Assembly (NCBI RefSeq): GCF_019970045.1
Contig: NZ_JAHXYI010000001.1
Location: 62,001-126,000, forward strand
DNA length: 64,000 bases
Direction: 5' to 3'
Source: Chryseobacterium sp. GVT01B
Lineage (GTDB): Bacteria; Bacteroidota; Bacteroidia; Flavobacteriales; Weeksellaceae
The notes under the pieces are model-generated. The model was given only the letters and a program-made list of their open reading frames with translations. It searched no databases and was not told where the DNA came from. Position 1 is the first letter of the stretch; each line of letters opens with the position of its first letter. Positions 1 to 64,000 of the stretch are shown here, in pieces. A program made the translations under genes and the position numbers.

Positions 1-32
1 TAATCTGTCGCAATTAAAATTGTTTTAGCCAT
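1..32 (-). CDS. Partial 5' end of a probable universal stress protein (UspA family)
   Basis: Only the first ten codons are inside the window, read on the minus strand from an ATG at 32. They give M-A-K-T-I-L-I-A-T-D, the usual first beta strand of UspA-type proteins, in which the Asp contacts ATP. The rest lies beyond the left edge. The call rests on this short start alone and could be wrong. Confidence 0.4.
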   Translation of the reverse strand, partial: MAKTILIATD

Positions 33-265
33 GTTCTTTATTATTTTGTATTGTGTTTATCTTTTTTGATGATACAAAACTAGAACGACCAAATTAGAAG
101 ATCTTTGGAATGGAATTAAAATGTGATTAAAGAGATTAAAATGAGATTAGAAAATTGTTAAGTGGACTTAATATAGGAAAAAATTAAAATCAAAAAAAGG
201 AGACAAACATCTGTTTTTCAGAATAAAACAAATTAAAAATGAGTAAAAAACTAGAATAGAGATTC
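33..265. other. AT-rich intergenic region, no gene seen
   Basis: This is the spacer between the divergent start of the UspA-like fragment and the 3' end of the histidine kinase. It holds no ORF or RNA gene that I can support. It is very AT-rich and probably carries the promoter of the left-hand gene. Confidence 0.6.
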
Positions 266-1678
266 TTACTTGTTTATTTCTTCCCCTTTCTGCATACTAT
301 AGAAATTCGGGAACTTCATCTGTACGGTTGTTCCGTGATTCTCATGTGAACTTACAATCAGTTCGCCATGATGCATTCTTACGATATTTCTGGCCAACGG
401 AAGTCCTATTCCGTAGCCTTCATAGTTGTTCGTATTAGAGGCTCTGAAGAATGGGTCGTAGATTTTGTTCATTTCTACTTCCGGAATTCCGATTCCATTA
501 TCTTTTACAATAATATACACATCTGTATTGGTGGCTCCGAGAGAAACTTTAACCTGCTGAAAATTAGAATACTTACATCCATTACTGATGATATTAGCCA
601 CTGCAAGATGTAATAACTGTTCGTTCCCCTGAACTTTTAGTTTTTTAGGATTATCGGGAAGCATACTGATATCAAGATAGATATTGTTTCGGGAATCAAT
701 TCTCCTAAGTGTTTCAATAACGTCCCAAAGAAGCTGATCAATTCTTACCTTATCCATTTTCTGGATCTTTCCGTCGAATCCGGTTTGGGCAATCATTAAT
801 AATGCTTTAATCTTTTTATCCAGTTTTTCGGCTTCGTCCAGAATAATTCCCAGAGTTTCTTTGTATTCATCGGCAGTTCTGCTGATGGAAAGGGCAACAT
901 CGGCTTCTCCCATGATGGATGTAAGAGGGGTTCTCAATTCGTGAGAAACATTTCCGATCAGGTGATTCTGGGTTTCAAACGAGGTCTCAATACGGTTGAG
1001 CATATCATTGAAGGTATCCACCAATTCATTCAGTTCCTTATTATCAGGCTGTGATTCCAGTCTTAAATGAAGATTTTCAGAACTGATTTCCTTTACTTTT
1101 CCTGTAATTTTTAAGATGGGTCTGAATAAGGTCTTGGACAGATAAAAAGAGAAGATCATACTAAAGAATAATGAAAGTACGATACACGTAATCAGTGTTC
1201 TTTTTAAAAATCCGAGATAATAAACCACATAATGGTTTTTGGCAGAAGCGATTGCGATATAATCTTTATCATCATACCTGAAACTCTGTCCTATATAATA
1301 GAATTCTTCATCATTATAATTGGACTCTCCTTCTTTAATGATATTTTTAAAGAAATAAGCAGGAATATGAACTTCCTGAGATATTTTTTTGAAATTGGAA
1401 TCGGAAGGGACGGCAAAAACATAATCTTTTTCCATCGGAAGCTCTTCATCATTCAAACTGTTGAGAACATAATTTTCCGGAAGGTCGAGATGGTCTTTGC
1501 TTTTCTCAATCTGAACTATGGTAGCTGTCCTGATTTTCAGGAGTTCATAAAACCTCTGATGTGAAAAATTAACGATAGAAAAGTACACCAAACCACTGAA
1601 CAACAATATGATGGCTGTAAAAACCAACATTAAAAGCACCATCGTTTTGGTCTGATTTGTAATGACTTTATTAAACAT
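266..1678 (-). CDS. HAMP-domain sensor histidine kinase
   Basis: Membrane sensor kinase of 470 aa. TM1 is at about residues 13-36, followed by an extracytoplasmic sensor loop of about 120 residues. TM2 is at about 160-180, then HAMP at about 182-235. The HisKA domain carries the phospho-accepting His246 in the motif SHELRTPLTS. The HATPase domain shows an N-box (ANIISNGCKYSN), a G1 box (DNGIGIP) and a G2 box (GYGIGLPLA). It lies 3 bp downstream of the response regulator gene and is surely co-transcribed with it. The loop shows no recognised ligand-binding fold, so the stimulus cannot be named. CusS-like or general envelope-stress kinases share this layout. Confidence 0.93.
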   Translation of the reverse strand: MFNKVITNQTKTMVLLMLVFTAIILLFSGLVYFSIVNFSHQRFYELLKIRTATIVQIEKSKDHLDLPENYVLNSLNDEELPMEKDYVFAVPSDSNFKKISQEVHIPAYFFKNIIKEGESNYNDEEFYYIGQSFRYDDKDYIAIASAKNHYVVYYLGFLKRTLITCIVLSLFFSMIFSFYLSKTLFRPILKITGKVKEISSENLHLRLESQPDNKELNELVDTFNDMLNRIETSFETQNHLIGNVSHELRTPLTSIMGEADVALSISRTADEYKETLGIILDEAEKLDKKIKALLMIAQTGFDGKIQKMDKVRIDQLLWDVIETLRRIDSRNNIYLDISMLPDNPKKLKVQGNEQLLHLAVANIISNGCKYSNFQQVKVSLGATNTDVYIIVKDNGIGIPEVEMNKIYDPFFRASNTNNYEGYGIGLPLARNIVRMHHGELIVSSHENHGTTVQMKFPNFYSMQKGEEINK

Positions 1679-1681
1679 CTA

Positions 1682-2389
1682 TTATGTTTTTTTCAACACA
1701 TATCCCATTCCTATCACGGTATGAATCAACTTATTATCATCCTGGCTATCCAGTTTTTTCCTTAAATAATTGACATATACATCTACCACATTGGTTCCCA
1801 GCTCATAGTTTACTCCCCAGACTGCATCCAGAATTTCTGCTCTGGAAATTACTTTTTCAGGATTATTCAGGAAATACAACAGGAGTTTATATTCTGTGGA
1901 AGTAAGAGAAATGTCTTCTCCCGCACGGGTTACTTTCTTTGTATAATCATTCACCATCAGATCCGAAAACTGAAAAACATGTTCATTATCCGGCTCCGGT
2001 TCAGTGATTTCCTGCGGACCATTGTTGTTACTTCTTCTTAGCAAAGACTTCACACGGGCAACCAGCTCAATAAATTTGAAAGGTTTCACCAGATAATCAT
2101 CTCCTCCGCTTTCCAGTCCGAGAACAATATTTTCAGAAGTTCCCAATGCCGTTAAAAACAAAATCGGAACACTCTGATTCGTTTTTCTTATTTCTTTACA
2201 TACATCCAGACCATTCATTTCCGGAAGCATAATGTCTAAAATTACCAGATCAAAATCGTTAGCCTGCACCAACTGTACTCCTGTACGCCCGTCAAAAGCT
2301 ACAGAAATTTCATATCCATTTTCCTGAAGTCCCTTTTTAATGAAAGATACTACACTGGTTTCGTCTTCGATAAGAATAATTTTTTTCAT
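1682..2389 (-). CDS. OmpR-family response regulator
   Basis: DNA-binding response regulator of 235 aa. The receiver domain (residues 1-120) has an acidic pocket (E8, D9), phospho-acceptor Asp52 in LDIMLP, a Thr at the switch position and the conserved Lys at about 101 (VKPF). The C-terminal winged helix (about 135-233) ends with the typical VYVNYLRKKL and GMGYVL motifs. The frame is open up to 2470, but the ATG at 2389 (M-K-K-I-I-L-I-E-D-E) matches the normal start of the receiver, and the extra 27 residues are atypical. It is the partner of the kinase gene 3 bp downstream. Confidence 0.93.
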   Translation of the reverse strand: MKKIILIEDETSVVSFIKKGLQENGYEISVAFDGRTGVQLVQANDFDLVILDIMLPEMNGLDVCKEIRKTNQSVPILFLTALGTSENIVLGLESGGDDYLVKPFKFIELVARVKSLLRRSNNNGPQEITEPEPDNEHVFQFSDLMVNDYTKKVTRAGEDISLTSTEYKLLLYFLNNPEKVISRAEILDAVWGVNYELGTNVVDVYVNYLRKKLDSQDDNKLIHTVIGMGYVLKKT

Positions 2390-2526
2390 AAATGAAATAA
2401 GGAGTTTTACAAAAATAGGGAAATTTTCCTGGGGAGAAAAAGTGAAGAATCTCAGAGGATCAAGTAGCAAATAATAATTTTCAATGAATTGATTCCCTCC
2501 TGTACCTAAACTCTATAGAATAATAT

Positions 2527-2534
2527 TACCTTTG
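2527..2534 (+). promoter_or_regulatory. Probable -7 promoter element for the XRE-cupin gene
   Basis: TACCTTTG matches the Bacteroidetes -7 consensus TAnnTTTG and lies 47 bp before the ATG at 2582. No clean -33 TTTG is seen at the usual spacing. Confidence 0.45.
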
Positions 2535-2581
2535 TTTGAATATAATGATGAAAAAATAATTCAGGTTAAATTGCATAGCGT

Positions 2582-3151
2582 ATGAACGACTTTTTAATAG
2601 GTATCGGCAAGAGATTAAAGGATATTAGAAAAAAGAATAATTTAACCATTAATGAACTGGCTTTCAAAGCAAATGTAAGCAATGGTCTTGTTTCCAGGAT
2701 TGAAAATGGGAGAACGATTCCTTCACTTCCTGTTTTATTAGATCTGATTCAATCTCTTGAGATTGATGCCAGTTATTTTTTTGAAGGGGTTGAGAAAAAA
2801 TCCAATGCCAAATTCATTTATGTTCCAAAAGAAAGCCAGCAAGTCATCGAAAAAGAAGTAGAAGCTGAAGGATTCAAGTATATGCACATCTTCAGCAAAA
2901 GTCTTCATTCTTTGGGTTTTGAAGCTGTACTCCTAACTCTAGAACCTAATTCTAAAAGAGAGAAGGTTATTACAGATGCCTGGGAATTCAAATACATTTT
3001 GAAAGGAGAAGTGAAATATGTGATTGATAATGAAGAAGTCATCTTAAAAGAGGGTGATTCTTTATATTTCAACGGAAAATTTCCTCACGTTCCGGTAAGT
3101 ATTAGTGATGAAAGCTGTGTGATGCTTGTTCTTTACTTTTATACTGCTTAA
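2582..3151 (+). CDS. XRE-family regulator with C-terminal cupin domain
   Basis: Transcription factor of 189 aa. The N-terminal helix-turn-helix (about 6-62) has the typical LKDIRKKNNLTINELA and VSRIENGRTIPSLPVL segments. The C-terminal cupin barrel (about 108-186) contains EFKYILKGEVKYVIDNE and GDSLYFNGKFPH. Family members sense small metabolites through the cupin and control transport or catabolic genes. It is transcribed away from the two-component pair. No obvious target sits beside it, although the phosphonate receptor gene lies about 570 bp downstream on the same strand. Confidence 0.9.
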   Translation: MNDFLIGIGKRLKDIRKKNNLTINELAFKANVSNGLVSRIENGRTIPSLPVLLDLIQSLEIDASYFFEGVEKKSNAKFIYVPKESQQVIEKEVEAEGFKYMHIFSKSLHSLGFEAVLLTLEPNSKREKVITDAWEFKYILKGEVKYVIDNEEVILKEGDSLYFNGKFPHVPVSISDESCVMLVLYFYTA

Positions 3152-3192
3152 ATACATCTTTTTTAACAGATCATTTTTATTATTTTCGCTTT

Positions 3193-3250
3193 TGTCATTC
3201 TGACGAAGGAAGAATCTCTTTCATTACATTTCATTTCATTCAGAATGACA
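3193..3250. repeat. Intergenic inverted repeat, REP-like
   Basis: TGTCATTCTGA at 3193-3203 is exactly mirrored by TCAGAATGACA at 3240-3250, around a 36-bp loop containing GAAGGAAGAATCTC. Elements of this kind recur between genes in flavobacterial genomes (from memory). Only one copy is visible here, so repetition cannot be shown from this window. Confidence 0.5.
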
Positions 3251-3621
3251 ATCCTGAGAAAGATTCTTTCTAAGCGCATGCATATGATAAGCTTCATCAG
3301 CAACAACGTCGCAAACTTTACATGCTTATAATATGACATTATAGTAAGTAGTTTTTGCGTTTAAATAATAGTCACTTTATACATTACTATTCAATTTTGG
3401 GTTTCTATCCTAATATAAAAGTTTACAAATATGCAACTTTTGTTTTTACATTTCCTTCTAGGATGAACGAAATATTAACTAAAACACATCTATTTTCAGC
3501 AGATTTTTATTCCTTTTATTTTTAGGGAATATTTACGAAAAGTGTTGAAATAGTGTATTTAAAACTTATTCCGGCCTATTTTCAAAGGTCAACTCCAATG
3601 CGTTTTCAAGTAAAATAGCTG

Positions 3622-3644
3622 TAACAAATAGTCGTTATTTGTTA
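3622..3644. promoter_or_regulatory. Inverted repeat upstream of the TonB receptor, possible operator
   Basis: TAACAAATA at 3622-3630 and TATTTGTTA at 3636-3644 form a perfect 9-bp inverted repeat with a 5-bp spacer, 79 bp upstream of the receptor start. The core ACAAATAGT recurs as an inverted pair before the phosphodiesterase gene at 10125, which suggests a shared regulator. This is inference only. Confidence 0.4.
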
Positions 3645-3722
3645 AACAATACTTAACACGAAATATTTATATATATTAAAATTATTAGCGTGATTTGCAT
3701 AAAAAATTTAATATATGTAAAA

Positions 3723-6548
3723 ATGAAAACAAATTTAGAGAAATTACTTACCCTTGTTTTTGTCTGTTTCATTGTATTTGTTTCAGCGCAGAAACAGTTA
3801 ATTATAGGAACTGTTCTTGACGACAGCCAGCCTCTTCCCGGGGCCACAGTCAAAATAAAAGGCTTATCCAGAAATATAACAACTGATATTGAAGGAAAAT
3901 TTGCCATCAATGATATCAAAGAAGGCCAATACACTTTACAAATAAGCTATATAGGTTATGAATCTACAGATATTACTATTGACCTGAAACCGGAACAAAC
4001 AGTTGATTTAGGAATCATCAAACTTTCCCAGCCCCGAAAAAACATCGATGAAGTAGTGGTTACCGGAACGTTGAAAAATACAGAAGCAAGAGCTTTAAAC
4101 CTTCAAAAAAATGCCATCAATATTACCAACGTAATCGCCTCAGATGGGATTGGGAAATTACCGGACAGAAATGCAGCAGAGACGGTACAGCGCGTACAGG
4201 GAGTTTCTATTGAAAGAGACCAGGGTGAAGGAAGATTTGTTTCCCTGAGAGGACTTCCGCCATTCTGGGCGTCTACAACCATCAATGGAAACAGACTTCC
4301 AACGGCTGAGGAAGAAACAACTTCCAGAGCTACAGCTTTCGACTTCTTTCCTACGGAACTGATCTCGTATGTACATGTAAACAAGTCTTTTACCCCTGAT
4401 ATGGAAGCAGACGGAATTGGTGGCGGGGTAAACTTTATCACCAAGACTCCGCCAATGAAGACAGAATTCAAAGCAACAATTGGAAGCGGATATAATGCAA
4501 AAGCTGACAAAGGCGTTTACAACCTTGGCTTCTTGTATGGAGGAAGAACAAAAGATAAGAAATTCGGGTATTTATTCAATTTCGCTCATTTCATAAGAAA
4601 CTGGTCTACAGATAATTTCGAGGCAAGAAGAAGTGGAGACGAAGGTGTTTTCAGACTGGAACTCCGTGATTATAACGGGGTAAGAAAGACAACCGGGATC
4701 AATACAGCCTTTGAATATGTATTATCTCCAAAAACCACTTTCTATTTAAAAGGAATGTATGGTACATTGTCGGATGACGAAACCCATTACAAACATAGAA
4801 TTCGATTTGATAAGTTCAGCAGTGCCAATAATACAACAAGAGTTGAACTTCAGAACATCCACAATTTACTGATCACAGAGCTTACTTCGGTTTCTTTGGG
4901 AGCGGTTCATCAATTAAATAAAGGAAAAATCGACTGGGATTTATCTTATTATGACAACAAATTCAAGTATGGGAATATTCCTGATAAACAGAACAATTCT
5001 TACTATGTCATCAAGTATATCCAATCTGGTGTAGAGATCAATCCTGATTATATTTCCAATCATGGAAATGGCCCAAGAGCTTACTGGAAAGCGGATGGTG
5101 GAAAACTAGATTATAAAAATCCGGATGCATTATTCGGCTTTTACAGTGATCCGAACTTTAAAATGGATGCTTCGCAGATGAGATTTACAGATCTTGAATT
5201 TTATAAAGTTTTTGTAGAGGAAAAGGATAAAATCGTTGCAGCATTCAACCATGAGATTAATGCTTCTGATAAACTGACTTTAAAGTATGGTTTTAAATAC
5301 AGAGATAAAGAACGTAATGCAAAGTTCTCTGATATTTTCTACAACTGGAGCAACGGAACAGCCCCGCTTCTGTCTGAGTTTTCACCATATATAACGACAC
5401 AGCCCAACGGACCGAAATATTTAAGTGAAATGAACGCTCACATCGGGAATACTTTCGGGCCGGTACTTTCCACCAATGGAATGAATCAGTTCTGGTACGA
5501 TAATCAGGGAAATCTAAAAATTAATACTGCTGATTCTGAAGCACTGGAATATAATAAAGCATTAGGAAGAAACTTTGATGTGTTTGAAAAACATGCAGAT
5601 GCTTATGGGATGGCAACGTATAAACTGAATGATAAGATCATCATTTTAGGAGGAATCAGATTATCAAATACCAATACCAAAGTAAGAGGATACAGCGTAA
5701 ATGATAATGTGCTGACTCCTGTAGAAAATACCAAAAACTATCTGGCCGTTCTTCCGATGATTCATTTGAAATATACTTTAAACGATAAAGCCAACCTTCG
5801 TTTTGCAGCGACAAGAACTTTCTCAAGACCTAATTTCGGAGATCTTACGCCGGGAGGAACTTATATTGAAGCAGACAACGAGTTCAAAGGAGGAAACCCC
5901 AACCTTAATCCTACCTATTCTTTGAATTTTGACCTGATGGGAGAATATTATTTCTCCAACGTAGGGATTTTAAGTGGAGGAGTTTTCTATAAATCTATTA
6001 CAGATCCTATTTTCCAGGATTCTTTTATCGGAAATTATAATGGAAACAACGGAGTACAGTTTACCGCGCCAAATAACGGAAAAGCAGCATGGTTGGGAGG
6101 TATTGAACTGGGAATCAACAAGAGATTTGATTTTCTTCCAGGATTTTTACAGTACTTCGGAGTACAATTGAATGCTACATTCATGACTTCTGAAATGGAA
6201 AAACCAAGCGGAAGAACGGTTGCTCTTCCCTATCAGGCAAAGGAATTGTATAACGCACAGCTTTTCTTTGAGAAAAAAGGATTCAATGCCAGACTGGCTT
6301 ACAATTATAAAGGGAAATATGCTGTAGAATACGCTGAGGAAGACATCAATGATTCTTATTACGGTAAATACAGTAATCTTGACTTCGGAGGTTCTTATCA
6401 GTTTACAAAATATCTGACTTTGTATGCGGATGTGAACAATATCCTGAACAAACCTCTGATCTATCACTTCGGTAAAAACGAAGACCGTCCTGAACAGGTA
6501 GAATATTACGGAGTACGATTCAATCTTGGAGTAAAACTGAACTTCTAA
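3723..6548 (+). CDS. TonB-dependent receptor of the phosphonate locus
   Basis: Outer-membrane gated receptor of 941 aa. A signal peptide (about 1-22, ending VSAQ) is followed by a CarboxypepD_reg-like beta-sandwich (about 24-100) and a plug domain (about 115-240, with LPDRNAAETVQRVQGVSIERDQGEGRFVSLRGLP in two adjoining stretches). A 22-stranded barrel ends in an aromatic residue (VKLNF). The frame opens at 3690, but the ATG at 3723 gives a proper signal peptide. No SusD partner is present, so the substrate is probably small. It is 9 bp from the transporter gene and heads an operon with phosphonate-catabolism enzymes, so a phosphonate or aminophosphonate cargo is inferred. Confidence 0.9.
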   Translation: MKTNLEKLLTLVFVCFIVFVSAQKQLIIGTVLDDSQPLPGATVKIKGLSRNITTDIEGKFAINDIKEGQYTLQISYIGYESTDITIDLKPEQTVDLGIIKLSQPRKNIDEVVVTGTLKNTEARALNLQKNAINITNVIASDGIGKLPDRNAAETVQRVQGVSIERDQGEGRFVSLRGLPPFWASTTINGNRLPTAEEETTSRATAFDFFPTELISYVHVNKSFTPDMEADGIGGGVNFITKTPPMKTEFKATIGSGYNAKADKGVYNLGFLYGGRTKDKKFGYLFNFAHFIRNWSTDNFEARRSGDEGVFRLELRDYNGVRKTTGINTAFEYVLSPKTTFYLKGMYGTLSDDETHYKHRIRFDKFSSANNTTRVELQNIHNLLITELTSVSLGAVHQLNKGKIDWDLSYYDNKFKYGNIPDKQNNSYYVIKYIQSGVEINPDYISNHGNGPRAYWKADGGKLDYKNPDALFGFYSDPNFKMDASQMRFTDLEFYKVFVEEKDKIVAAFNHEINASDKLTLKYGFKYRDKERNAKFSDIFYNWSNGTAPLLSEFSPYITTQPNGPKYLSEMNAHIGNTFGPVLSTNGMNQFWYDNQGNLKINTADSEALEYNKALGRNFDVFEKHADAYGMATYKLNDKIIILGGIRLSNTNTKVRGYSVNDNVLTPVENTKNYLAVLPMIHLKYTLNDKANLRFAATRTFSRPNFGDLTPGGTYIEADNEFKGGNPNLNPTYSLNFDLMGEYYFSNVGILSGGVFYKSITDPIFQDSFIGNYNGNNGVQFTAPNNGKAAWLGGIELGINKRFDFLPGFLQYFGVQLNATFMTSEMEKPSGRTVALPYQAKELYNAQLFFEKKGFNARLAYNYKGKYAVEYAEEDINDSYYGKYSNLDFGGSYQFTKYLTLYADVNNILNKPLIYHFGKNEDRPEQVEYYGVRFNLGVKLNF

Positions 6549-6557
6549 ACCATTATC

Positions 6558-7868
6558 ATGGCCAGAGTAATCAATAAAAAAACATTAGTAACACTGAAGG
6601 CCGCTTTTGCTGCTTTTGGTGTTTACTTCTGCATGTACGGCTTCAGAAAGCCTTTTACTGTAGCTTCTTTCGAGGGACTTTCCTATTTTGGAGTAGATTA
6701 TAAGATTCTGATTATCATTGCACAGGCTGTAGGATATTTTATCTCCAAATTCATTGGAATCAAATTTATCTCGGAGTTGAAACCTCAGAAAAGAATCGCT
6801 TATCTCTTTACTTTCATTGCTATTGCAGAACTTGCGTTGTTGGGATTTGCTGCCGTTCCTGCACCTTACAATATTCTATTTATGTTTATCAACGGGATTC
6901 CGTTGGGAATGATCTGGGGAATTGTTTTCTCTTATATTGAAGGACGTAAAACCACAGAAATCATTGGTCTTTTTCTATGTTCAAGCTTTGTGGTTTCTTC
7001 AGGATTTACAAAGTCGGCAGGGAAATTTTTAATGGATACATTATCAATTTCCGAATTCTGGATGCCGTTTTCTGCCGGACTTATCTTTATTATTCCATTG
7101 ATTCTTTTCGGACTGCTTCTTGAAAGAACTCCCCAGCCTTCAGACGAAGATATTTTGCTTAAAAACAAAAGGCAGCCATTGAATGGTTCGGAAAGAAAAG
7201 CACTGATCCAGCAGTTTTTTGTTCCGATTGTGTGTATCATATTTCTGTATATCAGCTTAACGGTTTTAAGGGATTTCAGAGATAATTTCAACCGGGAAAT
7301 CTGGGACGGATTGCATTTTAGTTTCGACAGTTCTATTTTTACCTTAACGGAGATTCCGATTGCGGTGATGGTTCTTTTGATCTTAAGTTTTATGGTGAAA
7401 GTGAAAAATAACAAAAAAGCATTTGCCTACTATCATTATATTCTTCTCGCAGGAATTCTTACCGTAGGCCTTTCTACTTATCTTTTTCAGCAGGGTTCTT
7501 TGTCTCCTTTTTTATGGATGACGGTTTCAGGTTTTGGAATGTATATTTGCTATATTCCTTTTAACGGAATTTATTTTGACCGGATGATTGCCGCTTTTGA
7601 GATCAAAGGAAATGTAGGTTTTCTGATCTATATTGTAGATTCATTCGGGTATCTGGGAAGTGTTCTGATTCTTTTATATAAAAACTTTGGCTCTGCCCAG
7701 ACTTCATGGTTACATTTTTATATCAACTTAAATTATATCATCACCGTTACGGTTTTTATTCTTTCGGTGATTGCTTTTCTGGCTTTCAGGAATAAATCAA
7801 AGCCGAAATCAAACTTAAACTCAAATTCTAATCAATTCATCAATTTCGATACGTCGAAAATTTTATAA
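6558..7868 (+). CDS. DUF5690 family MFS-like inner-membrane transporter
   Basis: Polytopic membrane protein of 436 aa with about 12 hydrophobic segments spread over residues 10-420. It has the start FGVYFCMYGFRKPFT found in this MFS-related family. The C-terminal tail after about 412 is Ser/Asn/Lys-rich and cytoplasmic. It sits 9 bp after the TonB receptor and 11 bp before the FAD oxidoreductase in one transcription unit. It is therefore the likely inner-membrane step that passes the phosphonate taken up by the receptor into the cytoplasm. The family has no proven substrate that I know of. Confidence 0.85.
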   Translation: MARVINKKTLVTLKAAFAAFGVYFCMYGFRKPFTVASFEGLSYFGVDYKILIIIAQAVGYFISKFIGIKFISELKPQKRIAYLFTFIAIAELALLGFAAVPAPYNILFMFINGIPLGMIWGIVFSYIEGRKTTEIIGLFLCSSFVVSSGFTKSAGKFLMDTLSISEFWMPFSAGLIFIIPLILFGLLLERTPQPSDEDILLKNKRQPLNGSERKALIQQFFVPIVCIIFLYISLTVLRDFRDNFNREIWDGLHFSFDSSIFTLTEIPIAVMVLLILSFMVKVKNNKKAFAYYHYILLAGILTVGLSTYLFQQGSLSPFLWMTVSGFGMYICYIPFNGIYFDRMIAAFEIKGNVGFLIYIVDSFGYLGSVLILLYKNFGSAQTSWLHFYINLNYIITVTVFILSVIAFLAFRNKSKPKSNLNSNSNQFINFDTSKIL

Positions 7869-7879
7869 TATATAATACA

Positions 7880-9034
7880 ATGACAACAAAATTTGATTTA
7901 CTCGTTGTAGGAGGTGGAATTTTAGGAACATTCCATGCTTATCATGCGCTGAAGAAAAATCTTAAGGTAGCTATACTGGAAAGAAATTCTGTTCCTCAAG
8001 GCGCTACTGTAAGGAATTTCGGACAGGTAGTACCTTCCGGAATGGATTTGAAATGGCAGAATTTCGGAAGAGAAAGCCTTGCCATCTATCATGAACTTCA
8101 CACCCAGGCAGACCTTACCATCAGACAAAACGGATCTGTATATATCGCTTCCAATGACGAGGAACTTCAGCTGATTGAAGAACTTTATGAAATCAACAGA
8201 AACAATGATTATGAATCTGTTTTATTATCAAAAAATGACTGTATCAAGAAATATGACGGTCTTCGTTCAGATTATTGCAAAGGAGGTTTGTTTTTCCCTC
8301 AGGAACTTTCAGTAGATTCTGCAGACATGATTGTAAAACTTCATAAACTGCTTCAGGAAAAGATGGGATTGCAGATTTTCTATAACACCACAGTTCTTGA
8401 AACCCTTGAAGATGATCAGAAATGTACTGCAGTAGCTGCCGACGGAGCAGTATTCAACGCTTCGAAAATCATTATCTGCGGCGGACATGAGTTCAAAACT
8501 TTATATCCTAAAATATTCAATGACAGTGATCTGGAGGTGAGTAAACTTCAGATGCTTCAGACTAAACCACAGGGGATTTATTCGCTTCAGGGAAATATTC
8601 TTACGGGGCTTTCTGTGAGAAGATATGAATCATTCAGTGAGTGCCCTTCTTTCCAGAAAATCAAAGCTTTAGAAGACCCAAATTCTTTTGAAAAGAAATA
8701 CGGAGTACATATTTTATTCAAACAGGCTCTGGATGGTTCTGTCATCATCGGAGATTCCCATGAATATGCAGATGCTAAAAATGCGGATGATCTTGGGTAT
8801 GATCTTAATATGGAGATTGACGAATTTATGATTCTTGAAGCTAAGAAAATCATTGATTTGCCCACGTATGAAATCCAGAGAAGGTGGTTCGGAATTTATT
8901 CCCAATGCAAAACCAAAGATATTTTTGAGCACAGCCCATCTGCGAATATTCATATTGTAACGGGTATCGGAGGAAAAGGAATGACGGGAAGCGGTGGCTT
9001 CTCCAAGTTTAATATTGAAAAAATTTACGCCTAA
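7880..9034 (+). CDS. FAD-dependent oxidoreductase of the TIGR03364 (phosphonate-linked) type
   Basis: DAO-fold flavoenzyme of 384 aa. The Rossmann motif VVGGGILGTFHAYHAL is at about residues 9-24, and the diagnostic ATVRNFGQVVPSGM stretch is at about 42-55. The C-terminal FAD-binding GIGGKGMTGSGG is at about 362-373. Family TIGR03364 is known for synteny with phosphonatase-like hydrolases and is proposed to deaminate aminophosphonates related to 2-aminoethylphosphonate to an aldehyde. The next gene, 7 bp away, is such a hydrolase. The reaction is thus oxidative removal of the amine followed by C-P cleavage. The exact substrate (for example N-methylated or hydroxylated aminoethylphosphonate) is not readable from sequence. 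Confidence 0.88.
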   Translation: MTTKFDLLVVGGGILGTFHAYHALKKNLKVAILERNSVPQGATVRNFGQVVPSGMDLKWQNFGRESLAIYHELHTQADLTIRQNGSVYIASNDEELQLIEELYEINRNNDYESVLLSKNDCIKKYDGLRSDYCKGGLFFPQELSVDSADMIVKLHKLLQEKMGLQIFYNTTVLETLEDDQKCTAVAADGAVFNASKIIICGGHEFKTLYPKIFNDSDLEVSKLQMLQTKPQGIYSLQGNILTGLSVRRYESFSECPSFQKIKALEDPNSFEKKYGVHILFKQALDGSVIIGDSHEYADAKNADDLGYDLNMEIDEFMILEAKKIIDLPTYEIQRRWFGIYSQCKTKDIFEHSPSANIHIVTGIGGKGMTGSGGFSKFNIEKIYA

Positions 9035-9041
9035 AATTTAA

Positions 9042-9710
9042 ATGAAAAATATAGAATTATTAGTTCTGGATATGGCCGGAACAACAATTGATGAGGACAA
9101 TGTAGTATACAAAACACTTACCAGCGCTGTGAATGATTATGGCTATGTTGTAAGCCTTGAAAAAGTATTATCCAGCTGTGCCGGAATGGAAAAACTGGAA
9201 GCTATTACAAGTCTTCTAAAGGAAATCAATGGAAATGAAGAAGATGCTCATGTAATTTTTGAAAATTTCTCAGTTCAGCTTAAAGAATCTTACAAAAATC
9301 TTGACGTAAAACCCATCAACGGAACGGAAGATTTCCTGCTCAGCATGAAGTCTCAGAACAAAAAGATTGTTTTAAATACCGGATATACTTCTGAAATCGC
9401 TCATCAGCTTTTGAATAAACTCAACTGGAAAGAAAGCATTCATTTTGATGCTTTGATTACTGCTGATGATGTTTCGGAAAGCCGTCCAAGCCCTGAAATG
9501 ATCCTTCTTGCGATGAAAAAATTCAATATCACTGAAGCGCATAAGGTTTTAAAGGCAGGAGATTCTGTCATTGATGTTGAAGAGGGTAAAAATGCAGGCT
9601 GCGGGCTGACGATTGCTGTACTTTCGGGAGCTCAAAGCAAGGCAGAACTTGAAAAGGCCTCCCCTGATTATATTCTGAATACCATTTCGGAGGCTGAAGA
9701 TCTTCTTTAA
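9042..9710 (+). CDS. Phosphonatase-like HAD hydrolase (PhnX-like)
   Basis: HAD-superfamily C-P bond hydrolase of 222 aa. Motif I is LDMAGTT with nucleophile Asp10 and Ala12, the phosphonatase signature in place of the second Asp of ordinary HAD phosphatases. Cap residues AGMEK (Lys51) align by eye with the Schiff-base Lys region of PhnX. Motif II lies in IVLNTGYT, and motif III/IV is AGDSVIDVEEG. It would cleave the phosphonoaldehyde made by the preceding FAD enzyme to an aldehyde plus phosphate. It is the last gene of the operon before a terminator at 9748. The assignment to the PhnX-like family TIGR03351 rather than true PhnX follows from the gene neighbour and length. Confidence 0.87.
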   Translation: MKNIELLVLDMAGTTIDEDNVVYKTLTSAVNDYGYVVSLEKVLSSCAGMEKLEAITSLLKEINGNEEDAHVIFENFSVQLKESYKNLDVKPINGTEDFLLSMKSQNKKIVLNTGYTSEIAHQLLNKLNWKESIHFDALITADDVSESRPSPEMILLAMKKFNITEAHKVLKAGDSVIDVEEGKNAGCGLTIAVLSGAQSKAELEKASPDYILNTISEAEDLL

Positions 9711-9747
9711 ATACCTCTTTTTCAAACTATTTTTTAGTACTTCTTGG

Positions 9748-9795
9748 CACAAACGTTTTCATGGATATTTCTATTGAGAATGTTTGTGTTTTTTA
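9748..9795 (+). terminator. Intrinsic terminator of the phosphonate operon
   Basis: CACAAACGTTTTC (9748-9760) pairs with GAGAATGTTTGTG (9776-9788), with 11 of 13 positions Watson-Crick and the rest mostly wobble. A T-run follows at 9789-9794. It lies 38 bp after the hydrolase stop. Confidence 0.7.
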
Positions 9796-9802
9796 CCACC
9801 CC

Positions 9803-9845
9803 GTCAAAAATTCTTTGAATTTTCGACACCCCTCCGGAGGAGGGG
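9803..9845. repeat. Hairpin plus GC-rich palindrome, mobile-repeat-like
   Basis: GTCAAAAATTC (9803-9813) and GAATTTTCGAC (9817-9827) form a hairpin with one mismatch. It is followed by the palindrome CCTCCGGAGG (9831-9840), much more GC-rich than its surroundings. This resembles an intergenic palindromic repeat, but only one copy is present here. Confidence 0.4.
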
Positions 9846-10038
9846 AATATCGTACGTTTGATTGACTATTTATGAAAATCCGAGATTTCCGAATCCTTTA
9901 TGAACTTTGTATTCTCAAAGTTTATCACTTAAAATAAACAGGATTTTATTCGCGTTTGTGACTTTTGTGGTTAAACATTTCATCCTTCCTTTTCAGAACT
10001 TTTTAATTATCAATTAATTAACTTTCAGTTCATGAATT

Positions 10039-10093
10039 TTTACAAATAGTAAACTAATTTTACAATAGTTAAAAATAAATTACTATTTGTAAA
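10039..10093. promoter_or_regulatory. 14-bp inverted repeat upstream of the phosphodiesterase gene
   Basis: TTTACAAATAGTAA at 10039-10052 is perfectly mirrored by TTACTATTTGTAAA at 10080-10093, with a 27-bp spacer. It ends 31 bp before the ATG at 10125. It shares ACAAATAGT with the inverted repeat before the TonB receptor at 3622, so both may bind the same regulator. Confidence 0.45.
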
Positions 10094-10124
10094 CTTTTCT
10101 ACTTTCAAAAAACTCTTTTTCCCT

Positions 10125-11978
10125 ATGAAAACAAAACTATTCTCAATGGCTGTTGCAATGAGCTGCTTTCTTGGAGCTCAGACAAAAAAAGTCCTTTTTA
10201 TCGGAATTGACGGATGTCGTGCAGACGTAATGATGTCTACACCTACGCCCAACATTCAAAACCTCATCAGCCAGTCAATCTATTCTGTTGACGGCCTTTG
10301 CGCCGCCACTACCTGGAGCGGAAACGGCTGGAGTACGATGCTTACCGGAGTATGGCACACCAAACACAATGTTCAGGACAATAATTTTACAAGCCCTAAC
10401 TACGCCAATTACCCCGATTTTATAACAAGAGCGGAAACTTACAATCCGAATTTGAGAACTATTTCCCTGGCCCACTGGGCACCAATCAATGATAAAATCA
10501 TACAGAATGCGGATGTAAAGACTAATCTGGCAACAGATCTTGCAGTAAAAAATGCTGCTGTAATGGCTTTGCAGAATGATAATCCTGATATTCTCTTTGT
10601 AGATTTTGATGATGTAGACCACGCAGGACATTCTTATGGATTCTCATCAAGTGTTCCTCAGTATGTTTCTTCTATTAAAACTACCGACACTTATATAGGA
10701 GAGATTGTCGCAGCAATGAAAAACAGGCCTTCTTATAACAACGAAGATTGGTTGGTCGTTTTGACTACAGATCATGGAGCGGTAGACAGTTCTCATGGTG
10801 GCGGAAACCTTTCTGAAAGAAATATTTTTACAGTGTATTCCAATCCGGGATTTACTCCTCAGCAGATCAGTAAAACGGTGCTGGAATCAAATAAAACCTT
10901 TAATCAGTTGAATTTTCCGGCAGGAACGTATGCAAAACCAGTAAACCAGACTCCTTTTAATTTTGGAGCGAATCAGGATTTTACTGTTGAATTTTGGGTA
11001 AAGCCTAATGCATCTTATTCCAGTGATCCGGTGATGATCAGTAATAAAAACTGGGCTAACGGGAAAAATAAAGGATTTGTTTTCTCAGGATATTCCGGGC
11101 AGACTTTCAAGATGAATATTGGTGACGGAACGAACAGAATTGATCTTGTGGGCGGAAAAGTGGAAACCAATAAATGGAAACATATTGCTGCAAGCTTTGA
11201 CAGAGATGGCCTTGTAACTTTATATGAAGATGGTGTTCCGGTAACTTTTGCTAAAATGAATACCATCGGAAATATTGATTCCGGGCTTCCTTTAACTTTA
11301 AATCAGGATGGAACGAATGCTTATGGGATTAATCTCGCGGCCTCTTATAAAGATGTAAGAATATGGAAATCTGCGCTTCCAAATGATGTGATTGTGAATT
11401 GGGCAAATCAGGATATTACATCTTCGCATCCTTATTATTCTCAACTAATAGCCAATTGGAAATGTAATGGAACTTCAGGAAATACATTGACGGATTCAAG
11501 TCCAAATGCAAATAACATGGCCATTATCGGTTCTCCGACGTATAATGCCAATACTGTCAACAATTTTAAAGTGTTTGATTATACCTCTACAACAAGAGAA
11601 ACAGATCACTTCCCTACTGTATTGAACTGGCTTTGTATTCCGGTACAGTCTTCATGGGGAATTGATGGAACCAACAGAATTCCGGCATGTTCCAAAGAAA
11701 TATTATCAGCAAAAGAGACGAAGGTAACCGTTGAGGATTTTAAAATCTATCCGAACCCTGTTTCAGCTTTCATCGGAATCCAGTACAAGTCTGAGGATAA
11801 AGAAATTAAAGCAGAAATCATTGATAGTAAGGGATCAATTGTTTCCGCTACATCTCTACAGTCTTCAAGAGGATATTACGATGAAAAAATCAATATCGGA
11901 AATCTTCCTTCAGGAGTATATTTTATTAAAATCAACGGAAGCAAAAAGTCACTGACCAAGACTTTCATCAAGAAATAA
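10125..11978 (+). CDS. Secreted type I phosphodiesterase/alkaline phosphatase with LamG domain and T9SS tag
   Basis: Exported enzyme of 617 aa. A signal peptide (about 1-19) is followed by an alkaline-phosphatase-superfamily domain (about 22-255) with metal motif GIDGCRADVM, a nucleophile-region Thr in ATTWSGNGWSTMLTGVWHTKHNV, FVDFDDVDHAGH and TTDHGAVDSSHGG. A LamG/concanavalin-like domain spans about 270-455. The C-terminal T9SS type A sorting domain (about 545-617) begins with FKIYPNPV and ends in FIKK. It would release phosphate or alcohol groups outside the cell or on its surface. Its place beside the phosphonate operon suggests it prepares substrate, for instance from phosphonolipids or phosphodiesters. 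This is inference. Confidence 0.88.
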   Translation: MKTKLFSMAVAMSCFLGAQTKKVLFIGIDGCRADVMMSTPTPNIQNLISQSIYSVDGLCAATTWSGNGWSTMLTGVWHTKHNVQDNNFTSPNYANYPDFITRAETYNPNLRTISLAHWAPINDKIIQNADVKTNLATDLAVKNAAVMALQNDNPDILFVDFDDVDHAGHSYGFSSSVPQYVSSIKTTDTYIGEIVAAMKNRPSYNNEDWLVVLTTDHGAVDSSHGGGNLSERNIFTVYSNPGFTPQQISKTVLESNKTFNQLNFPAGTYAKPVNQTPFNFGANQDFTVEFWVKPNASYSSDPVMISNKNWANGKNKGFVFSGYSGQTFKMNIGDGTNRIDLVGGKVETNKWKHIAASFDRDGLVTLYEDGVPVTFAKMNTIGNIDSGLPLTLNQDGTNAYGINLAASYKDVRIWKSALPNDVIVNWANQDITSSHPYYSQLIANWKCNGTSGNTLTDSSPNANNMAIIGSPTYNANTVNNFKVFDYTSTTRETDHFPTVLNWLCIPVQSSWGIDGTNRIPACSKEILSAKETKVTVEDFKIYPNPVSAFIGIQYKSEDKEIKAEIIDSKGSIVSATSLQSSRGYYDEKINIGNLPSGVYFIKINGSKKSLTKTFIKK

Positions 11979-12006
11979 AACAGTAAAGCAATTAGATTTA
12001 AATTTG

Positions 12007-12050
12007 ATATTAGAACAAGGATATTCCTATCCGAGTTCTAATATTTTTTT
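12007..12050 (+). terminator. Intrinsic terminator after the phosphodiesterase
   Basis: ATATTAGAAC (12007-12016) pairs perfectly with GTTCTAATAT (12035-12044), with an inner GGATA/TATCC stem and a T-run to 12050. It ends 2 bp from the 3' end of the convergent GNAT gene. Confidence 0.75.
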
Positions 12051-12051
12051 G

Positions 12052-12537
12052 TTATATGTCCAGATTCAATTCCATCTGTACATCTACACGGTCATATCCG
12101 GCATCTACAATGGGAACATGTTTAAACCCCAGCTTTTCATAAAGTTTTATCGCAGGAACAAGAACAGAATTTGTTTCCAGGACTACTTTTTCAGCATGCA
12201 GGTTTTTTGCCAGATCTACTAATGCTGTTCCCAGCAAATACCCTATTTTTTTACCCTGAGCTTTAGGACTTACCGCCATCTTTGACAGCTCAAAAGTAAG
12301 AGGGTTATCCTTTCTTTTCACCAATGCACAAGTTCCAACCGCTTCATTATTTAACAGCGCAAAAACAATATGCCCTTCTTTATTTAAAATATGTTCTTCC
12401 GGATTATCCAGCAGTTTATAATCACTGGCTTCCATTACAAAAAATGTTTTGATCCACTCTTCATTCAAAGCCTTGAAAGCTTCTTTATACTGAGGTTCAT
12501 AGGTTACGATTTTTACTTCATTATTATTATCATTCAT
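12052..12537 (-). CDS. GNAT family N-acetyltransferase
   Basis: Small acetyltransferase of 161 aa. The acetyl-CoA-binding motif A is VSPKAQGKKIGYLLGTALVDLA (about 89-110), preceded by the beta-4 segment FELSKMAV, with motif B in VLVPAIKLYEKLGF. The acceptor is unknown. It starts 11 bp after the stop of the MocR-type regulator on the same strand and is probably co-transcribed with it, perhaps as its target. Confidence 0.85.
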   Translation of the reverse strand: MNDNNNEVKIVTYEPQYKEAFKALNEEWIKTFFVMEASDYKLLDNPEEHILNKEGHIVFALLNNEAVGTCALVKRKDNPLTFELSKMAVSPKAQGKKIGYLLGTALVDLAKNLHAEKVVLETNSVLVPAIKLYEKLGFKHVPIVDAGYDRVDVQMELNLDI

Positions 12538-12548
12538 CGCTATAGGGT

Positions 12549-13967
12549 TTATTTAATTCTGTTTTTTATCATTTTTCCCAGTTTTTCAAGGTCACTTTCC
12601 ACTCTATCTGTCCATTCCAGTGCATAGTTCAAACGCATGCAGTTCTGATACTGGTTATATTGTGAAAACATTCTTCCGGGTGCAAAGGTTATTTTCTGTT
12701 CAAAAGCCACATCATAAAGATCTTCTGTACAAATTCTCTTGTCCAGTTCCAGCCAGAGCATGAAACCGCCTTTTGGTTCTGAGATCTTGGTATTGTCCGG
12801 AAAATACTCAATCACGGATTTCTGAATCTGAAGATAATTGGCGTAGAGTTTTTTCCTGAACATTCTCAGATGATGATCGTACCGTCCATGGGCAAGAAAA
12901 TCTGAGATTACATCTGAAAATAATGACGGACTGGAAACGGTCTGCACGAGTTTCTGACGGATAATTCTGTCTTTAAACTTTCCCGGAGCTACCCACCCTG
13001 TCCTAAAACCGGGAGCTAATGTTTTGGAAACGGATCCCACCCACATTACAATTCCTGCTTCATCATAAAATTTACAGGGTTTTGGTCTTCCTGCTCCAAA
13101 ATAAATATTTCCATAGACATCATCTTCAATCAGCGGAACATTTTGTTCAGTAAGCATTTTTACCAATTCTTTTTTGTTCTCATCAGGCATCTGAAATCCT
13201 AACGGATTGTTATAATTGACCACAAAACAGCATGCAGAAAGTTTTGGGAGTACTTTTTTTAAAGCATCCAGATCCACTCCTGTAATAGGATGAGTAGGAA
13301 TTTCTACTGCTTTCAATCCTAATAAATGAATGGCCTGAAGGATTCCAAAATAGACCGGACTTTCCACCGCTACACAATCTCCCGGTTTGGTAACTGCCAT
13401 CAGACAATTATATACTCCATTCATGGCTCCGGACGTAATCACCAGGTCATCTTCTGTAATTTTGCCTTCCATTACCATCGCCCATTTGGCAATTTCACGC
13501 CGAAGCTGTTCACTTCCCTGCACCGATTCGTAATTGACTCCGCTGTCACTTTTCCTCTTCACTACATCAATCATGCATTTTTTCATCTTGGCTACCGGAA
13601 GAAGGCTTTTCCCGGGAATTCCAAGAGCAAACTGCGTTACATCCGTACCGGCAATCGTTCCGAATACTTTATCAAAAAGATCCTGAGGGGTATTTTTCCC
13701 TTCCGAAAGCTTCATTTGGGCTACAGAAGGCAGAGCAAGTTTCCGCTGGGAAGTCTGGCTTACATAATATCCGTATTTAGGGCGTGATTCTACCAGAGAC
13801 CTGCTTTCAAGTTCCATATAAGCCTGTTTGACGGTATTCAGGCTTACGTTGTATAGTTTTTGGGCACTTCTCAGTGAGGGCAGCCTGTCTCCAAACTGGA
13901 GGGTTTCACTTTTGATCTGCTCTGTGACAGAGTTGGCTATTTTAAGGTACAGAACATCTTTCGGCAT
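12549..13967 (-). CDS. MocR-type (GntR-aminotransferase fusion) transcriptional regulator
   Basis: Protein of 472 aa. It has an N-terminal GntR winged helix (about 1-72, including GDRLPSLRSAQKLYNVSLNTVKQAYMELE in two contiguous stretches) and a fold-type I aminotransferase domain (about 105-465). The PLP Lys lies in the motif VGSVSKTLAPGFRTGW, and the aromatic/Asp pocket lies in NNPLGFQMP and EDDVYG. MocR proteins use bound PLP or an amino-acid external aldimine as a signal and often regulate an adjacent gene, here the GNAT gene 11 bp downstream. A plain aminotransferase role cannot be excluded. Confidence 0.9.
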   Translation of the reverse strand: MPKDVLYLKIANSVTEQIKSETLQFGDRLPSLRSAQKLYNVSLNTVKQAYMELESRSLVESRPKYGYYVSQTSQRKLALPSVAQMKLSEGKNTPQDLFDKVFGTIAGTDVTQFALGIPGKSLLPVAKMKKCMIDVVKRKSDSGVNYESVQGSEQLRREIAKWAMVMEGKITEDDLVITSGAMNGVYNCLMAVTKPGDCVAVESPVYFGILQAIHLLGLKAVEIPTHPITGVDLDALKKVLPKLSACCFVVNYNNPLGFQMPDENKKELVKMLTEQNVPLIEDDVYGNIYFGAGRPKPCKFYDEAGIVMWVGSVSKTLAPGFRTGWVAPGKFKDRIIRQKLVQTVSSPSLFSDVISDFLAHGRYDHHLRMFRKKLYANYLQIQKSVIEYFPDNTKISEPKGGFMLWLELDKRICTEDLYDVAFEQKITFAPGRMFSQYNQYQNCMRLNYALEWTDRVESDLEKLGKMIKNRIK

Positions 13968-14008
13968 TGCATTACGGTTTTAAGTAAATGTACAATTTTC
14001 TCATGGCT

Positions 14009-14377
14009 TTATTCAAGATTCAGCCAGCCGGTCATACGCTTTATACTGCTTTTCAGTTGTTCCGGATTCCTGAAATTAGGGGTATTATTATTTTTAAAAT
14101 ATCTTTCAGTATTAGAAAAAAAGTTTCTCTTTTCAGCTTCTGACATTCTGTTTTTATCATATATTCTAAAAGAGATTTCATTCTTTTCATTCACAATAAG
14201 ACTGGCAAAAGCAACGGTCTCAATTTTCTTTTTCACCAACATAAAAGGGAGTCCGAAATTGGAGTCTACTTTCTTTGCTTCCTTCATTTGTAGGAAAATC
14301 TTTTTCAGTTCCGGCATATCCGAAATATAAGCTTCGGCATACTGAATCTGTTCCTGACGTTGAACTATTGTTTCCAT
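14009..14377 (-). CDS. Conserved-looking small protein of unknown function
   Basis: Protein of 122 aa with no signal peptide or membrane segment. It is rich in Lys, Glu and Asn and looks cytoplasmic, mixed alpha/beta. A central stretch FGLPFMLVKKKIETVAFASLIVNEKNEISFRIYDK suggests an antiparallel sheet, and a helix RMSEAEKRNFFSNTERYFK follows. I recognise no family. It is divergent from the XRE regulator at 14583 and 41 bp upstream of the MocR gene on the same strand, so it may be transcribed ahead of it. Confidence 0.6.
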   Translation of the reverse strand: METIVQRQEQIQYAEAYISDMPELKKIFLQMKEAKKVDSNFGLPFMLVKKKIETVAFASLIVNEKNEISFRIYDKNRMSEAEKRNFFSNTERYFKNNNTPNFRNPEQLKSSIKRMTGWLNLE

Positions 14378-14556
14378 AAGTACTCTTCTTGCTTAACAAA
14401 ATTATGGAGTCTTTGAGTTTGGATACAGATACAGAACTATACAATATTGCGGGTACAGATTATATTGTAATGGATGGAATTTTTTATGACAATAGAAGTT
14501 TGCACAGTATATTTTGGATTGCAAATATTTTTATCAATCGTTTATACTACATTCTT

Positions 14557-14564
14557 TATATTTG
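14557..14564 (+). promoter_or_regulatory. -7 promoter element of the XRE/S24-like gene
   Basis: TATATTTG matches TAnnTTTG exactly and lies 18 bp upstream of the ATG at 14583. This supports that start over the upstream in-frame ATG at 14514, which would precede the promoter. Confidence 0.6.
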
Positions 14565-14582
14565 CAAAAAATTTTAGACAAC

Positions 14583-15203
14583 ATGAGCTTCTTTGGAAGT
14601 AATATTAAGAAAATAAGACAATTAAAAGGTCTAAGCCAAAAAGCTTTTGCAGACTTGTTTGATTTAAACAGAGGGGTGATAAGCTCTTATGAGGAAGGAC
14701 GTGCAGAACCAAAAATCGAAACAATACTGAAAGTTGCCAATCATTTCAATCTTAATCTTGATAAATTTCTGACAGAAACCCTACAGGCAGATCAATTGGG
14801 AGGTGTTTCAAATACGGATCAACTTATGCTTTTCCCGGAATTTTCTATCCGGAATCAACAGGAAGTAATAACGGAAAGTAATAGCTCTAATGTATCAGTT
14901 TTGCAAAAAATATTAGCATCCGTTGATTTAATCTATGAATTTACTACAGAAAAGCATCTATTACCACAATATCAATACGGAGATATTATCTTTCTAAATA
15001 AAACCAATCTGAACACAGATCCTATTCATAAAGTACTGGTTTACACAAATGAAAACATTTATTATATAACTGATAATCAAACAATAAACGAAAATATTCA
15101 GGAATACTATAAGATTGTGGGATATGTTTCAACGGCTAACAAGAATATCTTCACGGGTATTTTTGAAAGACTGGAAAATCTTGAGAATAAATTCAAAAGT
15201 TGA
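14583..15203 (+). CDS. XRE-family helix-turn-helix regulator with S24/LexA-like C-terminal region
   Basis: Protein of 206 aa. The helix-turn-helix (about 6-62) includes IRQLKGLSQKAFADLFDLNRGVISSYEEGRAEPKIETILK as contiguous sequence. After a linker, a C-terminal beta-rich part (about 108-190, with QYQYGDIIFLNK and YKIVGYV) resembles the S24/LexA-like sensor fold, though no catalytic Ser-Lys pair is evident. The start at 14583 is chosen because the -7 element lies at 14557. It stands upstream of the ThiF-like gene on the same strand but with 205 bp between them and a separate promoter there, so a regulatory link to the peptide island is possible but unproven. Confidence 0.85.
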   Translation: MSFFGSNIKKIRQLKGLSQKAFADLFDLNRGVISSYEEGRAEPKIETILKVANHFNLNLDKFLTETLQADQLGGVSNTDQLMLFPEFSIRNQQEVITESNSSNVSVLQKILASVDLIYEFTTEKHLLPQYQYGDIIFLNKTNLNTDPIHKVLVYTNENIYYITDNQTINENIQEYYKIVGYVSTANKNIFTGIFERLENLENKFKS

Positions 15204-15346
15204 TGGGTTATATGGTATGTAACCTTTAATAAGTTTTCTAATTGTTTTTAATCACCATCTATTGAATAATAAAATATTGTGATTCATATAAATCCTATAT
15301 TTTATCTATGTTTTGCATGCTTTTATTTTGATTCTCAGACTCAAAA

Positions 15347-15362
15347 CTAAACCATCGTGTAG
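15347..15362 (+). promoter_or_regulatory. LuxR-type box upstream of the ThiF-like gene (degenerate copy)
   Basis: CTAAACCATCGTGTAG matches 11 of 14 arm positions of the palindrome CTACACT-N2-AGTGTAG found near 17000. Its centre (15354.5) is exactly 30.5 bp before the -7 element TATTTTTG. The boxes of the acyltransferase and barrel genes have the same spacing, which makes chance similarity unlikely. Confidence 0.6.
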
Positions 15363-15384
15363 TCAAAATTAGGAGGCATAAACC

Positions 15385-15392
15385 TATTTTTG
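15385..15392 (+). promoter_or_regulatory. -7 promoter element of the ThiF-like gene
   Basis: TATTTTTG fits TAnnTTTG exactly, 17 bp upstream of the ATG at 15409. There is no TTTG at the -33 position. The LuxR-type box covers that region, as expected of an activator-dependent promoter. Confidence 0.65.
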
Positions 15393-15408
15393 TATTAAAA
15401 TAACAGCA

Positions 15409-16155
15409 ATGGAAGCAAAATATTCTCGAAACAGGTTATACGTACAGGAAGAAGAGCAAAAAGCAATTAAGAATTTTTCTATTCTCCTTGCAGGAAGTGG
15501 TATAGGCAGCAATATTGCAGAATGTGCGCTTCGTTTTGGTTTTGAAAATATTACCATTGTGGATGGTGATACTATTGAACAGTCTAATCTGAACCGGCAA
15601 AACTACACCCATCAGGATATTTCTTCCTACAAAGCAGAAACATTATACCATCGGCTGAAAAGCATTAATCCAAAGGCCAATATCCGGTATCGGAGCGAAT
15701 TTATCACACCGGATAACGTTCATGAAATCATTGGTGATCATGATATTGCTATCAACGCCCTGGATTTTTCAAGTAATATTCCTGTGGTATTTGACAGAAT
15801 ATGCCAGGAAAAAGGAATGCATGTTCTGCATCCTTATAATCTCGGGTGGGGAGGTTTAGTGGCAGTAATAGAACCTAATGGGCTTGCACTTGACATCCTT
15901 TCTGATGATAATTTCAATGAGCTCAAAATGGTAGAATACATCGCCGGTTATCTGCGATTTTGGAGAACTCCCAATGAGTGGCTTGAAAATATTATAGACG
16001 ATTATAAGAAGGAAAAAGAAAATCTTCCTCCTCCCCAATTGGCCATTGCTTCATGGATCGTTGCGGGAATGTGTACACACGTAATGTTCAAAATAGCCAC
16101 CGGAAAACCCCATAAAACTTTCCCACAGTTTTATATGAATGCGATTTCCGAATAG
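15409..16155 (+). CDS. ThiF/HesA-family E1-like adenylyltransferase
   Basis: Rossmann-fold enzyme of 248 aa. The nucleotide loop is LLAGSGIGSNIAECALRFG (about 27-45), then IVDGDTIEQSNLNRQ with the catalytic Asp, Asn and Arg of the E1 superfamily (about 51-65), and the DIAINALDFSSN region (about 113-124). It lacks the paired CxxC zinc motifs and the rhodanese domain of MoeB/ThiF. Members adenylate a C-terminal carboxylate of a small protein or peptide. Its promoter has a LuxR-type box, which ties it to the acyltransferase and lanthipeptide genes downstream. Its substrate there is unknown, and peptide or acyl-amino-acid activation is a guess. Confidence 0.85.
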   Translation: MEAKYSRNRLYVQEEEQKAIKNFSILLAGSGIGSNIAECALRFGFENITIVDGDTIEQSNLNRQNYTHQDISSYKAETLYHRLKSINPKANIRYRSEFITPDNVHEIIGDHDIAINALDFSSNIPVVFDRICQEKGMHVLHPYNLGWGGLVAVIEPNGLALDILSDDNFNELKMVEYIAGYLRFWRTPNEWLENIIDDYKKEKENLPPPQLAIASWIVAGMCTHVMFKIATGKPHKTFPQFYMNAISE

Positions 16156-16167
16156 CTACCTGTGCGT

Positions 16168-16926
16168 TTAAATCAACTTGTAATTTGTCGCATAGGATAA
16201 TGCTTCAGTAATATTACTTACGCCCATTTTATCAAATAGCTTTCTTCTGTGGAATTTTACCGTATCACCTGTTACGTAAATCTTATCTGCAATTTCATTG
16301 ATGGTAAGTCCCTGGGCATATAATCTTAATATCTCGGCTTCTCTTTCTGAGAGCTTCACTTTTTCCTCTTTTATCCATCTGTTGTCTTTCAGATCATAGT
16401 TCCAGATTTCATCTGTTCCCTGCTTTACAATAGAAATATTTCCGGATGCATGGTTGTGGGACAATGATACAATACACATGGCCTTCCACATTTTACCCTC
16501 TGAAGATAAGAAAAGAGGAGTGAGCTTGTGGTTGATAAGGATGGTATTTTTACTTTCATTGACTAAATGAAAATCATAAGAAATTGTATAGAGCTTTCGC
16601 TCATGTACGGGCAGATTCTCATAGAATTCAAATCCTACTTCATTGATTTTAAACAGCAAATCCAGGTCTTCTTTTTTCACATGCCTGAAATAGAAGGCAT
16701 AGCCCATTGTTTCTACCTCTTTGGGAGTATGATCACAAAGGAATAAAGGATTATCCGAGACATATTCAAAATTCTGTTTCTGATAATCTATAACATACAA
16801 ACTCATATAAGTGATCCTGGCAAATGCTTTAATCACTTCAAGATAATCAGAGGTCTGGTTATTCTCTGATTCTGAGATTGTATCAATACTGTTTTTATTT
16901 GAAAAGAATTTTCCAATCTCTTCCAT
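16168..16926 (-). CDS. PAS-LuxR transcriptional regulator of the peptide island
   Basis: Protein of 252 aa. An N-terminal PAS-like sensor region (about 30-150, with YVIDYQKQNFEYVSDNP and FYFRHVKKEDLDLLF) precedes a C-terminal LuxR helix-turn-helix (about 188-248). The latter includes LSEREAEILRLYAQGLTINEIA and VKFHRRKLFDKMGV. It lacks the classical acyl-homoserine-lactone-binding domain. It is divergent from the LuxI/FeeM-like gene, with two perfect palindromes in the 125-bp gap, and is the natural candidate to bind them. It may sense the acyl product or a bound cofactor through the PAS fold. This is inference. Its 3' end faces the ThiF-like gene 12 bp away. Confidence 0.87.
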   Translation of the reverse strand: MEEIGKFFSNKNSIDTISESENNQTSDYLEVIKAFARITYMSLYVIDYQKQNFEYVSDNPLFLCDHTPKEVETMGYAFYFRHVKKEDLDLLFKINEVGFEFYENLPVHERKLYTISYDFHLVNESKNTILINHKLTPLFLSSEGKMWKAMCIVSLSHNHASGNISIVKQGTDEIWNYDLKDNRWIKEEKVKLSEREAEILRLYAQGLTINEIADKIYVTGDTVKFHRRKLFDKMGVSNITEALSYATNYKLI

Positions 16927-16958
16927 AGTTAAGTTTTTAAGGTACAGTTTTTAGGTTA

Positions 16959-16974
16959 CTACACTTTAGTGTAG
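16959..16974. promoter_or_regulatory. LuxR-type palindrome 1
   Basis: CTACACTTTAGTGTAG has perfect 7-bp arms around a TT spacer. It lies in the divergent gap, 28 bp (centre to centre) from palindrome 2 and 33 bp before the regulator start, so it could serve either gene. Confidence 0.85.
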
Positions 16975-16986
16975 ACTTTAAGGAAT

Positions 16987-17002
16987 CTACACTAAAGTGT
17001 AG
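16987..17002. promoter_or_regulatory. LuxR-type palindrome 2
   Basis: CTACACTAAAGTGTAG has perfect 7-bp arms. Its centre (16994.5) is 30.5 bp before the -7-like element at 17025 of the acyltransferase gene. This puts it near -42 from the expected start of transcription, the classical position of LuxR-type activators. Confidence 0.85.
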
Positions 17003-17024
17003 CATATCCCACTATTCAGTGTAA

Positions 17025-17032
17025 TAATTTTA
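17025..17032 (+). promoter_or_regulatory. -7-like promoter element of the acyltransferase gene
   Basis: TAATTTTA differs from TAnnTTTG only at the last base and is 19 bp upstream of the ATG at 17052. It is at the same distance from palindrome 2 as the -7 elements of the other two box-linked genes. Confidence 0.55.
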
Positions 17033-17051
17033 CTATAAAGATAAAAAAAAT

Positions 17052-17696
17052 ATGGAACATCTTAACTTTTATTCTTTAAGTAATAAAAACTTATACGAAT
17101 TAGCAGAATTTGTTGTTACCGAAAACTTTAATCATCATGAAAGTTATTCTGATACGGATCAGTTTAAGGCTGAAGTAGAAGATATCTATCATGAGGAAAA
17201 GAACTTTAAAAAGTCTAAGATTTTTGTTTCCAGAGATCACGAAGATAAGATCAATGGTTCTATAAGAGTTTTTAAATGGAATCATAAGGATGTTCTTCCT
17301 TTGGAGAAACTGTTCCATATCAATCCGTCTTCTTTTATCAAAAATAAAACGACCAACATTTGGCATATCGGAAGATTTGCTATTAAGAAAGGAATTGATA
17401 AAACAGGTTTCGGAATATTCAAAACACTAATGGCTTATGCAATCAACGAGGTTTGTCAGAATAAAAATTCTGTTGCTATCGCTGAATGTGATGCCAAGCT
17501 TCTGAAAGTCCTTAAGCTTATGGGAATAGAGGCTATTACCTTAGCAGAGCCCATTCATTATCTGGGTTCTGAAACAATCCCTGTAATGCTTACTTATAAC
17601 GGGCTAAAAAAATTCCTTGATAAGAACTATCATTTGATGTCAACACCGGAAGTAAGCGCCCTACACCAAAGTGTAGTATTACAACAAACCGCCTAA
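17052..17696 (+). CDS. LuxI/FeeM-like N-acyltransferase (GNAT fold), probable signal synthase
   Basis: Protein of 214 aa with the order of motifs seen in autoinducer and N-acyl-amino-acid synthases. GSIRVFKW (about 73-80, beta-4) is followed by LPLEKLFHI, then IWHIGRFAIKKG (about 109-120, the counterpart of the E-x-S-R-F motif). A helix GIFKTLMAYAINEVCQ, the segment SVAIAECDAKLLKVLKLMGI (about 142-161) and a C-terminal strand IPVMLTY follow. Known family members make acyl-homoserine lactones or N-acyl amino acids from acyl-ACP. The product here cannot be read. It is divergent from the PAS-LuxR gene and preceded by two palindromes, as in a LuxI/LuxR pair. Palindrome 3 lies within its last codons. 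Confidence 0.72.
   Translation: MEHLNFYSLSNKNLYELAEFVVTENFNHHESYSDTDQFKAEVEDIYHEEKNFKKSKIFVSRDHEDKINGSIRVFKWNHKDVLPLEKLFHINPSSFIKNKTTNIWHIGRFAIKKGIDKTGFGIFKTLMAYAINEVCQNKNSVAIAECDAKLLKVLKLMGIEAITLAEPIHYLGSETIPVMLTYNGLKKFLDKNYHLMSTPEVSALHQSVVLQQTA
17662..17677. promoter_or_regulatory. LuxR-type palindrome 3, inside the end of the acyltransferase gene
   Basis: CTACACCAAAGTGTAG has one arm mismatch. Its centre is 38 bp from palindrome 4, against 28 bp between palindromes 1 and 2. The difference is 10 bp, about one helical turn, so both pairs would be bound on the same DNA face. Confidence 0.75.
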
Positions 17697-17699
17697 AAC

Positions 17700-17715
17700 T
17701 ACACTTCCGTGTAGC
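17700..17715. promoter_or_regulatory. LuxR-type palindrome 4, upstream of the outer-membrane barrel gene
   Basis: CTACACTTCCGTGTAG has one arm mismatch. Its centre (17707.5) is exactly 30.5 bp before the -7 element TACTTTTG at 17738. The spacing is the same as at the ThiF-like and acyltransferase promoters. Confidence 0.82.
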
Positions 17716-17737
17716 AGCATTCAAAACACAACATTCT

Positions 17738-17745
17738 ACTTTTGA
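17738..17745 (+). promoter_or_regulatory. -7 promoter element of the barrel gene and probably the lanthipeptide operon
   Basis: TACTTTTG fits TAnnTTTG exactly. Transcription should begin near 17750, so the in-frame ATG at 17742 would fall upstream of the transcript and the ATG at 17763 must be the start. Confidence 0.7.
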
Positions 17746-17762
17746 AATATAAAATAACAATC

Positions 17763-20159
17763 ATGACAAAGAAATACTTAATACCGTTATTATCCTTTTT
17801 AGGAATGGGCATTCACCTTAATGCTCAGAGTATCTCGGGTAAAGTATCTGATGAAAAGGCAGCCAATATTTCTTATGTGGAAGTAGTTTTGTTAGCAGGA
17901 AATGATAAATTCTCAACGATCACTGATGAAAACGGACTTTTCTCTATCAAACTTCCAAAAGCCGATTCTTATAAAATGGAATTTTTCCTGAATGGAAGCA
18001 AAGTATACGAAGGAAATGAAAAAATAGAAGGAGAGATTACAAGAAATTATACGATTAAAGAAAACCAGCCGGAAAGTAAAGAAATCCAGGCAATCAGTCT
18101 GACAAAAAAGAAAAAACTGGTGGAAAGAAAAATAGACCGTCTTGTTTTCAATGTAGAAAATTCGGTTGCAGCAACAGGAGGCACTGCATTGGACGCTTTA
18201 AAAACAACTCCACTGGTTCGCATCCAGGATGAAAAGGTTTCAATCGTTGGAAAGGGGGAAGTTCTGGTCATGATAGACGATCGTATTCAGAGAATGTCTC
18301 CGGATGATTTGTCAAGTTTATTAAAATCAATTCCTTCAGACAATATCCAGTCTATTGAAGTCATCACTACTCCACCGGCGAAATACGATGCAGAGGGTGA
18401 CAGCGGACTGATCAATATCAAATTAAAAAGAGGAAAACCGAATTCCTGGAATGCCAATATCGGAGGCAGCTATACTCAAAAAACATATGCAGGAGGCGGT
18501 CTTCAGGGAGCATTTAATTATAACCGTAACAGGCTGTCTTTACAGCTAACCGCCAATACCAATTCTCAGAGACTCCGCACGACATCTGACAGTAAAATTT
18601 ACTATCCGGATGAGCTATGGATCCTGAATGTCAAAAATAAATCTGAAGAGAATAATCTTGGGTTGGGACTTGGCATTGACTACAAAATATCGGATAAATG
18701 GACAACAGGGGCAAAATATCTGGGCAGTTTTACCAGAAACACCTCATCAAACAGTCCTTTTACCTCAAGGTTTAATTCTGCCGGAGCTGTGAATTCCTAC
18801 ATTACATCTGATGTGGATGCCAACAATAAGCCTAATATGAATTCTCTTAACTGGTACAATACCTTTAAAGTAGATTCTGCCGGGACCAAAATCACCACTG
18901 ATTTTGATTATTTCCACTACAGAAAGAGTGATTACAACTTTTATGCAGGAAATGAGCTGGATCCTCAAAGGAATATTCTGCCGGGAAGCTTTTTCTCAGC
19001 TACGAATACCAATGTGAACCGTATTGAAAACTATTCCGGAAAAGTGGATGTGGAAATGCCGTTGAAATGGGCTTCTTTAAGCTTCGGAGGGAAATATACC
19101 TATACAAATACGAACAATGACCTTGTTGTTCTGGATCATAAGACCGGTACTCCCGTTTTAAATACCGATCAGTCGAACATCTTTAATTATAAGGAGCATA
19201 ACGAAGCATTATATGTTTCTGCAAGCAAAAAGCTAGGCGAAAAATGGGAAACCCAGGCTGGTCTTAGAATGGAAGCAACCCAGACAACCGGATATTCGCA
19301 TAATCTGAACCAAACCAACAAAAATGATTATGTCAAATTGTTTCCGACAGCGTATGTGACCTATAATCCTGATGACAAGAATTCTTTCTCACTGAACTAC
19401 AGCAGAAGAATCCGCAGACCGAATTTTGAGTATCTGAATCCGTTTGTGGTGCGTACAAGCCCTTATTATTATTCGGAAGGAAATCCTTTTTTAAAACCTT
19501 CTATCATTGATAATCTGGAGTTTTCGTATGTAAGAAATCAGAAATGGGTATCCTCGGTGTATTATTCTCAGGTATCGGATTTCAGCCAGGACCTTGCTAT
19601 TCTGGACCGGAATACCAATATCACAAGAAGCACACCTTTGAATTATGCCAATACGTATCAGATCGGGGTTTCCACATATTACAATTTTAATAGATGGACC
19701 TGGTGGAACAGCTTTACAGGATTTAATGTGAATTATCAGAATGTAAAGTCAAAAACAGATTTCATCAGTTCAATAGATGGCTACAATGCGTATTTCTATT
19801 CTAATAACGATTTTACATTGAATGAGTCTAAAACTATATTCTTCAGTGCCAACTACGGTCTTCAGCTTCCGGGACGTTATCAGATCTTTCATATCTCAAC
19901 CATGAATATTCTGGATGTTTCTATGAAATTCCTGCTGCTGGATAAGAAACTGACCCTGACTGTTACCGGTATGGATCTTTTAAACGGCCAGCGCCCTCTG
20001 ATCACTTATGAGTCTAATGGTATAAAAACAGACTTCAGCAGCTATGGCGACACAAGAGGAGTAAGGGTCTCTTTAAGCTACAAGTTCGGAAACAAGAATC
20101 TGAAATCTGAACAGCAGAGAAACTTCGGAAACGAGGACGAAAGAAACAGAATTAATTAA
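17763..20159 (+). CDS. TonB-dependent/outer-membrane beta-barrel protein of the lanthipeptide locus
   Basis: Outer-membrane protein of 798 aa. Signal peptide about 1-22 (FLGMGIHLNAQ) is followed by a CarboxypepD_reg-like domain (about 23-95), a plug-like region (about 115-215, with LKTTPLVRIQDEKVSIVGKGEVLVMIDDR as contiguous sequence) and a barrel of the OMP_b-brl_3 type. The C-terminal end is hydrophilic (about the last 20 residues). The start at 17763 is set by the promoter. It is driven by a LuxR-type box, and no terminator is seen before the precursor genes 88 bp on. It may pass the peptide product or its signal across the outer membrane, or serve as receptor or immunity partner. Direction is unknown. 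Confidence 0.85.
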   Translation: MTKKYLIPLLSFLGMGIHLNAQSISGKVSDEKAANISYVEVVLLAGNDKFSTITDENGLFSIKLPKADSYKMEFFLNGSKVYEGNEKIEGEITRNYTIKENQPESKEIQAISLTKKKKLVERKIDRLVFNVENSVAATGGTALDALKTTPLVRIQDEKVSIVGKGEVLVMIDDRIQRMSPDDLSSLLKSIPSDNIQSIEVITTPPAKYDAEGDSGLINIKLKRGKPNSWNANIGGSYTQKTYAGGGLQGAFNYNRNRLSLQLTANTNSQRLRTTSDSKIYYPDELWILNVKNKSEENNLGLGLGIDYKISDKWTTGAKYLGSFTRNTSSNSPFTSRFNSAGAVNSYITSDVDANNKPNMNSLNWYNTFKVDSAGTKITTDFDYFHYRKSDYNFYAGNELDPQRNILPGSFFSATNTNVNRIENYSGKVDVEMPLKWASLSFGGKYTYTNTNNDLVVLDHKTGTPVLNTDQSNIFNYKEHNEALYVSASKKLGEKWETQAGLRMEATQTTGYSHNLNQTNKNDYVKLFPTAYVTYNPDDKNSFSLNYSRRIRRPNFEYLNPFVVRTSPYYYSEGNPFLKPSIIDNLEFSYVRNQKWVSSVYYSQVSDFSQDLAILDRNTNITRSTPLNYANTYQIGVSTYYNFNRWTWWNSFTGFNVNYQNVKSKTDFISSIDGYNAYFYSNNDFTLNESKTIFFSANYGLQLPGRYQIFHISTMNILDVSMKFLLLDKKLTLTVTGMDLLNGQRPLITYESNGIKTDFSSYGDTRGVRVSLSYKFGNKNLKSEQQRNFGNEDERNRIN

Positions 20160-20168
20160 TCAAATATA

Positions 20169-20180
20169 TACTTGCAAGTA
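20169..20180. promoter_or_regulatory. 12-bp palindrome ahead of the precursor genes
   Basis: TACTTGCAAGTA is a perfect palindrome in the 88-bp leader between the barrel gene and precursor 1. It matches the LuxR-type box only weakly (about 9 of 14 arm positions) and has no TAnnTTTG at the expected distance. It may be a different operator or chance. Confidence 0.3.
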
Positions 20181-20247
20181 GGGTCCAATAAAGGTTTTAT
20201 GACTTGAAAAGATAACCAAAAACCAATCAACTAAAAATTTTAAAATC

Positions 20248-20427
20248 ATGCACAAAATTAAATTAACAAAAGGATTACAAATCAACAAAGAGCAAATCAG
20301 CAAATTACAGGAAGAGCAAATGAACAGTCTTAAAGGTGGGGTTAACAGCCTTCAGGCAGCAGCGCAGTCTTGCGGACAGTGTTCTTGCGGTGGAAACACA
20401 ATTGTAAAAACAAGAGCAGCTCAATAA
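20248..20427 (+). CDS. Class I lanthipeptide precursor, copy 1
   Basis: Peptide of 59 aa. The leader (1-31) is charged and helical (KGLQINKEQISKLQEEQM) and ends in the double-glycine site LKGG at 28-31, where a C39 peptidase would cut. The core (32-59) has Cys42, Cys45 and Cys47 and Ser34, Ser41, Ser46, Thr51 and Thr55 as candidates for dehydration and thioether rings. The C-terminus is IVKTRAAQ. It is the first of five tandem copies with repeated spacers, upstream of LanC, LanB and exporter genes, so lanthipeptide identity is strongly supported by context. Confidence 0.9.
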   Translation: MHKIKLTKGLQINKEQISKLQEEQMNSLKGGVNSLQAAAQSCGQCSCGGNTIVKTRAAQ

Positions 20428-20481
20428 TCAGCTTCCAAAATCACATTAAAATAAACAATAACAATCTAAAAATCAACTATC

Positions 20482-20661
20482 ATGCACAAAATTAAATTAA
20501 CAAAAGGATTACAGATCAACAAAGAGCAAATCAGCAAATTACAGGAAGAGCAAATGAACAGCCTTAAGGGTGGGGTTAACAGCCTTCAGGCAGCGGCACA
20601 GTCTTGCGGACAGTGTTCTTGCGGTGGAAACACAATTGTAAAAACAAGAGCAGCTCAATAA
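20482..20661 (+). CDS. Class I lanthipeptide precursor, copy 2
   Basis: Peptide of 59 aa, identical in amino-acid sequence to copy 1. It differs only by silent changes such as CAG for CAA and GCG GCA in the Ala run. It starts 234 bp after copy 1. The identity despite silent divergence suggests selection on the peptide or recent duplication. Confidence 0.9.
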   Translation: MHKIKLTKGLQINKEQISKLQEEQMNSLKGGVNSLQAAAQSCGQCSCGGNTIVKTRAAQ

Positions 20662-20713
20662 TCAGCTTCCAAAATCACATTAAAATAAACAATAACAATT
20701 AAAATCAAACATC

Positions 20714-20893
20714 ATGAACAAAATGAAATTATCTAAAGGACTACAGATCAACAAAGAACAAATCAGCAAGCTTCAGGAAGAGCAAATGAATGGTCTTAAA
20801 GGAGGGGTTAACAGCCTACAGGCAGCAGCGCAGTCTTGCGGACAGTGTTCTTGCGGTGGAAATACAGTAGTACAAACAAGAGTTGCTAAGTAA
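20714..20893 (+). CDS. Class I lanthipeptide precursor, copy 3
   Basis: Peptide of 59 aa. The leader varies (start MNKMKLSKG, and MNGLKGG at the cleavage site instead of MNSLKGG). Core residues 32-51 are the same as in all other copies. The C-terminal tail differs, VVQTRVAK. It starts 232 bp after copy 2. Confidence 0.9.
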   Translation: MNKMKLSKGLQINKEQISKLQEEQMNGLKGGVNSLQAAAQSCGQCSCGGNTVVQTRVAK

Positions 20894-20942
20894 TTCTCAC
20901 AAAAATTTAAAATATTTATATAACAATTTAAAAATCAACATC

Positions 20943-21122
20943 ATGCACAAAATTAAATTAACAAAAGGTCTACAAATCAACAAAGAACAAATCAGCAAGC
21001 TTCAGGAGGAGCAAATGAACAGCCTTAAAGGAGGGGTTAACAGCCTTCAGGCAGCAGCGCAGTCTTGCGGACAGTGTTCTTGCGGTGGAAACACAATCGT
21101 AAAAACAAGAGTAGCATCTTAA
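20943..21122 (+). CDS. Class I lanthipeptide precursor, copy 4
   Basis: Peptide of 59 aa. The leader equals that of copies 1 and 2. The tail is IVKTRVAS. The frame is open from 20883, but the ATG at 20943 matches the other copies in sequence and spacing (229 bp from copy 3). Confidence 0.9.
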   Translation: MHKIKLTKGLQINKEQISKLQEEQMNSLKGGVNSLQAAAQSCGQCSCGGNTIVKTRVAS

Positions 21123-21171
21123 TCAGCCCATCACATTTAAAATAAACAATAACAATTTAAAATTAAACATC

Positions 21172-21351
21172 ATGAACAAAATGAAACTAACTAAGGGTCT
21201 TCAAATCAACAAAGAGCAAATCAGCAAATTACAAGAAGAGCAAATGAATAGCCTAAAAGGAGGTGTTAACAGTCTTCAGGCAGCAGCGCAGTCTTGCGGA
21301 CAGTGTTCTTGCGGTGGAAACACAGTAGTACAAACAAGAATAGCGAAGTAA
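21172..21351 (+). CDS. Class I lanthipeptide precursor, copy 5
   Basis: Peptide of 59 aa with leader start MNKMKLTKG, the invariant core 32-51 and the tail VVQTRIAK. It starts 229 bp after copy 4 and is the last precursor before the hairpin at 21362. Confidence 0.9.
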   Translation: MNKMKLTKGLQINKEQISKLQEEQMNSLKGGVNSLQAAAQSCGQCSCGGNTVVQTRIAK

Positions 21352-21361
21352 TCTTCTCCTA

Positions 21362-21405
21362 TAAAAGAGGGAGCACTTTTGATAAAACTCCCTCTTTTAA
21401 AAAAA
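21362..21405 (+). terminator. Hairpin between the precursor and modification genes (partial terminator)
   Basis: TAAAAGAGGGAG (21362-21373) pairs perfectly over 12 bp with CTCCCTCTTTTA (21388-21399) around a 14-nt loop. An A-rich stretch rather than a clean T-run follows, apart from the TTTT in the stem end. The hairpin sits 28 bp before the first LanC-like gene. In bacteriocin operons such hairpins protect the precursor mRNA or lower expression of downstream enzymes, and that role is inferred here. Confidence 0.65.
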
Positions 21406-21432
21406 ATTATATAATCTCAAAGCTCTCAGATC

Positions 21433-22605
21433 ATGCAAAAAGAAAAACTAATCATCTCAGAAATAGAAGAATGTATCCGCAAAAAAGATACTTCCCTTAC
21501 CGGAATCGGTCTTAATAACGGGATTCTAAGCGCTTCAATGTTTTATTATTATCATTATCTAATGACCAAAGAATCAGAATCTTTGGAGTTGGTAACACAC
21601 TACATTGAAAAGTCTCTGTCTGTTTTAACAGAGGATTATAAAAGTCTTCATTTTAATGATGAGATAAGAGAGCTAGGATTATATCTTATGTTCCTGAAAC
21701 AGGAAGAAGTTTTAGACAGCGAAATTGATTCTCTACTGGAAAATATAGATGAAATACTGGAAGAAATACTGATCCAGAAAACAGAGCAGGGAGACCTTGA
21801 TTTAACGAGCGGGTTTCCGAGTTTTGCCAAGTATTTCGTACTGAGAAATCTTAAAGACAAAAAATACCTGATAGAGAAAACCCTGGATAAAGTCATTGAA
21901 CTTACTCAAAACCATGACAGCGGAAACTACTGGAAGTTTGATCTTCGGGATAAGGAAAATCCATATGTGGAACTGGGCTTAGGACACGGAACAACAGGAG
22001 TAATCAACTATTTGTTATTCCTTTATAAAAATAAGATCTACACAAAAGAATCTTTAGAACTCATTCACAAAGGATTATCATTTATCTGGAGCTGTAAAGA
22101 AAGCAGTACTGACAATATTACGCTTTTCCCCTTCAATGCTTTTGAAGATGTCTATATAGATTATCACAATCTCGCATACGGAGAAATCGGAATTGGCTAT
22201 ACTTTTTACAACGCAGGAATTCTCCTAGAAAATAAGGACTATTGCGACAAAGGACTTCATATCTTACTCAATACTACAAAATTTAAAGATACTGATCAGT
22301 CCGCTATCCTGGAGCCGGGATTAATTTATGGTTCTGCCGGATTATCCGCATTATATAAAAACCTTTATCACCTTACAGAACAGGATGCATTTTTAGAGGC
22401 CAAAGAATATTGGCATGAACATCTTCTGCAGTCAAAAAATAATGAAAGTGAAACATGGGCAGGATTCAAAGCCTATTACAATGCAGAATTTGACAATATC
22501 AATATGGCCCTGGGCCAGGGCATAGCAGGAATCGGGATTACCCTGATGAACAATGTCATTAAAACCAATCACAACTACGTTTCATTCTATAATTACGATC
22601 TATAA
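21433..22605 (+). CDS. LanC-like protein 1, lacking the zinc ligands
   Basis: Protein of 390 aa of the LanC alpha/alpha-barrel type, with repeated G-x-G-hydrophobic helix starts. It keeps the motif LGLGHGTTG with His185, equivalent to the GxxHGxxG His of LanC cyclases. The zinc sites are lost: the usual W-C-Y-G is LAYGEIGIG (Ala248), and the usual C-H-G is LIYGSAGLS (Ile298, Tyr299). It cannot bind zinc in the normal way. Its gene overlaps the next LanC gene by 1 bp. It may be a structural or substrate-positioning partner of LanC-like protein 2, which shows the reciprocal loss. Confidence 0.82.
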   Translation: MQKEKLIISEIEECIRKKDTSLTGIGLNNGILSASMFYYYHYLMTKESESLELVTHYIEKSLSVLTEDYKSLHFNDEIRELGLYLMFLKQEEVLDSEIDSLLENIDEILEEILIQKTEQGDLDLTSGFPSFAKYFVLRNLKDKKYLIEKTLDKVIELTQNHDSGNYWKFDLRDKENPYVELGLGHGTTGVINYLLFLYKNKIYTKESLELIHKGLSFIWSCKESSTDNITLFPFNAFEDVYIDYHNLAYGEIGIGYTFYNAGILLENKDYCDKGLHILLNTTKFKDTDQSAILEPGLIYGSAGLSALYKNLYHLTEQDAFLEAKEYWHEHLLQSKNNESETWAGFKAYYNAEFDNINMALGQGIAGIGITLMNNVIKTNHNYVSFYNYDL

Positions 22606-23762
22606 TGGAAACTCTACAATCTCAAAATATCACGACCATTCTTCATGAATACGATCAAAAACTGCTTGATTTTGATTATGGAAATTTACCTGATGGATTG
22701 CTTTATGGAAAACTGGGACTATTACTCTATTTCTTAACACAATATCAAATCTCAGGAAATGACATCTACGTAAACAAAGTCGGAGCTATCCTTGAAGAAG
22801 TCTTTGAGAATGGCAACATGCAAAAAGAAAACAACGTATATACGCTCCCGAATCTATCCAAAGGAATGACCGGACTAGGCATTATCCTGGATTTATTAAA
22901 AAAAGACGGATTAATACAAGACGATTTTGATGACCAGATTACTGACATCGGAGAACTGATCTTCCAGCAATCCGTTACCATGCTGAAGGAAGACAATTAT
23001 ACTTTTTTTGATGGCCCGATAGGAAATCTCCATTATTTCAACACCATCAGAAACGAACAGTACAGCAGCGAAATTGTAAACATCCTTTATGATGAATGCA
23101 TTTCCCATCCCACTCCATTTGAAAACAAGCTGAATGACAGCTATGCAGATGGAATTAACTTAGGATTCAACTATGGCTATCTTTCTATTGTTAATAATCT
23201 TTTGGGTCTTCCGGTAATGACGGAAAAAGCAAGATACATTATTGACACCTGTTTGGATTTCATTATTTCCAATTTTGATGTCCATGAAGTAGAAAATGCC
23301 AGAATATATAAACCTTACAACTACAAAATAGCAGAGAATCTGTTGAAGCCTTTTCACAACAACAGACTTTGCTGGTGCAACAGCGATCTTTCTTTCTCTT
23401 ATCTCCTTTATAAAACAGGTGAAACCCTGCAGGAAACAAAATACAGAGATATGGCCCATGAACTGGGTTTAGAAACTACAAAAAGAAAAGTAATGGCCAA
23501 TACAGGTGTAGAATTTATCCAGTATTGCCACGGAACTTCAGGACTTGTACAGCTGTATCACGAGATTAATGAAAAAGACGCCCATCCGGATTATAAACAA
23601 GCCAAAAGCTTCTGGATAAAAAGATCATTGGAAATCCTGGGAAATGAATTGGACCAGCCATTCACCGAACAGGACAGTAATTTACTCTTTGGAAAAACAG
23701 GAGCCCTGATTGCTCTGAATGACAAAATAGACAAAACTAAATACCTAAAATTTTTACTGTAA
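22605..23762 (+). CDS. LanC-like lanthionine cyclase 2, zinc ligands present
   Basis: Protein of 385 aa with the LanC zinc ligands: Cys258 in LCWCNSD (Cys256 is a second Cys), and Cys308 and His309 in QYCHGTSG. The position of the GxxHGxxG His reads GFNYGYLS, so the active-site His kept by LanC-like protein 1 is missing here. LanC enzymes activate Cys thiols with zinc for addition to dehydroalanine or dehydrobutyrine. The start codon overlaps the stop of the previous gene, implying translational coupling and equal amounts. Two split half-active cyclases acting together is an inference. Confidence 0.85.
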   Translation: METLQSQNITTILHEYDQKLLDFDYGNLPDGLLYGKLGLLLYFLTQYQISGNDIYVNKVGAILEEVFENGNMQKENNVYTLPNLSKGMTGLGIILDLLKKDGLIQDDFDDQITDIGELIFQQSVTMLKEDNYTFFDGPIGNLHYFNTIRNEQYSSEIVNILYDECISHPTPFENKLNDSYADGINLGFNYGYLSIVNNLLGLPVMTEKARYIIDTCLDFIISNFDVHEVENARIYKPYNYKIAENLLKPFHNNRLCWCNSDLSFSYLLYKTGETLQETKYRDMAHELGLETTKRKVMANTGVEFIQYCHGTSGLVQLYHEINEKDAHPDYKQAKSFWIKRSLEILGNELDQPFTEQDSNLLFGKTGALIALNDKIDKTKYLKFLL

Positions 23763-23763
23763 C

Positions 23764-24711
23764 ATGAAAACAAAAAGCATAGGATTACTAGAACTAGGAT
23801 ACAGAAGCGGCAAAGATTCAATCACAGCTCTTAACGATGTAGTTGATTATGCCCTTCATGCAGAGAGATTAGGATACAGCAGATTCTGGCTGGCAGAGCA
23901 TCATTATTCCCACCTCAAGAATCTTGCATTTTCAAATCCGGATATCGTGATTGCCATGATCGCCGGAATGACAGAAAAAATAAGAGTAGGATCCGCAGGA
24001 ACTTCAGTTCCCAGTTATTCTCCTTACGCTGTCGCTACCAATTATAAACTCATCAACAATATATTCAACGGAAGAATAGACCTTGGACTGTCAAAAGGGA
24101 TTCCTGAAAGTGAGCACACCAAAAACCTTTTGAATCCGGACATCCTTGAAAGAGGTACCGGAGTGGTTTTCAAAGAAAATGCCAATGAAATCCACGAATT
24201 GTTTTATTCTGAAGCTGAAAAGAACGAAAAAGAAGGAATTTTAATTCCACCTTACGGCGGACTGATCCCTGATCTCTGGTATCTTTCTTCTTCTTTGAAC
24301 AACCTGGACGAAGCAATCACTTTACACTCAAACTATTGTGTTTCAGCCTTTCACGGAAGCGGAAAATTCCTTGAAAATCTTGAAGATAAAAAAGAAGAGA
24401 TCAACAGATACAGGGATTCTTTTGCACAGCAAAACGGATTTGCTCCTAAAATATCACTGGCTCTGGCGATCAACCTTTCAGAAGTCAACGAAATAAAATC
24501 CGATGCAGAAGAATCCGAATCTTTCAAAATCCTCAACCTCAACTTTGAAGAGCTTTTTGAACTGATTGAAAAACTGGATGAAAAACTGGCTGTTGATGAA
24601 TTCATTTTATATGATACAGAACCTGACAGTGATAAGAAAACAGAAAACGCTGAAATGATAAGCAACCATTACAACCTACAATCTATTCAACATGAAAACG
24701 CAGTTAGATAA
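23764..24711 (+). CDS. Luciferase-like (LLM class) flavin monooxygenase
   Basis: Protein of 315 aa with the LLM TIM-barrel pattern. YALHAERLGYSRFWLAEHHY (about 29-48), IRVGSAGTSVPSYSPYAVA (about 75-93) and GRIDLGLSKG (about 103-112) match the bacterial-luciferase family. It is 1 bp after LanC-like protein 2, and its end overlaps the dehydratase start by 20 bp, so it belongs to the operon. It probably adds a further oxidative change to the peptide using reduced flavin. The modified residue is not predictable. No flavin reductase is encoded nearby. Confidence 0.85.
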   Translation: MKTKSIGLLELGYRSGKDSITALNDVVDYALHAERLGYSRFWLAEHHYSHLKNLAFSNPDIVIAMIAGMTEKIRVGSAGTSVPSYSPYAVATNYKLINNIFNGRIDLGLSKGIPESEHTKNLLNPDILERGTGVVFKENANEIHELFYSEAEKNEKEGILIPPYGGLIPDLWYLSSSLNNLDEAITLHSNYCVSAFHGSGKFLENLEDKKEEINRYRDSFAQQNGFAPKISLALAINLSEVNEIKSDAEESESFKILNLNFEELFELIEKLDEKLAVDEFILYDTEPDSDKKTENAEMISNHYNLQSIQHENAVR

Positions 24712-27700
24712 CATCAATATTGGTTTTATGAGAAACTCTCTGTACTCATTCAAACAATATAACAATATACCGAAAAATACAGCAGATCTTGATCATTTTA
24801 TCCTGGAATTATGGAATGATGAGGTCTTCAGAGAATCTATCTTTTTAGCATCTTATGAGCTGTATAGCGAATGGGCAAGATTATGCCAGGATGATCCGTC
24901 TTTATCTCTGGTAAAGAGAAACAGAATCAACAATTCTATTCTTAAATATTACATCAGAATTACCACCAGATCTACTCCTTTCGGAACTTTTGCTTCCCAT
25001 TCTGCTTTTGAACTCAGCTCAGAAAATAAAAATATTGAAGCAGGAAATATGAACGCTATCCACCGGTATACTACGCTGGATCTTTCTTTCCTGTTTCAGG
25101 TTATAGTATTAATCAACAGAGACTTTCCAGAGGTTCACGAATATGCGCTTAATGACTCAATCTATAAGTTAGGTGATTATTACCGATATATCGAAACCGC
25201 AATACAAAACGAAAAAAGAGTCTATACTTTAAGCTCATTGGAAAAAGATGAACTTCTGGATTTTCTGGTTGAAACGGTGGCTGCCCAATCTTATTCTTTT
25301 GACAATCTGGTGGCTCTGGTTGCAGAAAATGTAGAAGGAGTTTCCGAAGAAGATGCAAAATACTATATTTTCAGCCTGATTGATGCCCAGTTCTTTAAAA
25401 GTAACTTTGATATCTGCCTGAATGAGCACTCTCCTTTGTCTCAGATCATTGAATATTTAAGTTCAAAAAAAGGAATCTATCCTGAACTTGACCGTTATCT
25501 GGAAATCCTGATCAAAATGGAAAACTATATGGAATTGCTGAACTCCGGAGTAGGACAATCTCAGGAATATTACAACGAAATATTTGCACTTGCCAACCAG
25601 TTCTCTATTTTGTATGACAGAAAATATCTCATCAATTCATCCTTAAAAAGGAACCTTGACTTTTCACCTGTTACCAGAGAAGACCTTTCCAAAATCAAAA
25701 AGGGAATCAATACCCTATCATGCTTTTGGGACAAAGGAAGTGAAACAGTGAATGAAAATTTAGAAAAATTCAAGTCTGCCTTCTATGCAAGATATGAAGA
25801 GAGCCTGGTGCCTTTGGTTGAAGTACTGGACAACGAAAGCGGCATTGGATACATCCAGGAACAAAACAGCGAAAACGATTTTTCTTCCCTGTTGGATACG
25901 TTGAGCTGGCCCAATTCCAGTAATGATTCATTTTCTATCACTTACAATAAAAAGATCCATGAATTCTGGAGAAGAATCATCAACAAAGCCAACATCAATG
26001 GAGATACCGCTATAGACCTTAGCCAGCATGACATCAACAGCCTTCAGAATGCAGATGAGGTAAGCCTTGCAAGATCAATGGCTGTCATGATTGAAAAGGT
26101 ATCTGATAAAATAGCCATCTCTTCTGTAGGCGGAACAAGCGGTGCCAACCTTATTGCGAGATTTTCCAATGAAGATGAAGAAATCCTGGCTCCGATGAAC
26201 AGAATCATCAAAGAAGAACAGAATGATAATCACTTTATCTATGCTGAACTGCTTCATTTGCCAGACAACAGAGTAGGAAATATCTTACTGAGACAGGTAA
26301 AAAGAGGAAATCAGCTTTCTTATCTTACCAAGTCTTCAGCTTCGGAAAATACCATTACCCTGACGGATCTTTACATTAAAATGATTGATAAAAGAATCGT
26401 ATTATTCCATAAAGAGCTGAATAAAGAAGTTAAAATTTTCCATTCTACCGCTCATAATTTTGATTATAATTCGCTTCCGGTGTATCAGTTTCTGTGCGAC
26501 CTTCAGCATCAGGATGTTTCTACTGCATTGGTTTTAAATATTGGAGACACCAACTACCTGATGTATGATTATATTCCGCGGATCACGCATGGTGATGATA
26601 TCATCTTCACACCGGCATTATGGAGATTATACCAAAATGAAGTATCTGGAATAAAGACCAAAAACAATACTGAAAGCATTAAAACGGTAAAAGAATACCT
26701 TTCAGATAAAAAAGTAAACCGGTATTTCTTTATTTCCCAGGGAGATAACAAGCTATTGATCGATACGGAAAATGACAACCTTTTATTATTCCTTATTGAT
26801 GAACTGAGATCCAAGGAAACCGTAACCCTTACCGAGTGTCTTTACGATCTTGAGACTGATGAATTCAACAACGAGATTATCATTCCCATGATCAACAGAA
26901 ATTATACAGCATTTAAAACAGAGCTGGACCAGCATCTTTTCAATGTCAATATTTCTGATAATAAATTTATCCCGGGGAACAAATGGTTATACTATAAAAT
27001 CTATTGCGGCAACAAGTTTTCAGACAAAATATTGCAGGATGTATTTCCGGATCTTTTACCTCACCTGAGTGAAGAAGAGCTAATCAAAAAATGGTTCTAC
27101 ATTCGATACAGTGATCCCGACAATCATATCAGACTGAGGTTGGAAATCAATGATAATAAGCTCACTAACACTGCTCAAATCATTACCACTTTCAACGATT
27201 ATTTTGATAAATATATCAGCGAAGGAATCATTAATAAAGTGGAAATGGGAACCTATGACAGAGAATATGAAAGATATGAAGGCGAATTTATTGATACCGC
27301 AGAGCATATCTTCCATTATGACAGTCAATTAACTGTTAATCTGCTTAAAAACATTCCTAATAATGATGACCTCTGGTTATACTCCATCAAAAGTATTGAT
27401 ACCTATTTCGATGTCTTCCAGCTTGATCTGGATAAGCGATATGAGGTGATCAATAAAATCTACAACCAGTTTCAGCGGGAGTTTAATGTAGACAGCAATC
27501 TTAAGAAACAGCTGGATCTGAAATACAGAACGAACCTGAATCTCATCAGCGAGATTGTAGAATCGGATGGCAATCAGTATTTCTCAGAGTTCGTCACTTC
27601 TATGAAAGACAACTGCAAAGAAATAGAAAATCTGAAGACCATTCAAAAAGAAAGACTAGTCAGCAGTTTTATTCACATGCATATCAACAGACTGATCAGA

Positions 27701-27793
27701 TCCAGACACAGAATGCACGAACTGATCATCTATGGCATTGTAGAAAAGTATTATAAAATGAAAATCGGCAAAAGAAAATATCTAGTATCATGA
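24692..27793 (+). CDS. LanB-type lantibiotic dehydratase
   Basis: Protein of 1033 aa, full length for a class I dehydratase. The N-terminal glutamylation domain (about 1-740) has the hallmark TRSTPFGTFASH (about 92-103) and SVGGTSGANLIARFS (about 471-485). The C-terminal SpaB_C elimination domain (about 760-1020) has KWLYYKIYCGNKFSDKIL and WFYIRYSDPDNHIRLRLE. It would use glutamyl-tRNA to dehydrate Ser and Thr of the precursor cores and make them ready for the LanC proteins. It overlaps the monooxygenase (20 bp) and the exporter (4 bp). The single-chain form contrasts with the split LanB of pinensin-type clusters. Confidence 0.92.
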   Translation: MKTQLDNINIGFMRNSLYSFKQYNNIPKNTADLDHFILELWNDEVFRESIFLASYELYSEWARLCQDDPSLSLVKRNRINNSILKYYIRITTRSTPFGTFASHSAFELSSENKNIEAGNMNAIHRYTTLDLSFLFQVIVLINRDFPEVHEYALNDSIYKLGDYYRYIETAIQNEKRVYTLSSLEKDELLDFLVETVAAQSYSFDNLVALVAENVEGVSEEDAKYYIFSLIDAQFFKSNFDICLNEHSPLSQIIEYLSSKKGIYPELDRYLEILIKMENYMELLNSGVGQSQEYYNEIFALANQFSILYDRKYLINSSLKRNLDFSPVTREDLSKIKKGINTLSCFWDKGSETVNENLEKFKSAFYARYEESLVPLVEVLDNESGIGYIQEQNSENDFSSLLDTLSWPNSSNDSFSITYNKKIHEFWRRIINKANINGDTAIDLSQHDINSLQNADEVSLARSMAVMIEKVSDKIAISSVGGTSGANLIARFSNEDEEILAPMNRIIKEEQNDNHFIYAELLHLPDNRVGNILLRQVKRGNQLSYLTKSSASENTITLTDLYIKMIDKRIVLFHKELNKEVKIFHSTAHNFDYNSLPVYQFLCDLQHQDVSTALVLNIGDTNYLMYDYIPRITHGDDIIFTPALWRLYQNEVSGIKTKNNTESIKTVKEYLSDKKVNRYFFISQGDNKLLIDTENDNLLLFLIDELRSKETVTLTECLYDLETDEFNNEIIIPMINRNYTAFKTELDQHLFNVNISDNKFIPGNKWLYYKIYCGNKFSDKILQDVFPDLLPHLSEEELIKKWFYIRYSDPDNHIRLRLEINDNKLTNTAQIITTFNDYFDKYISEGIINKVEMGTYDREYERYEGEFIDTAEHIFHYDSQLTVNLLKNIPNNDDLWLYSIKSIDTYFDVFQLDLDKRYEVINKIYNQFQREFNVDSNLKKQLDLKYRTNLNLISEIVESDGNQYFSEFVTSMKDNCKEIENLKTIQKERLVSSFIHMHINRLIRSRHRMHELIIYGIVEKYYKMKIGKRKYLVS

Positions 27794-29994
27794 AGCTAAA
27801 ATTTATCCCTCAACACGACCAAATGGACTGCGGTCCTGCATGTATCGCAATGGTGGCTTCCTACTTTGGTAAGCAGATTCCGTTACATTTTTTAAAAGAA
27901 AATGCTAATCTATCCAGAGAAGGAGTTAGCTTACTGAGTATCAGTGAACTGTGCGAAGATATCGGATTTGAAACCTATCCTGCGAAACTGACATTGCAGA
28001 CCCTGGATGAAAATGGCAGCCTGCCTTGCATTCTTCACTGGAATAAAAACCATTTCGTAGTGCTTCTTGATGTAAAGAAAAGCCTTATTTCAGGAAAAAA
28101 ACGCTATAAAATTGCCGATCCAAGCCATGGAATGATCTGGCTGAGCGAAAAAGACTTTCTTAAAAGCTGGCTATCAGACGGCGAAACCGGAATTGCTCTT
28201 TTTGTAAGTCCTACCAACAGTTTTTATCAGCAGACTTTCCCGGAAGAAGATAAACTGAGCATTTCTTTTGCTATGAAATATTTCAAAGAGCATAAAAACA
28301 AATTCCTCTTTTTGTCTGGTATGCTTCTTATCGGAAGCTGCCTTAGCCTTGTCTTTCCATTCCTTACACAAACACTTATTGATAAGGGAGTTAACACAAA
28401 AGACATAGACCTTATTACGATCATTCTGATCTCTCAGGTTGTATTATATTTAGGAAGCATTACCATAGAAATTATCAGAAACTGGCTGATGCTTTATATT
28501 GGGACCAGGATTAGCATTTCCATTATTTCAGACTTTCTGAAGAAAATGCTTCTCCTTCCAATGGGCTTTTTTGATACCAAGATGAAGGGAGATTTTACCC
28601 AGAGAATTCAGGATAATGAGAGAATAGAAGATTTTCTTACCTCTCAGAGCCTTATGACCTTCTTCTCTATGGTGACTTTTCTGGTGTTTTTCGGAGTGCT
28701 TTGGTATTATAATGTAACGATTGTACTTATTTACTCATCTCTTACTGCATTATCTCTTGTATGGGCGCAGTATTGGTTAAAGAAAAGAGAAATTCTGGAT
28801 TATTACCGATTCAGAGAAAAAGGACAGAGCCAGGAAAGTGTTTATGAAATCCTGAATGGAGTTTCTGAAATGAAATTAAACCAATTTGAAGACTATAAAA
28901 GACAGGAATGGGAAGGGATTCAGAATAAATTATTCAAAACAACCCTTCGTATTTTAAAAGTAGATCAGTATCAGTTTTCCGGATTTGAATTTCTTAACCA
29001 ATTAAAGAACATTTTCGTTACTTTCTTTGCGGCATTGCAGGTGGTGAAAGGAAATATGACCATTGGTGAATTATTGGCGATATCTTACATCATCGGACAG
29101 CTGAACTCTCCTGTTAACCAAATGATTTCTTTCTTCCGGTCATTACAGGATGCAAAACTGAGTCTTTCAAGACTAAATGAGGTTCAGAATCATGAAGAAG
29201 AGGAAAAAGAAGGCATGAAAGCACTTGAAATCAACAATACATACTCAGAAGAAGAGAGAGGAATTACTTTAAATAATGTTTCTTTCCAGTATGAAGGTCC
29301 AAAATCTCAGTTTGTTTTAAAAGATGTCAATCTGTTTATCCCTGAAGGCAAAGTTACCGCTATTGTTGGTGCCAGCGGAAGCGGAAAGACTACTTTAATG
29401 AAGCTGTTACTGAAATTCTACAATCCTACGCAGGGTACCATTCATTATAACGAAGACGATATCCTCACCTTATCTCCTAAAAGTATACGAGAAAACTATG
29501 GAGTTGTAATGCAGGACGGGTTTATTTTCTCTGACACCATCGAAAGAAACATTGCTACCAGCGAAGTGGAAATCAACACCAGAAAAATGGAAAATGCGGT
29601 AAGAGTTGCCAACATTTCTTCTTTCATTGATAATCTTCCGTTAGGATACAGTACAAAAATAGGAGCTGCCGGCAACGGAATTTCCGGAGGACAAAAGCAA
29701 AGAGTTCTTATTGCAAGAGCAGTCTATAAAAACCCTCATTTTATCATGTTTGACGAAGCAACTTCCGCTCTGGATGCTGAAAATGAGAAGATCATTCATG
29801 ACAACCTTCAGGAATTCTTCAAAGGAAAAACGGTAATTATTGTAGCGCACCGCTTAAGCACCGTAAAAAATGCAGATCAGATTATCGTCCTGAAAAACGG
29901 AGCCGTAGTTGAAAAAGGAAACCACCAGGAGTTGGTCAACAAGAAAGCAGATTACTACAGTCTTGTAAAAAATCAGCTTGAATTAGGCAACTAA
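27790..29994 (+). CDS. Peptidase-containing ABC exporter (C39 bacteriocin type)
   Basis: Protein of 734 aa. The N-terminal C39 peptidase (about 1-130) has catalytic Cys14 (QMDCGPAC), His88 (NKNHFVVLLD) and Asp110 (IADPSHG). A six-helix membrane domain (about 165-450) and an ABC ATPase with Walker A GASGSGKTT (about 527-535), signature SGGQKQR (about 631) and Walker B FIMFDEATSALDAE follow. It would remove the leader after LKGG of the five precursors and export the product across the inner membrane. The start overlaps the LanB stop by 4 bp. No HlyD-type adaptor gene follows, so the path to the outer membrane is open. Confidence 0.94.
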   Translation: MKLKFIPQHDQMDCGPACIAMVASYFGKQIPLHFLKENANLSREGVSLLSISELCEDIGFETYPAKLTLQTLDENGSLPCILHWNKNHFVVLLDVKKSLISGKKRYKIADPSHGMIWLSEKDFLKSWLSDGETGIALFVSPTNSFYQQTFPEEDKLSISFAMKYFKEHKNKFLFLSGMLLIGSCLSLVFPFLTQTLIDKGVNTKDIDLITIILISQVVLYLGSITIEIIRNWLMLYIGTRISISIISDFLKKMLLLPMGFFDTKMKGDFTQRIQDNERIEDFLTSQSLMTFFSMVTFLVFFGVLWYYNVTIVLIYSSLTALSLVWAQYWLKKREILDYYRFREKGQSQESVYEILNGVSEMKLNQFEDYKRQEWEGIQNKLFKTTLRILKVDQYQFSGFEFLNQLKNIFVTFFAALQVVKGNMTIGELLAISYIIGQLNSPVNQMISFFRSLQDAKLSLSRLNEVQNHEEEEKEGMKALEINNTYSEEERGITLNNVSFQYEGPKSQFVLKDVNLFIPEGKVTAIVGASGSGKTTLMKLLLKFYNPTQGTIHYNEDDILTLSPKSIRENYGVVMQDGFIFSDTIERNIATSEVEINTRKMENAVRVANISSFIDNLPLGYSTKIGAAGNGISGGQKQRVLIARAVYKNPHFIMFDEATSALDAENEKIIHDNLQEFFKGKTVIIVAHRLSTVKNADQIIVLKNGAVVEKGNHQELVNKKADYYSLVKNQLELGN

Positions 29995-30016
29995 TCACCT
30001 CTCAATATATTTTTGC

Positions 30017-30045
30017 CCGTTTCACGAATTGTGAAACGGTTTTTA
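30017..30045 (+). terminator. Intrinsic terminator of the lanthipeptide operon
   Basis: CCGTTTCAC (30017-30025) pairs perfectly with GTGAAACGG (30031-30039), followed by a T-run. It is 22 bp after the exporter stop and marks the right end of the island. Confidence 0.88.
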
Positions 30046-30056
30046 TGTTTAAACAA

Positions 30057-30091
30057 AAATCCTCTGCAGCCAGGTTGCAGAGGATTTTATT
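30057..30091 (-). terminator. Terminator of the LolA-like gene
   Basis: ATCCTCTGCA and TGCAGAGGAT form a 10-bp stem around GCCAGGT. On the minus strand it is followed by a T-rich tract. It lies 17 bp beyond the 3' end of the gene at 30108. Confidence 0.75.
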
Positions 30092-30107
30092 TGAGTCGGG
30101 ATAAACT

Positions 30108-30812
30108 TTATTTAAAATCTTTATCCTGAATATCTTTATTGTAATATAAATCAACAAGTTTAGCTTCCTGATTTCCATCTTCAGAAATAAAAGTAGATTT
30201 AGTAGCATACCAAAGATCTCCAAATTTTTTATAATCACTTTGTAAAACCGTAGAGAACGTATTCTTTTCACCATTTTCCACCGTTTCTTCTTTGCTTAGA
30301 AAGAATGACTTTACATTGTAATACAGATAAGTCACCTTTCCTGTTACATAGGTTGCTTTTATTTTATAATAGATCTTATCCGGGTTTTCTTCAATAAGTT
30401 CAATCTTATACAATTTGGGATCTATATAGGCAAGTTCATTTATAATGTACTTTCTGTCCGCTTTATCTTTAAACTCAGCAGGATCAGCCAATTTTCTCTC
30501 TCCGTTGACCAGCTCATAACCCGTTTTGCCATCAAACCATGATTTGTAAACAATTCTTCCCTGATACTCAATTTCAAAACTTCCTTTATTAGGAACCATT
30601 TCTTTGGTAATCCAATTCACATTTCGTCCGTCCATTACTGTTTCAGATTTAGAATACAGTGTTTTTATGCTGCTCAGAAGTTTTTTACCGCCTTCTGCCT
30701 GGATGGCTTTTTCTATAATTTCTTTGGCTTTGCTTTCGCTGGATGTTTGTGAGAACAATTGGTTAGAAGCTGTTATCATACTAACTATTGCAATTGTATT
30801 CAATAATTTCAT
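30108..30812 (-). CDS. Secreted LolA-like/outer-membrane lipoprotein-sorting-like protein
   Basis: Exported protein of 234 aa. A signal peptide at about 1-22 (ending LFSQ) is followed by a helix KAKEIIEKAIQAEGGKKLLSSIKTL that is typical of the N-terminus of LolA-like half-barrels. Alternating beta strands follow (TLYSKSETVMDG, GSFEIEYQGRIVYKSWFDGKTGY, IYYKIKATYVTGKVTYLYYNVKSFFLSKEE). Such proteins bind lipid or lipoprotein in the periplasm. It is a single gene between the peptide island and the tRNAs, and no link to the island is visible. Confidence 0.65.
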   Translation of the reverse strand: MKLLNTIAIVSMITASNQLFSQTSSESKAKEIIEKAIQAEGGKKLLSSIKTLYSKSETVMDGRNVNWITKEMVPNKGSFEIEYQGRIVYKSWFDGKTGYELVNGERKLADPAEFKDKADRKYIINELAYIDPKLYKIELIEENPDKIYYKIKATYVTGKVTYLYYNVKSFFLSKEETVENGEKNTFSTVLQSDYKKFGDLWYATKSTFISEDGNQEAKLVDLYYNKDIQDKDFK

Positions 30813-30952
30813 GGTTATTTATTTTTCTGAAGCAAATGTACCAAAAGACATTTCAAGTCCTTCTTTTTTGAGAGATTATTTTAGAAATATAAATGAGAGA
30901 TTATACTTGCAAAAAGAGAGGCTACATTTCCAGAGCTATTTTAAAACAAAAA

Positions 30953-30979
30953 TCCCTCCGTAATCATATTACAGAGGGA
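30953..30979 (-). terminator. Terminator of the first tRNA unit
   Basis: TCCCTCCGTAAT and ATTACAGAGGGA form an 11-of-12-bp stem with a 3-nt loop. On the minus strand a T-rich tract follows. It is just beyond the 3' end of tRNA-Leu. Confidence 0.75.
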
Positions 30980-30983
30980 CTTG

Positions 30984-31067
30984 TACCCCAGACGGGACTT
31001 GAACCCGTACGTCCTTGCGGACACAGGATTTTAAGTCCTGCGTGTCTACCAGTTCCACCACCAGGGC
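30984..31067 (-). tRNA. tRNA-Leu (anticodon TAA), copy 1
   Basis: On the minus strand it folds as GCCCTGG acceptor, anticodon arm CAGGA-CTTAAAA-TCCTG (TAA), a long class II variable arm, T-arm GGTTCAAGTCC, and discriminator A. The 3' CCA is not encoded. Confidence 0.95.
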
Positions 31068-31141
31068 ATGGTGTGGGCAAAAAAAAAGATCCGAACCAGA
31101 GGTTCCAACCTTCTCAATGATTCTAAAATCTTTTAGAATAG

Positions 31142-31223
31142 TGCGGATGAAGGGACTCGAACCCCCACGCCTCACGGCACCAGATCCTAAGTCTGGCGTG
31201 GCTACCAATTACACCACATCCGC
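31142..31223 (-). tRNA. tRNA-Leu (anticodon TAG), copy 1
   Basis: Acceptor GCGGATG/CATCCGC, anticodon arm CCAGA-CTTAGGA-TCTGG (TAG), class II variable arm, T-loop GGTTCGAGTCC, discriminator A. It lies 74 bp upstream of Leu(TAA) in the transcript. Confidence 0.95.
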
Positions 31224-31313
31224 TGATTTACTGATCTGAATTTACAGATTCAGGCTATATTTCTTACAAATATAAAAATTTTATTTAAAGAACACTCTCT
31301 ATTAAAACAAAAA

Positions 31314-31339
31314 ACCCTCCGTAAGATATTACAGAGGGT
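31314..31339 (-). terminator. Terminator of the second tRNA unit
   Basis: ACCCTCCGTAA and TTACAGAGGGT form a near-perfect stem, followed on the minus strand by a T-rich tract. It is nearly the same as the hairpin at 30953, so the duplication included the terminator. Confidence 0.75.
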
Positions 31340-31343
31340 CTTG

Positions 31344-31427
31344 TACCCCAGACGGGACTTGAACCCGTACGTCCTTGCGGACACAGGATTTTAAGTCCTG
31401 CGTGTCTACCAGTTCCACCACCAGGGC
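31344..31427 (-). tRNA. tRNA-Leu (anticodon TAA), copy 2
   Basis: Identical to copy 1 over its full length, with anticodon loop CTTAAAA. It belongs to the unit Leu(TAG)-Gly(GCC)-Leu(TAA). Confidence 0.95.
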
Positions 31428-31433
31428 ATGGTG

Positions 31434-31509
31434 TGGAGCGAAAAACGGGATTCGAACCCGCGACCCCAACCTTGGCAAGGTTGTGCTCTACCAGCTGAGC
31501 TATTTTCGC
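31434..31509 (-). tRNA. tRNA-Gly (anticodon GCC)
   Basis: Acceptor GCGAAAA/TTTTCGC, D-arm AGCTCAGCTGGTAGAGC, anticodon arm CAACC-TTGCCAA-GGTTG (GCC), T-arm GGTTCGAATCC and discriminator T, with CCA apparently encoded (31434-31436). It is inserted between the two Leu genes of this unit only. Confidence 0.95.
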
Positions 31510-31513
31510 ATAG

Positions 31514-31595
31514 TGCGGATGAAGGGACTCGAACCCCCACGCCTCACGGCACCAGATCCTAAGTCTGGCGTGGCTACCAATTACACCACATCCGC
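31514..31595 (-). tRNA. tRNA-Leu (anticodon TAG), copy 2
   Basis: Identical to copy 1, with anticodon loop CTTAGGA. It is the first gene of the five-tRNA array in the direction of transcription. Confidence 0.95.
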
Positions 31596-31774
31596 TGGTT
31601 TTTTTATATTGTAAGTTTTAAAGAGCTTGCTTCGTTTTTGTGAGTGCAAATATAGGGCAATTTCCTTTACTACCAAACTTTTCAAGAAAAAAAATTAAAA
31701 TTTCTATATTTTTTTTTCACGGCACCTTTTATTACATTTCATTTTCTTACTTTTACATCGTTAATATTTACGAT

Positions 31775-32152
31775 ATGGAATTACAAGGAACGGTAAAGAA
31801 ACTTTTTGATGCTCAAACATTTGCGAGCGGATTTCAAAAAAGAGAAATGGTTATTTTAACTCAAGAACAGTATCCACAGCCGATAAACATAGAATTTTTA
31901 TCTGATAAAATCAGTTTATTAGATAACCTTAAAGAAGGAGAAAACGTAAAAGTAGGAATCAACATCAGAGGTAGAGAATGGGTTTCTCCTCAAGGTGAAA
32001 CTAAATACTTCAACTCTATTACAGGGTGGAGAGTAGAGAAAGTTTCTGAAAATGCTTCAGAACCTACTCAGGCAATGTCTCAGCAATCTGCAACTCCAGT
32101 GTCAAACGAAAATCCGTTTGCCGGAGATGATGATGATGATTTACCTTTTTAA
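31775..32152 (+). CDS. DUF3127 family OB-fold protein with SSB-like acidic tail
   Basis: Protein of 125 aa. The N-terminal domain (about 1-88) begins MELQGTVKKLFDAQTFASGF, the DUF3127 pattern, with beta-strand content of an OB-like fold. A Gln/Ser/Pro-rich linker (about 90-112) leads to the acidic end AGDDDDDLPF. That tail mimics the DDDIPF tip of single-stranded DNA-binding protein, which recruits repair and replication proteins. The frame is open from 31640, but the first 45 residues are low-complexity and the ATG at 31775 matches the family start. The DNA-binding role is inferred. Confidence 0.85.
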   Translation: MELQGTVKKLFDAQTFASGFQKREMVILTQEQYPQPINIEFLSDKISLLDNLKEGENVKVGINIRGREWVSPQGETKYFNSITGWRVEKVSENASEPTQAMSQQSATPVSNENPFAGDDDDDLPF

Positions 32153-32176
32153 TTAAAGAATATAAGATCAAATATA

Positions 32177-32207
32177 AATCCTGCTTTTTGAAGTGGGATT
32201 TTTTTTC
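32177..32207 (+). terminator. Terminator after the DUF3127 gene
   Basis: AATCCTGCTT and GAAGTGGGATT form a stem with two G-T pairs around a T loop, followed by a run of eight T. It lies just before the aat start at 32213. Confidence 0.7.
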
Positions 32208-32212
32208 TAAGC

Positions 32213-32866
32213 ATGGTTCGATTAGACGAAAACGAGATTTCATTTCCTGACCCTGAGCTGTATGATGGTCATGAAGGAGTGGTTGCTTTTGGAGGTGACT
32301 TGTCTGTAGAGCGCATTTGGTTTGCTTATCAACTCGGTATCTTCCCCTGGTACAATCCCGGAGAAGAAATTCTATGGTGGTGTCCTGATCCAAGATTTGT
32401 TCTTCTCCCGGAAGAATTAAAGGTTTCAAAATCAATGAGGAAAATATTAAACAGAAATGTTTTTACTTTTTCAGAGAATAAAAATTTCAGGGAAGTAATC
32501 AGAAACTGTCAAAAGACAAACCGAAAAGGCCAGTCCGGGACGTGGCTTTCTGATGAGCTGATGAATACTTTTATCCAGCTTCATGAATATGGCTTGGCCA
32601 AAAGTATTGAAGTGTGGCAGGATGAAGAGCTTGTGGGTGGTTTTTACGGACTTCAGATTGGAAACGTTTTTTGCGGGGAAAGCATGTTTGCTAAAGTGAG
32701 CAATGCTTCCAAAGCAGGATTTATCCATTTTGTAGAAAGCAATAAAGATACTATTGAATTAATTGACTGTCAATCTCATACGGAGCACCTCGAAAGCCTA
32801 GGTGCTAAAATGATTCCTAAAAAAGAATTTCTAAAAATCTTACACGAAAATAATGAACGCGGATAA
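32213..32866 (+). CDS. aat: Leucyl/phenylalanyl-tRNA--protein transferase
   Basis: Enzyme of 217 aa that adds Leu or Phe to N-terminal Lys or Arg of proteins for degradation by ClpS-ClpAP (N-degron pathway). It shows the family blocks FPDPELYDGHEGVVAFGGDL, IFPWYNPGEEILWWCPDPRF (about 43-62) and the GNAT-like core ELVGGFYGLQIGNVFCGESMF, then HTEHLESLGA. Length is normal. The end overlaps the EamA transporter gene by 14 bp, so the two are coupled. Confidence 0.96.
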   Translation: MVRLDENEISFPDPELYDGHEGVVAFGGDLSVERIWFAYQLGIFPWYNPGEEILWWCPDPRFVLLPEELKVSKSMRKILNRNVFTFSENKNFREVIRNCQKTNRKGQSGTWLSDELMNTFIQLHEYGLAKSIEVWQDEELVGGFYGLQIGNVFCGESMFAKVSNASKAGFIHFVESNKDTIELIDCQSHTEHLESLGAKMIPKKEFLKILHENNERG

Positions 32867-33731
32867 AGAAAAATGGGTTCTTCTGGTTATCCTGAGTATT
32901 ATCTGGGGATCATCCTTTATTTTGATCAAAAAATCTCTGGAGCATTTTAATCCTTTTCAGGTAGGATCTTTACGAGTTCTGATTGCCGGGATTATTTTAC
33001 TTCCGGTTGCGATTTCCAATTATAAACTTTTTCCTAAAAAGCATCTGAAATGGTTAATTCTGGCAGCTTTTACCGGAAATTTTATCCCAATGTTCCTTTT
33101 TCCCATTGCCGAAACCGAAATAAGCAGTAGTATTGCGGGGATCATCAACTCTATGATGCCTATCTTTGTGATTATTGTAGGAGCATTGGTATGGAAGTTT
33201 GAAACAACCAAAAAACAAATTATAGGAACATTCATAAGCTTCACCGGAGTCTGTATTCTTGCATTCGGAGGTGGTGACAGCGGAGAACTGAAAATGATTC
33301 CGATCTTATTGTTATTATTGGCTACCCTATGCTATGCAATGAGTACAACGACCGTAAAATCAAAGCTTATGGAGGTTTCATCTACGATTCTCTCTGCTTT
33401 TGTATTTTCATTTGTCTTATTATTTCCATCCATAATAGCGTTGACAAGTACGGGATTCTTTTCTGAATTTAGCTTTTCCAGGGATACTCTGATGGGACTT
33501 ATGTTTGTGAGCCTTTTATCTGTTTTCGGAACAGGCCTTGCAATGACCATGAATTATCGTTTACTGAAGGTTTCCTCTCCTCTTTTTGCCTCTACAGTTA
33601 CTTTAATAATGCCTATTGTGGCTATTATCTGGGGCATTTTAGATGGTGAAAAACTGACTTATTTACAATTTGTAGGAGCGGGAATTATTATTGGTGGTCT
33701 CATATTTTTAAGAACAAATCCGAAAAAATAA
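32853..33731 (+). CDS. EamA/DMT family transporter
   Basis: Inner-membrane protein of 292 aa with ten predicted helices in two EamA repeats (about 6-138 and 150-288). The first repeat has IIWGSSFILIKKSLEHFNPFQVGSLR and the second VSSPLFASTVTLIMPIVAIIWGILDGE. Substrates of such drug/metabolite transporters vary (amino acids, nucleosides, metabolites). It overlaps aat by 14 bp. Confidence 0.92.
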   Translation: MNADKEKWVLLVILSIIWGSSFILIKKSLEHFNPFQVGSLRVLIAGIILLPVAISNYKLFPKKHLKWLILAAFTGNFIPMFLFPIAETEISSSIAGIINSMMPIFVIIVGALVWKFETTKKQIIGTFISFTGVCILAFGGGDSGELKMIPILLLLLATLCYAMSTTTVKSKLMEVSSTILSAFVFSFVLLFPSIIALTSTGFFSEFSFSRDTLMGLMFVSLLSVFGTGLAMTMNYRLLKVSSPLFASTVTLIMPIVAIIWGILDGEKLTYLQFVGAGIIIGGLIFLRTNPKK

Positions 33732-33751
33732 AATCATATTATAAATTAAAT

Positions 33752-33759
33752 TATATTTG
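33752..33759 (+). promoter_or_regulatory. -7 promoter element before the lipoprotein gene
   Basis: TATATTTG is an exact TAnnTTTG match 19 bp upstream of the ATG at 33779. Confidence 0.5.
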
Positions 33760-33778
33760 ACCGATTTAACTTATAACT

Positions 33779-34645
33779 ATGAAAAAAATTCTACTTTGTG
33801 GCTCAATAGCCTTATTAACACTTTCGTGTTCTTCTTCGCGTGATGATGTTCCTTTTGACAATAGTGATCCTTCCACTCAAAACGTAATTCTTCCTACAAA
33901 AATGATTATGGACGGTATTGTAATGAAAATCAATTACAACGGAACCAAAATCATCAGTATGATTAACAACATTAATCATGGGCAAAGAATTGAATTCGCT
34001 TACACAGACGAATATGTTACCGGGATTAAACATTACGAAAACAACGTTCTTGAAAGTACAGTTGAATACGGATATTCCAACGGTCGTATGGCCTCTGCCA
34101 TTACCAAAGAATATTCTCTTACCGGTGCGGTACAAAACACAGTTACATTTACTTATACTTATGCAAGTACTACAGAAATTAACGTAAAAAAACAAACGAA
34201 TTCCGGGGCTGCAGGGTCTTCTGTAATCAACAGTGTTTTTACCTACAACAATGGAAATATGGTAAGCAACGTAGGCTCAGGAACTGGAACCGTAAATGGA
34301 AATACTGTCAACTACACAGAAAAAGAAACTTACACTTATACGGATAAAAACTATCCTTTTAAGAATGTAAAAGGCTTTGATAAAATCATATTCAATGGAA
34401 ATGAAAGCGATGGGGTAAGCATGTTATTTTCAAATATAAAGAACAGCTTAAGTACTTATAAAGGACAGTTTACCAACACCACTGCGGGCGGAGGAACCGG
34501 AACCGGAACAACTTCACATAAATATACCACTACTTTTAACACCGCAGGTTATCCGTCTGTTGAAGACAGGCAGTCTCTTGATATCAATGGGAACCCCAAT
34601 ACAAGTGCTCCAGATAAATTTATTTACGAGTACAATTATCAATAA
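33779..34645 (+). CDS. Putative lipoprotein, unknown function
   Basis: Protein of 288 aa. The N-terminus has a lipoprotein signal with the box LTLSC (Cys17), followed by an acidic linker (SSSRDDVPFDNSD). The rest is beta-rich and contains Y-x-Y/T-rich strands (VEYGYSNGRMAS, TFTYTYAST, YTEKETYTYTD, FIYEYNYQ). These resemble the DUF4595-like or YD-repeat-like surface lipoproteins of Bacteroidetes. No catalytic motif is seen. Confidence 0.7.
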   Translation: MKKILLCGSIALLTLSCSSSRDDVPFDNSDPSTQNVILPTKMIMDGIVMKINYNGTKIISMINNINHGQRIEFAYTDEYVTGIKHYENNVLESTVEYGYSNGRMASAITKEYSLTGAVQNTVTFTYTYASTTEINVKKQTNSGAAGSSVINSVFTYNNGNMVSNVGSGTGTVNGNTVNYTEKETYTYTDKNYPFKNVKGFDKIIFNGNESDGVSMLFSNIKNSLSTYKGQFTNTTAGGGTGTGTTSHKYTTTFNTAGYPSVEDRQSLDINGNPNTSAPDKFIYEYNYQ

Positions 34646-34672
34646 AAAAACCTGCATTTCTGCAGGTTTTTT
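34645..34672. terminator. Bidirectional terminator
   Basis: AAAACCTGCA and TGCAGGTTTT pair around a short loop with A-run and T-run on both sides, between the convergent lipoprotein and TPR genes. Confidence 0.85.
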
Positions 34673-34690
34673 TATTATTTTTAGATTAAT

Positions 34691-36073
34691 CTAGTTCTTT
34701 TTCTTCACTTTAGTCGCTTTAACCTTTTTCACTTCATCTTTAATGAACGGATATTTTTTCTGCATATCCTTAACTAAAGACGGATCAAGATCTAACGCTT
34801 TCTGAAGTGATTCTGTTCCTTTATCCTGATCTTTCAGATTGAAAAAACAGTTACTCAACTGATAAAACAGCTCAGCTCTGTGATGCTTTTTTATGGCACT
34901 GTTCAAAACAGTTACAGCATCTTCGTACTCTCCTACCAACATCAAAACTTCTGAGTAGGCATACCAGTTGTAGAACCTTGTAGGTTCTGCATCCACCAGC
35001 TTTTTAAGACAGGAAAGACTTTCTTCAAACTTCCCTGAATCGATGAAAAGAAACGCCAATCTTTTTTGATAGTCAAGGTTGTTTTCATTCAGCTGGGTAG
35101 CTTCTTTGGCATAATGCAATGCTTCAGACATTCCGCCCATTTCTTCATAAAGATAGGACTGTTCCATCATTGCAAGATAAAACTGAGGGTCTTCTCTCAA
35201 TGATTTCTGGAATGCATTTAAAGCTAAAATAGGCTGTTTTAATGCCTTATTGCACAATCCGATCTTATAAAAAGTAAATGCTTTTGTGTATTCCAGCTCC
35301 AGCATTTCCTCATAAGTCTCGATAGCTTTCTGGTATTGTCCCATAGCTTCATAACAGGCTGATTTATTAGCATATACCCCTACAGAGTTTGAGTTGATTG
35401 CCAATAAATAATCGTAGCCTCTTATGGCTTCATCATAATTTTTTCTGTTGAAATAGAATTGTCCATATTCAAACCAGGCGGTTTCAGAATAAGGGAATTC
35501 ATCTAAATATTCATTAAGAAAGGCTATAGCCTCCTCGCTCTTATTCAGGTCACTGAAACACACCATACAGTTTTCCAGCGAATATTCATCCGTAGGATCT
35601 TCTTTCAGTGCTTTTCTGTAATGTTTAAGTGCGTTAAAAGGATCTCCGAGATTCACATATTCATCCGCAATAAAGTTGTGGAGAAAGTTTTCTTCTTCCT
35701 CTAATGTCAAAGCTTTTTTACAAATTTCAATGGATTTTCTGGGATTTCCTAAGCTCGAATAATATTTGGCGTAACAAACCAAAAAGTCTGTGTTCTCCAT
35801 AGAAGCACCTTTCAGCTCATTGATAAGTTCTTTCGCCATATTATAGTCTTCCCATTCCAAAAGGATCTCAAGTCTTTTGATCTTGATATCCAATGAATTG
35901 GGATGAAGCTTTAGTCCATAATTAACAGCCATATCAGCGTAATTAAAATCACCAAGCTCCAAATAATAAACAATAATGTCTTCTAACTCTTCTGTATCAA
36001 AGTAGAATTCGTCATTGTTTTCCATCATTTCCTCGAACTTTTTTACAAGTTCATTTCCAAAATACTCTTCCAA
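34691..36073 (-). CDS. TPR-repeat protein
   Basis: Protein of 460 aa built of about 12 tetratricopeptide repeats from residue 20 to 445, such as AWFEYGQFYFNRKNYDEAIRGYDYLLAIN and AFTFYKIGLCNKALKQPILALNAFQKSL. The N-terminus is acidic (EEMMENNDEFYFDTEELEDI) and the C-terminus is a Lys-rich tail. There is no signal peptide. It is a cytoplasmic scaffold of unknown partners and a single gene. Confidence 0.9.
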   Translation of the reverse strand: MEEYFGNELVKKFEEMMENNDEFYFDTEELEDIIVYYLELGDFNYADMAVNYGLKLHPNSLDIKIKRLEILLEWEDYNMAKELINELKGASMENTDFLVCYAKYYSSLGNPRKSIEICKKALTLEEEENFLHNFIADEYVNLGDPFNALKHYRKALKEDPTDEYSLENCMVCFSDLNKSEEAIAFLNEYLDEFPYSETAWFEYGQFYFNRKNYDEAIRGYDYLLAINSNSVGVYANKSACYEAMGQYQKAIETYEEMLELEYTKAFTFYKIGLCNKALKQPILALNAFQKSLREDPQFYLAMMEQSYLYEEMGGMSEALHYAKEATQLNENNLDYQKRLAFLFIDSGKFEESLSCLKKLVDAEPTRFYNWYAYSEVLMLVGEYEDAVTVLNSAIKKHHRAELFYQLSNCFFNLKDQDKGTESLQKALDLDPSLVKDMQKKYPFIKDEVKKVKATKVKKKN

Positions 36074-36280
36074 TAGTGTCCTCTTTGTCGGCCTGATGTC
36101 TGAATTTGCTTACAAACCTCGGCAAACGTTTAGTTAATAATACATCTGAAACTGATATTCAAATATTTATGCAAAGTTGCAACTTTTTTTTGAATTTTCC
36201 AGTTCATAAATTTCTATTATAAAAATAGTAAAAAAAGAAAACCAATAAAAGGATTGTGGATAAAAAAATGGAAATTGGGG

Positions 36281-37252
36281 TTAAATTCTTATGACCAGAC
36301 GTTTTCCGCTTTGTATCTCAGCATTCCATACCGTTTCGATATTTTTAATATCAACCTCTTCCGTTTCTATTTTAATTTTTCCTTCCACAGCTGCCTGATA
36401 CATTTCCGGAATGATTTCGGTAAATAGAAGTGTAGATTCTTCTTTGGTCCAGCTGCCCAATCCCGATCCTGAAATCTGAATATCAGTTCCTCTGAGAATC
36501 TGTGAAGACAGCTGAATGGTATCTCCACTCATTCCTCCTATTGTTACCAGTTTTGTTTTATGGGAAAACGTTCCGTCTCCTTTGAAAGCTGATAAGATCA
36601 TTTCTACAGAATGGCCCCAGATATAATCCAATACAACATCTATAGGGATTTGCCGGTGAATTTCTTTTATTTTTTGTTTAAAATCATGATCTTCCTGTTT
36701 GAGAGAAACCACCTCATCAGCTCCCAGCTCACGTAAAGCCTGTAAGGACTCTTCATTTCTTCCTGTAACGATAATCTTTCGGGCGCCATATAATTTGGCT
36801 ATCTGAACGGCTATTCTTCCTGTAATCCCTGTTGCTCCATTGATCAATACTGTATTTCCAGGTTGCAATCCCGCCTTGAATTTTAAAGCCATTGCTGATC
36901 CCATGACCGCGTTGGGTAATGCTGCTGCTATAGAAAAATCCAGTTCTTCCGGAATCGGGACCATTATTTTTTTATCGGCTACAGCTTTTTCAGCTACGGT
37001 TCCTTTCTTACTGAAAAAATAGACTTTATTTCCGTTTTCAAGGTACCCGACACCATCTGAACCGATAATTTTAGGCTGATGGGTTTCATTTTCCGTAGAA
37101 TAATGGTTTCCACCTGCCCTAGCTTTGTCAAGATTTTTAATAGACGCTGCTTTTACAGATACTAAAATTTCATTTTCCTGTATTGTTTCCGGTTCCGGGA
37201 AGTCTGCGTATTGAGGGAGGCTTCCTTTTTCAAATACTACTGCTGCTTTCAT
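36281..37252 (-). CDS. Quinone-oxidoreductase-like MDR family protein
   Basis: NADPH-binding medium-chain dehydrogenase/reductase of 323 aa. A GroES-like N-terminal domain (about 1-120) is followed by a Rossmann fold with VLINGATGITGRIAVQIAKLYGARKIIVTGR as contiguous sequence (about 140-170). The zinc-ligand Cys residues of alcohol dehydrogenases are absent, as in quinone oxidoreductases. A Crp-family regulator lies 144 bp upstream on the same strand and could control it. The substrate is unknown. Confidence 0.87.
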   Translation of the reverse strand: MKAAVVFEKGSLPQYADFPEPETIQENEILVSVKAASIKNLDKARAGGNHYSTENETHQPKIIGSDGVGYLENGNKVYFFSKKGTVAEKAVADKKIMVPIPEELDFSIAAALPNAVMGSAMALKFKAGLQPGNTVLINGATGITGRIAVQIAKLYGARKIIVTGRNEESLQALRELGADEVVSLKQEDHDFKQKIKEIHRQIPIDVVLDYIWGHSVEMILSAFKGDGTFSHKTKLVTIGGMSGDTIQLSSQILRGTDIQISGSGLGSWTKEESTLLFTEIIPEMYQAAVEGKIKIETEEVDIKNIETVWNAEIQSGKRLVIRI

Positions 37253-37396
37253 TCTTTTAATTTTTATACAAAATTATGAGGGATGAATGCTGTGCAGCAA
37301 TAACATTTGTTATCAATTGGGAAAGGAAGCTATAGGAAGAGAGGCTGGAAATTTATAAATCTGGAAATAGGATTGAAAGTGAAGGATACTCCCTGC

Positions 37397-37978
37397 CTAT
37401 CCCAGTCTCTCTTTCAATATTTTGCTTTTGATTCTGCTGAGATGTACTGTAGTAATCCCGAGATAGGATGCAATATAATGCTGCGGAACCCTTTTAATGA
37501 TCTCCGGTTTTTGTTTAATCAAATTCAAATATCGTTGCTGCGGCGTGTCTTTAATGAATGAAAAGAAGTGTTTCATATAATCAAATACCCTTTCAAAAAG
37601 GGCATCCATAAAAAGGTTTCTGAGTTCAGGATTTTCGTAAACTTCTTCCAGAAAAGCTTCTACATCGGGTTTGTTGATTTTGTACAGGATACACGGTTCT
37701 ATAGTCTCAAATGACACCATACTCGGCAAGCCTTTTTTGAAACTTTCAAGGGAAGAAAACATCGTATTTTCAAGAAAAAACTGGAAAGTGACATCTTTTC
37801 CGTCATTATTATACCAGGCTCTTACGATTCCTTTTTCAATATAATAGGCATTGCAGGAAACCTCATCTTCTTTTAAAAGCAGAGTTTTGGCAGGAACTTC
37901 CATACGTTCAAAGCTGCCAAGAAATTTCCTCAATTTTTCTTTAGGAAAAGGAAACCTGTTTTTAATATGCTCAAACAT
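37397..37978 (-). CDS. Crp/Fnr family transcriptional regulator
   Basis: Protein of 193 aa. A cyclic-nucleotide-binding-like barrel (about 15-120, with LLLKEDEVSCNAYYIEKGIVRAWYNNDGKDVTFQFF as contiguous sequence) precedes a C-terminal winged helix (about 140-190, with VPQHYIASYLGITTVHLSRIKSKIL). It has no cysteine cluster of FNR. It precedes the oxidoreductase gene on the same strand. Confidence 0.9.
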   Translation of the reverse strand: MFEHIKNRFPFPKEKLRKFLGSFERMEVPAKTLLLKEDEVSCNAYYIEKGIVRAWYNNDGKDVTFQFFLENTMFSSLESFKKGLPSMVSFETIEPCILYKINKPDVEAFLEEVYENPELRNLFMDALFERVFDYMKHFFSFIKDTPQQRYLNLIKQKPEIIKRVPQHYIASYLGITTVHLSRIKSKILKERLG

Positions 37979-37991
37979 GCCTGATATAAAA

Positions 37992-38016
37992 AAGAACGGA
38001 ACAAATGTCCGTTCTT
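37992..38016 (-). terminator. Terminator of glmM
   Basis: AAGAACGGA and TCCGTTCTT form a perfect 9-bp stem around a 7-nt loop, with a T-run on the minus strand beyond it. It is 9 bp from the glmM stop. Confidence 0.8.
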
Positions 38017-38024
38017 ACTATGTT

Positions 38025-39407
38025 TTAGATTAAACTTTTAATTTTAGCAATGATATCATCACCTAGCTGATCCGCTTCTTCCTGAGACTGAGCTTCTGTA
38101 TAAATTCTGATAATTGGCTCTGTATTAGATTTTCTAAGGTGAACCCAGTTGTTTTCAAAGTCTATTTTAACGCCGTCTACTGTAGAAACGTCTTCATTCT
38201 GATATTCCTGCTCCATTTTGCTTAAGATAGCATCTACATCAATCTCCGGAGTCAGTTCTATTTTCTTTTTACCCATGAAATAGCTTGGATATCCTGCTCT
38301 CAGCTCAGAAACTGTTTTGTTTTCTTTGGCCAAATGAGTTAAAAACAAAGCTACTCCTACTAAAGAGTCTCTTCCGTAATGTAAATCAGGATAGATAATT
38401 CCCCCGTTTCCTTCTCCTCCAATCACTGCATTTTTCTCTTTCATCAAAGTAACAACGTTTACTTCTCCCACAGCACTGGCAAAATATTCTGAATCATGCG
38501 AACGGGCTACATCTCTCAAAGCACGGCTGGAAGAAAGATTGGAAATAGCCGCTCCTTTTTTGTGTTTCAATAAGTAATCAGCAACTGCAACCAATGTATA
38601 CTCTTCACCAAACATTTCACCTTTTTCATCAATCAGGGCTAATCTGTCTACATCCGGATCTACCACAACTCCTACGTCTGCATTTTCTTTTTTCATTAAT
38701 TCGCAGATGTCTCCCAAATGTTCTTTCAAAGGTTCAGGATTGTGTGGGAAATGTCCTGTGGGTTCACAGTATAATTTGATGGTTTTACAACCTAATTTAT
38801 CCAAAAGCATAGGAATGGCAATACCTCCTGTAGAGTTTACCGCATCCAGGGCTACTTTAAAGTTTTTAGCTTTGATTGCTTCCACATCTACCATTGGTAA
38901 ATCCAGAATCTGCTGGATGTGGATATCAAAAGCATCATCTCTTGTTTCATATTTTCCAAGATCATCCACTTCTGCATAGTTGAAATCTTCACTCTCTGCC
39001 AAAGCCAGTACTTCAGCACCATTTTCCCCGGTGATGAATTCTCCTTTTTCATTTAGCAGCTTTAGTGCATTCCATTGCTTTGGATTGTGGGAAGCGGTAA
39101 GGATAATTCCTCCGTCTGCATTCAGCTCAGGAACCATTATTTCAACTGTTGGCGTTGTAGAAAGACCAAGATCTACCACATTAATCCCCAATCCCTGCAA
39201 TGTAGCAGTTACCAAAGAAGAAACCATCTGACCAGAAATTCTGGCATCTCTTCCAATGACAAGGGTAAGATCTTTTTTATTTTTATTATTCTGAAGCCAG
39301 GTTCCGAATGCGGAAGCGAATTTTACTACATCCAGCGGTGTTAAGTTATCATTTACTTTACCGCCAATGGTTCCGCGAATTCCGGAAATTGATTTTATTA
39401 ATGACAT
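38025..39407 (-). CDS. glmM: Phosphoglucosamine mutase
   Basis: Enzyme of 460 aa that converts glucosamine-6-phosphate to glucosamine-1-phosphate for peptidoglycan and lipopolysaccharide precursors. The four alpha-D-phosphohexomutase domains are complete. The active-site Ser is in ILTASHNPKQWNALKL (about 101-116), the metal loop is VDPDVDRLAL, the sugar loop is GGEGNGGIIYP and the phosphate loop is RKSNTEPIIRIY near the C-terminus. The absence of a second mutase nearby favours GlmM, but a phosphomannomutase/GlmM dual role is usual in Bacteroidetes. Confidence 0.93.
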   Translation of the reverse strand: MSLIKSISGIRGTIGGKVNDNLTPLDVVKFASAFGTWLQNNKNKKDLTLVIGRDARISGQMVSSLVTATLQGLGINVVDLGLSTTPTVEIMVPELNADGGIILTASHNPKQWNALKLLNEKGEFITGENGAEVLALAESEDFNYAEVDDLGKYETRDDAFDIHIQQILDLPMVDVEAIKAKNFKVALDAVNSTGGIAIPMLLDKLGCKTIKLYCEPTGHFPHNPEPLKEHLGDICELMKKENADVGVVVDPDVDRLALIDEKGEMFGEEYTLVAVADYLLKHKKGAAISNLSSSRALRDVARSHDSEYFASAVGEVNVVTLMKEKNAVIGGEGNGGIIYPDLHYGRDSLVGVALFLTHLAKENKTVSELRAGYPSYFMGKKKIELTPEIDVDAILSKMEQEYQNEDVSTVDGVKIDFENNWVHLRKSNTEPIIRIYTEAQSQEEADQLGDDIIAKIKSLI

Positions 39408-39475
39408 GATGTTTTTACTTTTATTTTGTTCTTTCTAAATTTTCCAACGCAAAGATACTTAAAAGACCTTTCAAC

Positions 39476-40492
39476 TTATAAAACGGGAATCTTTTTTTGG
39501 ATTTTATCATAGGTATTTTTTACAACTTTCGGTGGTGCAAAACGATAGCCTATGTATAACAGTCCATAAAGGTTATTATTTTCTACTGTCTGGTTTTCTT
39601 TCTGATCATAGGCATAGGTCTTAAAATTCATTTTGCCTCCGAATAAAAACCGGTCAGTATTGTATCCTATGTGAAGCCCTCCCTGCATTCTTATCGTTGC
39701 ATACTGGGCATTTTCTTTGGATCCTCCGTTATCAAGATCTCTGTAACTTGAGAATTTCCCTCCTATTCCAGCAGCCAGATAAGGTGAGATATTGACATTC
39801 TTTCCAATTACCCAATTATAGAAATATCCGATATTCCCTCCGATATTATATTGTGTTTCTTTGCTTTTTACACCATCAATTTTATTTCTGAAAATAGTAA
39901 GGTCATAGTCCACAAAAGGAACCCAGCTTCCGCCGCTTTTATACTGCCATTCTCCCTGCGTGTAGATACTTCTTGCTGAAAAGTTTTTATTGAGAATATA
40001 GGAGGTAGATCCTCCAAAGGTTTGTACCCTTAAATCAGGAAACTGAATATAAGGATCTCTTCCTTCCTGCCATTCCGGAGATAGGTCTTTCATGTTTTCT
40101 ACATAAAAACCACTTACATTTTTATAATAAACATTCTGGATAAATCTTCCGGGAAAAAACCTGAAACTAAAATCGGTATAAGAACTCTCCCCTTTCATTT
40201 CATCATCATTATTTCCATCTAAAAATCTGGGAGCAAATGATATAGTCGCACTTATTATTCTATAATCAACTGAAAATGATGTTTTGGTTTTATTGTTGAT
40301 TGACAGGTCCATTTCGAAGGCATTTTTACCTTCTCCTGCTGAAAAAACATAGTTCTCGATATTGGTATCAAGATTCACACGAATCATTACCTGGTCTGCA
40401 TAAGACTTGGTATTTGTGGTATCAGATTGTGCTTTACCCTGAGCCCCAAATAAAGAAAATAAGACTAGAGAACCTGTTTTTAAGAAATTCAA
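39476..40492 (-). CDS. DUF4421 family outer-membrane barrel protein
   Basis: Protein of 338 aa with a signal peptide (about 1-21, ending GKAQ). Alternating beta strands (FSVDYRIISATISFAPRF, YTDFSFRFFPGRFIQNVYYK, NIGGNIGYFYNWVIGKNVNISPYLAAGIGGKF) fit a small outer-membrane barrel of the DUF4421 type. It ends with a basic amphipathic tail instead of a terminal aromatic. The function is unknown. Confidence 0.75.
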   Translation of the reverse strand: MNFLKTGSLVLFSLFGAQGKAQSDTTNTKSYADQVMIRVNLDTNIENYVFSAGEGKNAFEMDLSINNKTKTSFSVDYRIISATISFAPRFLDGNNDDEMKGESSYTDFSFRFFPGRFIQNVYYKNVSGFYVENMKDLSPEWQEGRDPYIQFPDLRVQTFGGSTSYILNKNFSARSIYTQGEWQYKSGGSWVPFVDYDLTIFRNKIDGVKSKETQYNIGGNIGYFYNWVIGKNVNISPYLAAGIGGKFSSYRDLDNGGSKENAQYATIRMQGGLHIGYNTDRFLFGGKMNFKTYAYDQKENQTVENNNLYGLLYIGYRFAPPKVVKNTYDKIQKKIPVL

Positions 40493-40557
40493 ATTAATAA
40501 TTTACATTAGAAAGATGAATTTACTACATTTTTTTCAATTACCCGATGAACCTAATA

Positions 40558-40710
40558 TTAAGAACAGCCACAATCTTTATCGCAGTTTGTTCTTTTGGAG
40601 CTGAATTTCTTAGGTGCGAAATTCTTTTTAAGTACTTTAAATAAAGAGTAACAAGCGAATGCTACAATTAATGCAATAAGTACATATTGAATAATTAATG
40701 ATGAGTCCAT
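40558..40710 (-). CDS. FeoB-associated Cys-rich membrane protein
   Basis: Peptide of 50 aa. One N-terminal membrane helix (about 6-26, IIQYVLIALIVAFACYSLF) is followed by a basic stretch and the Cys-rich end NCDKDCGCS. The frame is open from 40836, but the ATG at 40710 overlaps the feoB stop by 1 bp and matches the family. Such proteins accompany FeoB in Bacteroidetes and may take the place of FeoC. Confidence 0.85.
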   Translation of the reverse strand: MDSSLIIQYVLIALIVAFACYSLFKVLKKNFAPKKFSSKRTNCDKDCGCS

Positions 40711-42743
40711 TACTTTAAAATCTGATATACTATCATCGACACAAAATATGCCAAACCTGTCATCATGACCACCTGAAAGCCGGTCCATTTCCAGCTTTTG
40801 GTTTCTCTGTAGACTACTGCAAGTGTAGAAACACACTGCATTGCAAATGCATAGAAAAGAAGAACCGAGATTCCGGTTGCAAAGCTGAAGACTTTTTCTC
40901 CGTTTGGTTTCACATCTCTTCTCATTTTATCAATTACTTTTACTTCCGGAGCATCATCCTCAAGACTGTAAAGGGTAGACATTGTTCCCACAAACACTTC
41001 TCTTGCCACGAAACTGGTAAGAATTCCCACTCCCATTTTCCAGTCGTAGCCCAGAGGGGCGATAACAGGCTCAATTCCTTTACCCATTTTGGCAAGGTAA
41101 GAATGGTCCAGATGAACGTCCGTAGCGACCAGTTCATTTGTTTTCTGGCTTGGTCCGAAATAGCTCAGGAACCAGATAATAACACTTACAATGAAAATGA
41201 TTTTCCCTGCTCCCGTGATGAAATCCCATACTTTTCCTAAAACCATTTTAAAGTCATACCCGAAAAGCGGTTTTTTATAAGCAGGAAGGTCCATTACCAA
41301 ATATGTTTTTCCTTTACTTTTAATAAATCTTTTAAGGATTGCTGCCGAGAATAAAGCAACCAGGAAGCCCAGAAGATACATCCCCATCAGAACCAGCGCC
41401 TTATATTTTATTCCTAAAAATGTTCCTTCTGAGATGATCAGTCCGATAATAATACTGTACACCGGAAGTCTCGCAGAACATGTCATAAATGGTGTTACCA
41501 ATATCGTCAGCAATCTTTCTTTTACATTTTCAATGTTTCTTGTTGAGATCACAGCCGGAATAGCACAAGCCGTTCCTGATACTAGCGGAACAATACTTTT
41601 TCCGTTAAGTCCGAAGGGACGAAGCAATCTGTCCATCAGAAATACAACTCTTGCCATATATCCTGAGTCTTCCAGCAGATAAAGGAAATACAACAGGATT
41701 CCGATCTGCGGTGCAAAAACGACAATTCCTCCGATTCCCGGAACGATGCCGTTGGAAACAAGTGAATTAACGGGTCCTTCCGGAAGGTGTTCGCTTGTAA
41801 ATGCTGCCAGCCATGAGAATGTTTCTTCGATCCAGTTCATCGGATATTCTGCAAGAAAGAAAACGCTTTGGAAAATAATCAGCAGAATAGCTAAAAAGAC
41901 TACATAACCCCAGAATTTATGTACTAAAACTTTATCCAGTTTTTCGGTTAGTAATTCTTTGAATTGAGCTTTTTTAGAAATTACATCTTCCAGTATTCTG
42001 TCTACATTCTGATATCTTCTTACTGTTTCCTGAACCTGTAATCTTTTTGGAACAAGGCTTTTTGTATCTGCTTCATTCAGCTGTTCCATTACAGAACTTA
42101 TTCTGCCGAGGTCTGTTCCCAGCGAAAGGCTCATCCAGGCTTTATATTCATTATCGAAACCTTTATGTGCTGCCAGTTTCTGAATAAAATCTCTGTGTTC
42201 GTTCGGTGTTTCAAAAGAAACTTTATTTGTTGTTACAAACTCATTATTGTAAACAGCTTCTCTTACTTCATCTATTCCGATCTGCTCTTTGGCATTGGTC
42301 TGGATAATTTTAATGCCTAATGCTTCGGAAAATTTTTGAATATCGATGGTGATCCCTCTTCTTTCTGCCTGATCAATCTGATTGACAATCAAAATCATTG
42401 GAATACCAAGGTCCTGAATCTGCTGAAACAGAAGCAGTCCTCTTTTTAAACTTAATGCTTCAAGAATATAAACAACACCTGCATAGTTTTTCTGCTCATC
42501 AATAAGGTATTTGGAAAAAATAGCTTCATCTTCTGAGCTCGGATATACACTGTAAGAACCTGGAAGGTCAATAACCTCAACATCCTGATTTTTATAGGTA
42601 TAGTTCCCAGAATGGCTTGCAACGGTAACGCCGGCATAGTTTCCGGTCTTCTGCTTTTTGTTGCAAAGCGTATTAAAAACCGTTGACTTTCCTACATTAG
42701 GATTTCCGACTAAAAGTATCTGTTTTTTCTTGTTTTCCTGCAT
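40710..42743 (-). CDS. feoB: Ferrous iron transport protein B
   Basis: Inner-membrane Fe(II) transporter of 677 aa. The N-terminal G domain has GNPNVGKSTVFN (about 14-25), DLPGSYSVYP (about 59-68) and the NQID specificity motif at about 121-124. Gate regions of the membrane part contain conserved Cys in VSGTACAIPAVISTR and TPFMTCSARLPVY. It overlaps feoA and the Cys-rich gene by 1 bp each, so the three are translationally coupled. It is shorter than the enterobacterial protein, as usual in this phylum. Confidence 0.95.
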   Translation of the reverse strand: MQENKKKQILLVGNPNVGKSTVFNTLCNKKQKTGNYAGVTVASHSGNYTYKNQDVEVIDLPGSYSVYPSSEDEAIFSKYLIDEQKNYAGVVYILEALSLKRGLLLFQQIQDLGIPMILIVNQIDQAERRGITIDIQKFSEALGIKIIQTNAKEQIGIDEVREAVYNNEFVTTNKVSFETPNEHRDFIQKLAAHKGFDNEYKAWMSLSLGTDLGRISSVMEQLNEADTKSLVPKRLQVQETVRRYQNVDRILEDVISKKAQFKELLTEKLDKVLVHKFWGYVVFLAILLIIFQSVFFLAEYPMNWIEETFSWLAAFTSEHLPEGPVNSLVSNGIVPGIGGIVVFAPQIGILLYFLYLLEDSGYMARVVFLMDRLLRPFGLNGKSIVPLVSGTACAIPAVISTRNIENVKERLLTILVTPFMTCSARLPVYSIIIGLIISEGTFLGIKYKALVLMGMYLLGFLVALFSAAILKRFIKSKGKTYLVMDLPAYKKPLFGYDFKMVLGKVWDFITGAGKIIFIVSVIIWFLSYFGPSQKTNELVATDVHLDHSYLAKMGKGIEPVIAPLGYDWKMGVGILTSFVAREVFVGTMSTLYSLEDDAPEVKVIDKMRRDVKPNGEKVFSFATGISVLLFYAFAMQCVSTLAVVYRETKSWKWTGFQVVMMTGLAYFVSMIVYQILK

Positions 42744-42997
42744 TAATTCAATTCTTCAACAATGATGTAATCTCCTTCTTCCTCGCGAAGAGCAATCCGG
42801 CTTTTTTCTGCTCCAAATTCTACATACATGGGCCCATTGAACGGAGCCTGATACAAAATCCTGAAAGCGGTTTCCGGAAGAAGCCCCATTTCAATGATTT
42901 TATTGGGCATTTTAAGATGGTCATTATCATACCCCAATATCTTCCCCATTTTGTTTTTAGGGAATCCACTTAATTTATGTAATCCTTTCTCTTTCAA
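42743..42997 (-). CDS. feoA: Ferrous iron transport protein A
   Basis: SH3-like cytoplasmic protein of 84 aa. It contains LPNK-type segments (KMPNKIIEMGLLPETAFRILYQAPFNGPMYVEFG as contiguous sequence) and ends EEGDYIIVEEL. FeoA supports FeoB gating. It is the first gene of the feo operon. Confidence 0.9.
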   Translation of the reverse strand: MKEKGLHKLSGFPKNKMGKILGYDNDHLKMPNKIIEMGLLPETAFRILYQAPFNGPMYVEFGAEKSRIALREEEGDYIIVEELN

Positions 42998-43066
42998 AGC
43001 CTAATTTTTAGTCCTGCAAATATACGCTATTTAAATTTAATCTAAATAACGTTTTGACATAAAAGA

Positions 43067-43102
43067 AATCACCCCAAACACATTGCTGTATCTGGGGTGA
43101 TT
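43067..43102 (-). terminator. Terminator of the GLPGLI gene
   Basis: AATCACCCCA (43067-43076) and TGGGGTGATT (43093-43102) pair perfectly around a 16-nt loop, followed by TTTCTTTT on the minus strand. Confidence 0.75.
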
Positions 43103-43130
43103 CAAAATATAATTTAGTTGATATGAATGC

Positions 43131-44030
43131 TTATTTTTTCTTCTTGTCAGAAGGCTGTTCTTTTTCTATTGGATTATCATTGGATCCGAAGAAATCTTTC
43201 ACCTGTTTTTCCAGCCTCTTCATGAAATCTCCTACTGTTCCATCTGTACCCGGCATTGGTCTGCTCATATTTTCAGCGGTCATATATGGGCGAGACTCAG
43301 CAAACGGATCCGCCTTATAACCTTCGTAAGATTTAAGGAATTTCTCTTTGCTGGTAGGAGTTACCGTATTGCTCATCATTCCCATCTTAGCATTGATTTT
43401 ATCAGCATAAGATAATTCGTCGTAGTTCTCTATTTTTTTATTTCCGCTTAGCTGCCATGAGTAGTTTTTATCGGCATCTTCAACTTTTACAATAAGGCCT
43501 GGAAGTCCTTTAAATTTATACGGTCCATCCTGAAAAGGGATATCTGAACTGAACCATGCAGTCCATTTTCTTCCTCCAAACTCTGTTGTAGCTTTCTGAG
43601 CATTATATTCTCCCACTTTTTGTTTTTCAGGTAAAATGTTCCATTGTAATTTCGGATCATCTTCATATGAGAATAGATTTCTGCTGATTCTATCTACATA
43701 CTGCACTTTCATATCCGGATAGTTTTTGATGATTTTATAGGAAAATTTAGGCCATTTAATCAGCTTAGTCATGTCCTTAAAAGATTTGGTTTTCTCCATT
43801 TCTTCTATCTGTATTTTAATGATAGAATCCTGAGCCGGCATTGTATAATCCTGGTATATTGATTTCTTAGGTGTAATATCGAGAATGGTTATTATTTTAT
43901 CCATTCTGACTGAATCTTTCTTCGGTTTAAAAGTCAGTTCATAAAAGAAACGGTTAGCTGTTTCTTTTGACTCCTGAGCTCCTGCAAAAGCAAAAAGAGC
44001 AATAAGAAATACGGAGAATAACTTTTTCAT
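43131..44030 (-). CDS. GLPGLI family secreted protein
   Basis: Protein of 299 aa with a signal peptide (about 1-18, FALFAFAGAQ). The defining motif FKGLPGLIVKVEDADKNYSW is at about 169-188, with the preceding AWFSSDIPFQDGPYKF. The C-terminus is Lys-rich and disordered. GLPGLI proteins are often encoded beside TonB receptors with carboxypeptidase-like domains. One lies at 44765, here separated by a DinB gene on the other strand. Function unknown. Confidence 0.9.
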   Translation of the reverse strand: MKKLFSVFLIALFAFAGAQESKETANRFFYELTFKPKKDSVRMDKIITILDITPKKSIYQDYTMPAQDSIIKIQIEEMEKTKSFKDMTKLIKWPKFSYKIIKNYPDMKVQYVDRISRNLFSYEDDPKLQWNILPEKQKVGEYNAQKATTEFGGRKWTAWFSSDIPFQDGPYKFKGLPGLIVKVEDADKNYSWQLSGNKKIENYDELSYADKINAKMGMMSNTVTPTSKEKFLKSYEGYKADPFAESRPYMTAENMSRPMPGTDGTVGDFMKRLEKQVKDFFGSNDNPIEKEQPSDKKKK

Positions 44031-44214
44031 TGTAGCAAGTTTATATAATTAGTACCGGTTGTTGTGATTTTGTTACAATTTTTTTCAAATTTTATTTTTT
44101 AAAGAATCTATCGGTGTATTCCAGACTGTGTAGGGCAAGTGAAAAATTATGATTCTCTTAAAACATTTTCATTTTCAAAACGCTTACCTTTAAGTTTCTA
44201 AAAAACAAAATATT

Positions 44215-44712
44215 ATGGATACCTTATCTCAATTAAAATCCGAATTGGAGGGAGAATTTCAAACCACAAAAAAGTTTATTGAATTGTTCCCTGAAGGAAA
44301 AAATGACTTCGCTCCCCATGAAAAAAGCATGAAAATGATGCCTCTTGCCACCCATCTCGTAGAAGTTTTTGAATGGCCGAATACTATTTTGAAAACTTCT
44401 GAACTGGATTTTGGTAAAGGCGACTACAAACCGACAGTTCTTTCTACAAAAGATGATCTTATGAAAAAACTGGAGGATGATTATCAGTCAGCAAAGACTG
44501 CATTGGAAAACAGTACTGAAGACGATCTGAATCCCAGCTGGACTATTAAAAATGACGGTCATGAACTGGCAAGCTGGAGTAAGTATGGAGCGATCCGACA
44601 TGCTTTAAATCAGATTACCCATCACAGAGCACAATTGGGTGTGTATTACAGATTAAACAATATTCCTTTGCCGGGAAGCTATGGGCCTTCGGCCGACCAG
44701 CAAAGCTTTTAA
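44215..44712 (+). CDS. DinB-like four-helix-bundle protein
   Basis: Protein of 165 aa with the DinB/YfiT metal-binding pattern. One His is in MMPLATHLVEVFEWP (about residue 48), and two more are in IRHALNQITHHRAQLGVYYR (about 133-152). Helices alternate as in the bundle fold. Family members include thiol-dependent transferases such as bacillithiol S-transferase. The activity here is unknown. Confidence 0.88.
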   Translation: MDTLSQLKSELEGEFQTTKKFIELFPEGKNDFAPHEKSMKMMPLATHLVEVFEWPNTILKTSELDFGKGDYKPTVLSTKDDLMKKLEDDYQSAKTALENSTEDDLNPSWTIKNDGHELASWSKYGAIRHALNQITHHRAQLGVYYRLNNIPLPGSYGPSADQQSF

Positions 44713-44732
44713 TACGTTATTATATCTCAATA

Positions 44733-44761
44733 AAAAAACCAATCCATTAGGATTGGTTTTC
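44733..44761. terminator. Bidirectional terminator
   Basis: AAAACCAATCC and GATTGGTTTT form a stem around ATTAG, flanked by A- and T-runs, between the convergent DinB and TonB-receptor genes. Confidence 0.85.
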
Positions 44762-44764
44762 TTG

Positions 44765-47464
44765 TTATTTAAAATTGAATTTTACGCTTAACATGACCTG
44801 ACTTGGACGAAGCTGATATCTTGTATACTCAATATTTATAGTATTGATATCATAGGTTTCAAAAACTTTTTTGTTTGCGATATTCATCCATTTCAATTCA
44901 AAATCAATTTTCTTTTTGGTCCAGGTAAACTGATATGATACGTCATAGAATCCATTATGGTATTTTTGACCTGCTGCATTTGTATTTACCTGATCCCAAT
45001 TGAATCCAACAGTATGACTTTCCATAGGATAGAAGAAAACCCCTAGATTATGGGTAAATCCTGTTCTGGTAGCATTTGAGCTTAATTCTCCAACACTTGT
45101 TTGTTTTGTTCTGGTAAGACTTGCATTATAATCAACGCTCATCCAACTGAAATAGGTATTATTAAATTTAATTCCAAATGACTGGCCGTTGTTTTTATTG
45201 GTATAGGATTTATCATTCAAAAAGGCATCAGATTCTGTCGTATTGTTGCTATAGCTAAGAGATGCATTCGTTTTAAACTTTGGAAAATATTTTCCAACTT
45301 CTACGCTATATCCATTATTTAATACATGATTGTCCTGCTCTTTATATTTCATTATGGTATATCCGCCGCCATTAATCACTGGATTCGAAATTAAGTTTCT
45401 CTTTGCATCAGAATATCTGTAATTAACATTGAAGAATAAATTATTTAATGGATTTCTGTATTCTATTCTTGTTCCTGCAGATTTATTGTTATTCTGAGGA
45501 ATTGGATTGTTAACATCCATTGCTCTAATTCCCTCAGGTGACGTCATTAAGAACCCAGAATATGCTGTATTTATTTCTCCAAAATTATTGTTAATATTAG
45601 CATTTACGGACGCTTTCCAGAATGAAGCAAATGAATATTGTGCAAAAATATTAGGTTCAAACGTTACTTTATTTACAGATTTTGAAACGAGTCTTAATGG
45701 ATCTTCCGCTTTAATATTATTTGAGTTTACCGGAAGATTGGCATAGATCATCCATGATTCACTTTTATAATTTATCCCTAGACTTCCGTATGGTGTAGCT
45801 ATGGTGTAATTTAAATCATTACTATATGCCTCTGGTTTGGGATCTTTATCAGGATTGGCAGATGGAATTGCTTTCACATTTGACAAATCAGACATCAGAC
45901 CCGTACTTTTAAAATTAAATCCAACTTCAGGAGTAAATGTCCATCCTTTGGCAGAAAAACCAATATTAGCAGAATGATTAGCTTCAAAAGTTTTAAGTCT
46001 TAAACTCTGTGTAGCAAACTCTGTATTAGGTACCGGCTTAAATCCAGGAATATCCAAATAAGATGACGGAGAAACTTCCAAAGTCTGTCTATCTGTTTGG
46101 TAACTTACATAGGATAAAAGATTTACCATTTTTTCCTTCCACGGAATAATTGTACTCAATGAGTTTTGGAATGATGTTGTAGGAGATTCAACTCCCTCAT
46201 TGGCGTTTCTTTGTATACCCGTTTTTGCATCTGTTCTGTCAACAATTCCTCTGTCTGCATTCCAATATTGAGAGAAGCTTGTGGTGTTTTTAAAGAATCC
46301 TTTTTTGGCATTCTTTGTAAATATTAATTCTCCTTTTGCTTTATCTGTATAAAAATTATTCAGGGTTTTTATAATAGTAGAAGCTCCCCCAAAATAATCT
46401 GTCTGACTATAAGACTCTCTTTCTACGGCATTGTTGGTATAGTTTGCATTGGCTTTAAGCTCCCATTCCTTTTTCTTATCAATGTTGGTAAGATAGTTGG
46501 CAGATAAATAATGAACATTATTCATGAGATATCTTTTCACCGGAAGATTAGGAGTATCTGCATTCTCTACATTTAGCCAATCATTTTGAGAGGCATTGAT
46601 TCTTTTTCCTTCAAATCTATTTCCAAATGCAAGAATATTTCCTTCATTTTCCACCTGTTCACCCATGTTATTGGTTTTGTAATTGACTACCCACTGGCTC
46701 TTTTGTCCAAAGAACATAGGGGTAAGTTTTACATTCCAAAGCCAGGGATCTCCGAAACCTGTTCCCACTTCTCCTCTACCTGTCATCGTTACAGAGTTTT
46801 TAAGCTTTATATTGATAGCGGCCTGGTCTGAAGGGACTTTATCCTGCAGGATTTTTACCGGTTGGTGATTTTCCAGTACTTCTACTTTCTGTACAGCATC
46901 TTTTGGAAGGGAATTGTTAATCGTTCCATAACCACCTTCCATAAGGTCTTTTCCATTGACATAGAATTTATTGATGGCATTTCCCTGATATAGAATTGTT
47001 CCGTCATTGTTTACTTCAATTCCGGGAATTTTTTTCATAACATCAGCAAGAGTCCTATCATTTTTGGAATTGAAAGCTTTAAGGTCATATGAAATGGTAT
47101 CACCTCTGGCTGTAATCATTTTTGTTTTCAGCTGAACTTCTTTAATTTCTGTCGCTTCAGACTGCATTTTGAAATTCAGAGTCTGGTCGCTGTTACTGAT
47201 TTGCTTTGTGAGAGGTTTCTGATTAAATGCTTTCACTTTTAGATCCACATTGGCCTCTCCGGAAGTGAAGGTTACTTTATATTCCCCTTTAGAATTGGTA
47301 ATTCCATAAGCTAAAATAGCATCTTTGCCTGGTTCTTCTACGGTAACACTGGCGCTTGGTATTGCTATCCCGTCATCATCAGTAATCTTTCCTGAAACAG
47401 TCTTCTGTGCAAAAGTGAGCACAGTAAAGAAAAGCATCAGAAATAAGGAAATATTTTTTTTCAT
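44765..47464 (-). CDS. TonB-dependent receptor/outer-membrane beta-barrel family protein
   Basis: Outer-membrane protein of 899 aa. Signal peptide about 1-19 (FTVLTFAQ). A CarboxypepD_reg-like domain (about 20-100, VSGKITDDDGIAIPSASVTVE), a plug-like region (about 120-215, with LADVMKKIPGIEVNNDGTILYQGNAINKFYVNGKDL as contiguous sequence) and a long barrel ending in VKFNF follow. It belongs to the group found next to GLPGLI genes. The cargo is unknown. Confidence 0.9.
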   Translation of the reverse strand: MKKNISLFLMLFFTVLTFAQKTVSGKITDDDGIAIPSASVTVEEPGKDAILAYGITNSKGEYKVTFTSGEANVDLKVKAFNQKPLTKQISNSDQTLNFKMQSEATEIKEVQLKTKMITARGDTISYDLKAFNSKNDRTLADVMKKIPGIEVNNDGTILYQGNAINKFYVNGKDLMEGGYGTINNSLPKDAVQKVEVLENHQPVKILQDKVPSDQAAINIKLKNSVTMTGRGEVGTGFGDPWLWNVKLTPMFFGQKSQWVVNYKTNNMGEQVENEGNILAFGNRFEGKRINASQNDWLNVENADTPNLPVKRYLMNNVHYLSANYLTNIDKKKEWELKANANYTNNAVERESYSQTDYFGGASTIIKTLNNFYTDKAKGELIFTKNAKKGFFKNTTSFSQYWNADRGIVDRTDAKTGIQRNANEGVESPTTSFQNSLSTIIPWKEKMVNLLSYVSYQTDRQTLEVSPSSYLDIPGFKPVPNTEFATQSLRLKTFEANHSANIGFSAKGWTFTPEVGFNFKSTGLMSDLSNVKAIPSANPDKDPKPEAYSNDLNYTIATPYGSLGINYKSESWMIYANLPVNSNNIKAEDPLRLVSKSVNKVTFEPNIFAQYSFASFWKASVNANINNNFGEINTAYSGFLMTSPEGIRAMDVNNPIPQNNNKSAGTRIEYRNPLNNLFFNVNYRYSDAKRNLISNPVINGGGYTIMKYKEQDNHVLNNGYSVEVGKYFPKFKTNASLSYSNNTTESDAFLNDKSYTNKNNGQSFGIKFNNTYFSWMSVDYNASLTRTKQTSVGELSSNATRTGFTHNLGVFFYPMESHTVGFNWDQVNTNAAGQKYHNGFYDVSYQFTWTKKKIDFELKWMNIANKKVFETYDINTINIEYTRYQLRPSQVMLSVKFNFK

Positions 47465-47560
47465 ACTTATTATTTGCTCAATTAGTTAATCATTGTGGTT
47501 TTTTGTTACACTTTTATAAAGATGGCTTTTATAAGTAAAAGTTAAATCTTTTTATCACTA

Positions 47561-47591
47561 CAAACATAGTTATAATTTTGCTTTTTACAAG
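47561..47591 (-). promoter_or_regulatory. Promoter of the TonB receptor at 44765
   Basis: On the minus strand TATGTTTG (47568-47561) matches TAnnTTTG exactly. A CTTG at 47591-47588 stands in the -33 place with a 19-bp spacer. Confidence 0.55.
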
Positions 47592-48003
47592 GATTAAAAA
47601 ACTAATTGTAAATTCTTTTAAATTATTAACTATAATTAACAAAATCAATGCTTGATTTCTTTGTGTTTTAACAGAAACATTATAGATAAATTATATCAAA
47701 TTTTATTTTTATTTATTTCATAATCTCTTTGTTTAAAGCTTCTGATTTTATGATTTGTTAAAAAAAACCATGCCTTAAATAAATATTTCATATTAATCAA
47801 TAATAAAATTGTAGTTTAAAGTTTAATCATTTTTAGATCATTGGTGTCTTATAAAGTCAATTTGATTCTATTTCAATAACAAAAACAGGAATTTGATTAA
47901 TTAATGGAAAAAATAATATTTTTAACTATTCCAAATAGTAAAATCTGATTTGAATCATAGATTAAAAAAAAATTAAACAGAAGCATCGTTAACATTTATT
48001 TAA

Positions 48004-48011
48004 TAATTTTG
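48004..48011 (+). promoter_or_regulatory. -7 promoter element of the JmjC-like gene
   Basis: TAATTTTG fits TAnnTTTG and lies 18 bp upstream of the ATG at 48030. The earlier in-frame ATG at 48009 would overlap this element, which favours 48030. Confidence 0.5.
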
Positions 48012-48029
48012 TCATATAAATTTACTAAA

Positions 48030-48911
48030 ATGGGAATTATTTTAAAGCCTATAGATGTTGTAGATGACATTTCCAAAGAGGAATTCTACGAAAAATATCT
48101 GAAGCCAAGAAGGCCCGTTGTCATCAAAAATATGGCAAAAAAGTGGCCTGCTTACCAAAAATGGACGATGGAATACATGAAGCAGGTAGTAGGAGATGTA
48201 GAGGTTCCTTTATATGACAGCTCAAAAGCAGACCCTTCTGCTCCCATCAATTCTTCTGCTGCAAAAATGAAATTTGGAGATTATATAGATCTCATTCAGC
48301 GGGAACCTACGGATCTCAGAATTTTCCTTTTTGACCCTATAAAATTCGCACCGAATCTTTTGGAAGATTATATTTCTCCAAAAGAGCTTATGGGAGGATT
48401 CCTGGATAAATACCCTAATATGTTCTTCGGAGGAAAAGGATCTGAAACATTCCTTCATTTCGATATTGATATGGCGCATATTTTCCATACTCACTTCAAC
48501 GGAAGAAAACATATTCTTCTTTTCGATTATAAATGGAGAGAAAGACTTTATCAGATCCCTTACGCAACTTACGCATTGGAGGACTATGATATTGAAAATC
48601 CGGACCTCACAAAATTCCCGGCATTGGATGGTGTGGAAGGAATTGAATGCTACCTTGAGCACGGAGATACTTTATTCATGCCTACAGGATGGTGGCACTG
48701 GATGAAATATCTGGATGGAAGTTTCTCTATTTCTTTGAGAGCATGGGACAAATCATGGGCAGTAAAGGCACATTCTTTATGGAATCTTACTGTACAGCGC
48801 AAATTTGATGATGTTATGAAGTCCCAGTTTAAAAGTAAATACATGGACTGGAAAGAAAAGCTTGCCATTGAAAGGGCAGAAATCGCTTTAAAAAGAGGTT
48901 TACCAAGATAA
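48030..48911 (+). CDS. Cupin-like/JmjC-type Fe(II)-2-oxoglutarate dioxygenase
   Basis: Protein of 293 aa of the cupin_8 family. It begins with RRPVVIKNMAKKWPA (about 26-40). The iron ligands are His and Asp of FLHFDIDMAHIFHTHFNGRKH (about 148-168) and the distal His in LFMPTGWWHWM (about 221-231). Relatives hydroxylate residues of ribosomal or other proteins. The substrate is not known. It is monocistronic, with a terminator after it. Confidence 0.88.
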   Translation: MGIILKPIDVVDDISKEEFYEKYLKPRRPVVIKNMAKKWPAYQKWTMEYMKQVVGDVEVPLYDSSKADPSAPINSSAAKMKFGDYIDLIQREPTDLRIFLFDPIKFAPNLLEDYISPKELMGGFLDKYPNMFFGGKGSETFLHFDIDMAHIFHTHFNGRKHILLFDYKWRERLYQIPYATYALEDYDIENPDLTKFPALDGVEGIECYLEHGDTLFMPTGWWHWMKYLDGSFSISLRAWDKSWAVKAHSLWNLTVQRKFDDVMKSQFKSKYMDWKEKLAIERAEIALKRGLPR

Positions 48912-48913
48912 AT

Positions 48914-48945
48914 AAAAAGACGTTTCACTTGAAACGTCTTTTTTA
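48914..48945 (+). terminator. Terminator of the JmjC-like gene
   Basis: AAAAGACGTTTC and GAAACGTCTTTT form a perfect 12-bp stem around ACTT, followed by T residues. Confidence 0.88.
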
Positions 48946-48963
48946 ATTCTATTATAAAAAGTT

Positions 48964-49752
48964 TTATTTCTTAATAATTTTATAGCCTTTTTCAGTCTCT
49001 CTATCTTTGACCTTTACTATATAATTTCCTGCAGCCAGTTCGCTTACGTTTACAGTTCCGTTTTCTGAATTCATCATTTCTTTTTTCACCAGTTTTCCAT
49101 TAAAATCATAGATATTGATTTCAGAGATCTTTGTTTTATTTTTGATATATAAGATATCTTTTACCGGATTTGGATAAATAGATGCACGGCTGTTATCCGC
49201 TTTTGCATCAGAAACTGATAGATTGTTTGCTGAAATCTGGAAATCATCTATCCCGATAAACCAGATATCGTCTGTAGTCGAATGGAAAGCAATATAAATG
49301 GTTTGACCTACATAAGGGGTCAGATCATACGTATACTGATTCCATGAAGTAGGAGGTTTTACCGCAGCAGCGAGCGTATTGGTAAGCCCTGCTACGGTGG
49401 GAGTGGTTGTTGATACTTTTATATCCACCGTCTCAGCAAGCCCGGCCCCTCTGTTTCTTGCCCAGAAAGTAAGCTTATCTGATACTCCTGCAGTTACTAC
49501 TATAGCAGGACTAATGACATAATCATCGTGGGCAGTACTGCCATATTCCAATCCCAGAAAATGCGTTCCTGAATGAGGTGCATTGAATGAAGAATCATAG
49601 GAATCCCAGGTTTCCCAGGTTCCGGGATCTCCTCCATTAATTACTGTCCAGTCGGCAGGCATTGTTGTCGAATCAAAACTTTGAGAATATTGTGCCAGCA
49701 GACCTATTGGTACAAAGCACAGCAATGTTACGAATTGATAAATTTGTTTCAT
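48964..49752 (-). CDS. Secreted choice-of-anchor J protein with T9SS type A tag
   Basis: Protein of 262 aa. Signal peptide about 1-20 (PIGLLAQ). A jelly-roll domain of the choice-of-anchor J type (about 22-175) has YSQSFDSTTMPADWTVINGG, SGTHFLGLEYG and YIAFHSTTDDIWFIGIDDFQI. The T9SS sorting domain (about 190-262) begins ASIYPNPVKDILYI and ends YKIIKK. It is exported through the type IX system. It may be an adhesin or carbohydrate-binding protein, and no enzyme domain is seen. Confidence 0.87.
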   Translation of the reverse strand: MKQIYQFVTLLCFVPIGLLAQYSQSFDSTTMPADWTVINGGDPGTWETWDSYDSSFNAPHSGTHFLGLEYGSTAHDDYVISPAIVVTAGVSDKLTFWARNRGAGLAETVDIKVSTTTPTVAGLTNTLAAAVKPPTSWNQYTYDLTPYVGQTIYIAFHSTTDDIWFIGIDDFQISANNLSVSDAKADNSRASIYPNPVKDILYIKNKTKISEINIYDFNGKLVKKEMMNSENGTVNVSELAAGNYIVKVKDRETEKGYKIIKK

Positions 49753-49852
49753 AGTGTTTTGTTTTGAATACTAATTTAATAAAAAAAACTAACACATTGA
49801 TTAACAAATCACTATAAAAGTAAAAATAATCTGACTTTTTATGAGAAATTCT

Positions 49853-51577
49853 CTACAACACCCTATAAACAGGATATTGTCTGAAAGTCTTTTCTTCAAA
49901 GTAAGGGGAATGTCTGTACACCCAATCTAATTGTGCTTCTCCATCTTCAGACAGTTTTTTATCAGATGCTTTTGCTGCTTCAAAGGCTTCTTTAAGTTTT
50001 TTATCATTTTTCAGCAGTTCTGCAGCCGTATCTTCAAAAATATAGGCAGAATAGTATTCTTTCTGAGCTAAAATCCCATCGAAGAAATTCCAGTTAAAAA
50101 AAGAGTCTAATGCCTCAGGTTCAAGGGTTTCTATGATATATTTTGCTCCAGGCTGATTGGAGGAAACCAGATAATCTCCTGCTGAAAACATGATATTCTT
50201 TTTTGAAGCATCGACTGTTGTTTCAAAATGCAGATAATGACCTTCATAAGGATTTTTAACGGTCTTAAATTCTTTAATTTTATAAGATTCAACCGCTAAA
50301 GTACTGTCTTTCTGAATGGGTTTCATCTGAATATTATTTCTTCTGAATTCTTCAATGACCCGGTACTGTGACTGGGGAATTACATAATATTGAGGAATAG
50401 TAATATATCCCGTTGGTACCGCAGTAGTAAAGAGTTTTATATTTTTTGTAAAGGGTTTGTTTCTGTCATAATATAACCTTGGTTTTCCAGAAACATCACT
50501 GGGTTTGTATTTTCCTTCATAGCCTTTAAAATCCATGGTAGAGAACTTCGTAGAGTCTATTTTCCAACGGATGCCATATTGTTTACCCGCCTGATATTGT
50601 TTTAAATTTTCAATGCGGAGCTGTTTTATCGTACGATAATCTTTATCTAGATTCTGAAGGTTGACCAGCATATATTTGTAAGTAGCATCTACTCTTTTGT
50701 CATAAGGCTTCAGCATATGGGTTTCAGGAACGGTTCCTAAGGAATTGAATAGTGATGTATAGCCTGTGGAGTATCTAGGAGAGTCTTCAAATGAAGCAAA
50801 GCCTACTTCTGGAACATCACCATGAATATTGACATAAGGTGTGCTTTCATAGCCCAGCTTCTTCATATCTTCAAGGTTTTTAGCCTGATAATCATTATAG
50901 AAATAAGTCCCCAGAGTATTTCCAAGACGTTCTTTAAAGGTAGAAATATAGGTAAAAGTATATTGATAATCAGCACCGTTGCTGACATGATTATCAATAA
51001 AAACATCCGGTTTTAACCACTGGTAGATCTCCTGAAAACTTCTGGCATTTTTGGAATCTGCCTTAATAAAGTCTCTGTTCAGGTCATAATTTCTTGCATT
51101 TCCTCTGAAACCATATTGTTCCGGCCCATTCTGATTGGCTCTGGAGTAAGAACCCCTGTTCAGCATTCCACTCACATTATAAGCCGAAATAGCAGCGATG
51201 ATAAAGTTCTGCGGAGTTTTAATTTTTTTTGTGGCAAGATCTCTCATCAGCATCATGGTTGCGTCTATTCCGTCCGGTTCTCCCGGGTGAATCCCATTGT
51301 TGACAAAGAGAATTGCTTTATCTTTTCTCAATTTTTCAAGATCTTTTTCAGGAAAAGGGTTATAAACAACGATATAAATAGGTTTTCCATTATCATCTTC
51401 CCCTTTTTTAAGGTACTGAATGGTATTAAAATTCTTAGCCAAATCCTGATAGTAGCTGTTCATTTCATCATAAGTAACGGTTTGGTTGCCATTTCCTTTT
51501 TCAAAAGGGGTCTGAAATGATTTTTGAGCAAAAAATAAAGTAGAACTCAGGATGAATAAAAGATATTTCAGTTTCAT
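49853..51577 (-). CDS. M14 family zinc carboxypeptidase-like metallopeptidase
   Basis: Secreted protein of 574 aa. Signal peptide about 1-18 (TLFFAQ). Zinc ligands His97 and Glu100 are in NNGIHPGEPDG, and the third His is in DVFIDNHVSNGADYQYTF. The substrate-side Arg/Asn region is GNARNYDLNRDF. The C-terminal part (about 330-574) is a family-specific extension. It probably trims peptides in the periplasm or outside the cell. It is a single gene. Confidence 0.9.
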   Translation of the reverse strand: MKLKYLLFILSSTLFFAQKSFQTPFEKGNGNQTVTYDEMNSYYQDLAKNFNTIQYLKKGEDDNGKPIYIVVYNPFPEKDLEKLRKDKAILFVNNGIHPGEPDGIDATMMLMRDLATKKIKTPQNFIIAAISAYNVSGMLNRGSYSRANQNGPEQYGFRGNARNYDLNRDFIKADSKNARSFQEIYQWLKPDVFIDNHVSNGADYQYTFTYISTFKERLGNTLGTYFYNDYQAKNLEDMKKLGYESTPYVNIHGDVPEVGFASFEDSPRYSTGYTSLFNSLGTVPETHMLKPYDKRVDATYKYMLVNLQNLDKDYRTIKQLRIENLKQYQAGKQYGIRWKIDSTKFSTMDFKGYEGKYKPSDVSGKPRLYYDRNKPFTKNIKLFTTAVPTGYITIPQYYVIPQSQYRVIEEFRRNNIQMKPIQKDSTLAVESYKIKEFKTVKNPYEGHYLHFETTVDASKKNIMFSAGDYLVSSNQPGAKYIIETLEPEALDSFFNWNFFDGILAQKEYYSAYIFEDTAAELLKNDKKLKEAFEAAKASDKKLSEDGEAQLDWVYRHSPYFEEKTFRQYPVYRVL

Positions 51578-51679
51578 TGAAGTGATATTTTCAGACTTTA
51601 AAATTAATCATCTTTTATGAAAGAGCGAATGGTTAAAATCTTAAAGAGAAAAATGATAAAAATATTTTACTAAAATAGA

Positions 51680-51711
51680 AACCCCACAGATTTTGAACAT
51701 CTGTGAGGTTT
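51680..51711 (-). terminator. Terminator of the ADP-ribose operon
   Basis: AAACCCCACAGAT and ATCTGTGAGGTTT pair with one mismatch around a short loop, with T-rich sequence on the minus strand. It lies 36 bp past the last gene of the island. Confidence 0.7.
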
Positions 51712-51746
51712 ATTTGCTGATCTATAATTTATTTGAATATATTTCA

Positions 51747-52475
51747 TCAGTTTCTTCCTTTTTCATTTGGATATAAAGATGGAAGTGGATCGCTTTGCCA
51801 GAATTCTTTGGAATTGATATCCATGATGGATAAAGAGCCGGTATAGGCTGCTCCGGTATCCATATTCCAGATATTGGCCTTGTTGGCCGGCGTTCTAATC
51901 CCAATTTCAATAGTGGGAGTATGCCCGATGAATATTTCTTTATATAAAAGCAGCCTTTTGGGATACAACGCTGAATTCTTTTCCAGTTTTTTGTCCATTG
52001 CTACGGCGGTTTCCCAAAGGGTTCTGTCCCAGCGATAATTACTGGAGTAGACTTCTCTTTCCGGGCCATGCATGGAAGCATATCCGGCATGAATAAACAA
52101 GCGGTTCTGATCGTCAATATGATAATTTTTCATCCTTTGAAAGAACTCCAAGTGAAGATCCAGGTCTTCCGGGAGATAATCAGCATAGCTTTCTACAGTG
52201 CTTTTTCCGCCGTTGAAAAGCCATACATCAGGATTTTGCCCAAATGCAAGCCAGTCTTCACACCATGCATCATGGTTCCCTTTAATGAAAATACATTCCT
52301 GTTTTTGGGAAAGATCCATTAAAAACTGTATAATTTCTGCAGACTCACTCCATCCATCCACATAATCTCCGAGGAAAATCAGTTGATCGTTTTCAGTAAC
52401 CTTTGCTCTTTCAAGGGCCTGTTGTAAAGCTTTAAATCCTCCGTGAATATCTCCAATTACTAATGTTCTTTTCAT
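51747..52475 (-). CDS. Metallophosphoesterase (PPP-like Ser/Thr phosphatase family)
   Basis: Protein of 242 aa with all PPP motifs: GDIHG (8-12), GDYVDG (about 36-41), GNHD (about 66-69), and later His residues in FIHAGYASMHG and IFIGHTPT. It could act on phosphoproteins, on cyclic or 2'-phosphates, or on pyrophosphates such as ADP-ribose derivatives. It directly abuts kptA (stop and start adjacent) and is the last gene of the island, so a role in handling phosphorylated ADP-ribose or RNA ends is plausible. Confidence 0.9.
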   Translation of the reverse strand: MKRTLVIGDIHGGFKALQQALERAKVTENDQLIFLGDYVDGWSESAEIIQFLMDLSQKQECIFIKGNHDAWCEDWLAFGQNPDVWLFNGGKSTVESYADYLPEDLDLHLEFFQRMKNYHIDDQNRLFIHAGYASMHGPEREVYSSNYRWDRTLWETAVAMDKKLEKNSALYPKRLLLYKEIFIGHTPTIEIGIRTPANKANIWNMDTGAAYTGSLSIMDINSKEFWQSDPLPSLYPNEKGRN

Positions 52476-53018
52476 TTACTTAGAAATGTATTTTGCATCT
52501 ACAAAGTCCGTGAGCCAAACTCCATTTGCAGATTGATAGAAAGATAATCCTTCCTGATGCATTGTTCCGGTCCTGATGGTAAGAATCACAGGTTTGCCGT
52601 GTCTCATTCCGACCTTTGTAGCAGTCTCTTTATCAGCACTTAAGTGTACATGCTGACGGGTTCTTTTTTCAATTCCTTTTTCCAGAATGGATCTGATATT
52701 TGCTTCTGCAGTTCCGTGATAAAGAAATTCAGGTGGTTGTTTTGTTTCCAAAGCCAGGTCAATATCAATAGAATGTCCCTGACTTGCTCTGATCATGGTT
52801 TTATCTTCGTTAAAGGCAAAACGTTTTTTATTATTGGTTTCTACTACCTGATCCAGTTCTTCAGGAGTAAAATATATCCTTTTCTTTGCTGATTTTGCTC
52901 TCAGCTCTTCTATATCTGCCCAGCCGTTTTCATCCAGCGAAAGTCCAATGCTTTCTGGCTGATGGCGTAAGATCAGGCTTAAAAATTTACTTATTTTTTT
53001 CTTTTCTATTTCGTTCAT
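52476..53018 (-). CDS. kptA: RNA 2'-phosphotransferase (Tpt1/KptA family)
   Basis: Protein of 180 aa. The reaction moves an RNA 2'-phosphate to NAD+, giving ADP-ribose 1'',2''-cyclic phosphate and nicotinamide. The catalytic Arg18-His19 (SLILRH), Arg77 (MIRASQGHS) and Arg139 (GMRHGKP) are present. The NAD-binding C-terminal lobe has LYHGTAEANIRSILEKGI and HVHLSADKETA. Its product is an ADP-ribose derivative, which fits the macrodomain and hydrolase genes in the same operon. Some family members ADP-ribosylate RNA or DNA ends. Confidence 0.93.
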   Translation of the reverse strand: MNEIEKKKISKFLSLILRHQPESIGLSLDENGWADIEELRAKSAKKRIYFTPEELDQVVETNNKKRFAFNEDKTMIRASQGHSIDIDLALETKQPPEFLYHGTAEANIRSILEKGIEKRTRQHVHLSADKETATKVGMRHGKPVILTIRTGTMHQEGLSFYQSANGVWLTDFVDAKYISK

Positions 53019-53028
53019 GGTTTGTGTT

Positions 53029-53970
53029 TTAATTCATTAATTTTTGGTGTAATTTCTCACACAGTGCTTCAATATCATCCTTTCTCACCAGCTCAGCAAT
53101 CCATTCCTCAGGAATATTTTCAAATCCATAATAAATTCCGGCAATTCCTCCGGTGATGGCTCCTGTGGTATCTGTATCTTCTCCGAGGTTGACTGCTTTC
53201 AAAACTGCTTCAGAATAGCTTCCCGAATTGAGAAAACACCATAGAGAAGCTTCCAGGCTGTGAAGGACATAGCCTCCACTTTTGATTTCCTCTTCAGGAT
53301 ATCCGGAAATATCATTTTTTAAAATCCAATTAAAAAGCTCAATTTCTTTTGGGTTAAAACCTTGTTCATCAGCATATTTCAATGCCGATTTTTGTGTATA
53401 GGCATATGCTTCTGTTTTGTCTTTACCTTTTAATAATTCGATCGCAAAAAGCACATAGATGAAACACGCAAAAACAGACCGGAAATGACCATGTGTGATT
53501 GCTGAGACTTCTTTTACTGTAAGATAAAGCTTTTGAATATCATTTTCATTTTCAAGATAAAAAGCAAGAGGAAGAATCCTCATCAGAGAACCATTTCCGT
53601 TGTCTTCTTCAAAAATATTTCCTGAAAATCTCGCCCTTTCACCTTTAATTAATCTCGCTAAAGCATGCCTTGTTGTTCCACCAATATCGAAAAGTCTTCC
53701 ATGGGCAGTCCAGTGACCATATTTATTCCATTTTACAAAGCTTTGCCCGATCTTTTCCAAGTCATACCCTTTAGTAAGTTCGTCAGCAAGACAGAGTGTC
53801 AGAGAGCTGTCATCACTCCAGGTTCCTTTGGGTTGATTCCAGGACATGTATTCCAGCATTTTTGTTACCGGAAAACGTTTTAAATCTTCTCTTCTTTTAA
53901 ACTCTACAGGAACACCAAGAGCGTCACCGATGCAAACGCCCATGATTCCTGATTTTACTTTATTTTTCAT
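53029..53970 (-). CDS. ADP-ribosylglycohydrolase (DraG/ARH family)
   Basis: Protein of 313 aa that removes ADP-ribose from a modified side chain or nucleic acid. Mg-binding motifs are GVCIGDALGVPVEF (about 11-24), WSDDSSLTLCLAD (about 51-63) and GEDTDTTGAITGGIAG (about 270-285). Length is typical. It overlaps the Sir2 gene by 1 bp and stands 10 bp before kptA. Confidence 0.93.
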   Translation of the reverse strand: MKNKVKSGIMGVCIGDALGVPVEFKRREDLKRFPVTKMLEYMSWNQPKGTWSDDSSLTLCLADELTKGYDLEKIGQSFVKWNKYGHWTAHGRLFDIGGTTRHALARLIKGERARFSGNIFEEDNGNGSLMRILPLAFYLENENDIQKLYLTVKEVSAITHGHFRSVFACFIYVLFAIELLKGKDKTEAYAYTQKSALKYADEQGFNPKEIELFNWILKNDISGYPEEEIKSGGYVLHSLEASLWCFLNSGSYSEAVLKAVNLGEDTDTTGAITGGIAGIYYGFENIPEEWIAELVRKDDIEALCEKLHQKLMN

Positions 53971-54656
53971 CAGGCAAGGTTTACCAGTTTATCGAACAAT
54001 AATTTCATTCCCTGGGTTGCTGTTTCTTTAATAACAACAGCTCTCTGTCCGTATCCAAATCCTGTTTCATTAGGATTGATAACGATTAAAAGACAGTCAT
54101 CTTTAATATCATGAATCAATCCAGCTGCAGGATACACCTGCAAAGAAGTTCCGATTACCAGCAAGATATCGGATTCTTTCACAATTTCTCTTGCCGTTTG
54201 ATATAAAGGAACATCTTCTCCAAACCAAACGATAAAAGGTCTTAATTGAGCTCCATCTTCTGCTTTATCACCGATATTGATGTCCTCTTTTTGGTCATAA
54301 ATCAGGTTTTTATTGTTACATGAGCATGATTTGAACAGTTCTCCGTGAACATGAACGATATTGGTAGATCCAGCTCTTTCGTGTAGGTCATCAATATTCT
54401 GGGTAATAATCTGAACATCGAAATGTTTTTCCAGCTCTGCCAGTAAGTGATGCGCTTCGTTGGGTTGTACTTCATGCAGCTGGCGTCTTCTCTGGTTGTA
54501 AAATTCAAGAACCAGAGCTCTGTCTTTTCTCCATCCTTCCGGACTTGCCACATCCGTTACATTATGATTTTCCCAAAGACCGTCTCCGTCTCTGAAAGTT
54601 TTTATTCCGCTTTCGGCACTGATTCCTGCGCCGCTTAATATGGTTAGTTTTTTCAT
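53970..54656 (-). CDS. Sir2-family NAD-dependent protein deacylase
   Basis: Protein of 228 aa. The NAD-binding motifs are GAGISAESGIKTFRD (about 9-23) and TQNIDDLHERAG (about 95-106). The catalytic His is in NIVHVHGEL, and GTSLQVYPAAGL is near the C-terminus. The zinc site looks degenerate: a SCSC pair is present, but the second CxxC pair is missing (IGDKAEDGAQLRP). This loss is seen in a bacterial subgroup (from memory). It would make O-acetyl- or O-acyl-ADP-ribose, the substrate of the adjacent macrodomain protein 4 bp upstream. Confidence 0.92.
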   Translation of the reverse strand: MKKLTILSGAGISAESGIKTFRDGDGLWENHNVTDVASPEGWRKDRALVLEFYNQRRRQLHEVQPNEAHHLLAELEKHFDVQIITQNIDDLHERAGSTNIVHVHGELFKSCSCNNKNLIYDQKEDINIGDKAEDGAQLRPFIVWFGEDVPLYQTAREIVKESDILLVIGTSLQVYPAAGLIHDIKDDCLLIVINPNETGFGYGQRAVVIKETATQGMKLLFDKLVNLA

Positions 54657-54660
54657 TGGT

Positions 54661-55167
54661 TTAATCTAATAGTTTTTTGTAAATCATTTCATTTTCATCA
54701 TCAAAGCAAACAAAAATAACTTTCTCAATAATATCTGACTTAAAATTTCTTACCTCATCTACAGCGATTTTTCCTGCCAGATCTTTTGGAAATCTATATA
54801 TTCCTGTACTGATATTAGGAAAAGCAATGGTTTTCACACCAAGACTTTCTGCTAATTTCAACGAATTATGATAACAGTCTGCCAGAAGTTTTGATTCTTT
54901 TTCTGCATGACCATTCCAAACCGGACCTACGGTATGAATAACATATTTTGCAGAAAGATTTCCTGCACTTGTTACTACAGCTTCACCAGTATTACATTTG
55001 CCCTGTCTGTTTCTAATCTTTCTGCATTCTTCTAATATCATTGGGCCTCCTGCTCTATGAATGGCTCCGTCAACTCCACCTCCACCCAATAAGGAAGAAT
55101 TGGCGGCGTTGACAATTGCATCAGCTTGTATCTTTGTGATATCGCCTTTTATTAATTCAATTTTCAT
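54661..55167 (-). CDS. Macrodomain protein, O-acetyl-ADP-ribose deacetylase type (MacroD-like)
   Basis: Protein of 168 aa, a single macrodomain. It has the MacroD catalytic loop [26 protein letters not shown] (about 15-40), the [11 protein letters not shown] region, and the phosphate loop [10 protein letters not shown] (about 119-128). It hydrolyses O-acetyl-ADP-ribose or ADP-ribosyl-Glu/Asp. It follows the PARG-like gene with a 4-bp overlap and precedes sir2, so a sirtuin-product clearance pair is likely. Confidence 0.93.
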
Positions 55168-55979
55168 AGAATTTCTTCAAATGGCTTCAGCACTTCTTCT
55201 TTTTTCGTCATAACTGCAAAAACCACTTTTTTAAATTTATTTTTATACTTCCCATGAAGATGTTTTTTAAATAATCCCGCAATTTCTTTTGGATCATTTC
55301 TAAACACTCCACAGCCCCATGCACCCAGGATTAACACCTCATTTCCTTCATGTAAAGCCAACGAAAGCATTTTATCCATTCTGACATCCATGGCAGACAG
55401 AATTTCATTTTCTCTTTCCGGTTCCTGACGTTTTACCACTCCTGCATTGACTGCCGGAGAGGTGATGAAATTACACAGAACCGGTTTTGGCAGCAATTCT
55501 CCTTTATCTTTCCTGAAAACCGGAACTTTCGGGCTGTAAATCATCGTGTCTGTATAAAAACAGGATTCCATTGCACGGTGAGTCGTGTAATAATCCCAGG
55601 CCTGAAGCAGACTTTCATACAATCCGGAAGTTCTAGCCAGGCTTTCCTCCTGTGCTTCCGCACCGTTGATAAAGCCTCCTCCGGGATTTTTTGCCGAAGC
55701 GAAGTTCAGACACATGAGTTTTTCCTGGTTTTCTTCTTCAGCCAATTCTAAAATTGCTTTTAAAGTACTGCAGTTCTTTGTTTCAAACTGTGTTTCAAAA
55801 GGAGTTTCCGGCAATGAGGATTCTACCATTTCTGAAAGCTGTTCCGGAGTGAAAAGAGCCGTTTCTTTTTTACTGATTTCCAGCTCGTTTTCTATATTTA
55901 TTTTCTCGTTATGTTCGTTGATATAATATTTTTTGACGAGGATATCTAAAGTATCTTTTGCCATTCCTTTATTGGTCAT
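55164..55979 (-). CDS. TIGR02452-type microbial poly(ADP-ribose) glycohydrolase-like protein
   Basis: Protein of 271 aa. The PARG signature [27 protein letters not shown] lies at about residues 95-121 with the catalytic Glu pair in QEE. The ADP-ribose-binding [12 protein letters not shown] lies near the C-terminus. The start could also be the ATG at 55964, five codons in. The longer form overlaps the previous gene by 11 bp. Relatives cleave poly- or mono-ADP-ribose. Confidence 0.9.
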
Positions 55980-56397
55980 TGTTAGTTTTTTTTATGTTTA
56001 ACATCAAGCCTTCCAACTCAGTATTTCCGGCTTTCTTAAAATCATCTCCTATAAATACTTTGGTTACCTTGATATCTCCTACAATCGCCTCATTAAAACT
56101 ATTCAGCTCTTCGGAAGGGACCCATAATTCATTGTGGTTCCTAGCTCCAACATTTTGTGCAGGATATTGATCCGCTACTTCTTCCAACACCTCAAACCGG
56201 GTTACAAAACCAAGATAATTTCCGGCTTCGTCTCTGGTATTCCATTTTTCAGCAATCTCAGAAGCATATTCTTCATTGAGAACAGGGTAAAAAATAGGCT
56301 GCCATTCCAGTCTTGGAGGAAATTTTTTAAATCCGCTTTCTATAATCAATATCATTTCTTTTTCTCCTACCGGTCTGTATAATGTTGTTGTTTTCAT
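55969..56397 (-). CDS. Small protein of the 'ADP-ribosylation/crystallin J1' type, possible ADP-ribosyltransferase fold
   Basis: Protein of 142 aa starting KTTTLYRPVGEKEMILII, then FPPRLEWQPIFYPVLNEEYA, GNYLGFVTRFEVL and NVGARNHNELWVPSEELNSF. The L-Y-R start, the central E-L-W-V-P and the small size recall short ADP-ribosyltransferase-like domains. I recall proteins of this sequence type annotated with the name above, which I cannot verify here. It sits among seven ADP-ribose-processing genes and overlaps the PARG-like gene. If it is a transferase, it is the only non-sirtuin candidate writer of the island apart from KptA. Confidence 0.6.
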   Translation of the reverse strand: MKTTTLYRPVGEKEMILIIESGFKKFPPRLEWQPIFYPVLNEEYASEIAEKWNTRDEAGNYLGFVTRFEVLEEVADQYPAQNVGARNHNELWVPSEELNSFNEAIVGDIKVTKVFIGDDFKKAGNTELEGLMLNIKKTNNDQ

Positions 56398-56444
56398 CGT
56401 GTTTATTTTATTATACTGTAATTCTAATTTTTTTAAGTATTAAT

Positions 56445-56921
56445 TTATTCAAAGTCATATACATACACCTCCACATTCTTTTCAAGCAGTGTTCTTTCAA
56501 TAATAGGTTCTATTTCTTCCCATTTCCCTCCTGCCAAGCCGCATCCAATTCGTGGCATATGGACGCTTGCATTCAGCAGCAAAGCATCATTGGAAAGTTT
56601 TGTCAGGGCTTTTTCAATGGCATCATATCGAACCGGAAATCCGTTACTTCCGGTTTTTATTCCTTTTTGCCCGATTATATTGGCTATATAAATATATTTT
56701 TCAACCTGAACCAATTGAATTTCTCCTAACGCAAAATTGTTTTTACTTCTAAAGCGGTGCCAGTTTCTGTATTCTTTTTCCGGAGCTTCCCATCTTCTGG
56801 AAACGGCCAGTACAAAACCTTTTCCCCATCCTCCAATATCATTACAGATATGAGCGATAATTTTTATTCCTTTTGCCTGTGGAGCTGTAGCATCTCCTTT
56901 TAAATATTGTATCGTTTTCAT
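56445..56921 (-). CDS. Macrodomain protein, ALC1/TARG1-like
   Basis: Protein of 158 aa. It has YLKGDATAPQ (about 6-15), IIAHICNDIGGWGKGFVLAVSRRW (about 21-44) and MPRIGCGLAGGKWEEIEPII (about 122-141), the layout of the TARG1/ALC1 branch and of DarG macrodomains. These release ADP-ribose from Glu or from DNA bases. It differs from the MacroD-type protein encoded at 54661, so the island carries two macrodomain classes. Confidence 0.9.
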   Translation of the reverse strand: MKTIQYLKGDATAPQAKGIKIIAHICNDIGGWGKGFVLAVSRRWEAPEKEYRNWHRFRSKNNFALGEIQLVQVEKYIYIANIIGQKGIKTGSNGFPVRYDAIEKALTKLSNDALLLNASVHMPRIGCGLAGGKWEEIEPIIERTLLEKNVEVYVYDFE

Positions 56922-56994
56922 GGTTATTCACTTTTATTCATTATCAATATTCTGGTTTTGATCCGTATAAAATTAATACTTGTATCTTCAAGAT

Positions 56995-58065
56995 CTAAAA
57001 AATCTGCTTAAAATCTTTTGAATAAGGAGAATAAGATCCGTAGACCGCATTAAACTCAACATCAAGGTTTTCTACCTTAAATTTTTCATCAATCTGATCC
57101 AGGCAGGTAACAACAAGATTCTTTTTAGTCGGAAATATATATGCTGCATCTAATTTTAAGGCATAATTCAAAAGGTTATAATCTATTTCTCCTGTTCTCA
57201 GCTCCTTTTGGTATTCGTTAAATGTACAGGTTTCTTCTTCATTATTTCTGAGGTTCATTTCTTTTTCATTGCTCATCCAGCCGTTTCCGTGGCGGGTTGA
57301 ATAGCTTCTGGTGACATAATACATCTCAATATCTTCAATTTTTAAAAGCTTACAGATTTCCCAGGCATTTTTTGAAGTGGTATGAGCATAGGTCACATTG
57401 GGAAAAACACCATGATCCATATCGAGTAAAATACCCTGGCTCCCTTCAAAAATAAGATGATTGAATGAAGCAAGCCAGATATAATCATTTATTTTCCAAT
57501 CAATGCTGTCAACAGCTTCTAAAAAAGGATGTAAAAGTTCATCAACTTCTTTTTTATCTACAAAACCGTAATAATAAGCGATACCTTTTAGCTTTTCCAT
57601 CAGCATTTCTCTCGGCGCAATCAGATCTATGGCAAACAATTTATAAGGGCTTTCGTATCTTTTCATGGTTGCTCCTATTCCTTTTCCACAGGTTCCGTGT
57701 TCCAGGTTTCTTGCATTCGTTCTGTTCTGCCAAACGTCAAAAGGAGTAGTAACCTTTGCCAGTGGATGAATATGCAGTTCAATATTTCCGTTCTTTGTTT
57801 TTAATTCTTCTCTCTCATTAAGTAGAAAAACCGGATGAACAGTGCAATGTTCTGTAAAATAAGAAGGTAATCCACGAAGAGAACCGCTTGCAAAGCTTGA
57901 ATGGACATGCTTTCTATCATCAATCATCACTGTATGAGCAGCCTGCTGACCTCCTGAAAACCGGATTACCACCGCCTCCGGATTTTGAGAAGCCAGAAAA
58001 TCTGTAGTGATCCCTTTCCCTTCATCACCAAAACCAAGTCCTATTACTATTTGCGCCTTTTTCAT
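56995..58065 (-). CDS. Divergent adenylosuccinate synthetase-like protein
   Basis: Protein of 356 aa, shorter than the roughly 420-430 aa of housekeeping PurA. The P-loop is GLGFGDEGKG with the catalytic Asp14 retained. The usual GGNNAGHT is GGQQAAHT (His44 kept). IMP-site-like EHGTCGKGIGA and FEGSQGILLDMDHGVFPNVT are present. It couples Asp to a purine nucleotide with GTP. In the middle of an ADP-ribose operon it probably acts on an unusual purine or repairs a modified one. It keeps Asp where phage PurZ has Ser, so it is not a typical PurZ. Confidence 0.87.
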   Translation of the reverse strand: MKKAQIVIGLGFGDEGKGITTDFLASQNPEAVVIRFSGGQQAAHTVMIDDRKHVHSSFASGSLRGLPSYFTEHCTVHPVFLLNEREELKTKNGNIELHIHPLAKVTTPFDVWQNRTNARNLEHGTCGKGIGATMKRYESPYKLFAIDLIAPREMLMEKLKGIAYYYGFVDKKEVDELLHPFLEAVDSIDWKINDYIWLASFNHLIFEGSQGILLDMDHGVFPNVTYAHTTSKNAWEICKLLKIEDIEMYYVTRSYSTRHGNGWMSNEKEMNLRNNEEETCTFNEYQKELRTGEIDYNLLNYALKLDAAYIFPTKKNLVVTCLDQIDEKFKVENLDVEFNAVYGSYSPYSKDFKQIF

Positions 58066-58139
58066 GTCCTTTTTATTTTTTGAAAGCTTTTGCCAATATT
58101 ATTTGTGCTTCTAATTTTCCTGATGGCAATTACTCTGAT

Positions 58140-58994
58140 TTAAAGCATTTTAAATTGATCCAAACCTTCCGTTCCTGTTGTTCCAAAGGTTGAGTTTTTA
58201 AATCTATCGCAGATGATTCCTTTAATAACATTCGGAATTTCTCTGTGATCTTCTATGGAGATACAATTTTGTCCTAATAATTCTCTCCATCCTCTGTCTG
58301 CTCTCAGTGCCTGGTCTGAATGTAAAACGCTGATGTGGTATACTTCATACTTCTTTTTTACTTCTTCGAGCAACTCGATATGAGTATAGGTTTGCTGTCC
58401 TTTTCCCATAATTTCTCTGATTGCGGAAGCAGGAAGTATCTTTAAACAAGGCTCATCTCCCACGGTAAACAGCAATCCTTTTTGTTTTCTTTTTTCAAAG
58501 GCATCTGTTCTGGTATGGAACGCTGCAAAATACCATGCTAACAGATAGCTTTCTCCAGCATTTCCTCCTCCTCCGGATTCAATATAGGTGCGGGTAAGCC
58601 ACATATCCAGTTCTGCATCTCCGGACTCAAACTGTCCTACCTGAAGCGGGTAACCATCACATTCATGATCTCCGATTCCAAGGAAAAGCAAAGCCGGATC
58701 AGGAACTCCTCCCTGAATAATTCCTCCCATCAGTTTAGGCAATCCATCTCTGATCAGTTCATGGGGAATATGTCCCATACTTCCTGTAACATCAAGTCCT
58801 AAAATAATGGGAACTGAGTTAGGATGAACTTCCGAATCTCTGGATTCTCTGAAAGAAATTCCGTGAGGATTCATGGATTCGTGGGCCATTCTTTTCGAAT
58901 TCTGGGTGAAAATTTCTCCCGCGGATTTTGTTCCGTAACCTGCTTTTCTTGCTCTGTCATAACGAGCGTCTAAATCATATCTTGTACTTCCCAT
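58140..58994 (-). CDS. von Willebrand factor A-like domain protein
   Basis: Protein of 284 aa. The MIDAS motif D68-V-T-G-S72 is in PIILGLDVTGSMGHIPHELI, and further metal-site residues may be in FLGIGDHECDG and ESGGGGNAGESY. The N-terminal 60 residues are polar and Arg-rich (YDLDARYDRARKAGYGTKSAG). Such cytoplasmic vWA proteins form metal-dependent complexes with ATPases or modified proteins. It lies 2 bp after the 113-aa gene and 74 bp before the PurA-like gene. Confidence 0.87.
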   Translation of the reverse strand: MGSTRYDLDARYDRARKAGYGTKSAGEIFTQNSKRMAHESMNPHGISFRESRDSEVHPNSVPIILGLDVTGSMGHIPHELIRDGLPKLMGGIIQGGVPDPALLFLGIGDHECDGYPLQVGQFESGDAELDMWLTRTYIESGGGGNAGESYLLAWYFAAFHTRTDAFEKRKQKGLLFTVGDEPCLKILPASAIREIMGKGQQTYTHIELLEEVKKKYEVYHISVLHSDQALRADRGWRELLGQNCISIEDHREIPNVIKGIICDRFKNSTFGTTGTEGLDQFKML

Positions 58995-58996
58995 GA

Positions 58997-59338
58997 CTAT
59001 AGTGTTTTTCCAAATAAATATTCAAATCTCTTTTGGGTTACTTCAAGCTGAATATTCAGATTTCTGATTGTTAATGATAATTCCATGTCTTTCTGAACGA
59101 ATGCTTCGGGATTGAAATCCGCAAATGTCAGACTGTTTCTGTCCAAAGGACTGATATCAATAAACCCTTCTTGTTCGCGCTCGAGTCTTTTGATTTTTAA
59201 TTCGATATCTTCAACTCTGCGTCTGTAAATCAATTCGGAATCTGCTCCGATGATCTTTGCTCTATCCTCTCTGATCTGATCATTATTTCTTTGTAATGAT
59301 TCGATAAATCTGGGTTTTAATTCATCTTCCATGATCAA
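58997..59338 (-). CDS. Small coiled-coil protein of unknown function
   Basis: Protein of 113 aa, highly charged. A helix or coiled coil spans about 10-55 (IYRRRVEDIELKIKRLEREQEGF) and a second about 80-108 (MELSLTIRNLNIQLEVTQKRFEYLF). The start could also be the ATG at 59332. It is 2 bp before the vWA gene and is led by an operator-like palindrome at 59346, so it heads a transcription subunit with it. It is probably a partner of the vWA protein. No family is recognised. Confidence 0.65.
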   Translation of the reverse strand: MIMEDELKPRFIESLQRNNDQIREDRAKIIGADSELIYRRRVEDIELKIKRLEREQEGFIDISPLDRNSLTFADFNPEAFVQKDMELSLTIRNLNIQLEVTQKRFEYLFGKTL

Positions 59339-59345
59339 TATTTTA

Positions 59346-59366
59346 TTTGTGTTGATATTACGCTAA
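59346..59366. promoter_or_regulatory. NrtR-type operator candidate 1
   Basis: TTTGTGT-N7-ACGCTAA, an imperfect palindrome 8 bp upstream of the 113-aa gene. It has the same arms as the copy at 60581. Confidence 0.7.
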
Positions 59367-59406
59367 TTAAACAAGACATAGTAATGCCTTTCTTTTTTAA
59401 GAATGG

Positions 59407-59955
59407 TTAATCTCTGGAATACATGATATCCGTTCTTAAAACATACTTCTGTCCACTGATCAAAGTCTTTCCTTCATGTCTCAAAGGGTGATGAAAAATA
59501 AGGGCTGTCCCTTTCTTTGGAGCTACTGTAAACAGGTTTTCAAATTCTGTTTCACCACCTTCAAAATCATCATTCAGGTAGATCATAAAAGTGTAAAAGC
59601 TTTTCTCTCTTTCATTTCGGATATAACTTCCATCCCTGTGCATTTTGAATTGCTGACCTGGAGTATATTTATAAATCCTTAGCATTTCATTAAAGTTAAG
59701 AATCTGATATCCATCGTGTTCCTGAGGTAGAAATTCGGATGCTTTTTTAAACAGATCTTCAGCCATTGTTTCATCAAAGATCATCAGCCGGTCATTATTT
59801 CTGACTCCTTTATTCATCTGCTGGCGTCCAAATACATTAATTTTTGCTTCTTCAAAAACTTTTTCCTGTGAGAGATTTATATAGTGATCGCATTCTGTTT
59901 CGGTCAGAAAATCTTCAATCAGAAATATCTGTGGATGCAGTTCTGTTTTTTCCAT
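59407..59955 (-). CDS. Prolyl-4-hydroxylase-like Fe(II)-2-oxoglutarate dioxygenase
   Basis: Protein of 182 aa. The iron ligands are His106 and Asp108 (MHRDGSY) and His160 (HPLRHEG), and Lys170 binds 2-oxoglutarate. The double-stranded beta helix also shows MIYLNDDFEGGETEF (about 124-138). It may hydroxylate a protein or demethylate or hydroxylate a base or nucleotide. It lies 27 bp after the NADAR gene in the island and should be transcribed with it. A half operator (TTTGTGT) lies in the gap at 59965. Confidence 0.9.
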   Translation of the reverse strand: MEKTELHPQIFLIEDFLTETECDHYINLSQEKVFEEAKINVFGRQQMNKGVRNNDRLMIFDETMAEDLFKKASEFLPQEHDGYQILNFNEMLRIYKYTPGQQFKMHRDGSYIRNEREKSFYTFMIYLNDDFEGGETEFENLFTVAPKKGTALIFHHPLRHEGKTLISGQKYVLRTDIMYSRD

Positions 59956-59982
59956 GATTTCTATTTTGTGTTGATGTTGTTT

Positions 59983-60525
59983 TTACTTTCTTAATTGATC
60001 TCTGACTTCCATCAAAGCAAATCCTAAGAGATTCTCTCCGTTCCAGAGCAAAGGATTTTCTGCTCTGCTATCCGTTTCCAGCATTCCGATACCCCAGATT
60101 CTGTCATACGGACTTGCTTCTACCAAAGTTTTATCTCCGGTTGACAAAAGAAATTCTTTAAATTTCTGATTTTGAGAGAATTTCAAAAGGTTTCCTTGGG
60201 TTACAATTCCGTATTTATGTTCATCCCAAAGTTTCGGATCAAAGTTTTTTACTTTACGTCCTAAAGCTTTTGCCTGGTTGGGAGTAGCTGCCTTTAAGAT
60301 TTCTTCTTCCGTTTCAGGATCATTAAATAATCTTGCTTTTCCTGCCATCATATAATGTTCTGCTGTTTTATATATGATCCCGTTTTCTTCAAATTTTCCA
60401 GGAAACCATTGACTGAAGCATGATTTGGTTACAACGTCCTTTGCCGTATGTCCCCAGAAAAAGAGAAACTTTATCCTTTCTTTCTTCTGAAAACGTTCTG
60501 TAATATTTTGTATGGTGTATTTCAT
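59983..60525 (-). CDS. NADAR family protein (ADP-ribose-linked N-glycosidase fold)
   Basis: Protein of 180 aa of the YbiA/NADAR family. It has the motifs FFWGHTAKDVVTKSCFSQWFP (about 22-42), YKTAEHYMMAGKARLF (about 51-66) and DRIWGIGMLETD (about 142-153). NADAR proteins are known to process ADP-ribosyl or ribose-5-phosphate-linked metabolites and have been linked to reversal of guanine ADP-ribosylation. The frame starts at 60546, but the ATG at 60525 is chosen because the upstream codons lie in the operator and next to the promoter. Confidence 0.92.
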   Translation of the reverse strand: MKYTIQNITERFQKKERIKFLFFWGHTAKDVVTKSCFSQWFPGKFEENGIIYKTAEHYMMAGKARLFNDPETEEEILKAATPNQAKALGRKVKNFDPKLWDEHKYGIVTQGNLLKFSQNQKFKEFLLSTGDKTLVEASPYDRIWGIGMLETDSRAENPLLWNGENLLGFALMEVRDQLRK

Positions 60526-60526
60526 G

Positions 60527-60547
60527 ATTGCGTTATTTCTACACAAA
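60527..60547. promoter_or_regulatory. NrtR-type operator candidate 2, overlapping the NADAR -7 element
   Basis: ATTGCGT-N7-ACACAAA, 1 bp upstream of the NADAR ATG. Read on the minus strand, its TTTGTGT arm begins inside the -7 element TAAATTTG. The operator before the Nudix gene has the same arrangement. Confidence 0.72.
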
Positions 60548-60576
60548 TTTAAAATATTATCAGTCTTTGCACCAAA
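60544..60576 (-). promoter_or_regulatory. Promoter of the NADAR gene and island
   Basis: On the minus strand a TTTG (60576-60573) and TAAATTTG (60551-60544) are separated by 21 bp, a full match to the Bacteroidetes -33/-7 pattern. Operators flank or overlap it on both sides. Confidence 0.72.
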
Positions 60577-60580
60577 TTTA

Positions 60581-60601
60581 TTTGTGTTAATTTTACGCTA
60601 A
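60581..60601. promoter_or_regulatory. NrtR-type operator candidate 3
   Basis: TTTGTGT-N7-ACGCTAA, just upstream of the -33 element of the NADAR promoter. It has the same arms as candidate 1. Confidence 0.7.
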
Positions 60602-60731
60602 TATATGTAATTAATTGATTTACAGAGAGAAAATTTAATCTCATAAAACACGAATAACACTAATTTTTATCACGATTGGCACAGATCTTTAAGATGTTTA
60701 GGTTAAAACCAATGGAATTGATCATAAAAAA

Positions 60732-60749
60732 AACGGGCTAAAGCCCGTT
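60732..60749 (-). terminator. Hairpin downstream of the Nudix regulator gene
   Basis: AACGGGC and GCCCGTT pair around TAAA, with a run of T on the minus strand. It is about 105 bp beyond the gene end and can act as its terminator. The sequence also resembles a flavobacterial intergenic repeat (from memory). Confidence 0.6.
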
Positions 60750-60853
60750 CCTATCGAATGTTTTCAATTGATATTTTATACTGTGGTTTCAAAAATGTCA
60801 TAAATACTAGTGGATATTTGTGCAAAACATTTGTGAAGTTTGTGTTTAGAAAT

Positions 60854-61549
60854 CTATTTAATTTCAAAATAAAAACCCTGCTCTTCAAGCTCTTTATACT
60901 TTTCTTTATTGAAAGTAAAAAGCTTTCCGGGTCTTCCGCTGCCTTCTTTTTTAACATTATTGGTTTCATTCAGAAGTCCGTAGCTCATGATTTTCTTACG
61001 GAAATTCCTTCTGTCGATTTCCTGTCCAACAATCGTTTTATACAGGTTTTCAAGGTCTGAAAAGGGAAATTCTTCATTGAGAAGATTGAAGCCGATCGGC
61101 TGGTATTGAATTTTGGTACGAAGTCTTTTTAACGCAGTCTCAATGATTGTTTTGTGGTCAAATGCCACTGAAGGAAGTTTATTAATACTAAACCATTGTG
61201 CATCTTCCGCATCAGAGTCTGCAAACAGTTCATGATATGATGGATTCACAAGGCCCAGATAAGCTATAGAAACGACCCTATTTCTCGGATCACGACCCAG
61301 ATTACCAAAGGTATAGAGTTGTTCCAGAAAATCAGGCTTTATGCCTGCTTCTTCATAGAGTTCCCTTTTTACTGCGTCATCTACACTTTCATCATCAAGA
61401 ACAAGTCCTCCGGGCAGTGCCCAGCCGCCTTTAAAAGGTTCAATGTTTCTTTTAATCAGAAGGATTTGAAGATCTTTTTTATCAAAATATCCGAAAATAA
61501 CGGCATCTACAGCCACTTTTATATCCTGTAATTTTTTTGGAGACTCCAT
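60854..61549 (-). CDS. Nudix-winged-helix regulator of the NrtR type
   Basis: Protein of 231 aa. An N-terminal Nudix domain (about 10-150) has a complete Nudix box GGLVLDDESVDDAVKRELYEEAGI (about 48-71, G-x5-E-x7-R-E-x2-E-E-x-G). A C-terminal winged helix (about 155-228) contains RRNFRKKIMSYGLL and EGSGRPGKLFTFN. NrtR proteins bind ADP-ribose products and repress NAD genes. An intact Nudix box suggests hydrolase activity as well. An operator-like palindrome lies 8 bp before its start, and matching copies occur in the island downstream, so it is the likely island regulator and is autoregulated. Confidence 0.92.
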   Translation of the reverse strand: MESPKKLQDIKVAVDAVIFGYFDKKDLQILLIKRNIEPFKGGWALPGGLVLDDESVDDAVKRELYEEAGIKPDFLEQLYTFGNLGRDPRNRVVSIAYLGLVNPSYHELFADSDAEDAQWFSINKLPSVAFDHKTIIETALKRLRTKIQYQPIGFNLLNEEFPFSDLENLYKTIVGQEIDRRNFRKKIMSYGLLNETNNVKKEGSGRPGKLFTFNKEKYKELEEQGFYFEIK

Positions 61550-61556
61550 AAATTAA

Positions 61557-61577
61557 TTTGCGTTACGAATACACAAA
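61557..61577. promoter_or_regulatory. NrtR-type operator candidate 4, before the Nudix regulator gene
   Basis: TTTGCGT-N7-ACACAAA, 7-bp arms with one mismatch. On the minus strand its TTTGTGT arm starts within the -7 element TAACTTTG (61581-61574), as at the NADAR promoter. Confidence 0.75.
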
Positions 61578-61672
61578 GTTACGATTTATGCTCAAATTAA
61601 AAAATAATTTCGGTTATAATAAAAGTTCCTATCTTTAAGATATTATTCTAACCATCTTAAAACTAAATTATT

Positions 61673-62317
61673 ATGAAAAATGTATTAACAATTCTCACCA
61701 TTGCTTTTTTATTAACAGCATGTGAGAAAGAAAAAAAAACAGCGGCCAATGGTTCTGACAAAACAGATTCTACTGCAGCAAACTCTGAATGGAAACCTGT
61801 AGATTCTGCAACAGCTATGAAAAACTGGACGGAATATGCCACTCCCGGGGAAATGCAGAAAATGCTGGCAAAATCTGATGGGAACTGGAACGGAGAAACT
61901 ACCATGTGGATGGAAAATGGAGGAAAACCTATGGTAAGTAAATCCGAGGCTACTAATAAAATGATGTATGGCGGGCGTTATCAGATTACAAACCACAAAG
62001 GGAATTTTATGGGAATGCCTTTTGAAGGGATGAGCATTGTAGGATACGACAACGCAAAGAAAAAATTTGTCAGTACATGGATAGACAATATGGGAACCGG
62101 AATCATGCATAGCGAAGGAGACTGGAATGCTTCCACAAAATCAGTTGAATTTAAGGGAAAAATGACGGATCCTTCAAGACCTGGAAAGGATTGTGATTTC
62201 AGAGAAGTTTTCACATTTGTAGATGATAACAATCAAAAGCTGGAAATGTACGGCCCTGATTCCAAAACCGGAAAAGAATACAAAACAATGGAAATAAAGT
62301 ATACCCGTAAAAAATAA
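61673..62317 (+). CDS. DUF1579 family lipoprotein
   Basis: Protein of 214 aa. Lipoprotein signal with box LLTAC (Cys17) and a charged linker (EKEKKTAANGSDKTDSTAANS). A DUF1579 beta-barrel domain (about 55-212) contains SDGNWNGETTMWMENGGKP, YGGRYQITNHKGNFMGMPFEGMSIVGYDNAKKKFVSTWIDNMGTG as contiguous sequence, and SVEFKGKMTDP. The function is not known. It is divergent from the Nudix gene but is not preceded by an operator copy of its own. Confidence 0.88.
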   Translation: MKNVLTILTIAFLLTACEKEKKTAANGSDKTDSTAANSEWKPVDSATAMKNWTEYATPGEMQKMLAKSDGNWNGETTMWMENGGKPMVSKSEATNKMMYGGRYQITNHKGNFMGMPFEGMSIVGYDNAKKKFVSTWIDNMGTGIMHSEGDWNASTKSVEFKGKMTDPSRPGKDCDFREVFTFVDDNNQKLEMYGPDSKTGKEYKTMEIKYTRKK

Positions 62318-62328
62318 ATCAAGAAATA

Positions 62329-62358
62329 AAAAAACCGCTTCATCTGAAGCGGTTTTTA
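62329..62358. terminator. Bidirectional terminator
   Basis: AAAAACCGCTTCA and TGAAGCGGTTTTT form a long stem with a minimal loop, flanked by A- and T-runs, between the convergent lipoprotein and lepA genes. Confidence 0.88.
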
Positions 62359-62369
62359 TTTATAATGAA

Positions 62370-64000
62370 TTAGTCATTTAGCTTTAATACAGCCATGAAA
62401 GCTGATTGCGGTACTTCTACTCTACCAATCTGCTTCATTTTCTTCTTACCTTCTTTCTGTTTTTCCAATAGCTTACGCTTTCTGGAGATATCCCCACCAT
62501 AACATTTTGCGGTAACATCTTTTCTTAAGGCCTTAATAGTTTCTCTTGCGATTACTTTAGTCCCTAATGCCGCCTGAACAGCAATATCAAACTGTTGTCT
62601 CGGAATCAGCTCACGAAGCTTTTCACACATTCTTTTACCAATGTAATAAGCATTAGAATCGTGAATCAATGAAGACAATGCATCTACCATATCACCATTG
62701 ATCAGGATATCCATTTTTACAAGCTTGGAAGCTCTGAATCCGATCGGGTGATAGTCGAATGAAGCATATCCTTTTGAGATTGATTTTAATCTGTCATAGA
62801 AGTCGAAAACAACCTCAGCAAGTGGCATATTGAAAATCAATTCAACTCTTTCTGATGTCAGATAACTTTGGTTAACGATCTCACCTCTTTTTTCAATACA
62901 TAAAGTCATTACGGCTCCAACGAAATCAGATTTTGTAATGATTGAAGCCTTGATGAAAGGTTCTTCTACTCTATCCATCGTTGAAGGGTCCATCATTTCT
63001 GATGGGTTGTTGATCAGAATCGGAACTTCAGGTTCTTTTTTAGTATATCCAAAATAAGATACGTTCGGTACTGTAGTGATCACGTTCATATTGAACTCTC
63101 TGTCAAGACGTTCCTGAACAATTTCCATGTGAAGCATTCCTAAGAATCCGCAACGGAAACCAAAACCAAGAGCGGCAGAACTTTCCGGCTCAAAAACCAG
63201 AGAAGCATCGTTCAGTCTTAATTTTTCAAGGGAGAACCTCAGTTCTTCAAAATCCTCAGAATCAATCGGATAAATACCGGCAAATACCATTGGTTTTACT
63301 TCCTCAAATCCATCAATCGGACCATCAGCAGGTTTTTCAAAAGAAGTGATGGTATCACCTACTTTTACTTCACGGGCATCTTTAATCCCGGAAACCAGAT
63401 ATCCTACGTCTCCACATTGAATTGTTTTCTTTGGAACCTGCTTCAGTTTTAGTGTACCTACCTCATCAGCTCCATATTCTTTTCCGGTTGCAAAAAATTT
63501 AATCTTCTCGTTTTTAGAAATGCTTCCGTTTACTACTTTGAAATAGGCTTCAATTCCTCTGAACGGGTTGTATACCGAGTCAAAAATCAAAGCTTGAAGT
63601 GGTCCGTCAGGATTTCCTACCGGTGCAGGAATTCTTTCTACGATCTGCTCCAGAAGATGATGAACGCCTTCTCCTGTTTTCCCAGAAACTCTTAATACAT
63701 CTTCATATTCACATCCGATAAGATTCATAATTTCATCGGTTACTTCTTCAGGATTTGCAGACGGAAGGTCAATTTTATTCAGAATAGGAATAATTGTTAA
63801 ATCATTTTCCAATGCTAAATAAAGGTTACTGATGGTTTGTGCCTGAATACTCTGTGCAGCATCTACGATAAGAAGAGCACCTTCACAGGCAGCAATAGAA
63901 CGGGATACTTCATAAGAAAAGTCAACGTGTCCCGGTGTATCAATAAGGTTTAGAATATATTTTTCTCCTTTATACTCATAATCCATCTGGATGGCGTGTG
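62370..64000 (-). CDS. lepA: Elongation factor 4 (LepA), 3' part
   Basis: The gene runs off the right edge, and 543 codons are visible. The frame continues upstream of the internal Met at 63986 as H-A-I-Q-M, the family sequence after switch I. Visible parts include [15 protein letters not shown] (G3), NKID (G4), the domain II and EF-G-like domains with [27 protein letters not shown], and the LepA-specific C-terminal domain ending [18 protein letters not shown]. LepA is a ribosome-binding GTPase that acts in translation. Only the P-loop and switch I are missing, owing to the window border. Confidence 0.97.

Follow-up and report, generated by a model that had tools for sequence, protein, structure and literature searches.

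N-acyl-cyclolysine (ACL) signalling in Bacteroidota reportedly combines a ThiF-type cyclase, an acyltransferase and a LuxR-type regulator, which control an operon at the same locus whose product is secreted. In the available excerpt of a review (PMC13419125), the ACL family is given only by name and distribution, with reference to Linares-Otoya et al. (Nature 2025;646:423–432). Class I lanthipeptides of Bacteroidota include the pinensin family and, in Chryseobacterium OV715, ChmABC (PMC9993889, in excerpt). LxLxKx5L leaders of the GG type occurring with C39 peptidases, and the proposed LanJC enzymes, are covered in the accessible sections of PMC7268733.

Here, we analyzed a window (the whole stretch of 64,000 nucleotides) from Chryseobacterium sp. 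GVT01B, in which a three-gene cassette of a ThiF-like enzyme, a PAS-LuxR regulator and an acyltransferase stands directly upstream of a class I lanthipeptide operon. The cassette genes, with their families or modelled folds, are linked in relatives, and boxes at fixed spacing precede three transcription units. We consider it highly probable that the locus is an ACL quorum-sensing cassette coupled to the lanthipeptide operon. It resembles the ACL system in its ThiF-type, AclA-like enzyme (matched by sequence to the PDB entries 9egb/9egc), in the adjoining acyltransferase with a modelled LuxI/FeeM fold, in a dedicated LuxR-type regulator and in a co-located secreted-product operon with candidate regulator sites predicted from the sequence. 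We take 9egb to be the AclA of that system, and the gene names AclA and AclR as well as the pathway are presumed in the same way. What sets the Chryseobacterium instance apart is its position before a class I lanthipeptide operon. According to the preliminary description of this DNA, no described Bacteroidetes system was known to join such parts; this view is not supported, as the ACL system is, so far as one can judge, the same cassette. The features of the locus are as follows:

15347..15392, + strand: predicted ThiF/AclA-like promoter, box CTAAACCATCGTGTAG followed by the -7 element TATTTTTG (1 mismatch to the composite motif)
15409..16155, + strand: ThiF/E1-like adenylating enzyme, 248 aa, AclA-like, predicted ATP-dependent N-acyl lysine cyclase (PF00899, 2.2e-36)
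16168..16926, - strand: PAS-LuxR regulator, 252 aa, AclR-like, predicted to receive the signal and act as activator (GerE, 1.1e-15)
16959..16974, unstranded: predicted AclR-type box, distal, CTACACTTTAGTGTAG (its start is 28 bp upstream of the next box)
16987..17032, + strand: predicted acyltransferase promoter, box CTACACTAAAGTGTAG with TAATTTTA (1 mismatch to the composite motif)
17052..17696, + strand: acyltransferase of LuxI/FeeM fold, 214 aa, with lysine as its predicted substrate (PF21926, 7.6e-5; Foldseek)
17661..17676, unstranded: predicted AclR-type box, distal, lying within the last part of the acyltransferase gene (its start is 38 bp upstream of the next box)
17699..17744, + strand: predicted lanthipeptide operon promoter, box CTACACTTCCGTGTAG with TACTTTTG (exact match to the composite motif)
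17763..20159, + strand: outer-membrane beta-barrel protein, OMP_b-brl_3/TonB-dependent-receptor-like (5.1e-94)
20248..20427, + strand: LanA precursor 1, GG leader and core with 3 Cys (NF038153)
20482..20661, + strand: LanA precursor 2, same protein sequence as precursor 1 (open reading frame)
20714..20893, + strand: LanA precursor 3 (open reading frame)
20943..21122, + strand: LanA precursor 4, ATG within the longer TTG frame 20883-21122 (open reading frame)
21172..21351, + strand: LanA precursor 5 (open reading frame)
21433..22605, + strand: LanC-like protein 1, apparent zinc ligands missing (PF05147, 2.8e-22; alignment)
22605..23762, + strand: LanC-like protein 2, with WC and CHG motifs of the zinc type (PF05147, 4.9e-18; alignment)
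23764..24711, + strand: luciferase-like monooxygenase (LLM), candidate LanJC-like dehydro-residue reductase (PF00296, 1.5e-22)
24692..27793, + strand: full-length LanB dehydratase with N and C domains (PF04738, 6.3e-90; PF14028, 8.3e-64)
27790..29994, + strand: C39-peptidase ABC exporter (PF03412, 1.3e-32; PF00664; PF00005)
30017..30039, + strand: terminator-like hairpin and T tract at the operon end, where a terminator had been proposed (1 found versus 0.4 expected in shuffles, weak by itself)

The open reading frames of the preliminary description lie at or near the places it gave and belong to the families it named. The ThiF gene was omitted there, and ATG 17763 is a more likely start of the barrel gene than the listed TTG 17742, which falls within the predicted -7 element.

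It is the ThiF gene, by its presence and its match to 9egb/9egc, that identifies the system as ACL type. The family profile matches these entries over their full length (E 2.6e-137), and the window's enzyme is 59.7% identical to 9egb over 248 residues; 9egb is in turn 97% identical to the ThiF protein of a Tenacibaculum locus (L062) with the layout ThiF-LuxR-FeeM-NusG-NRPS. An alignment of 45 sequences shows conservation of the GxGxxG region and of the residues D54, N60, R63, K75 and D119. After 9egb/9egc, the family's closest solved relatives are tRNA threonylcarbamoyladenosine dehydratases, which cyclise a carboxylate of their substrate. The ThiF gene probably makes the signal a lysine lactam, not an open-chain acyl amino acid or homoserine lactone.

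For the acyltransferase, a fold search was used because its profile retrieved only a de novo protein from the PDB sequences (E 2.9). The model (pLDDT 86.7) found TofI (2e-8), LasI (3.8e-8) and FeeM (6.5e-8) as top Foldseek matches, in agreement with the LuxI/FeeM-like nature first proposed for this protein, and many other GNAT enzymes follow almost equally well. Its fold is thus the GNAT-related one of the N-acyl amino acid synthase FeeM and of the LuxI-type AHL synthases. However, the protein differs from both by its domain matches: FeeM-like PF21926 scores 23 bits, under the curated cut-off of 27 bits, with some homologues carrying this domain, and PF00765 (Autoind_synth) is unmatched at E up to 1. 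With FeeM among the fold relatives and tRNA-modifying dehydratases next to 9egb/9egc, the cassette might be thought to make another lipid signal, namely an open N-acyl amino acid or an azlactone, the ThiF protein performing a different adenylation. We regard this as unlikely, given the identity to 9egb, whose near-identical relative sits in a cassette of the same layout; 9egb presumably belongs to the ACL system, for which the available part of the published account gives N-acyl-cyclolysines as products.

The lanthipeptide operon is assigned to class I by the glutamylation and elimination domains of LanB (PF04738, PF14028), by LanC (PF05147) and by the LanA leader, for which precursor 1, the one scanned, scored 43.6 bits against NF038153 'class I lanthipeptide' (cut-off 22). 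All five precursors have GG leaders and a length of 59 aa, and each core holds a single lysine, located internally in precursors 1, 2 and 4 and as the last residue in 3 and 5. The two LanC-like proteins found no match among PDB sequences at E 0.01. The GG-type class I leader, LanB, LanC and C39 exporter are shared with class I clusters of Bacteroidota, whereas the ACL-type cassette, the two LanC-like proteins, the LLM enzyme and the barrel protein set the locus apart from these clusters as described in the excerpts at hand.

Conserved synteny, which the preliminary description had raised as a check, was surveyed in 80 loci, of which some lie on contigs that end within the stretch. The acyltransferase gene adjoins a divergent PAS-LuxR gene in 77/80 loci. 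ThiF adjoins LuxR with a gap of at most 184 bp in 60/80 loci and lies 6.4–7.9 kb away in eight; the remaining 12 have no ThiF in the stretch covered, some of them being cut contigs. Among 296 genomes of the family, 44 encode the ThiF protein (E up to 1e-50) and 43 the acyltransferase (E up to 1e-20); both occur in 42, compared to 6.4 expected under independence without correction for kinship, leaving two genomes with ThiF alone and one with the acyltransferase alone. The two genes lie about 11–12 kb apart on one contig in seven of these genomes (G043, G091, G142, G165, G227, G275 and G292). As a side observation, six acyltransferase matches in family genomes run across a stop codon.

The cargo behind the cassette varies among the loci, with class I lanthipeptides as only one type next to radical-SAM, NHLP/LanM and NRPS clusters. 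This bears on a further reading, in which the acyltransferase tailors the lanthipeptide by adding a fatty acyl group and the regulator is an unrelated pathway activator. GNAT-type maturases fatty-acylate the peptide in selidamides, acylated lysine is known in other lanthipeptides (nostolysamides, from a partial account), and here the cassette adjoins an operon whose precursor cores offer one lysine each. However, the position of this lysine varies, and linkage of the acyltransferase is to ThiF and LuxR, not to LanB/LanC; the same genes also precede NRPS, NHLP/LanM and radical-SAM cargo. This reading is therefore very improbable. The earlier proposal of an acyl product that switches on the peptide as a signal or serves as a building block is therefore divided: a building-block or tailoring role is disfavoured because the same cassette heads unrelated cargo such as NRPS, while the signal role gains from the boxes that tie acyltransferase and regulator to the operon. 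An acyl signal probably turns on peptide production. In the same loci, the barrel gene was found in 34 and TolC in 18, and none has both; as evidence for the barrel replacing TolC this is weak, because cargo follows few lineages and several loci end early.

The regulator, which had been described as a PAS domain with a LuxR-type HTH, matches this architecture by its GerE domain and by its nearest folds (model pLDDT 89.9; Foldseek 3clo 7.8e-14 and the quorum-sensing receptor VqmA 3.8e-8). The fit to VqmA and 3clo holds domain by domain only, with a whole-chain rmsd of 14–17, and mean column identity is 72% in 46 aligned sequences. As in the VqmA/DPO system of Vibrio, a PAS sensor is fused to a LuxR HTH, and VqmA is likewise activated by a small non-AHL signal. 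In contrast, the first 180 residues found three weak matches among PDB sequences (E 0.57 and up) and no VqmA at E up to 10, and the signal chemistry differs. A classical AHL LuxI/LuxR pair, suggested by TofI and LasI as top fold matches of the synthase, was rejected on domain tests, since the regulator has no autoinducer-binding domain at E up to 1 just as the synthase lacks PF00765, and, in addition, VqmA and EL222 (PAS/LOV) outrank RhlR, LasR and SdiA in the regulator's fold search and ThiF is conserved alongside.

The palindromes of one type that had been noticed before three genes are CTACAC-N4-GTGTAG boxes at the ThiF, acyltransferase and lanthipeptide promoters. The window contains four exact copies and one with one mismatch (for ≤2 mismatches, 0.54 would be expected), and the four are the sole exact ones in the 5.15-Mb genome, where two sites outside the cassette with 1 mismatch equal the level of the reversed-pattern control. 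We defined a composite motif that places a TAnnTTTG element at constant spacing from this palindrome; at the ThiF promoter, for example, TATTTTTG begins 38 bp downstream of the first base of the 16-bp core. At ≤1 mismatch, the genome holds no matches to the motif beyond the three cassette promoters, of which that of the lanthipeptide operon alone is exact. For the regulator gene itself, the best candidate for a box-driven promoter had 3 mismatches, no better than the reversed-pattern control in this genome, and was rejected.

By analogy to the published ACL system, from which lysine substrate, product, ligand binding, activation and density dependence are carried over, the acyltransferase-fold protein would N-acylate lysine and the ThiF-like enzyme would spend ATP to close the N-acyl lysine into a lactam. 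The PAS-LuxR regulator would bind the ACL and activate the three promoters, with the boxes at both synthesis genes allowing autoinduction. Of the five near-identical precursors, LanB would dehydrate and LanC cyclise the cores, the LLM enzyme perhaps reducing some dehydro residues, and the C39 ABC protein would cleave and export the peptides. The locus is thus known in kind: a cassette predicted to make and sense N-acyl-cyclolysine, likely switching on the lanthipeptide operon. It ties a Bacteroidota signal reported as recently as 2025 to a class I lanthipeptide and supplies a sequence rule for likely ACL target promoters, which together make the cluster testable. If the reading is true, the cognate ACL should induce a peptide that is perhaps silent in ordinary culture, and the lanthipeptide, radical-SAM, NHLP and NRPS clusters found as cargo in the survey might be ACL-inducible likewise.

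The promoter arrangement recurs across the surveyed loci. A box at ≤2 mismatches was found in 68/77 LuxR-acyltransferase gaps (0.1 expected in shuffles) and none at this threshold in the other nine, and 20 of the 22 ThiF promoters holding a box have the same arrangement of box and -7 element. A second box (up to 4 mismatches) lies 38 bp away for 68% of boxes at ≤1 mismatch, compared to 0–6% at other offsets of 20–60 bp. For 217 boxes in the 80 loci, the offset from the first base of the 18-bp box to the start of TAnnTTTG is exactly 39 bp in 85 and 77 bp (39+38) in 56 others, with an average of 0.07 at other offsets. Binding of the regulator probably replaces the -33 element, because the box stands where this element would be. 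In the literature searched on ACL or LuxR palindromes, with the ACL paper itself outside its scope, this grammar was not found among the matches listed. Tentatively, and with some doubt, ACL cassettes might be plug-in controllers whose promoter grammar is rigid and shared among Bacteroidota families: palindromes would come as twins offset by 38 bp, and the proximal member, its start 39 bp upstream of a TAnnTTTG -7 element, would stand in for the -33 element. The regulon of a genome could then be read from sequence; here, three promoters would serve one lanthipeptide, with the barrel as the peptide's outer-membrane exit in place of TolC. In 13 of the 217 boxes, an opposite-strand TAnnTTTG at offset 14 shares bases with the end of the box.

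The genes of the preliminary description, a PAS-LuxR regulator divergent from a LuxI/FeeM-like acyltransferase and a class I lanthipeptide operon behind them, were all recovered as open frames and in domain scans of the window. In addition, we found a cassette member absent from that list, a ThiF/E1-like gene, which is convergent with the LuxR gene and carries the same palindrome type upstream. The resulting gene order is as follows:

15409-16155, + strand: ThiF/E1-like gene
minus strand: PAS-LuxR regulator gene
+ strand: acyltransferase gene
+ strand: OMP_b-brl_3 outer-membrane barrel gene
five lanthipeptide precursor genes (four distinct proteins; 1 and 2 are identical in sequence)
21433-23762: LanC1 and LanC2 genes
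LLM (luciferase-like monooxygenase) gene
LanB gene
C39 ABC gene
terminator-like hairpin

The window acyltransferase is identical to the copy of a Chryseobacterium MAG (L006) and shares 99% identity with that of C. sediminis (L007). Immediately upstream of the ThiF gene, a frame judged by eye to be XRE-type regulator-like was observed (14514-15203); a similar gene (cluster c17) is present in 8/80 loci.

The linkage of the three cassette genes was surveyed in 80 loci kept out of 144 confirmed. The LuxR gene was divergent from and adjoined the acyltransferase gene in 77/80 loci (gaps 29-669 bp). ThiF adjoined LuxR in 60 loci, no more than 184 bp away; in 8 others, all from Flavobacterium, it was located upstream at a distance of 6.4-7.9 kb, and in 12 it was not found within the fetched stretch. 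Among 296 genomes drawn from the host's family, 44 contained ThiF, 43 the acyltransferase and 42 both, against 6.4 expected by chance, uncorrected for kinship; one genome had the acyltransferase without ThiF and two the reverse. Seven of the genomes have both genes on a single contig at a distance of about 11-12 kb. The LuxR, ThiF and acyltransferase alignments, which differ in their row sets, had mean column identities of 72%, 66% and 50%, respectively.

The promoter box was defined as the 18-bp pattern ACTACNCNNNNGNGTAGT, its variable pair being complementary. It occurred (up to 2 mismatches) in 68/77 LuxR-acyltransferase gaps, with 0.1 expected (60 Markov shuffles each), a partly circular result as the pattern was derived from the window and intergenic palindromes already inspected. 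Two spacings played no part in this definition. Here, 55/69 neighbour distances up to 120 bp between boxes were 38 bp and 9/69 were 28 bp, the latter also found at the window acyltransferase promoter. Among promoters that carry a box, TAnnTTTG, the Bacteroidota -7 element, was located 39 bp from the box start in 32/67 for the acyltransferase, 34/46 for cargo and 20/22 for ThiF. As a composite motif, the two elements (box with up to 3 mismatches) occurred 116 times in 72/80 loci, before acyltransferase (38), ThiF (34), barrel (19), NusG (5) and other genes (14) or without a gene called in range (6), and not at all in one shuffled copy. In the window genome, the three best matches were the barrel-operon, ThiF and acyltransferase promoters (0, 1 and 1 mismatches); the six remaining ones had 3 mismatches each, the level of the reversed-pattern control. 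In 13/217 boxes of the 80 loci, a TAnnTTTG was seen on the opposite strand at offset 14, where it overlaps the end of the box; such elements could put some regulator-gene promoters under box control.

The acyltransferase model (pLDDT 86.7, 42-row alignment) showed TofI, LasI and FeeM as best solved-structure matches. With further GNAT enzymes close behind (371 chains, E up to 0.001), the fold by itself does not specify a substrate. Relatives numbered 315 at E 1e-3 among 434 candidates; those with a named organism among the 120 matches listed were Bacteroidota. The regulator model (pLDDT 89.9) comprises a PAS-type sensor and a LuxR HTH, with the LuxR-type regulator 3clo and VqmA as nearest solved folds; given whole-chain rmsd values of 14-17, this resemblance is domain-wise. 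A search of the sensor region against PDB sequences yielded no credible relative.

The ThiF profile (45 rows) matched the solved structures 9egb and 9egc over the full length (2.6e-137), all others reaching 3e-17 or worse, with tRNA threonylcarbamoyladenosine dehydratase next. 9egb shares 97% identity with ThiF of Tenacibaculum larymnensis (L062); in that locus, the ThiF, LuxR and acyltransferase genes are followed in turn by a NusG-family-cluster gene and an NRPS. We take the 9egb-type ThiF to be AclA of the N-acyl-cyclolysine (ACL) system, in which lysine is reportedly acylated first and then cyclised in an ATP-dependent step. The unit before the lanthipeptide operon is a real, well-built signalling unit and most probably an ACL system. 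As the link between 9egb and the ACL paper is presumed, we place this confidence slightly lower and that in another lipid signal, which we consider improbable, slightly higher. According to a review (PMC13419125), N-acyl-cyclolysines were discovered in Bacteroidota by Linares-Otoya et al. (Nature 2025;646:423-432), and the ACL system is widespread in human gut and oral samples.

Cargo behind the cassette was typed by similarity clustering of genes and subsequent domain scans of representatives. A cargo type could be assigned in part of the loci; besides class I lanthipeptides, two radical-SAM maturase types were found there. NHLP-precursor cargo was accompanied by AraC, TolC, HlyD and ABC exporters; 12 such loci also had a LanM-type dehydratase gene (domain verified in L043). 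A giant gene cluster (c24) was present in 6 loci, its L062 member bearing NRPS domains. On the acyltransferase tree, with 49/81 rows labelled by hand, the lanthipeptide label required 2 changes and the five cargo labels 8 in total (minimum 4, shuffled mean 26.4). On this same, quickly built tree, NHLP-cargo Chryseobacterium loci cluster with Flavobacterium NHLP loci and not with lanthipeptide Chryseobacterium loci; from this grouping, cassette and cargo appear to move jointly. One cassette (L068), in a MAG labelled Candidatus Zambryskibacteria, has Bacteroidota tree neighbours and is therefore probably on a mis-binned contig.

Downstream of the acyltransferase, the barrel cluster was found in 34 loci and the TolC cluster in 18, co-occurring in 0/80; where a RiPP cluster has no TolC/HlyD, the barrel may provide the exit through the outer membrane. 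A NusG-family gene cluster follows the cassette in 11 loci (L034, L035, L062, L067, L073, L075, L076, L078, L079, L082, L083; domain verified in L075), suggesting antitermination as a second layer of control there. Five of these 11 also have the giant c24 gene farther downstream (NRPS domains verified in L062).

The window LanC pair was compared with LanC-like proteins of four fetched loci (L006, L008, L030, L048). LanC2 retains the WC and CHG motifs, the zinc ligands as in NisC, and LanC1 has neither; the HG motif is kept by LanC1, lost by Chryseobacterium LanC2 and kept by Tenacibaculum LanC2. By their motifs, the two proteins look complementary. PMC7268733 describes, for Bacteroidetes, class I leaders of the GG type that carry an LxLxKx5L motif, together with C39 proteases; the window leader LQINKEQISKL is a near match, the second L being replaced by I. 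LLM enzymes (LanJC) are proposed there as reducers of dehydrated residues, and E. coli expression of a Chryseobacterium class I lanthipeptide is reported in PMC9993889. Right after the operon, five tRNA genes (30983-31595; four Leu with two anticodons, one Gly) form a possible insertion hotspot.
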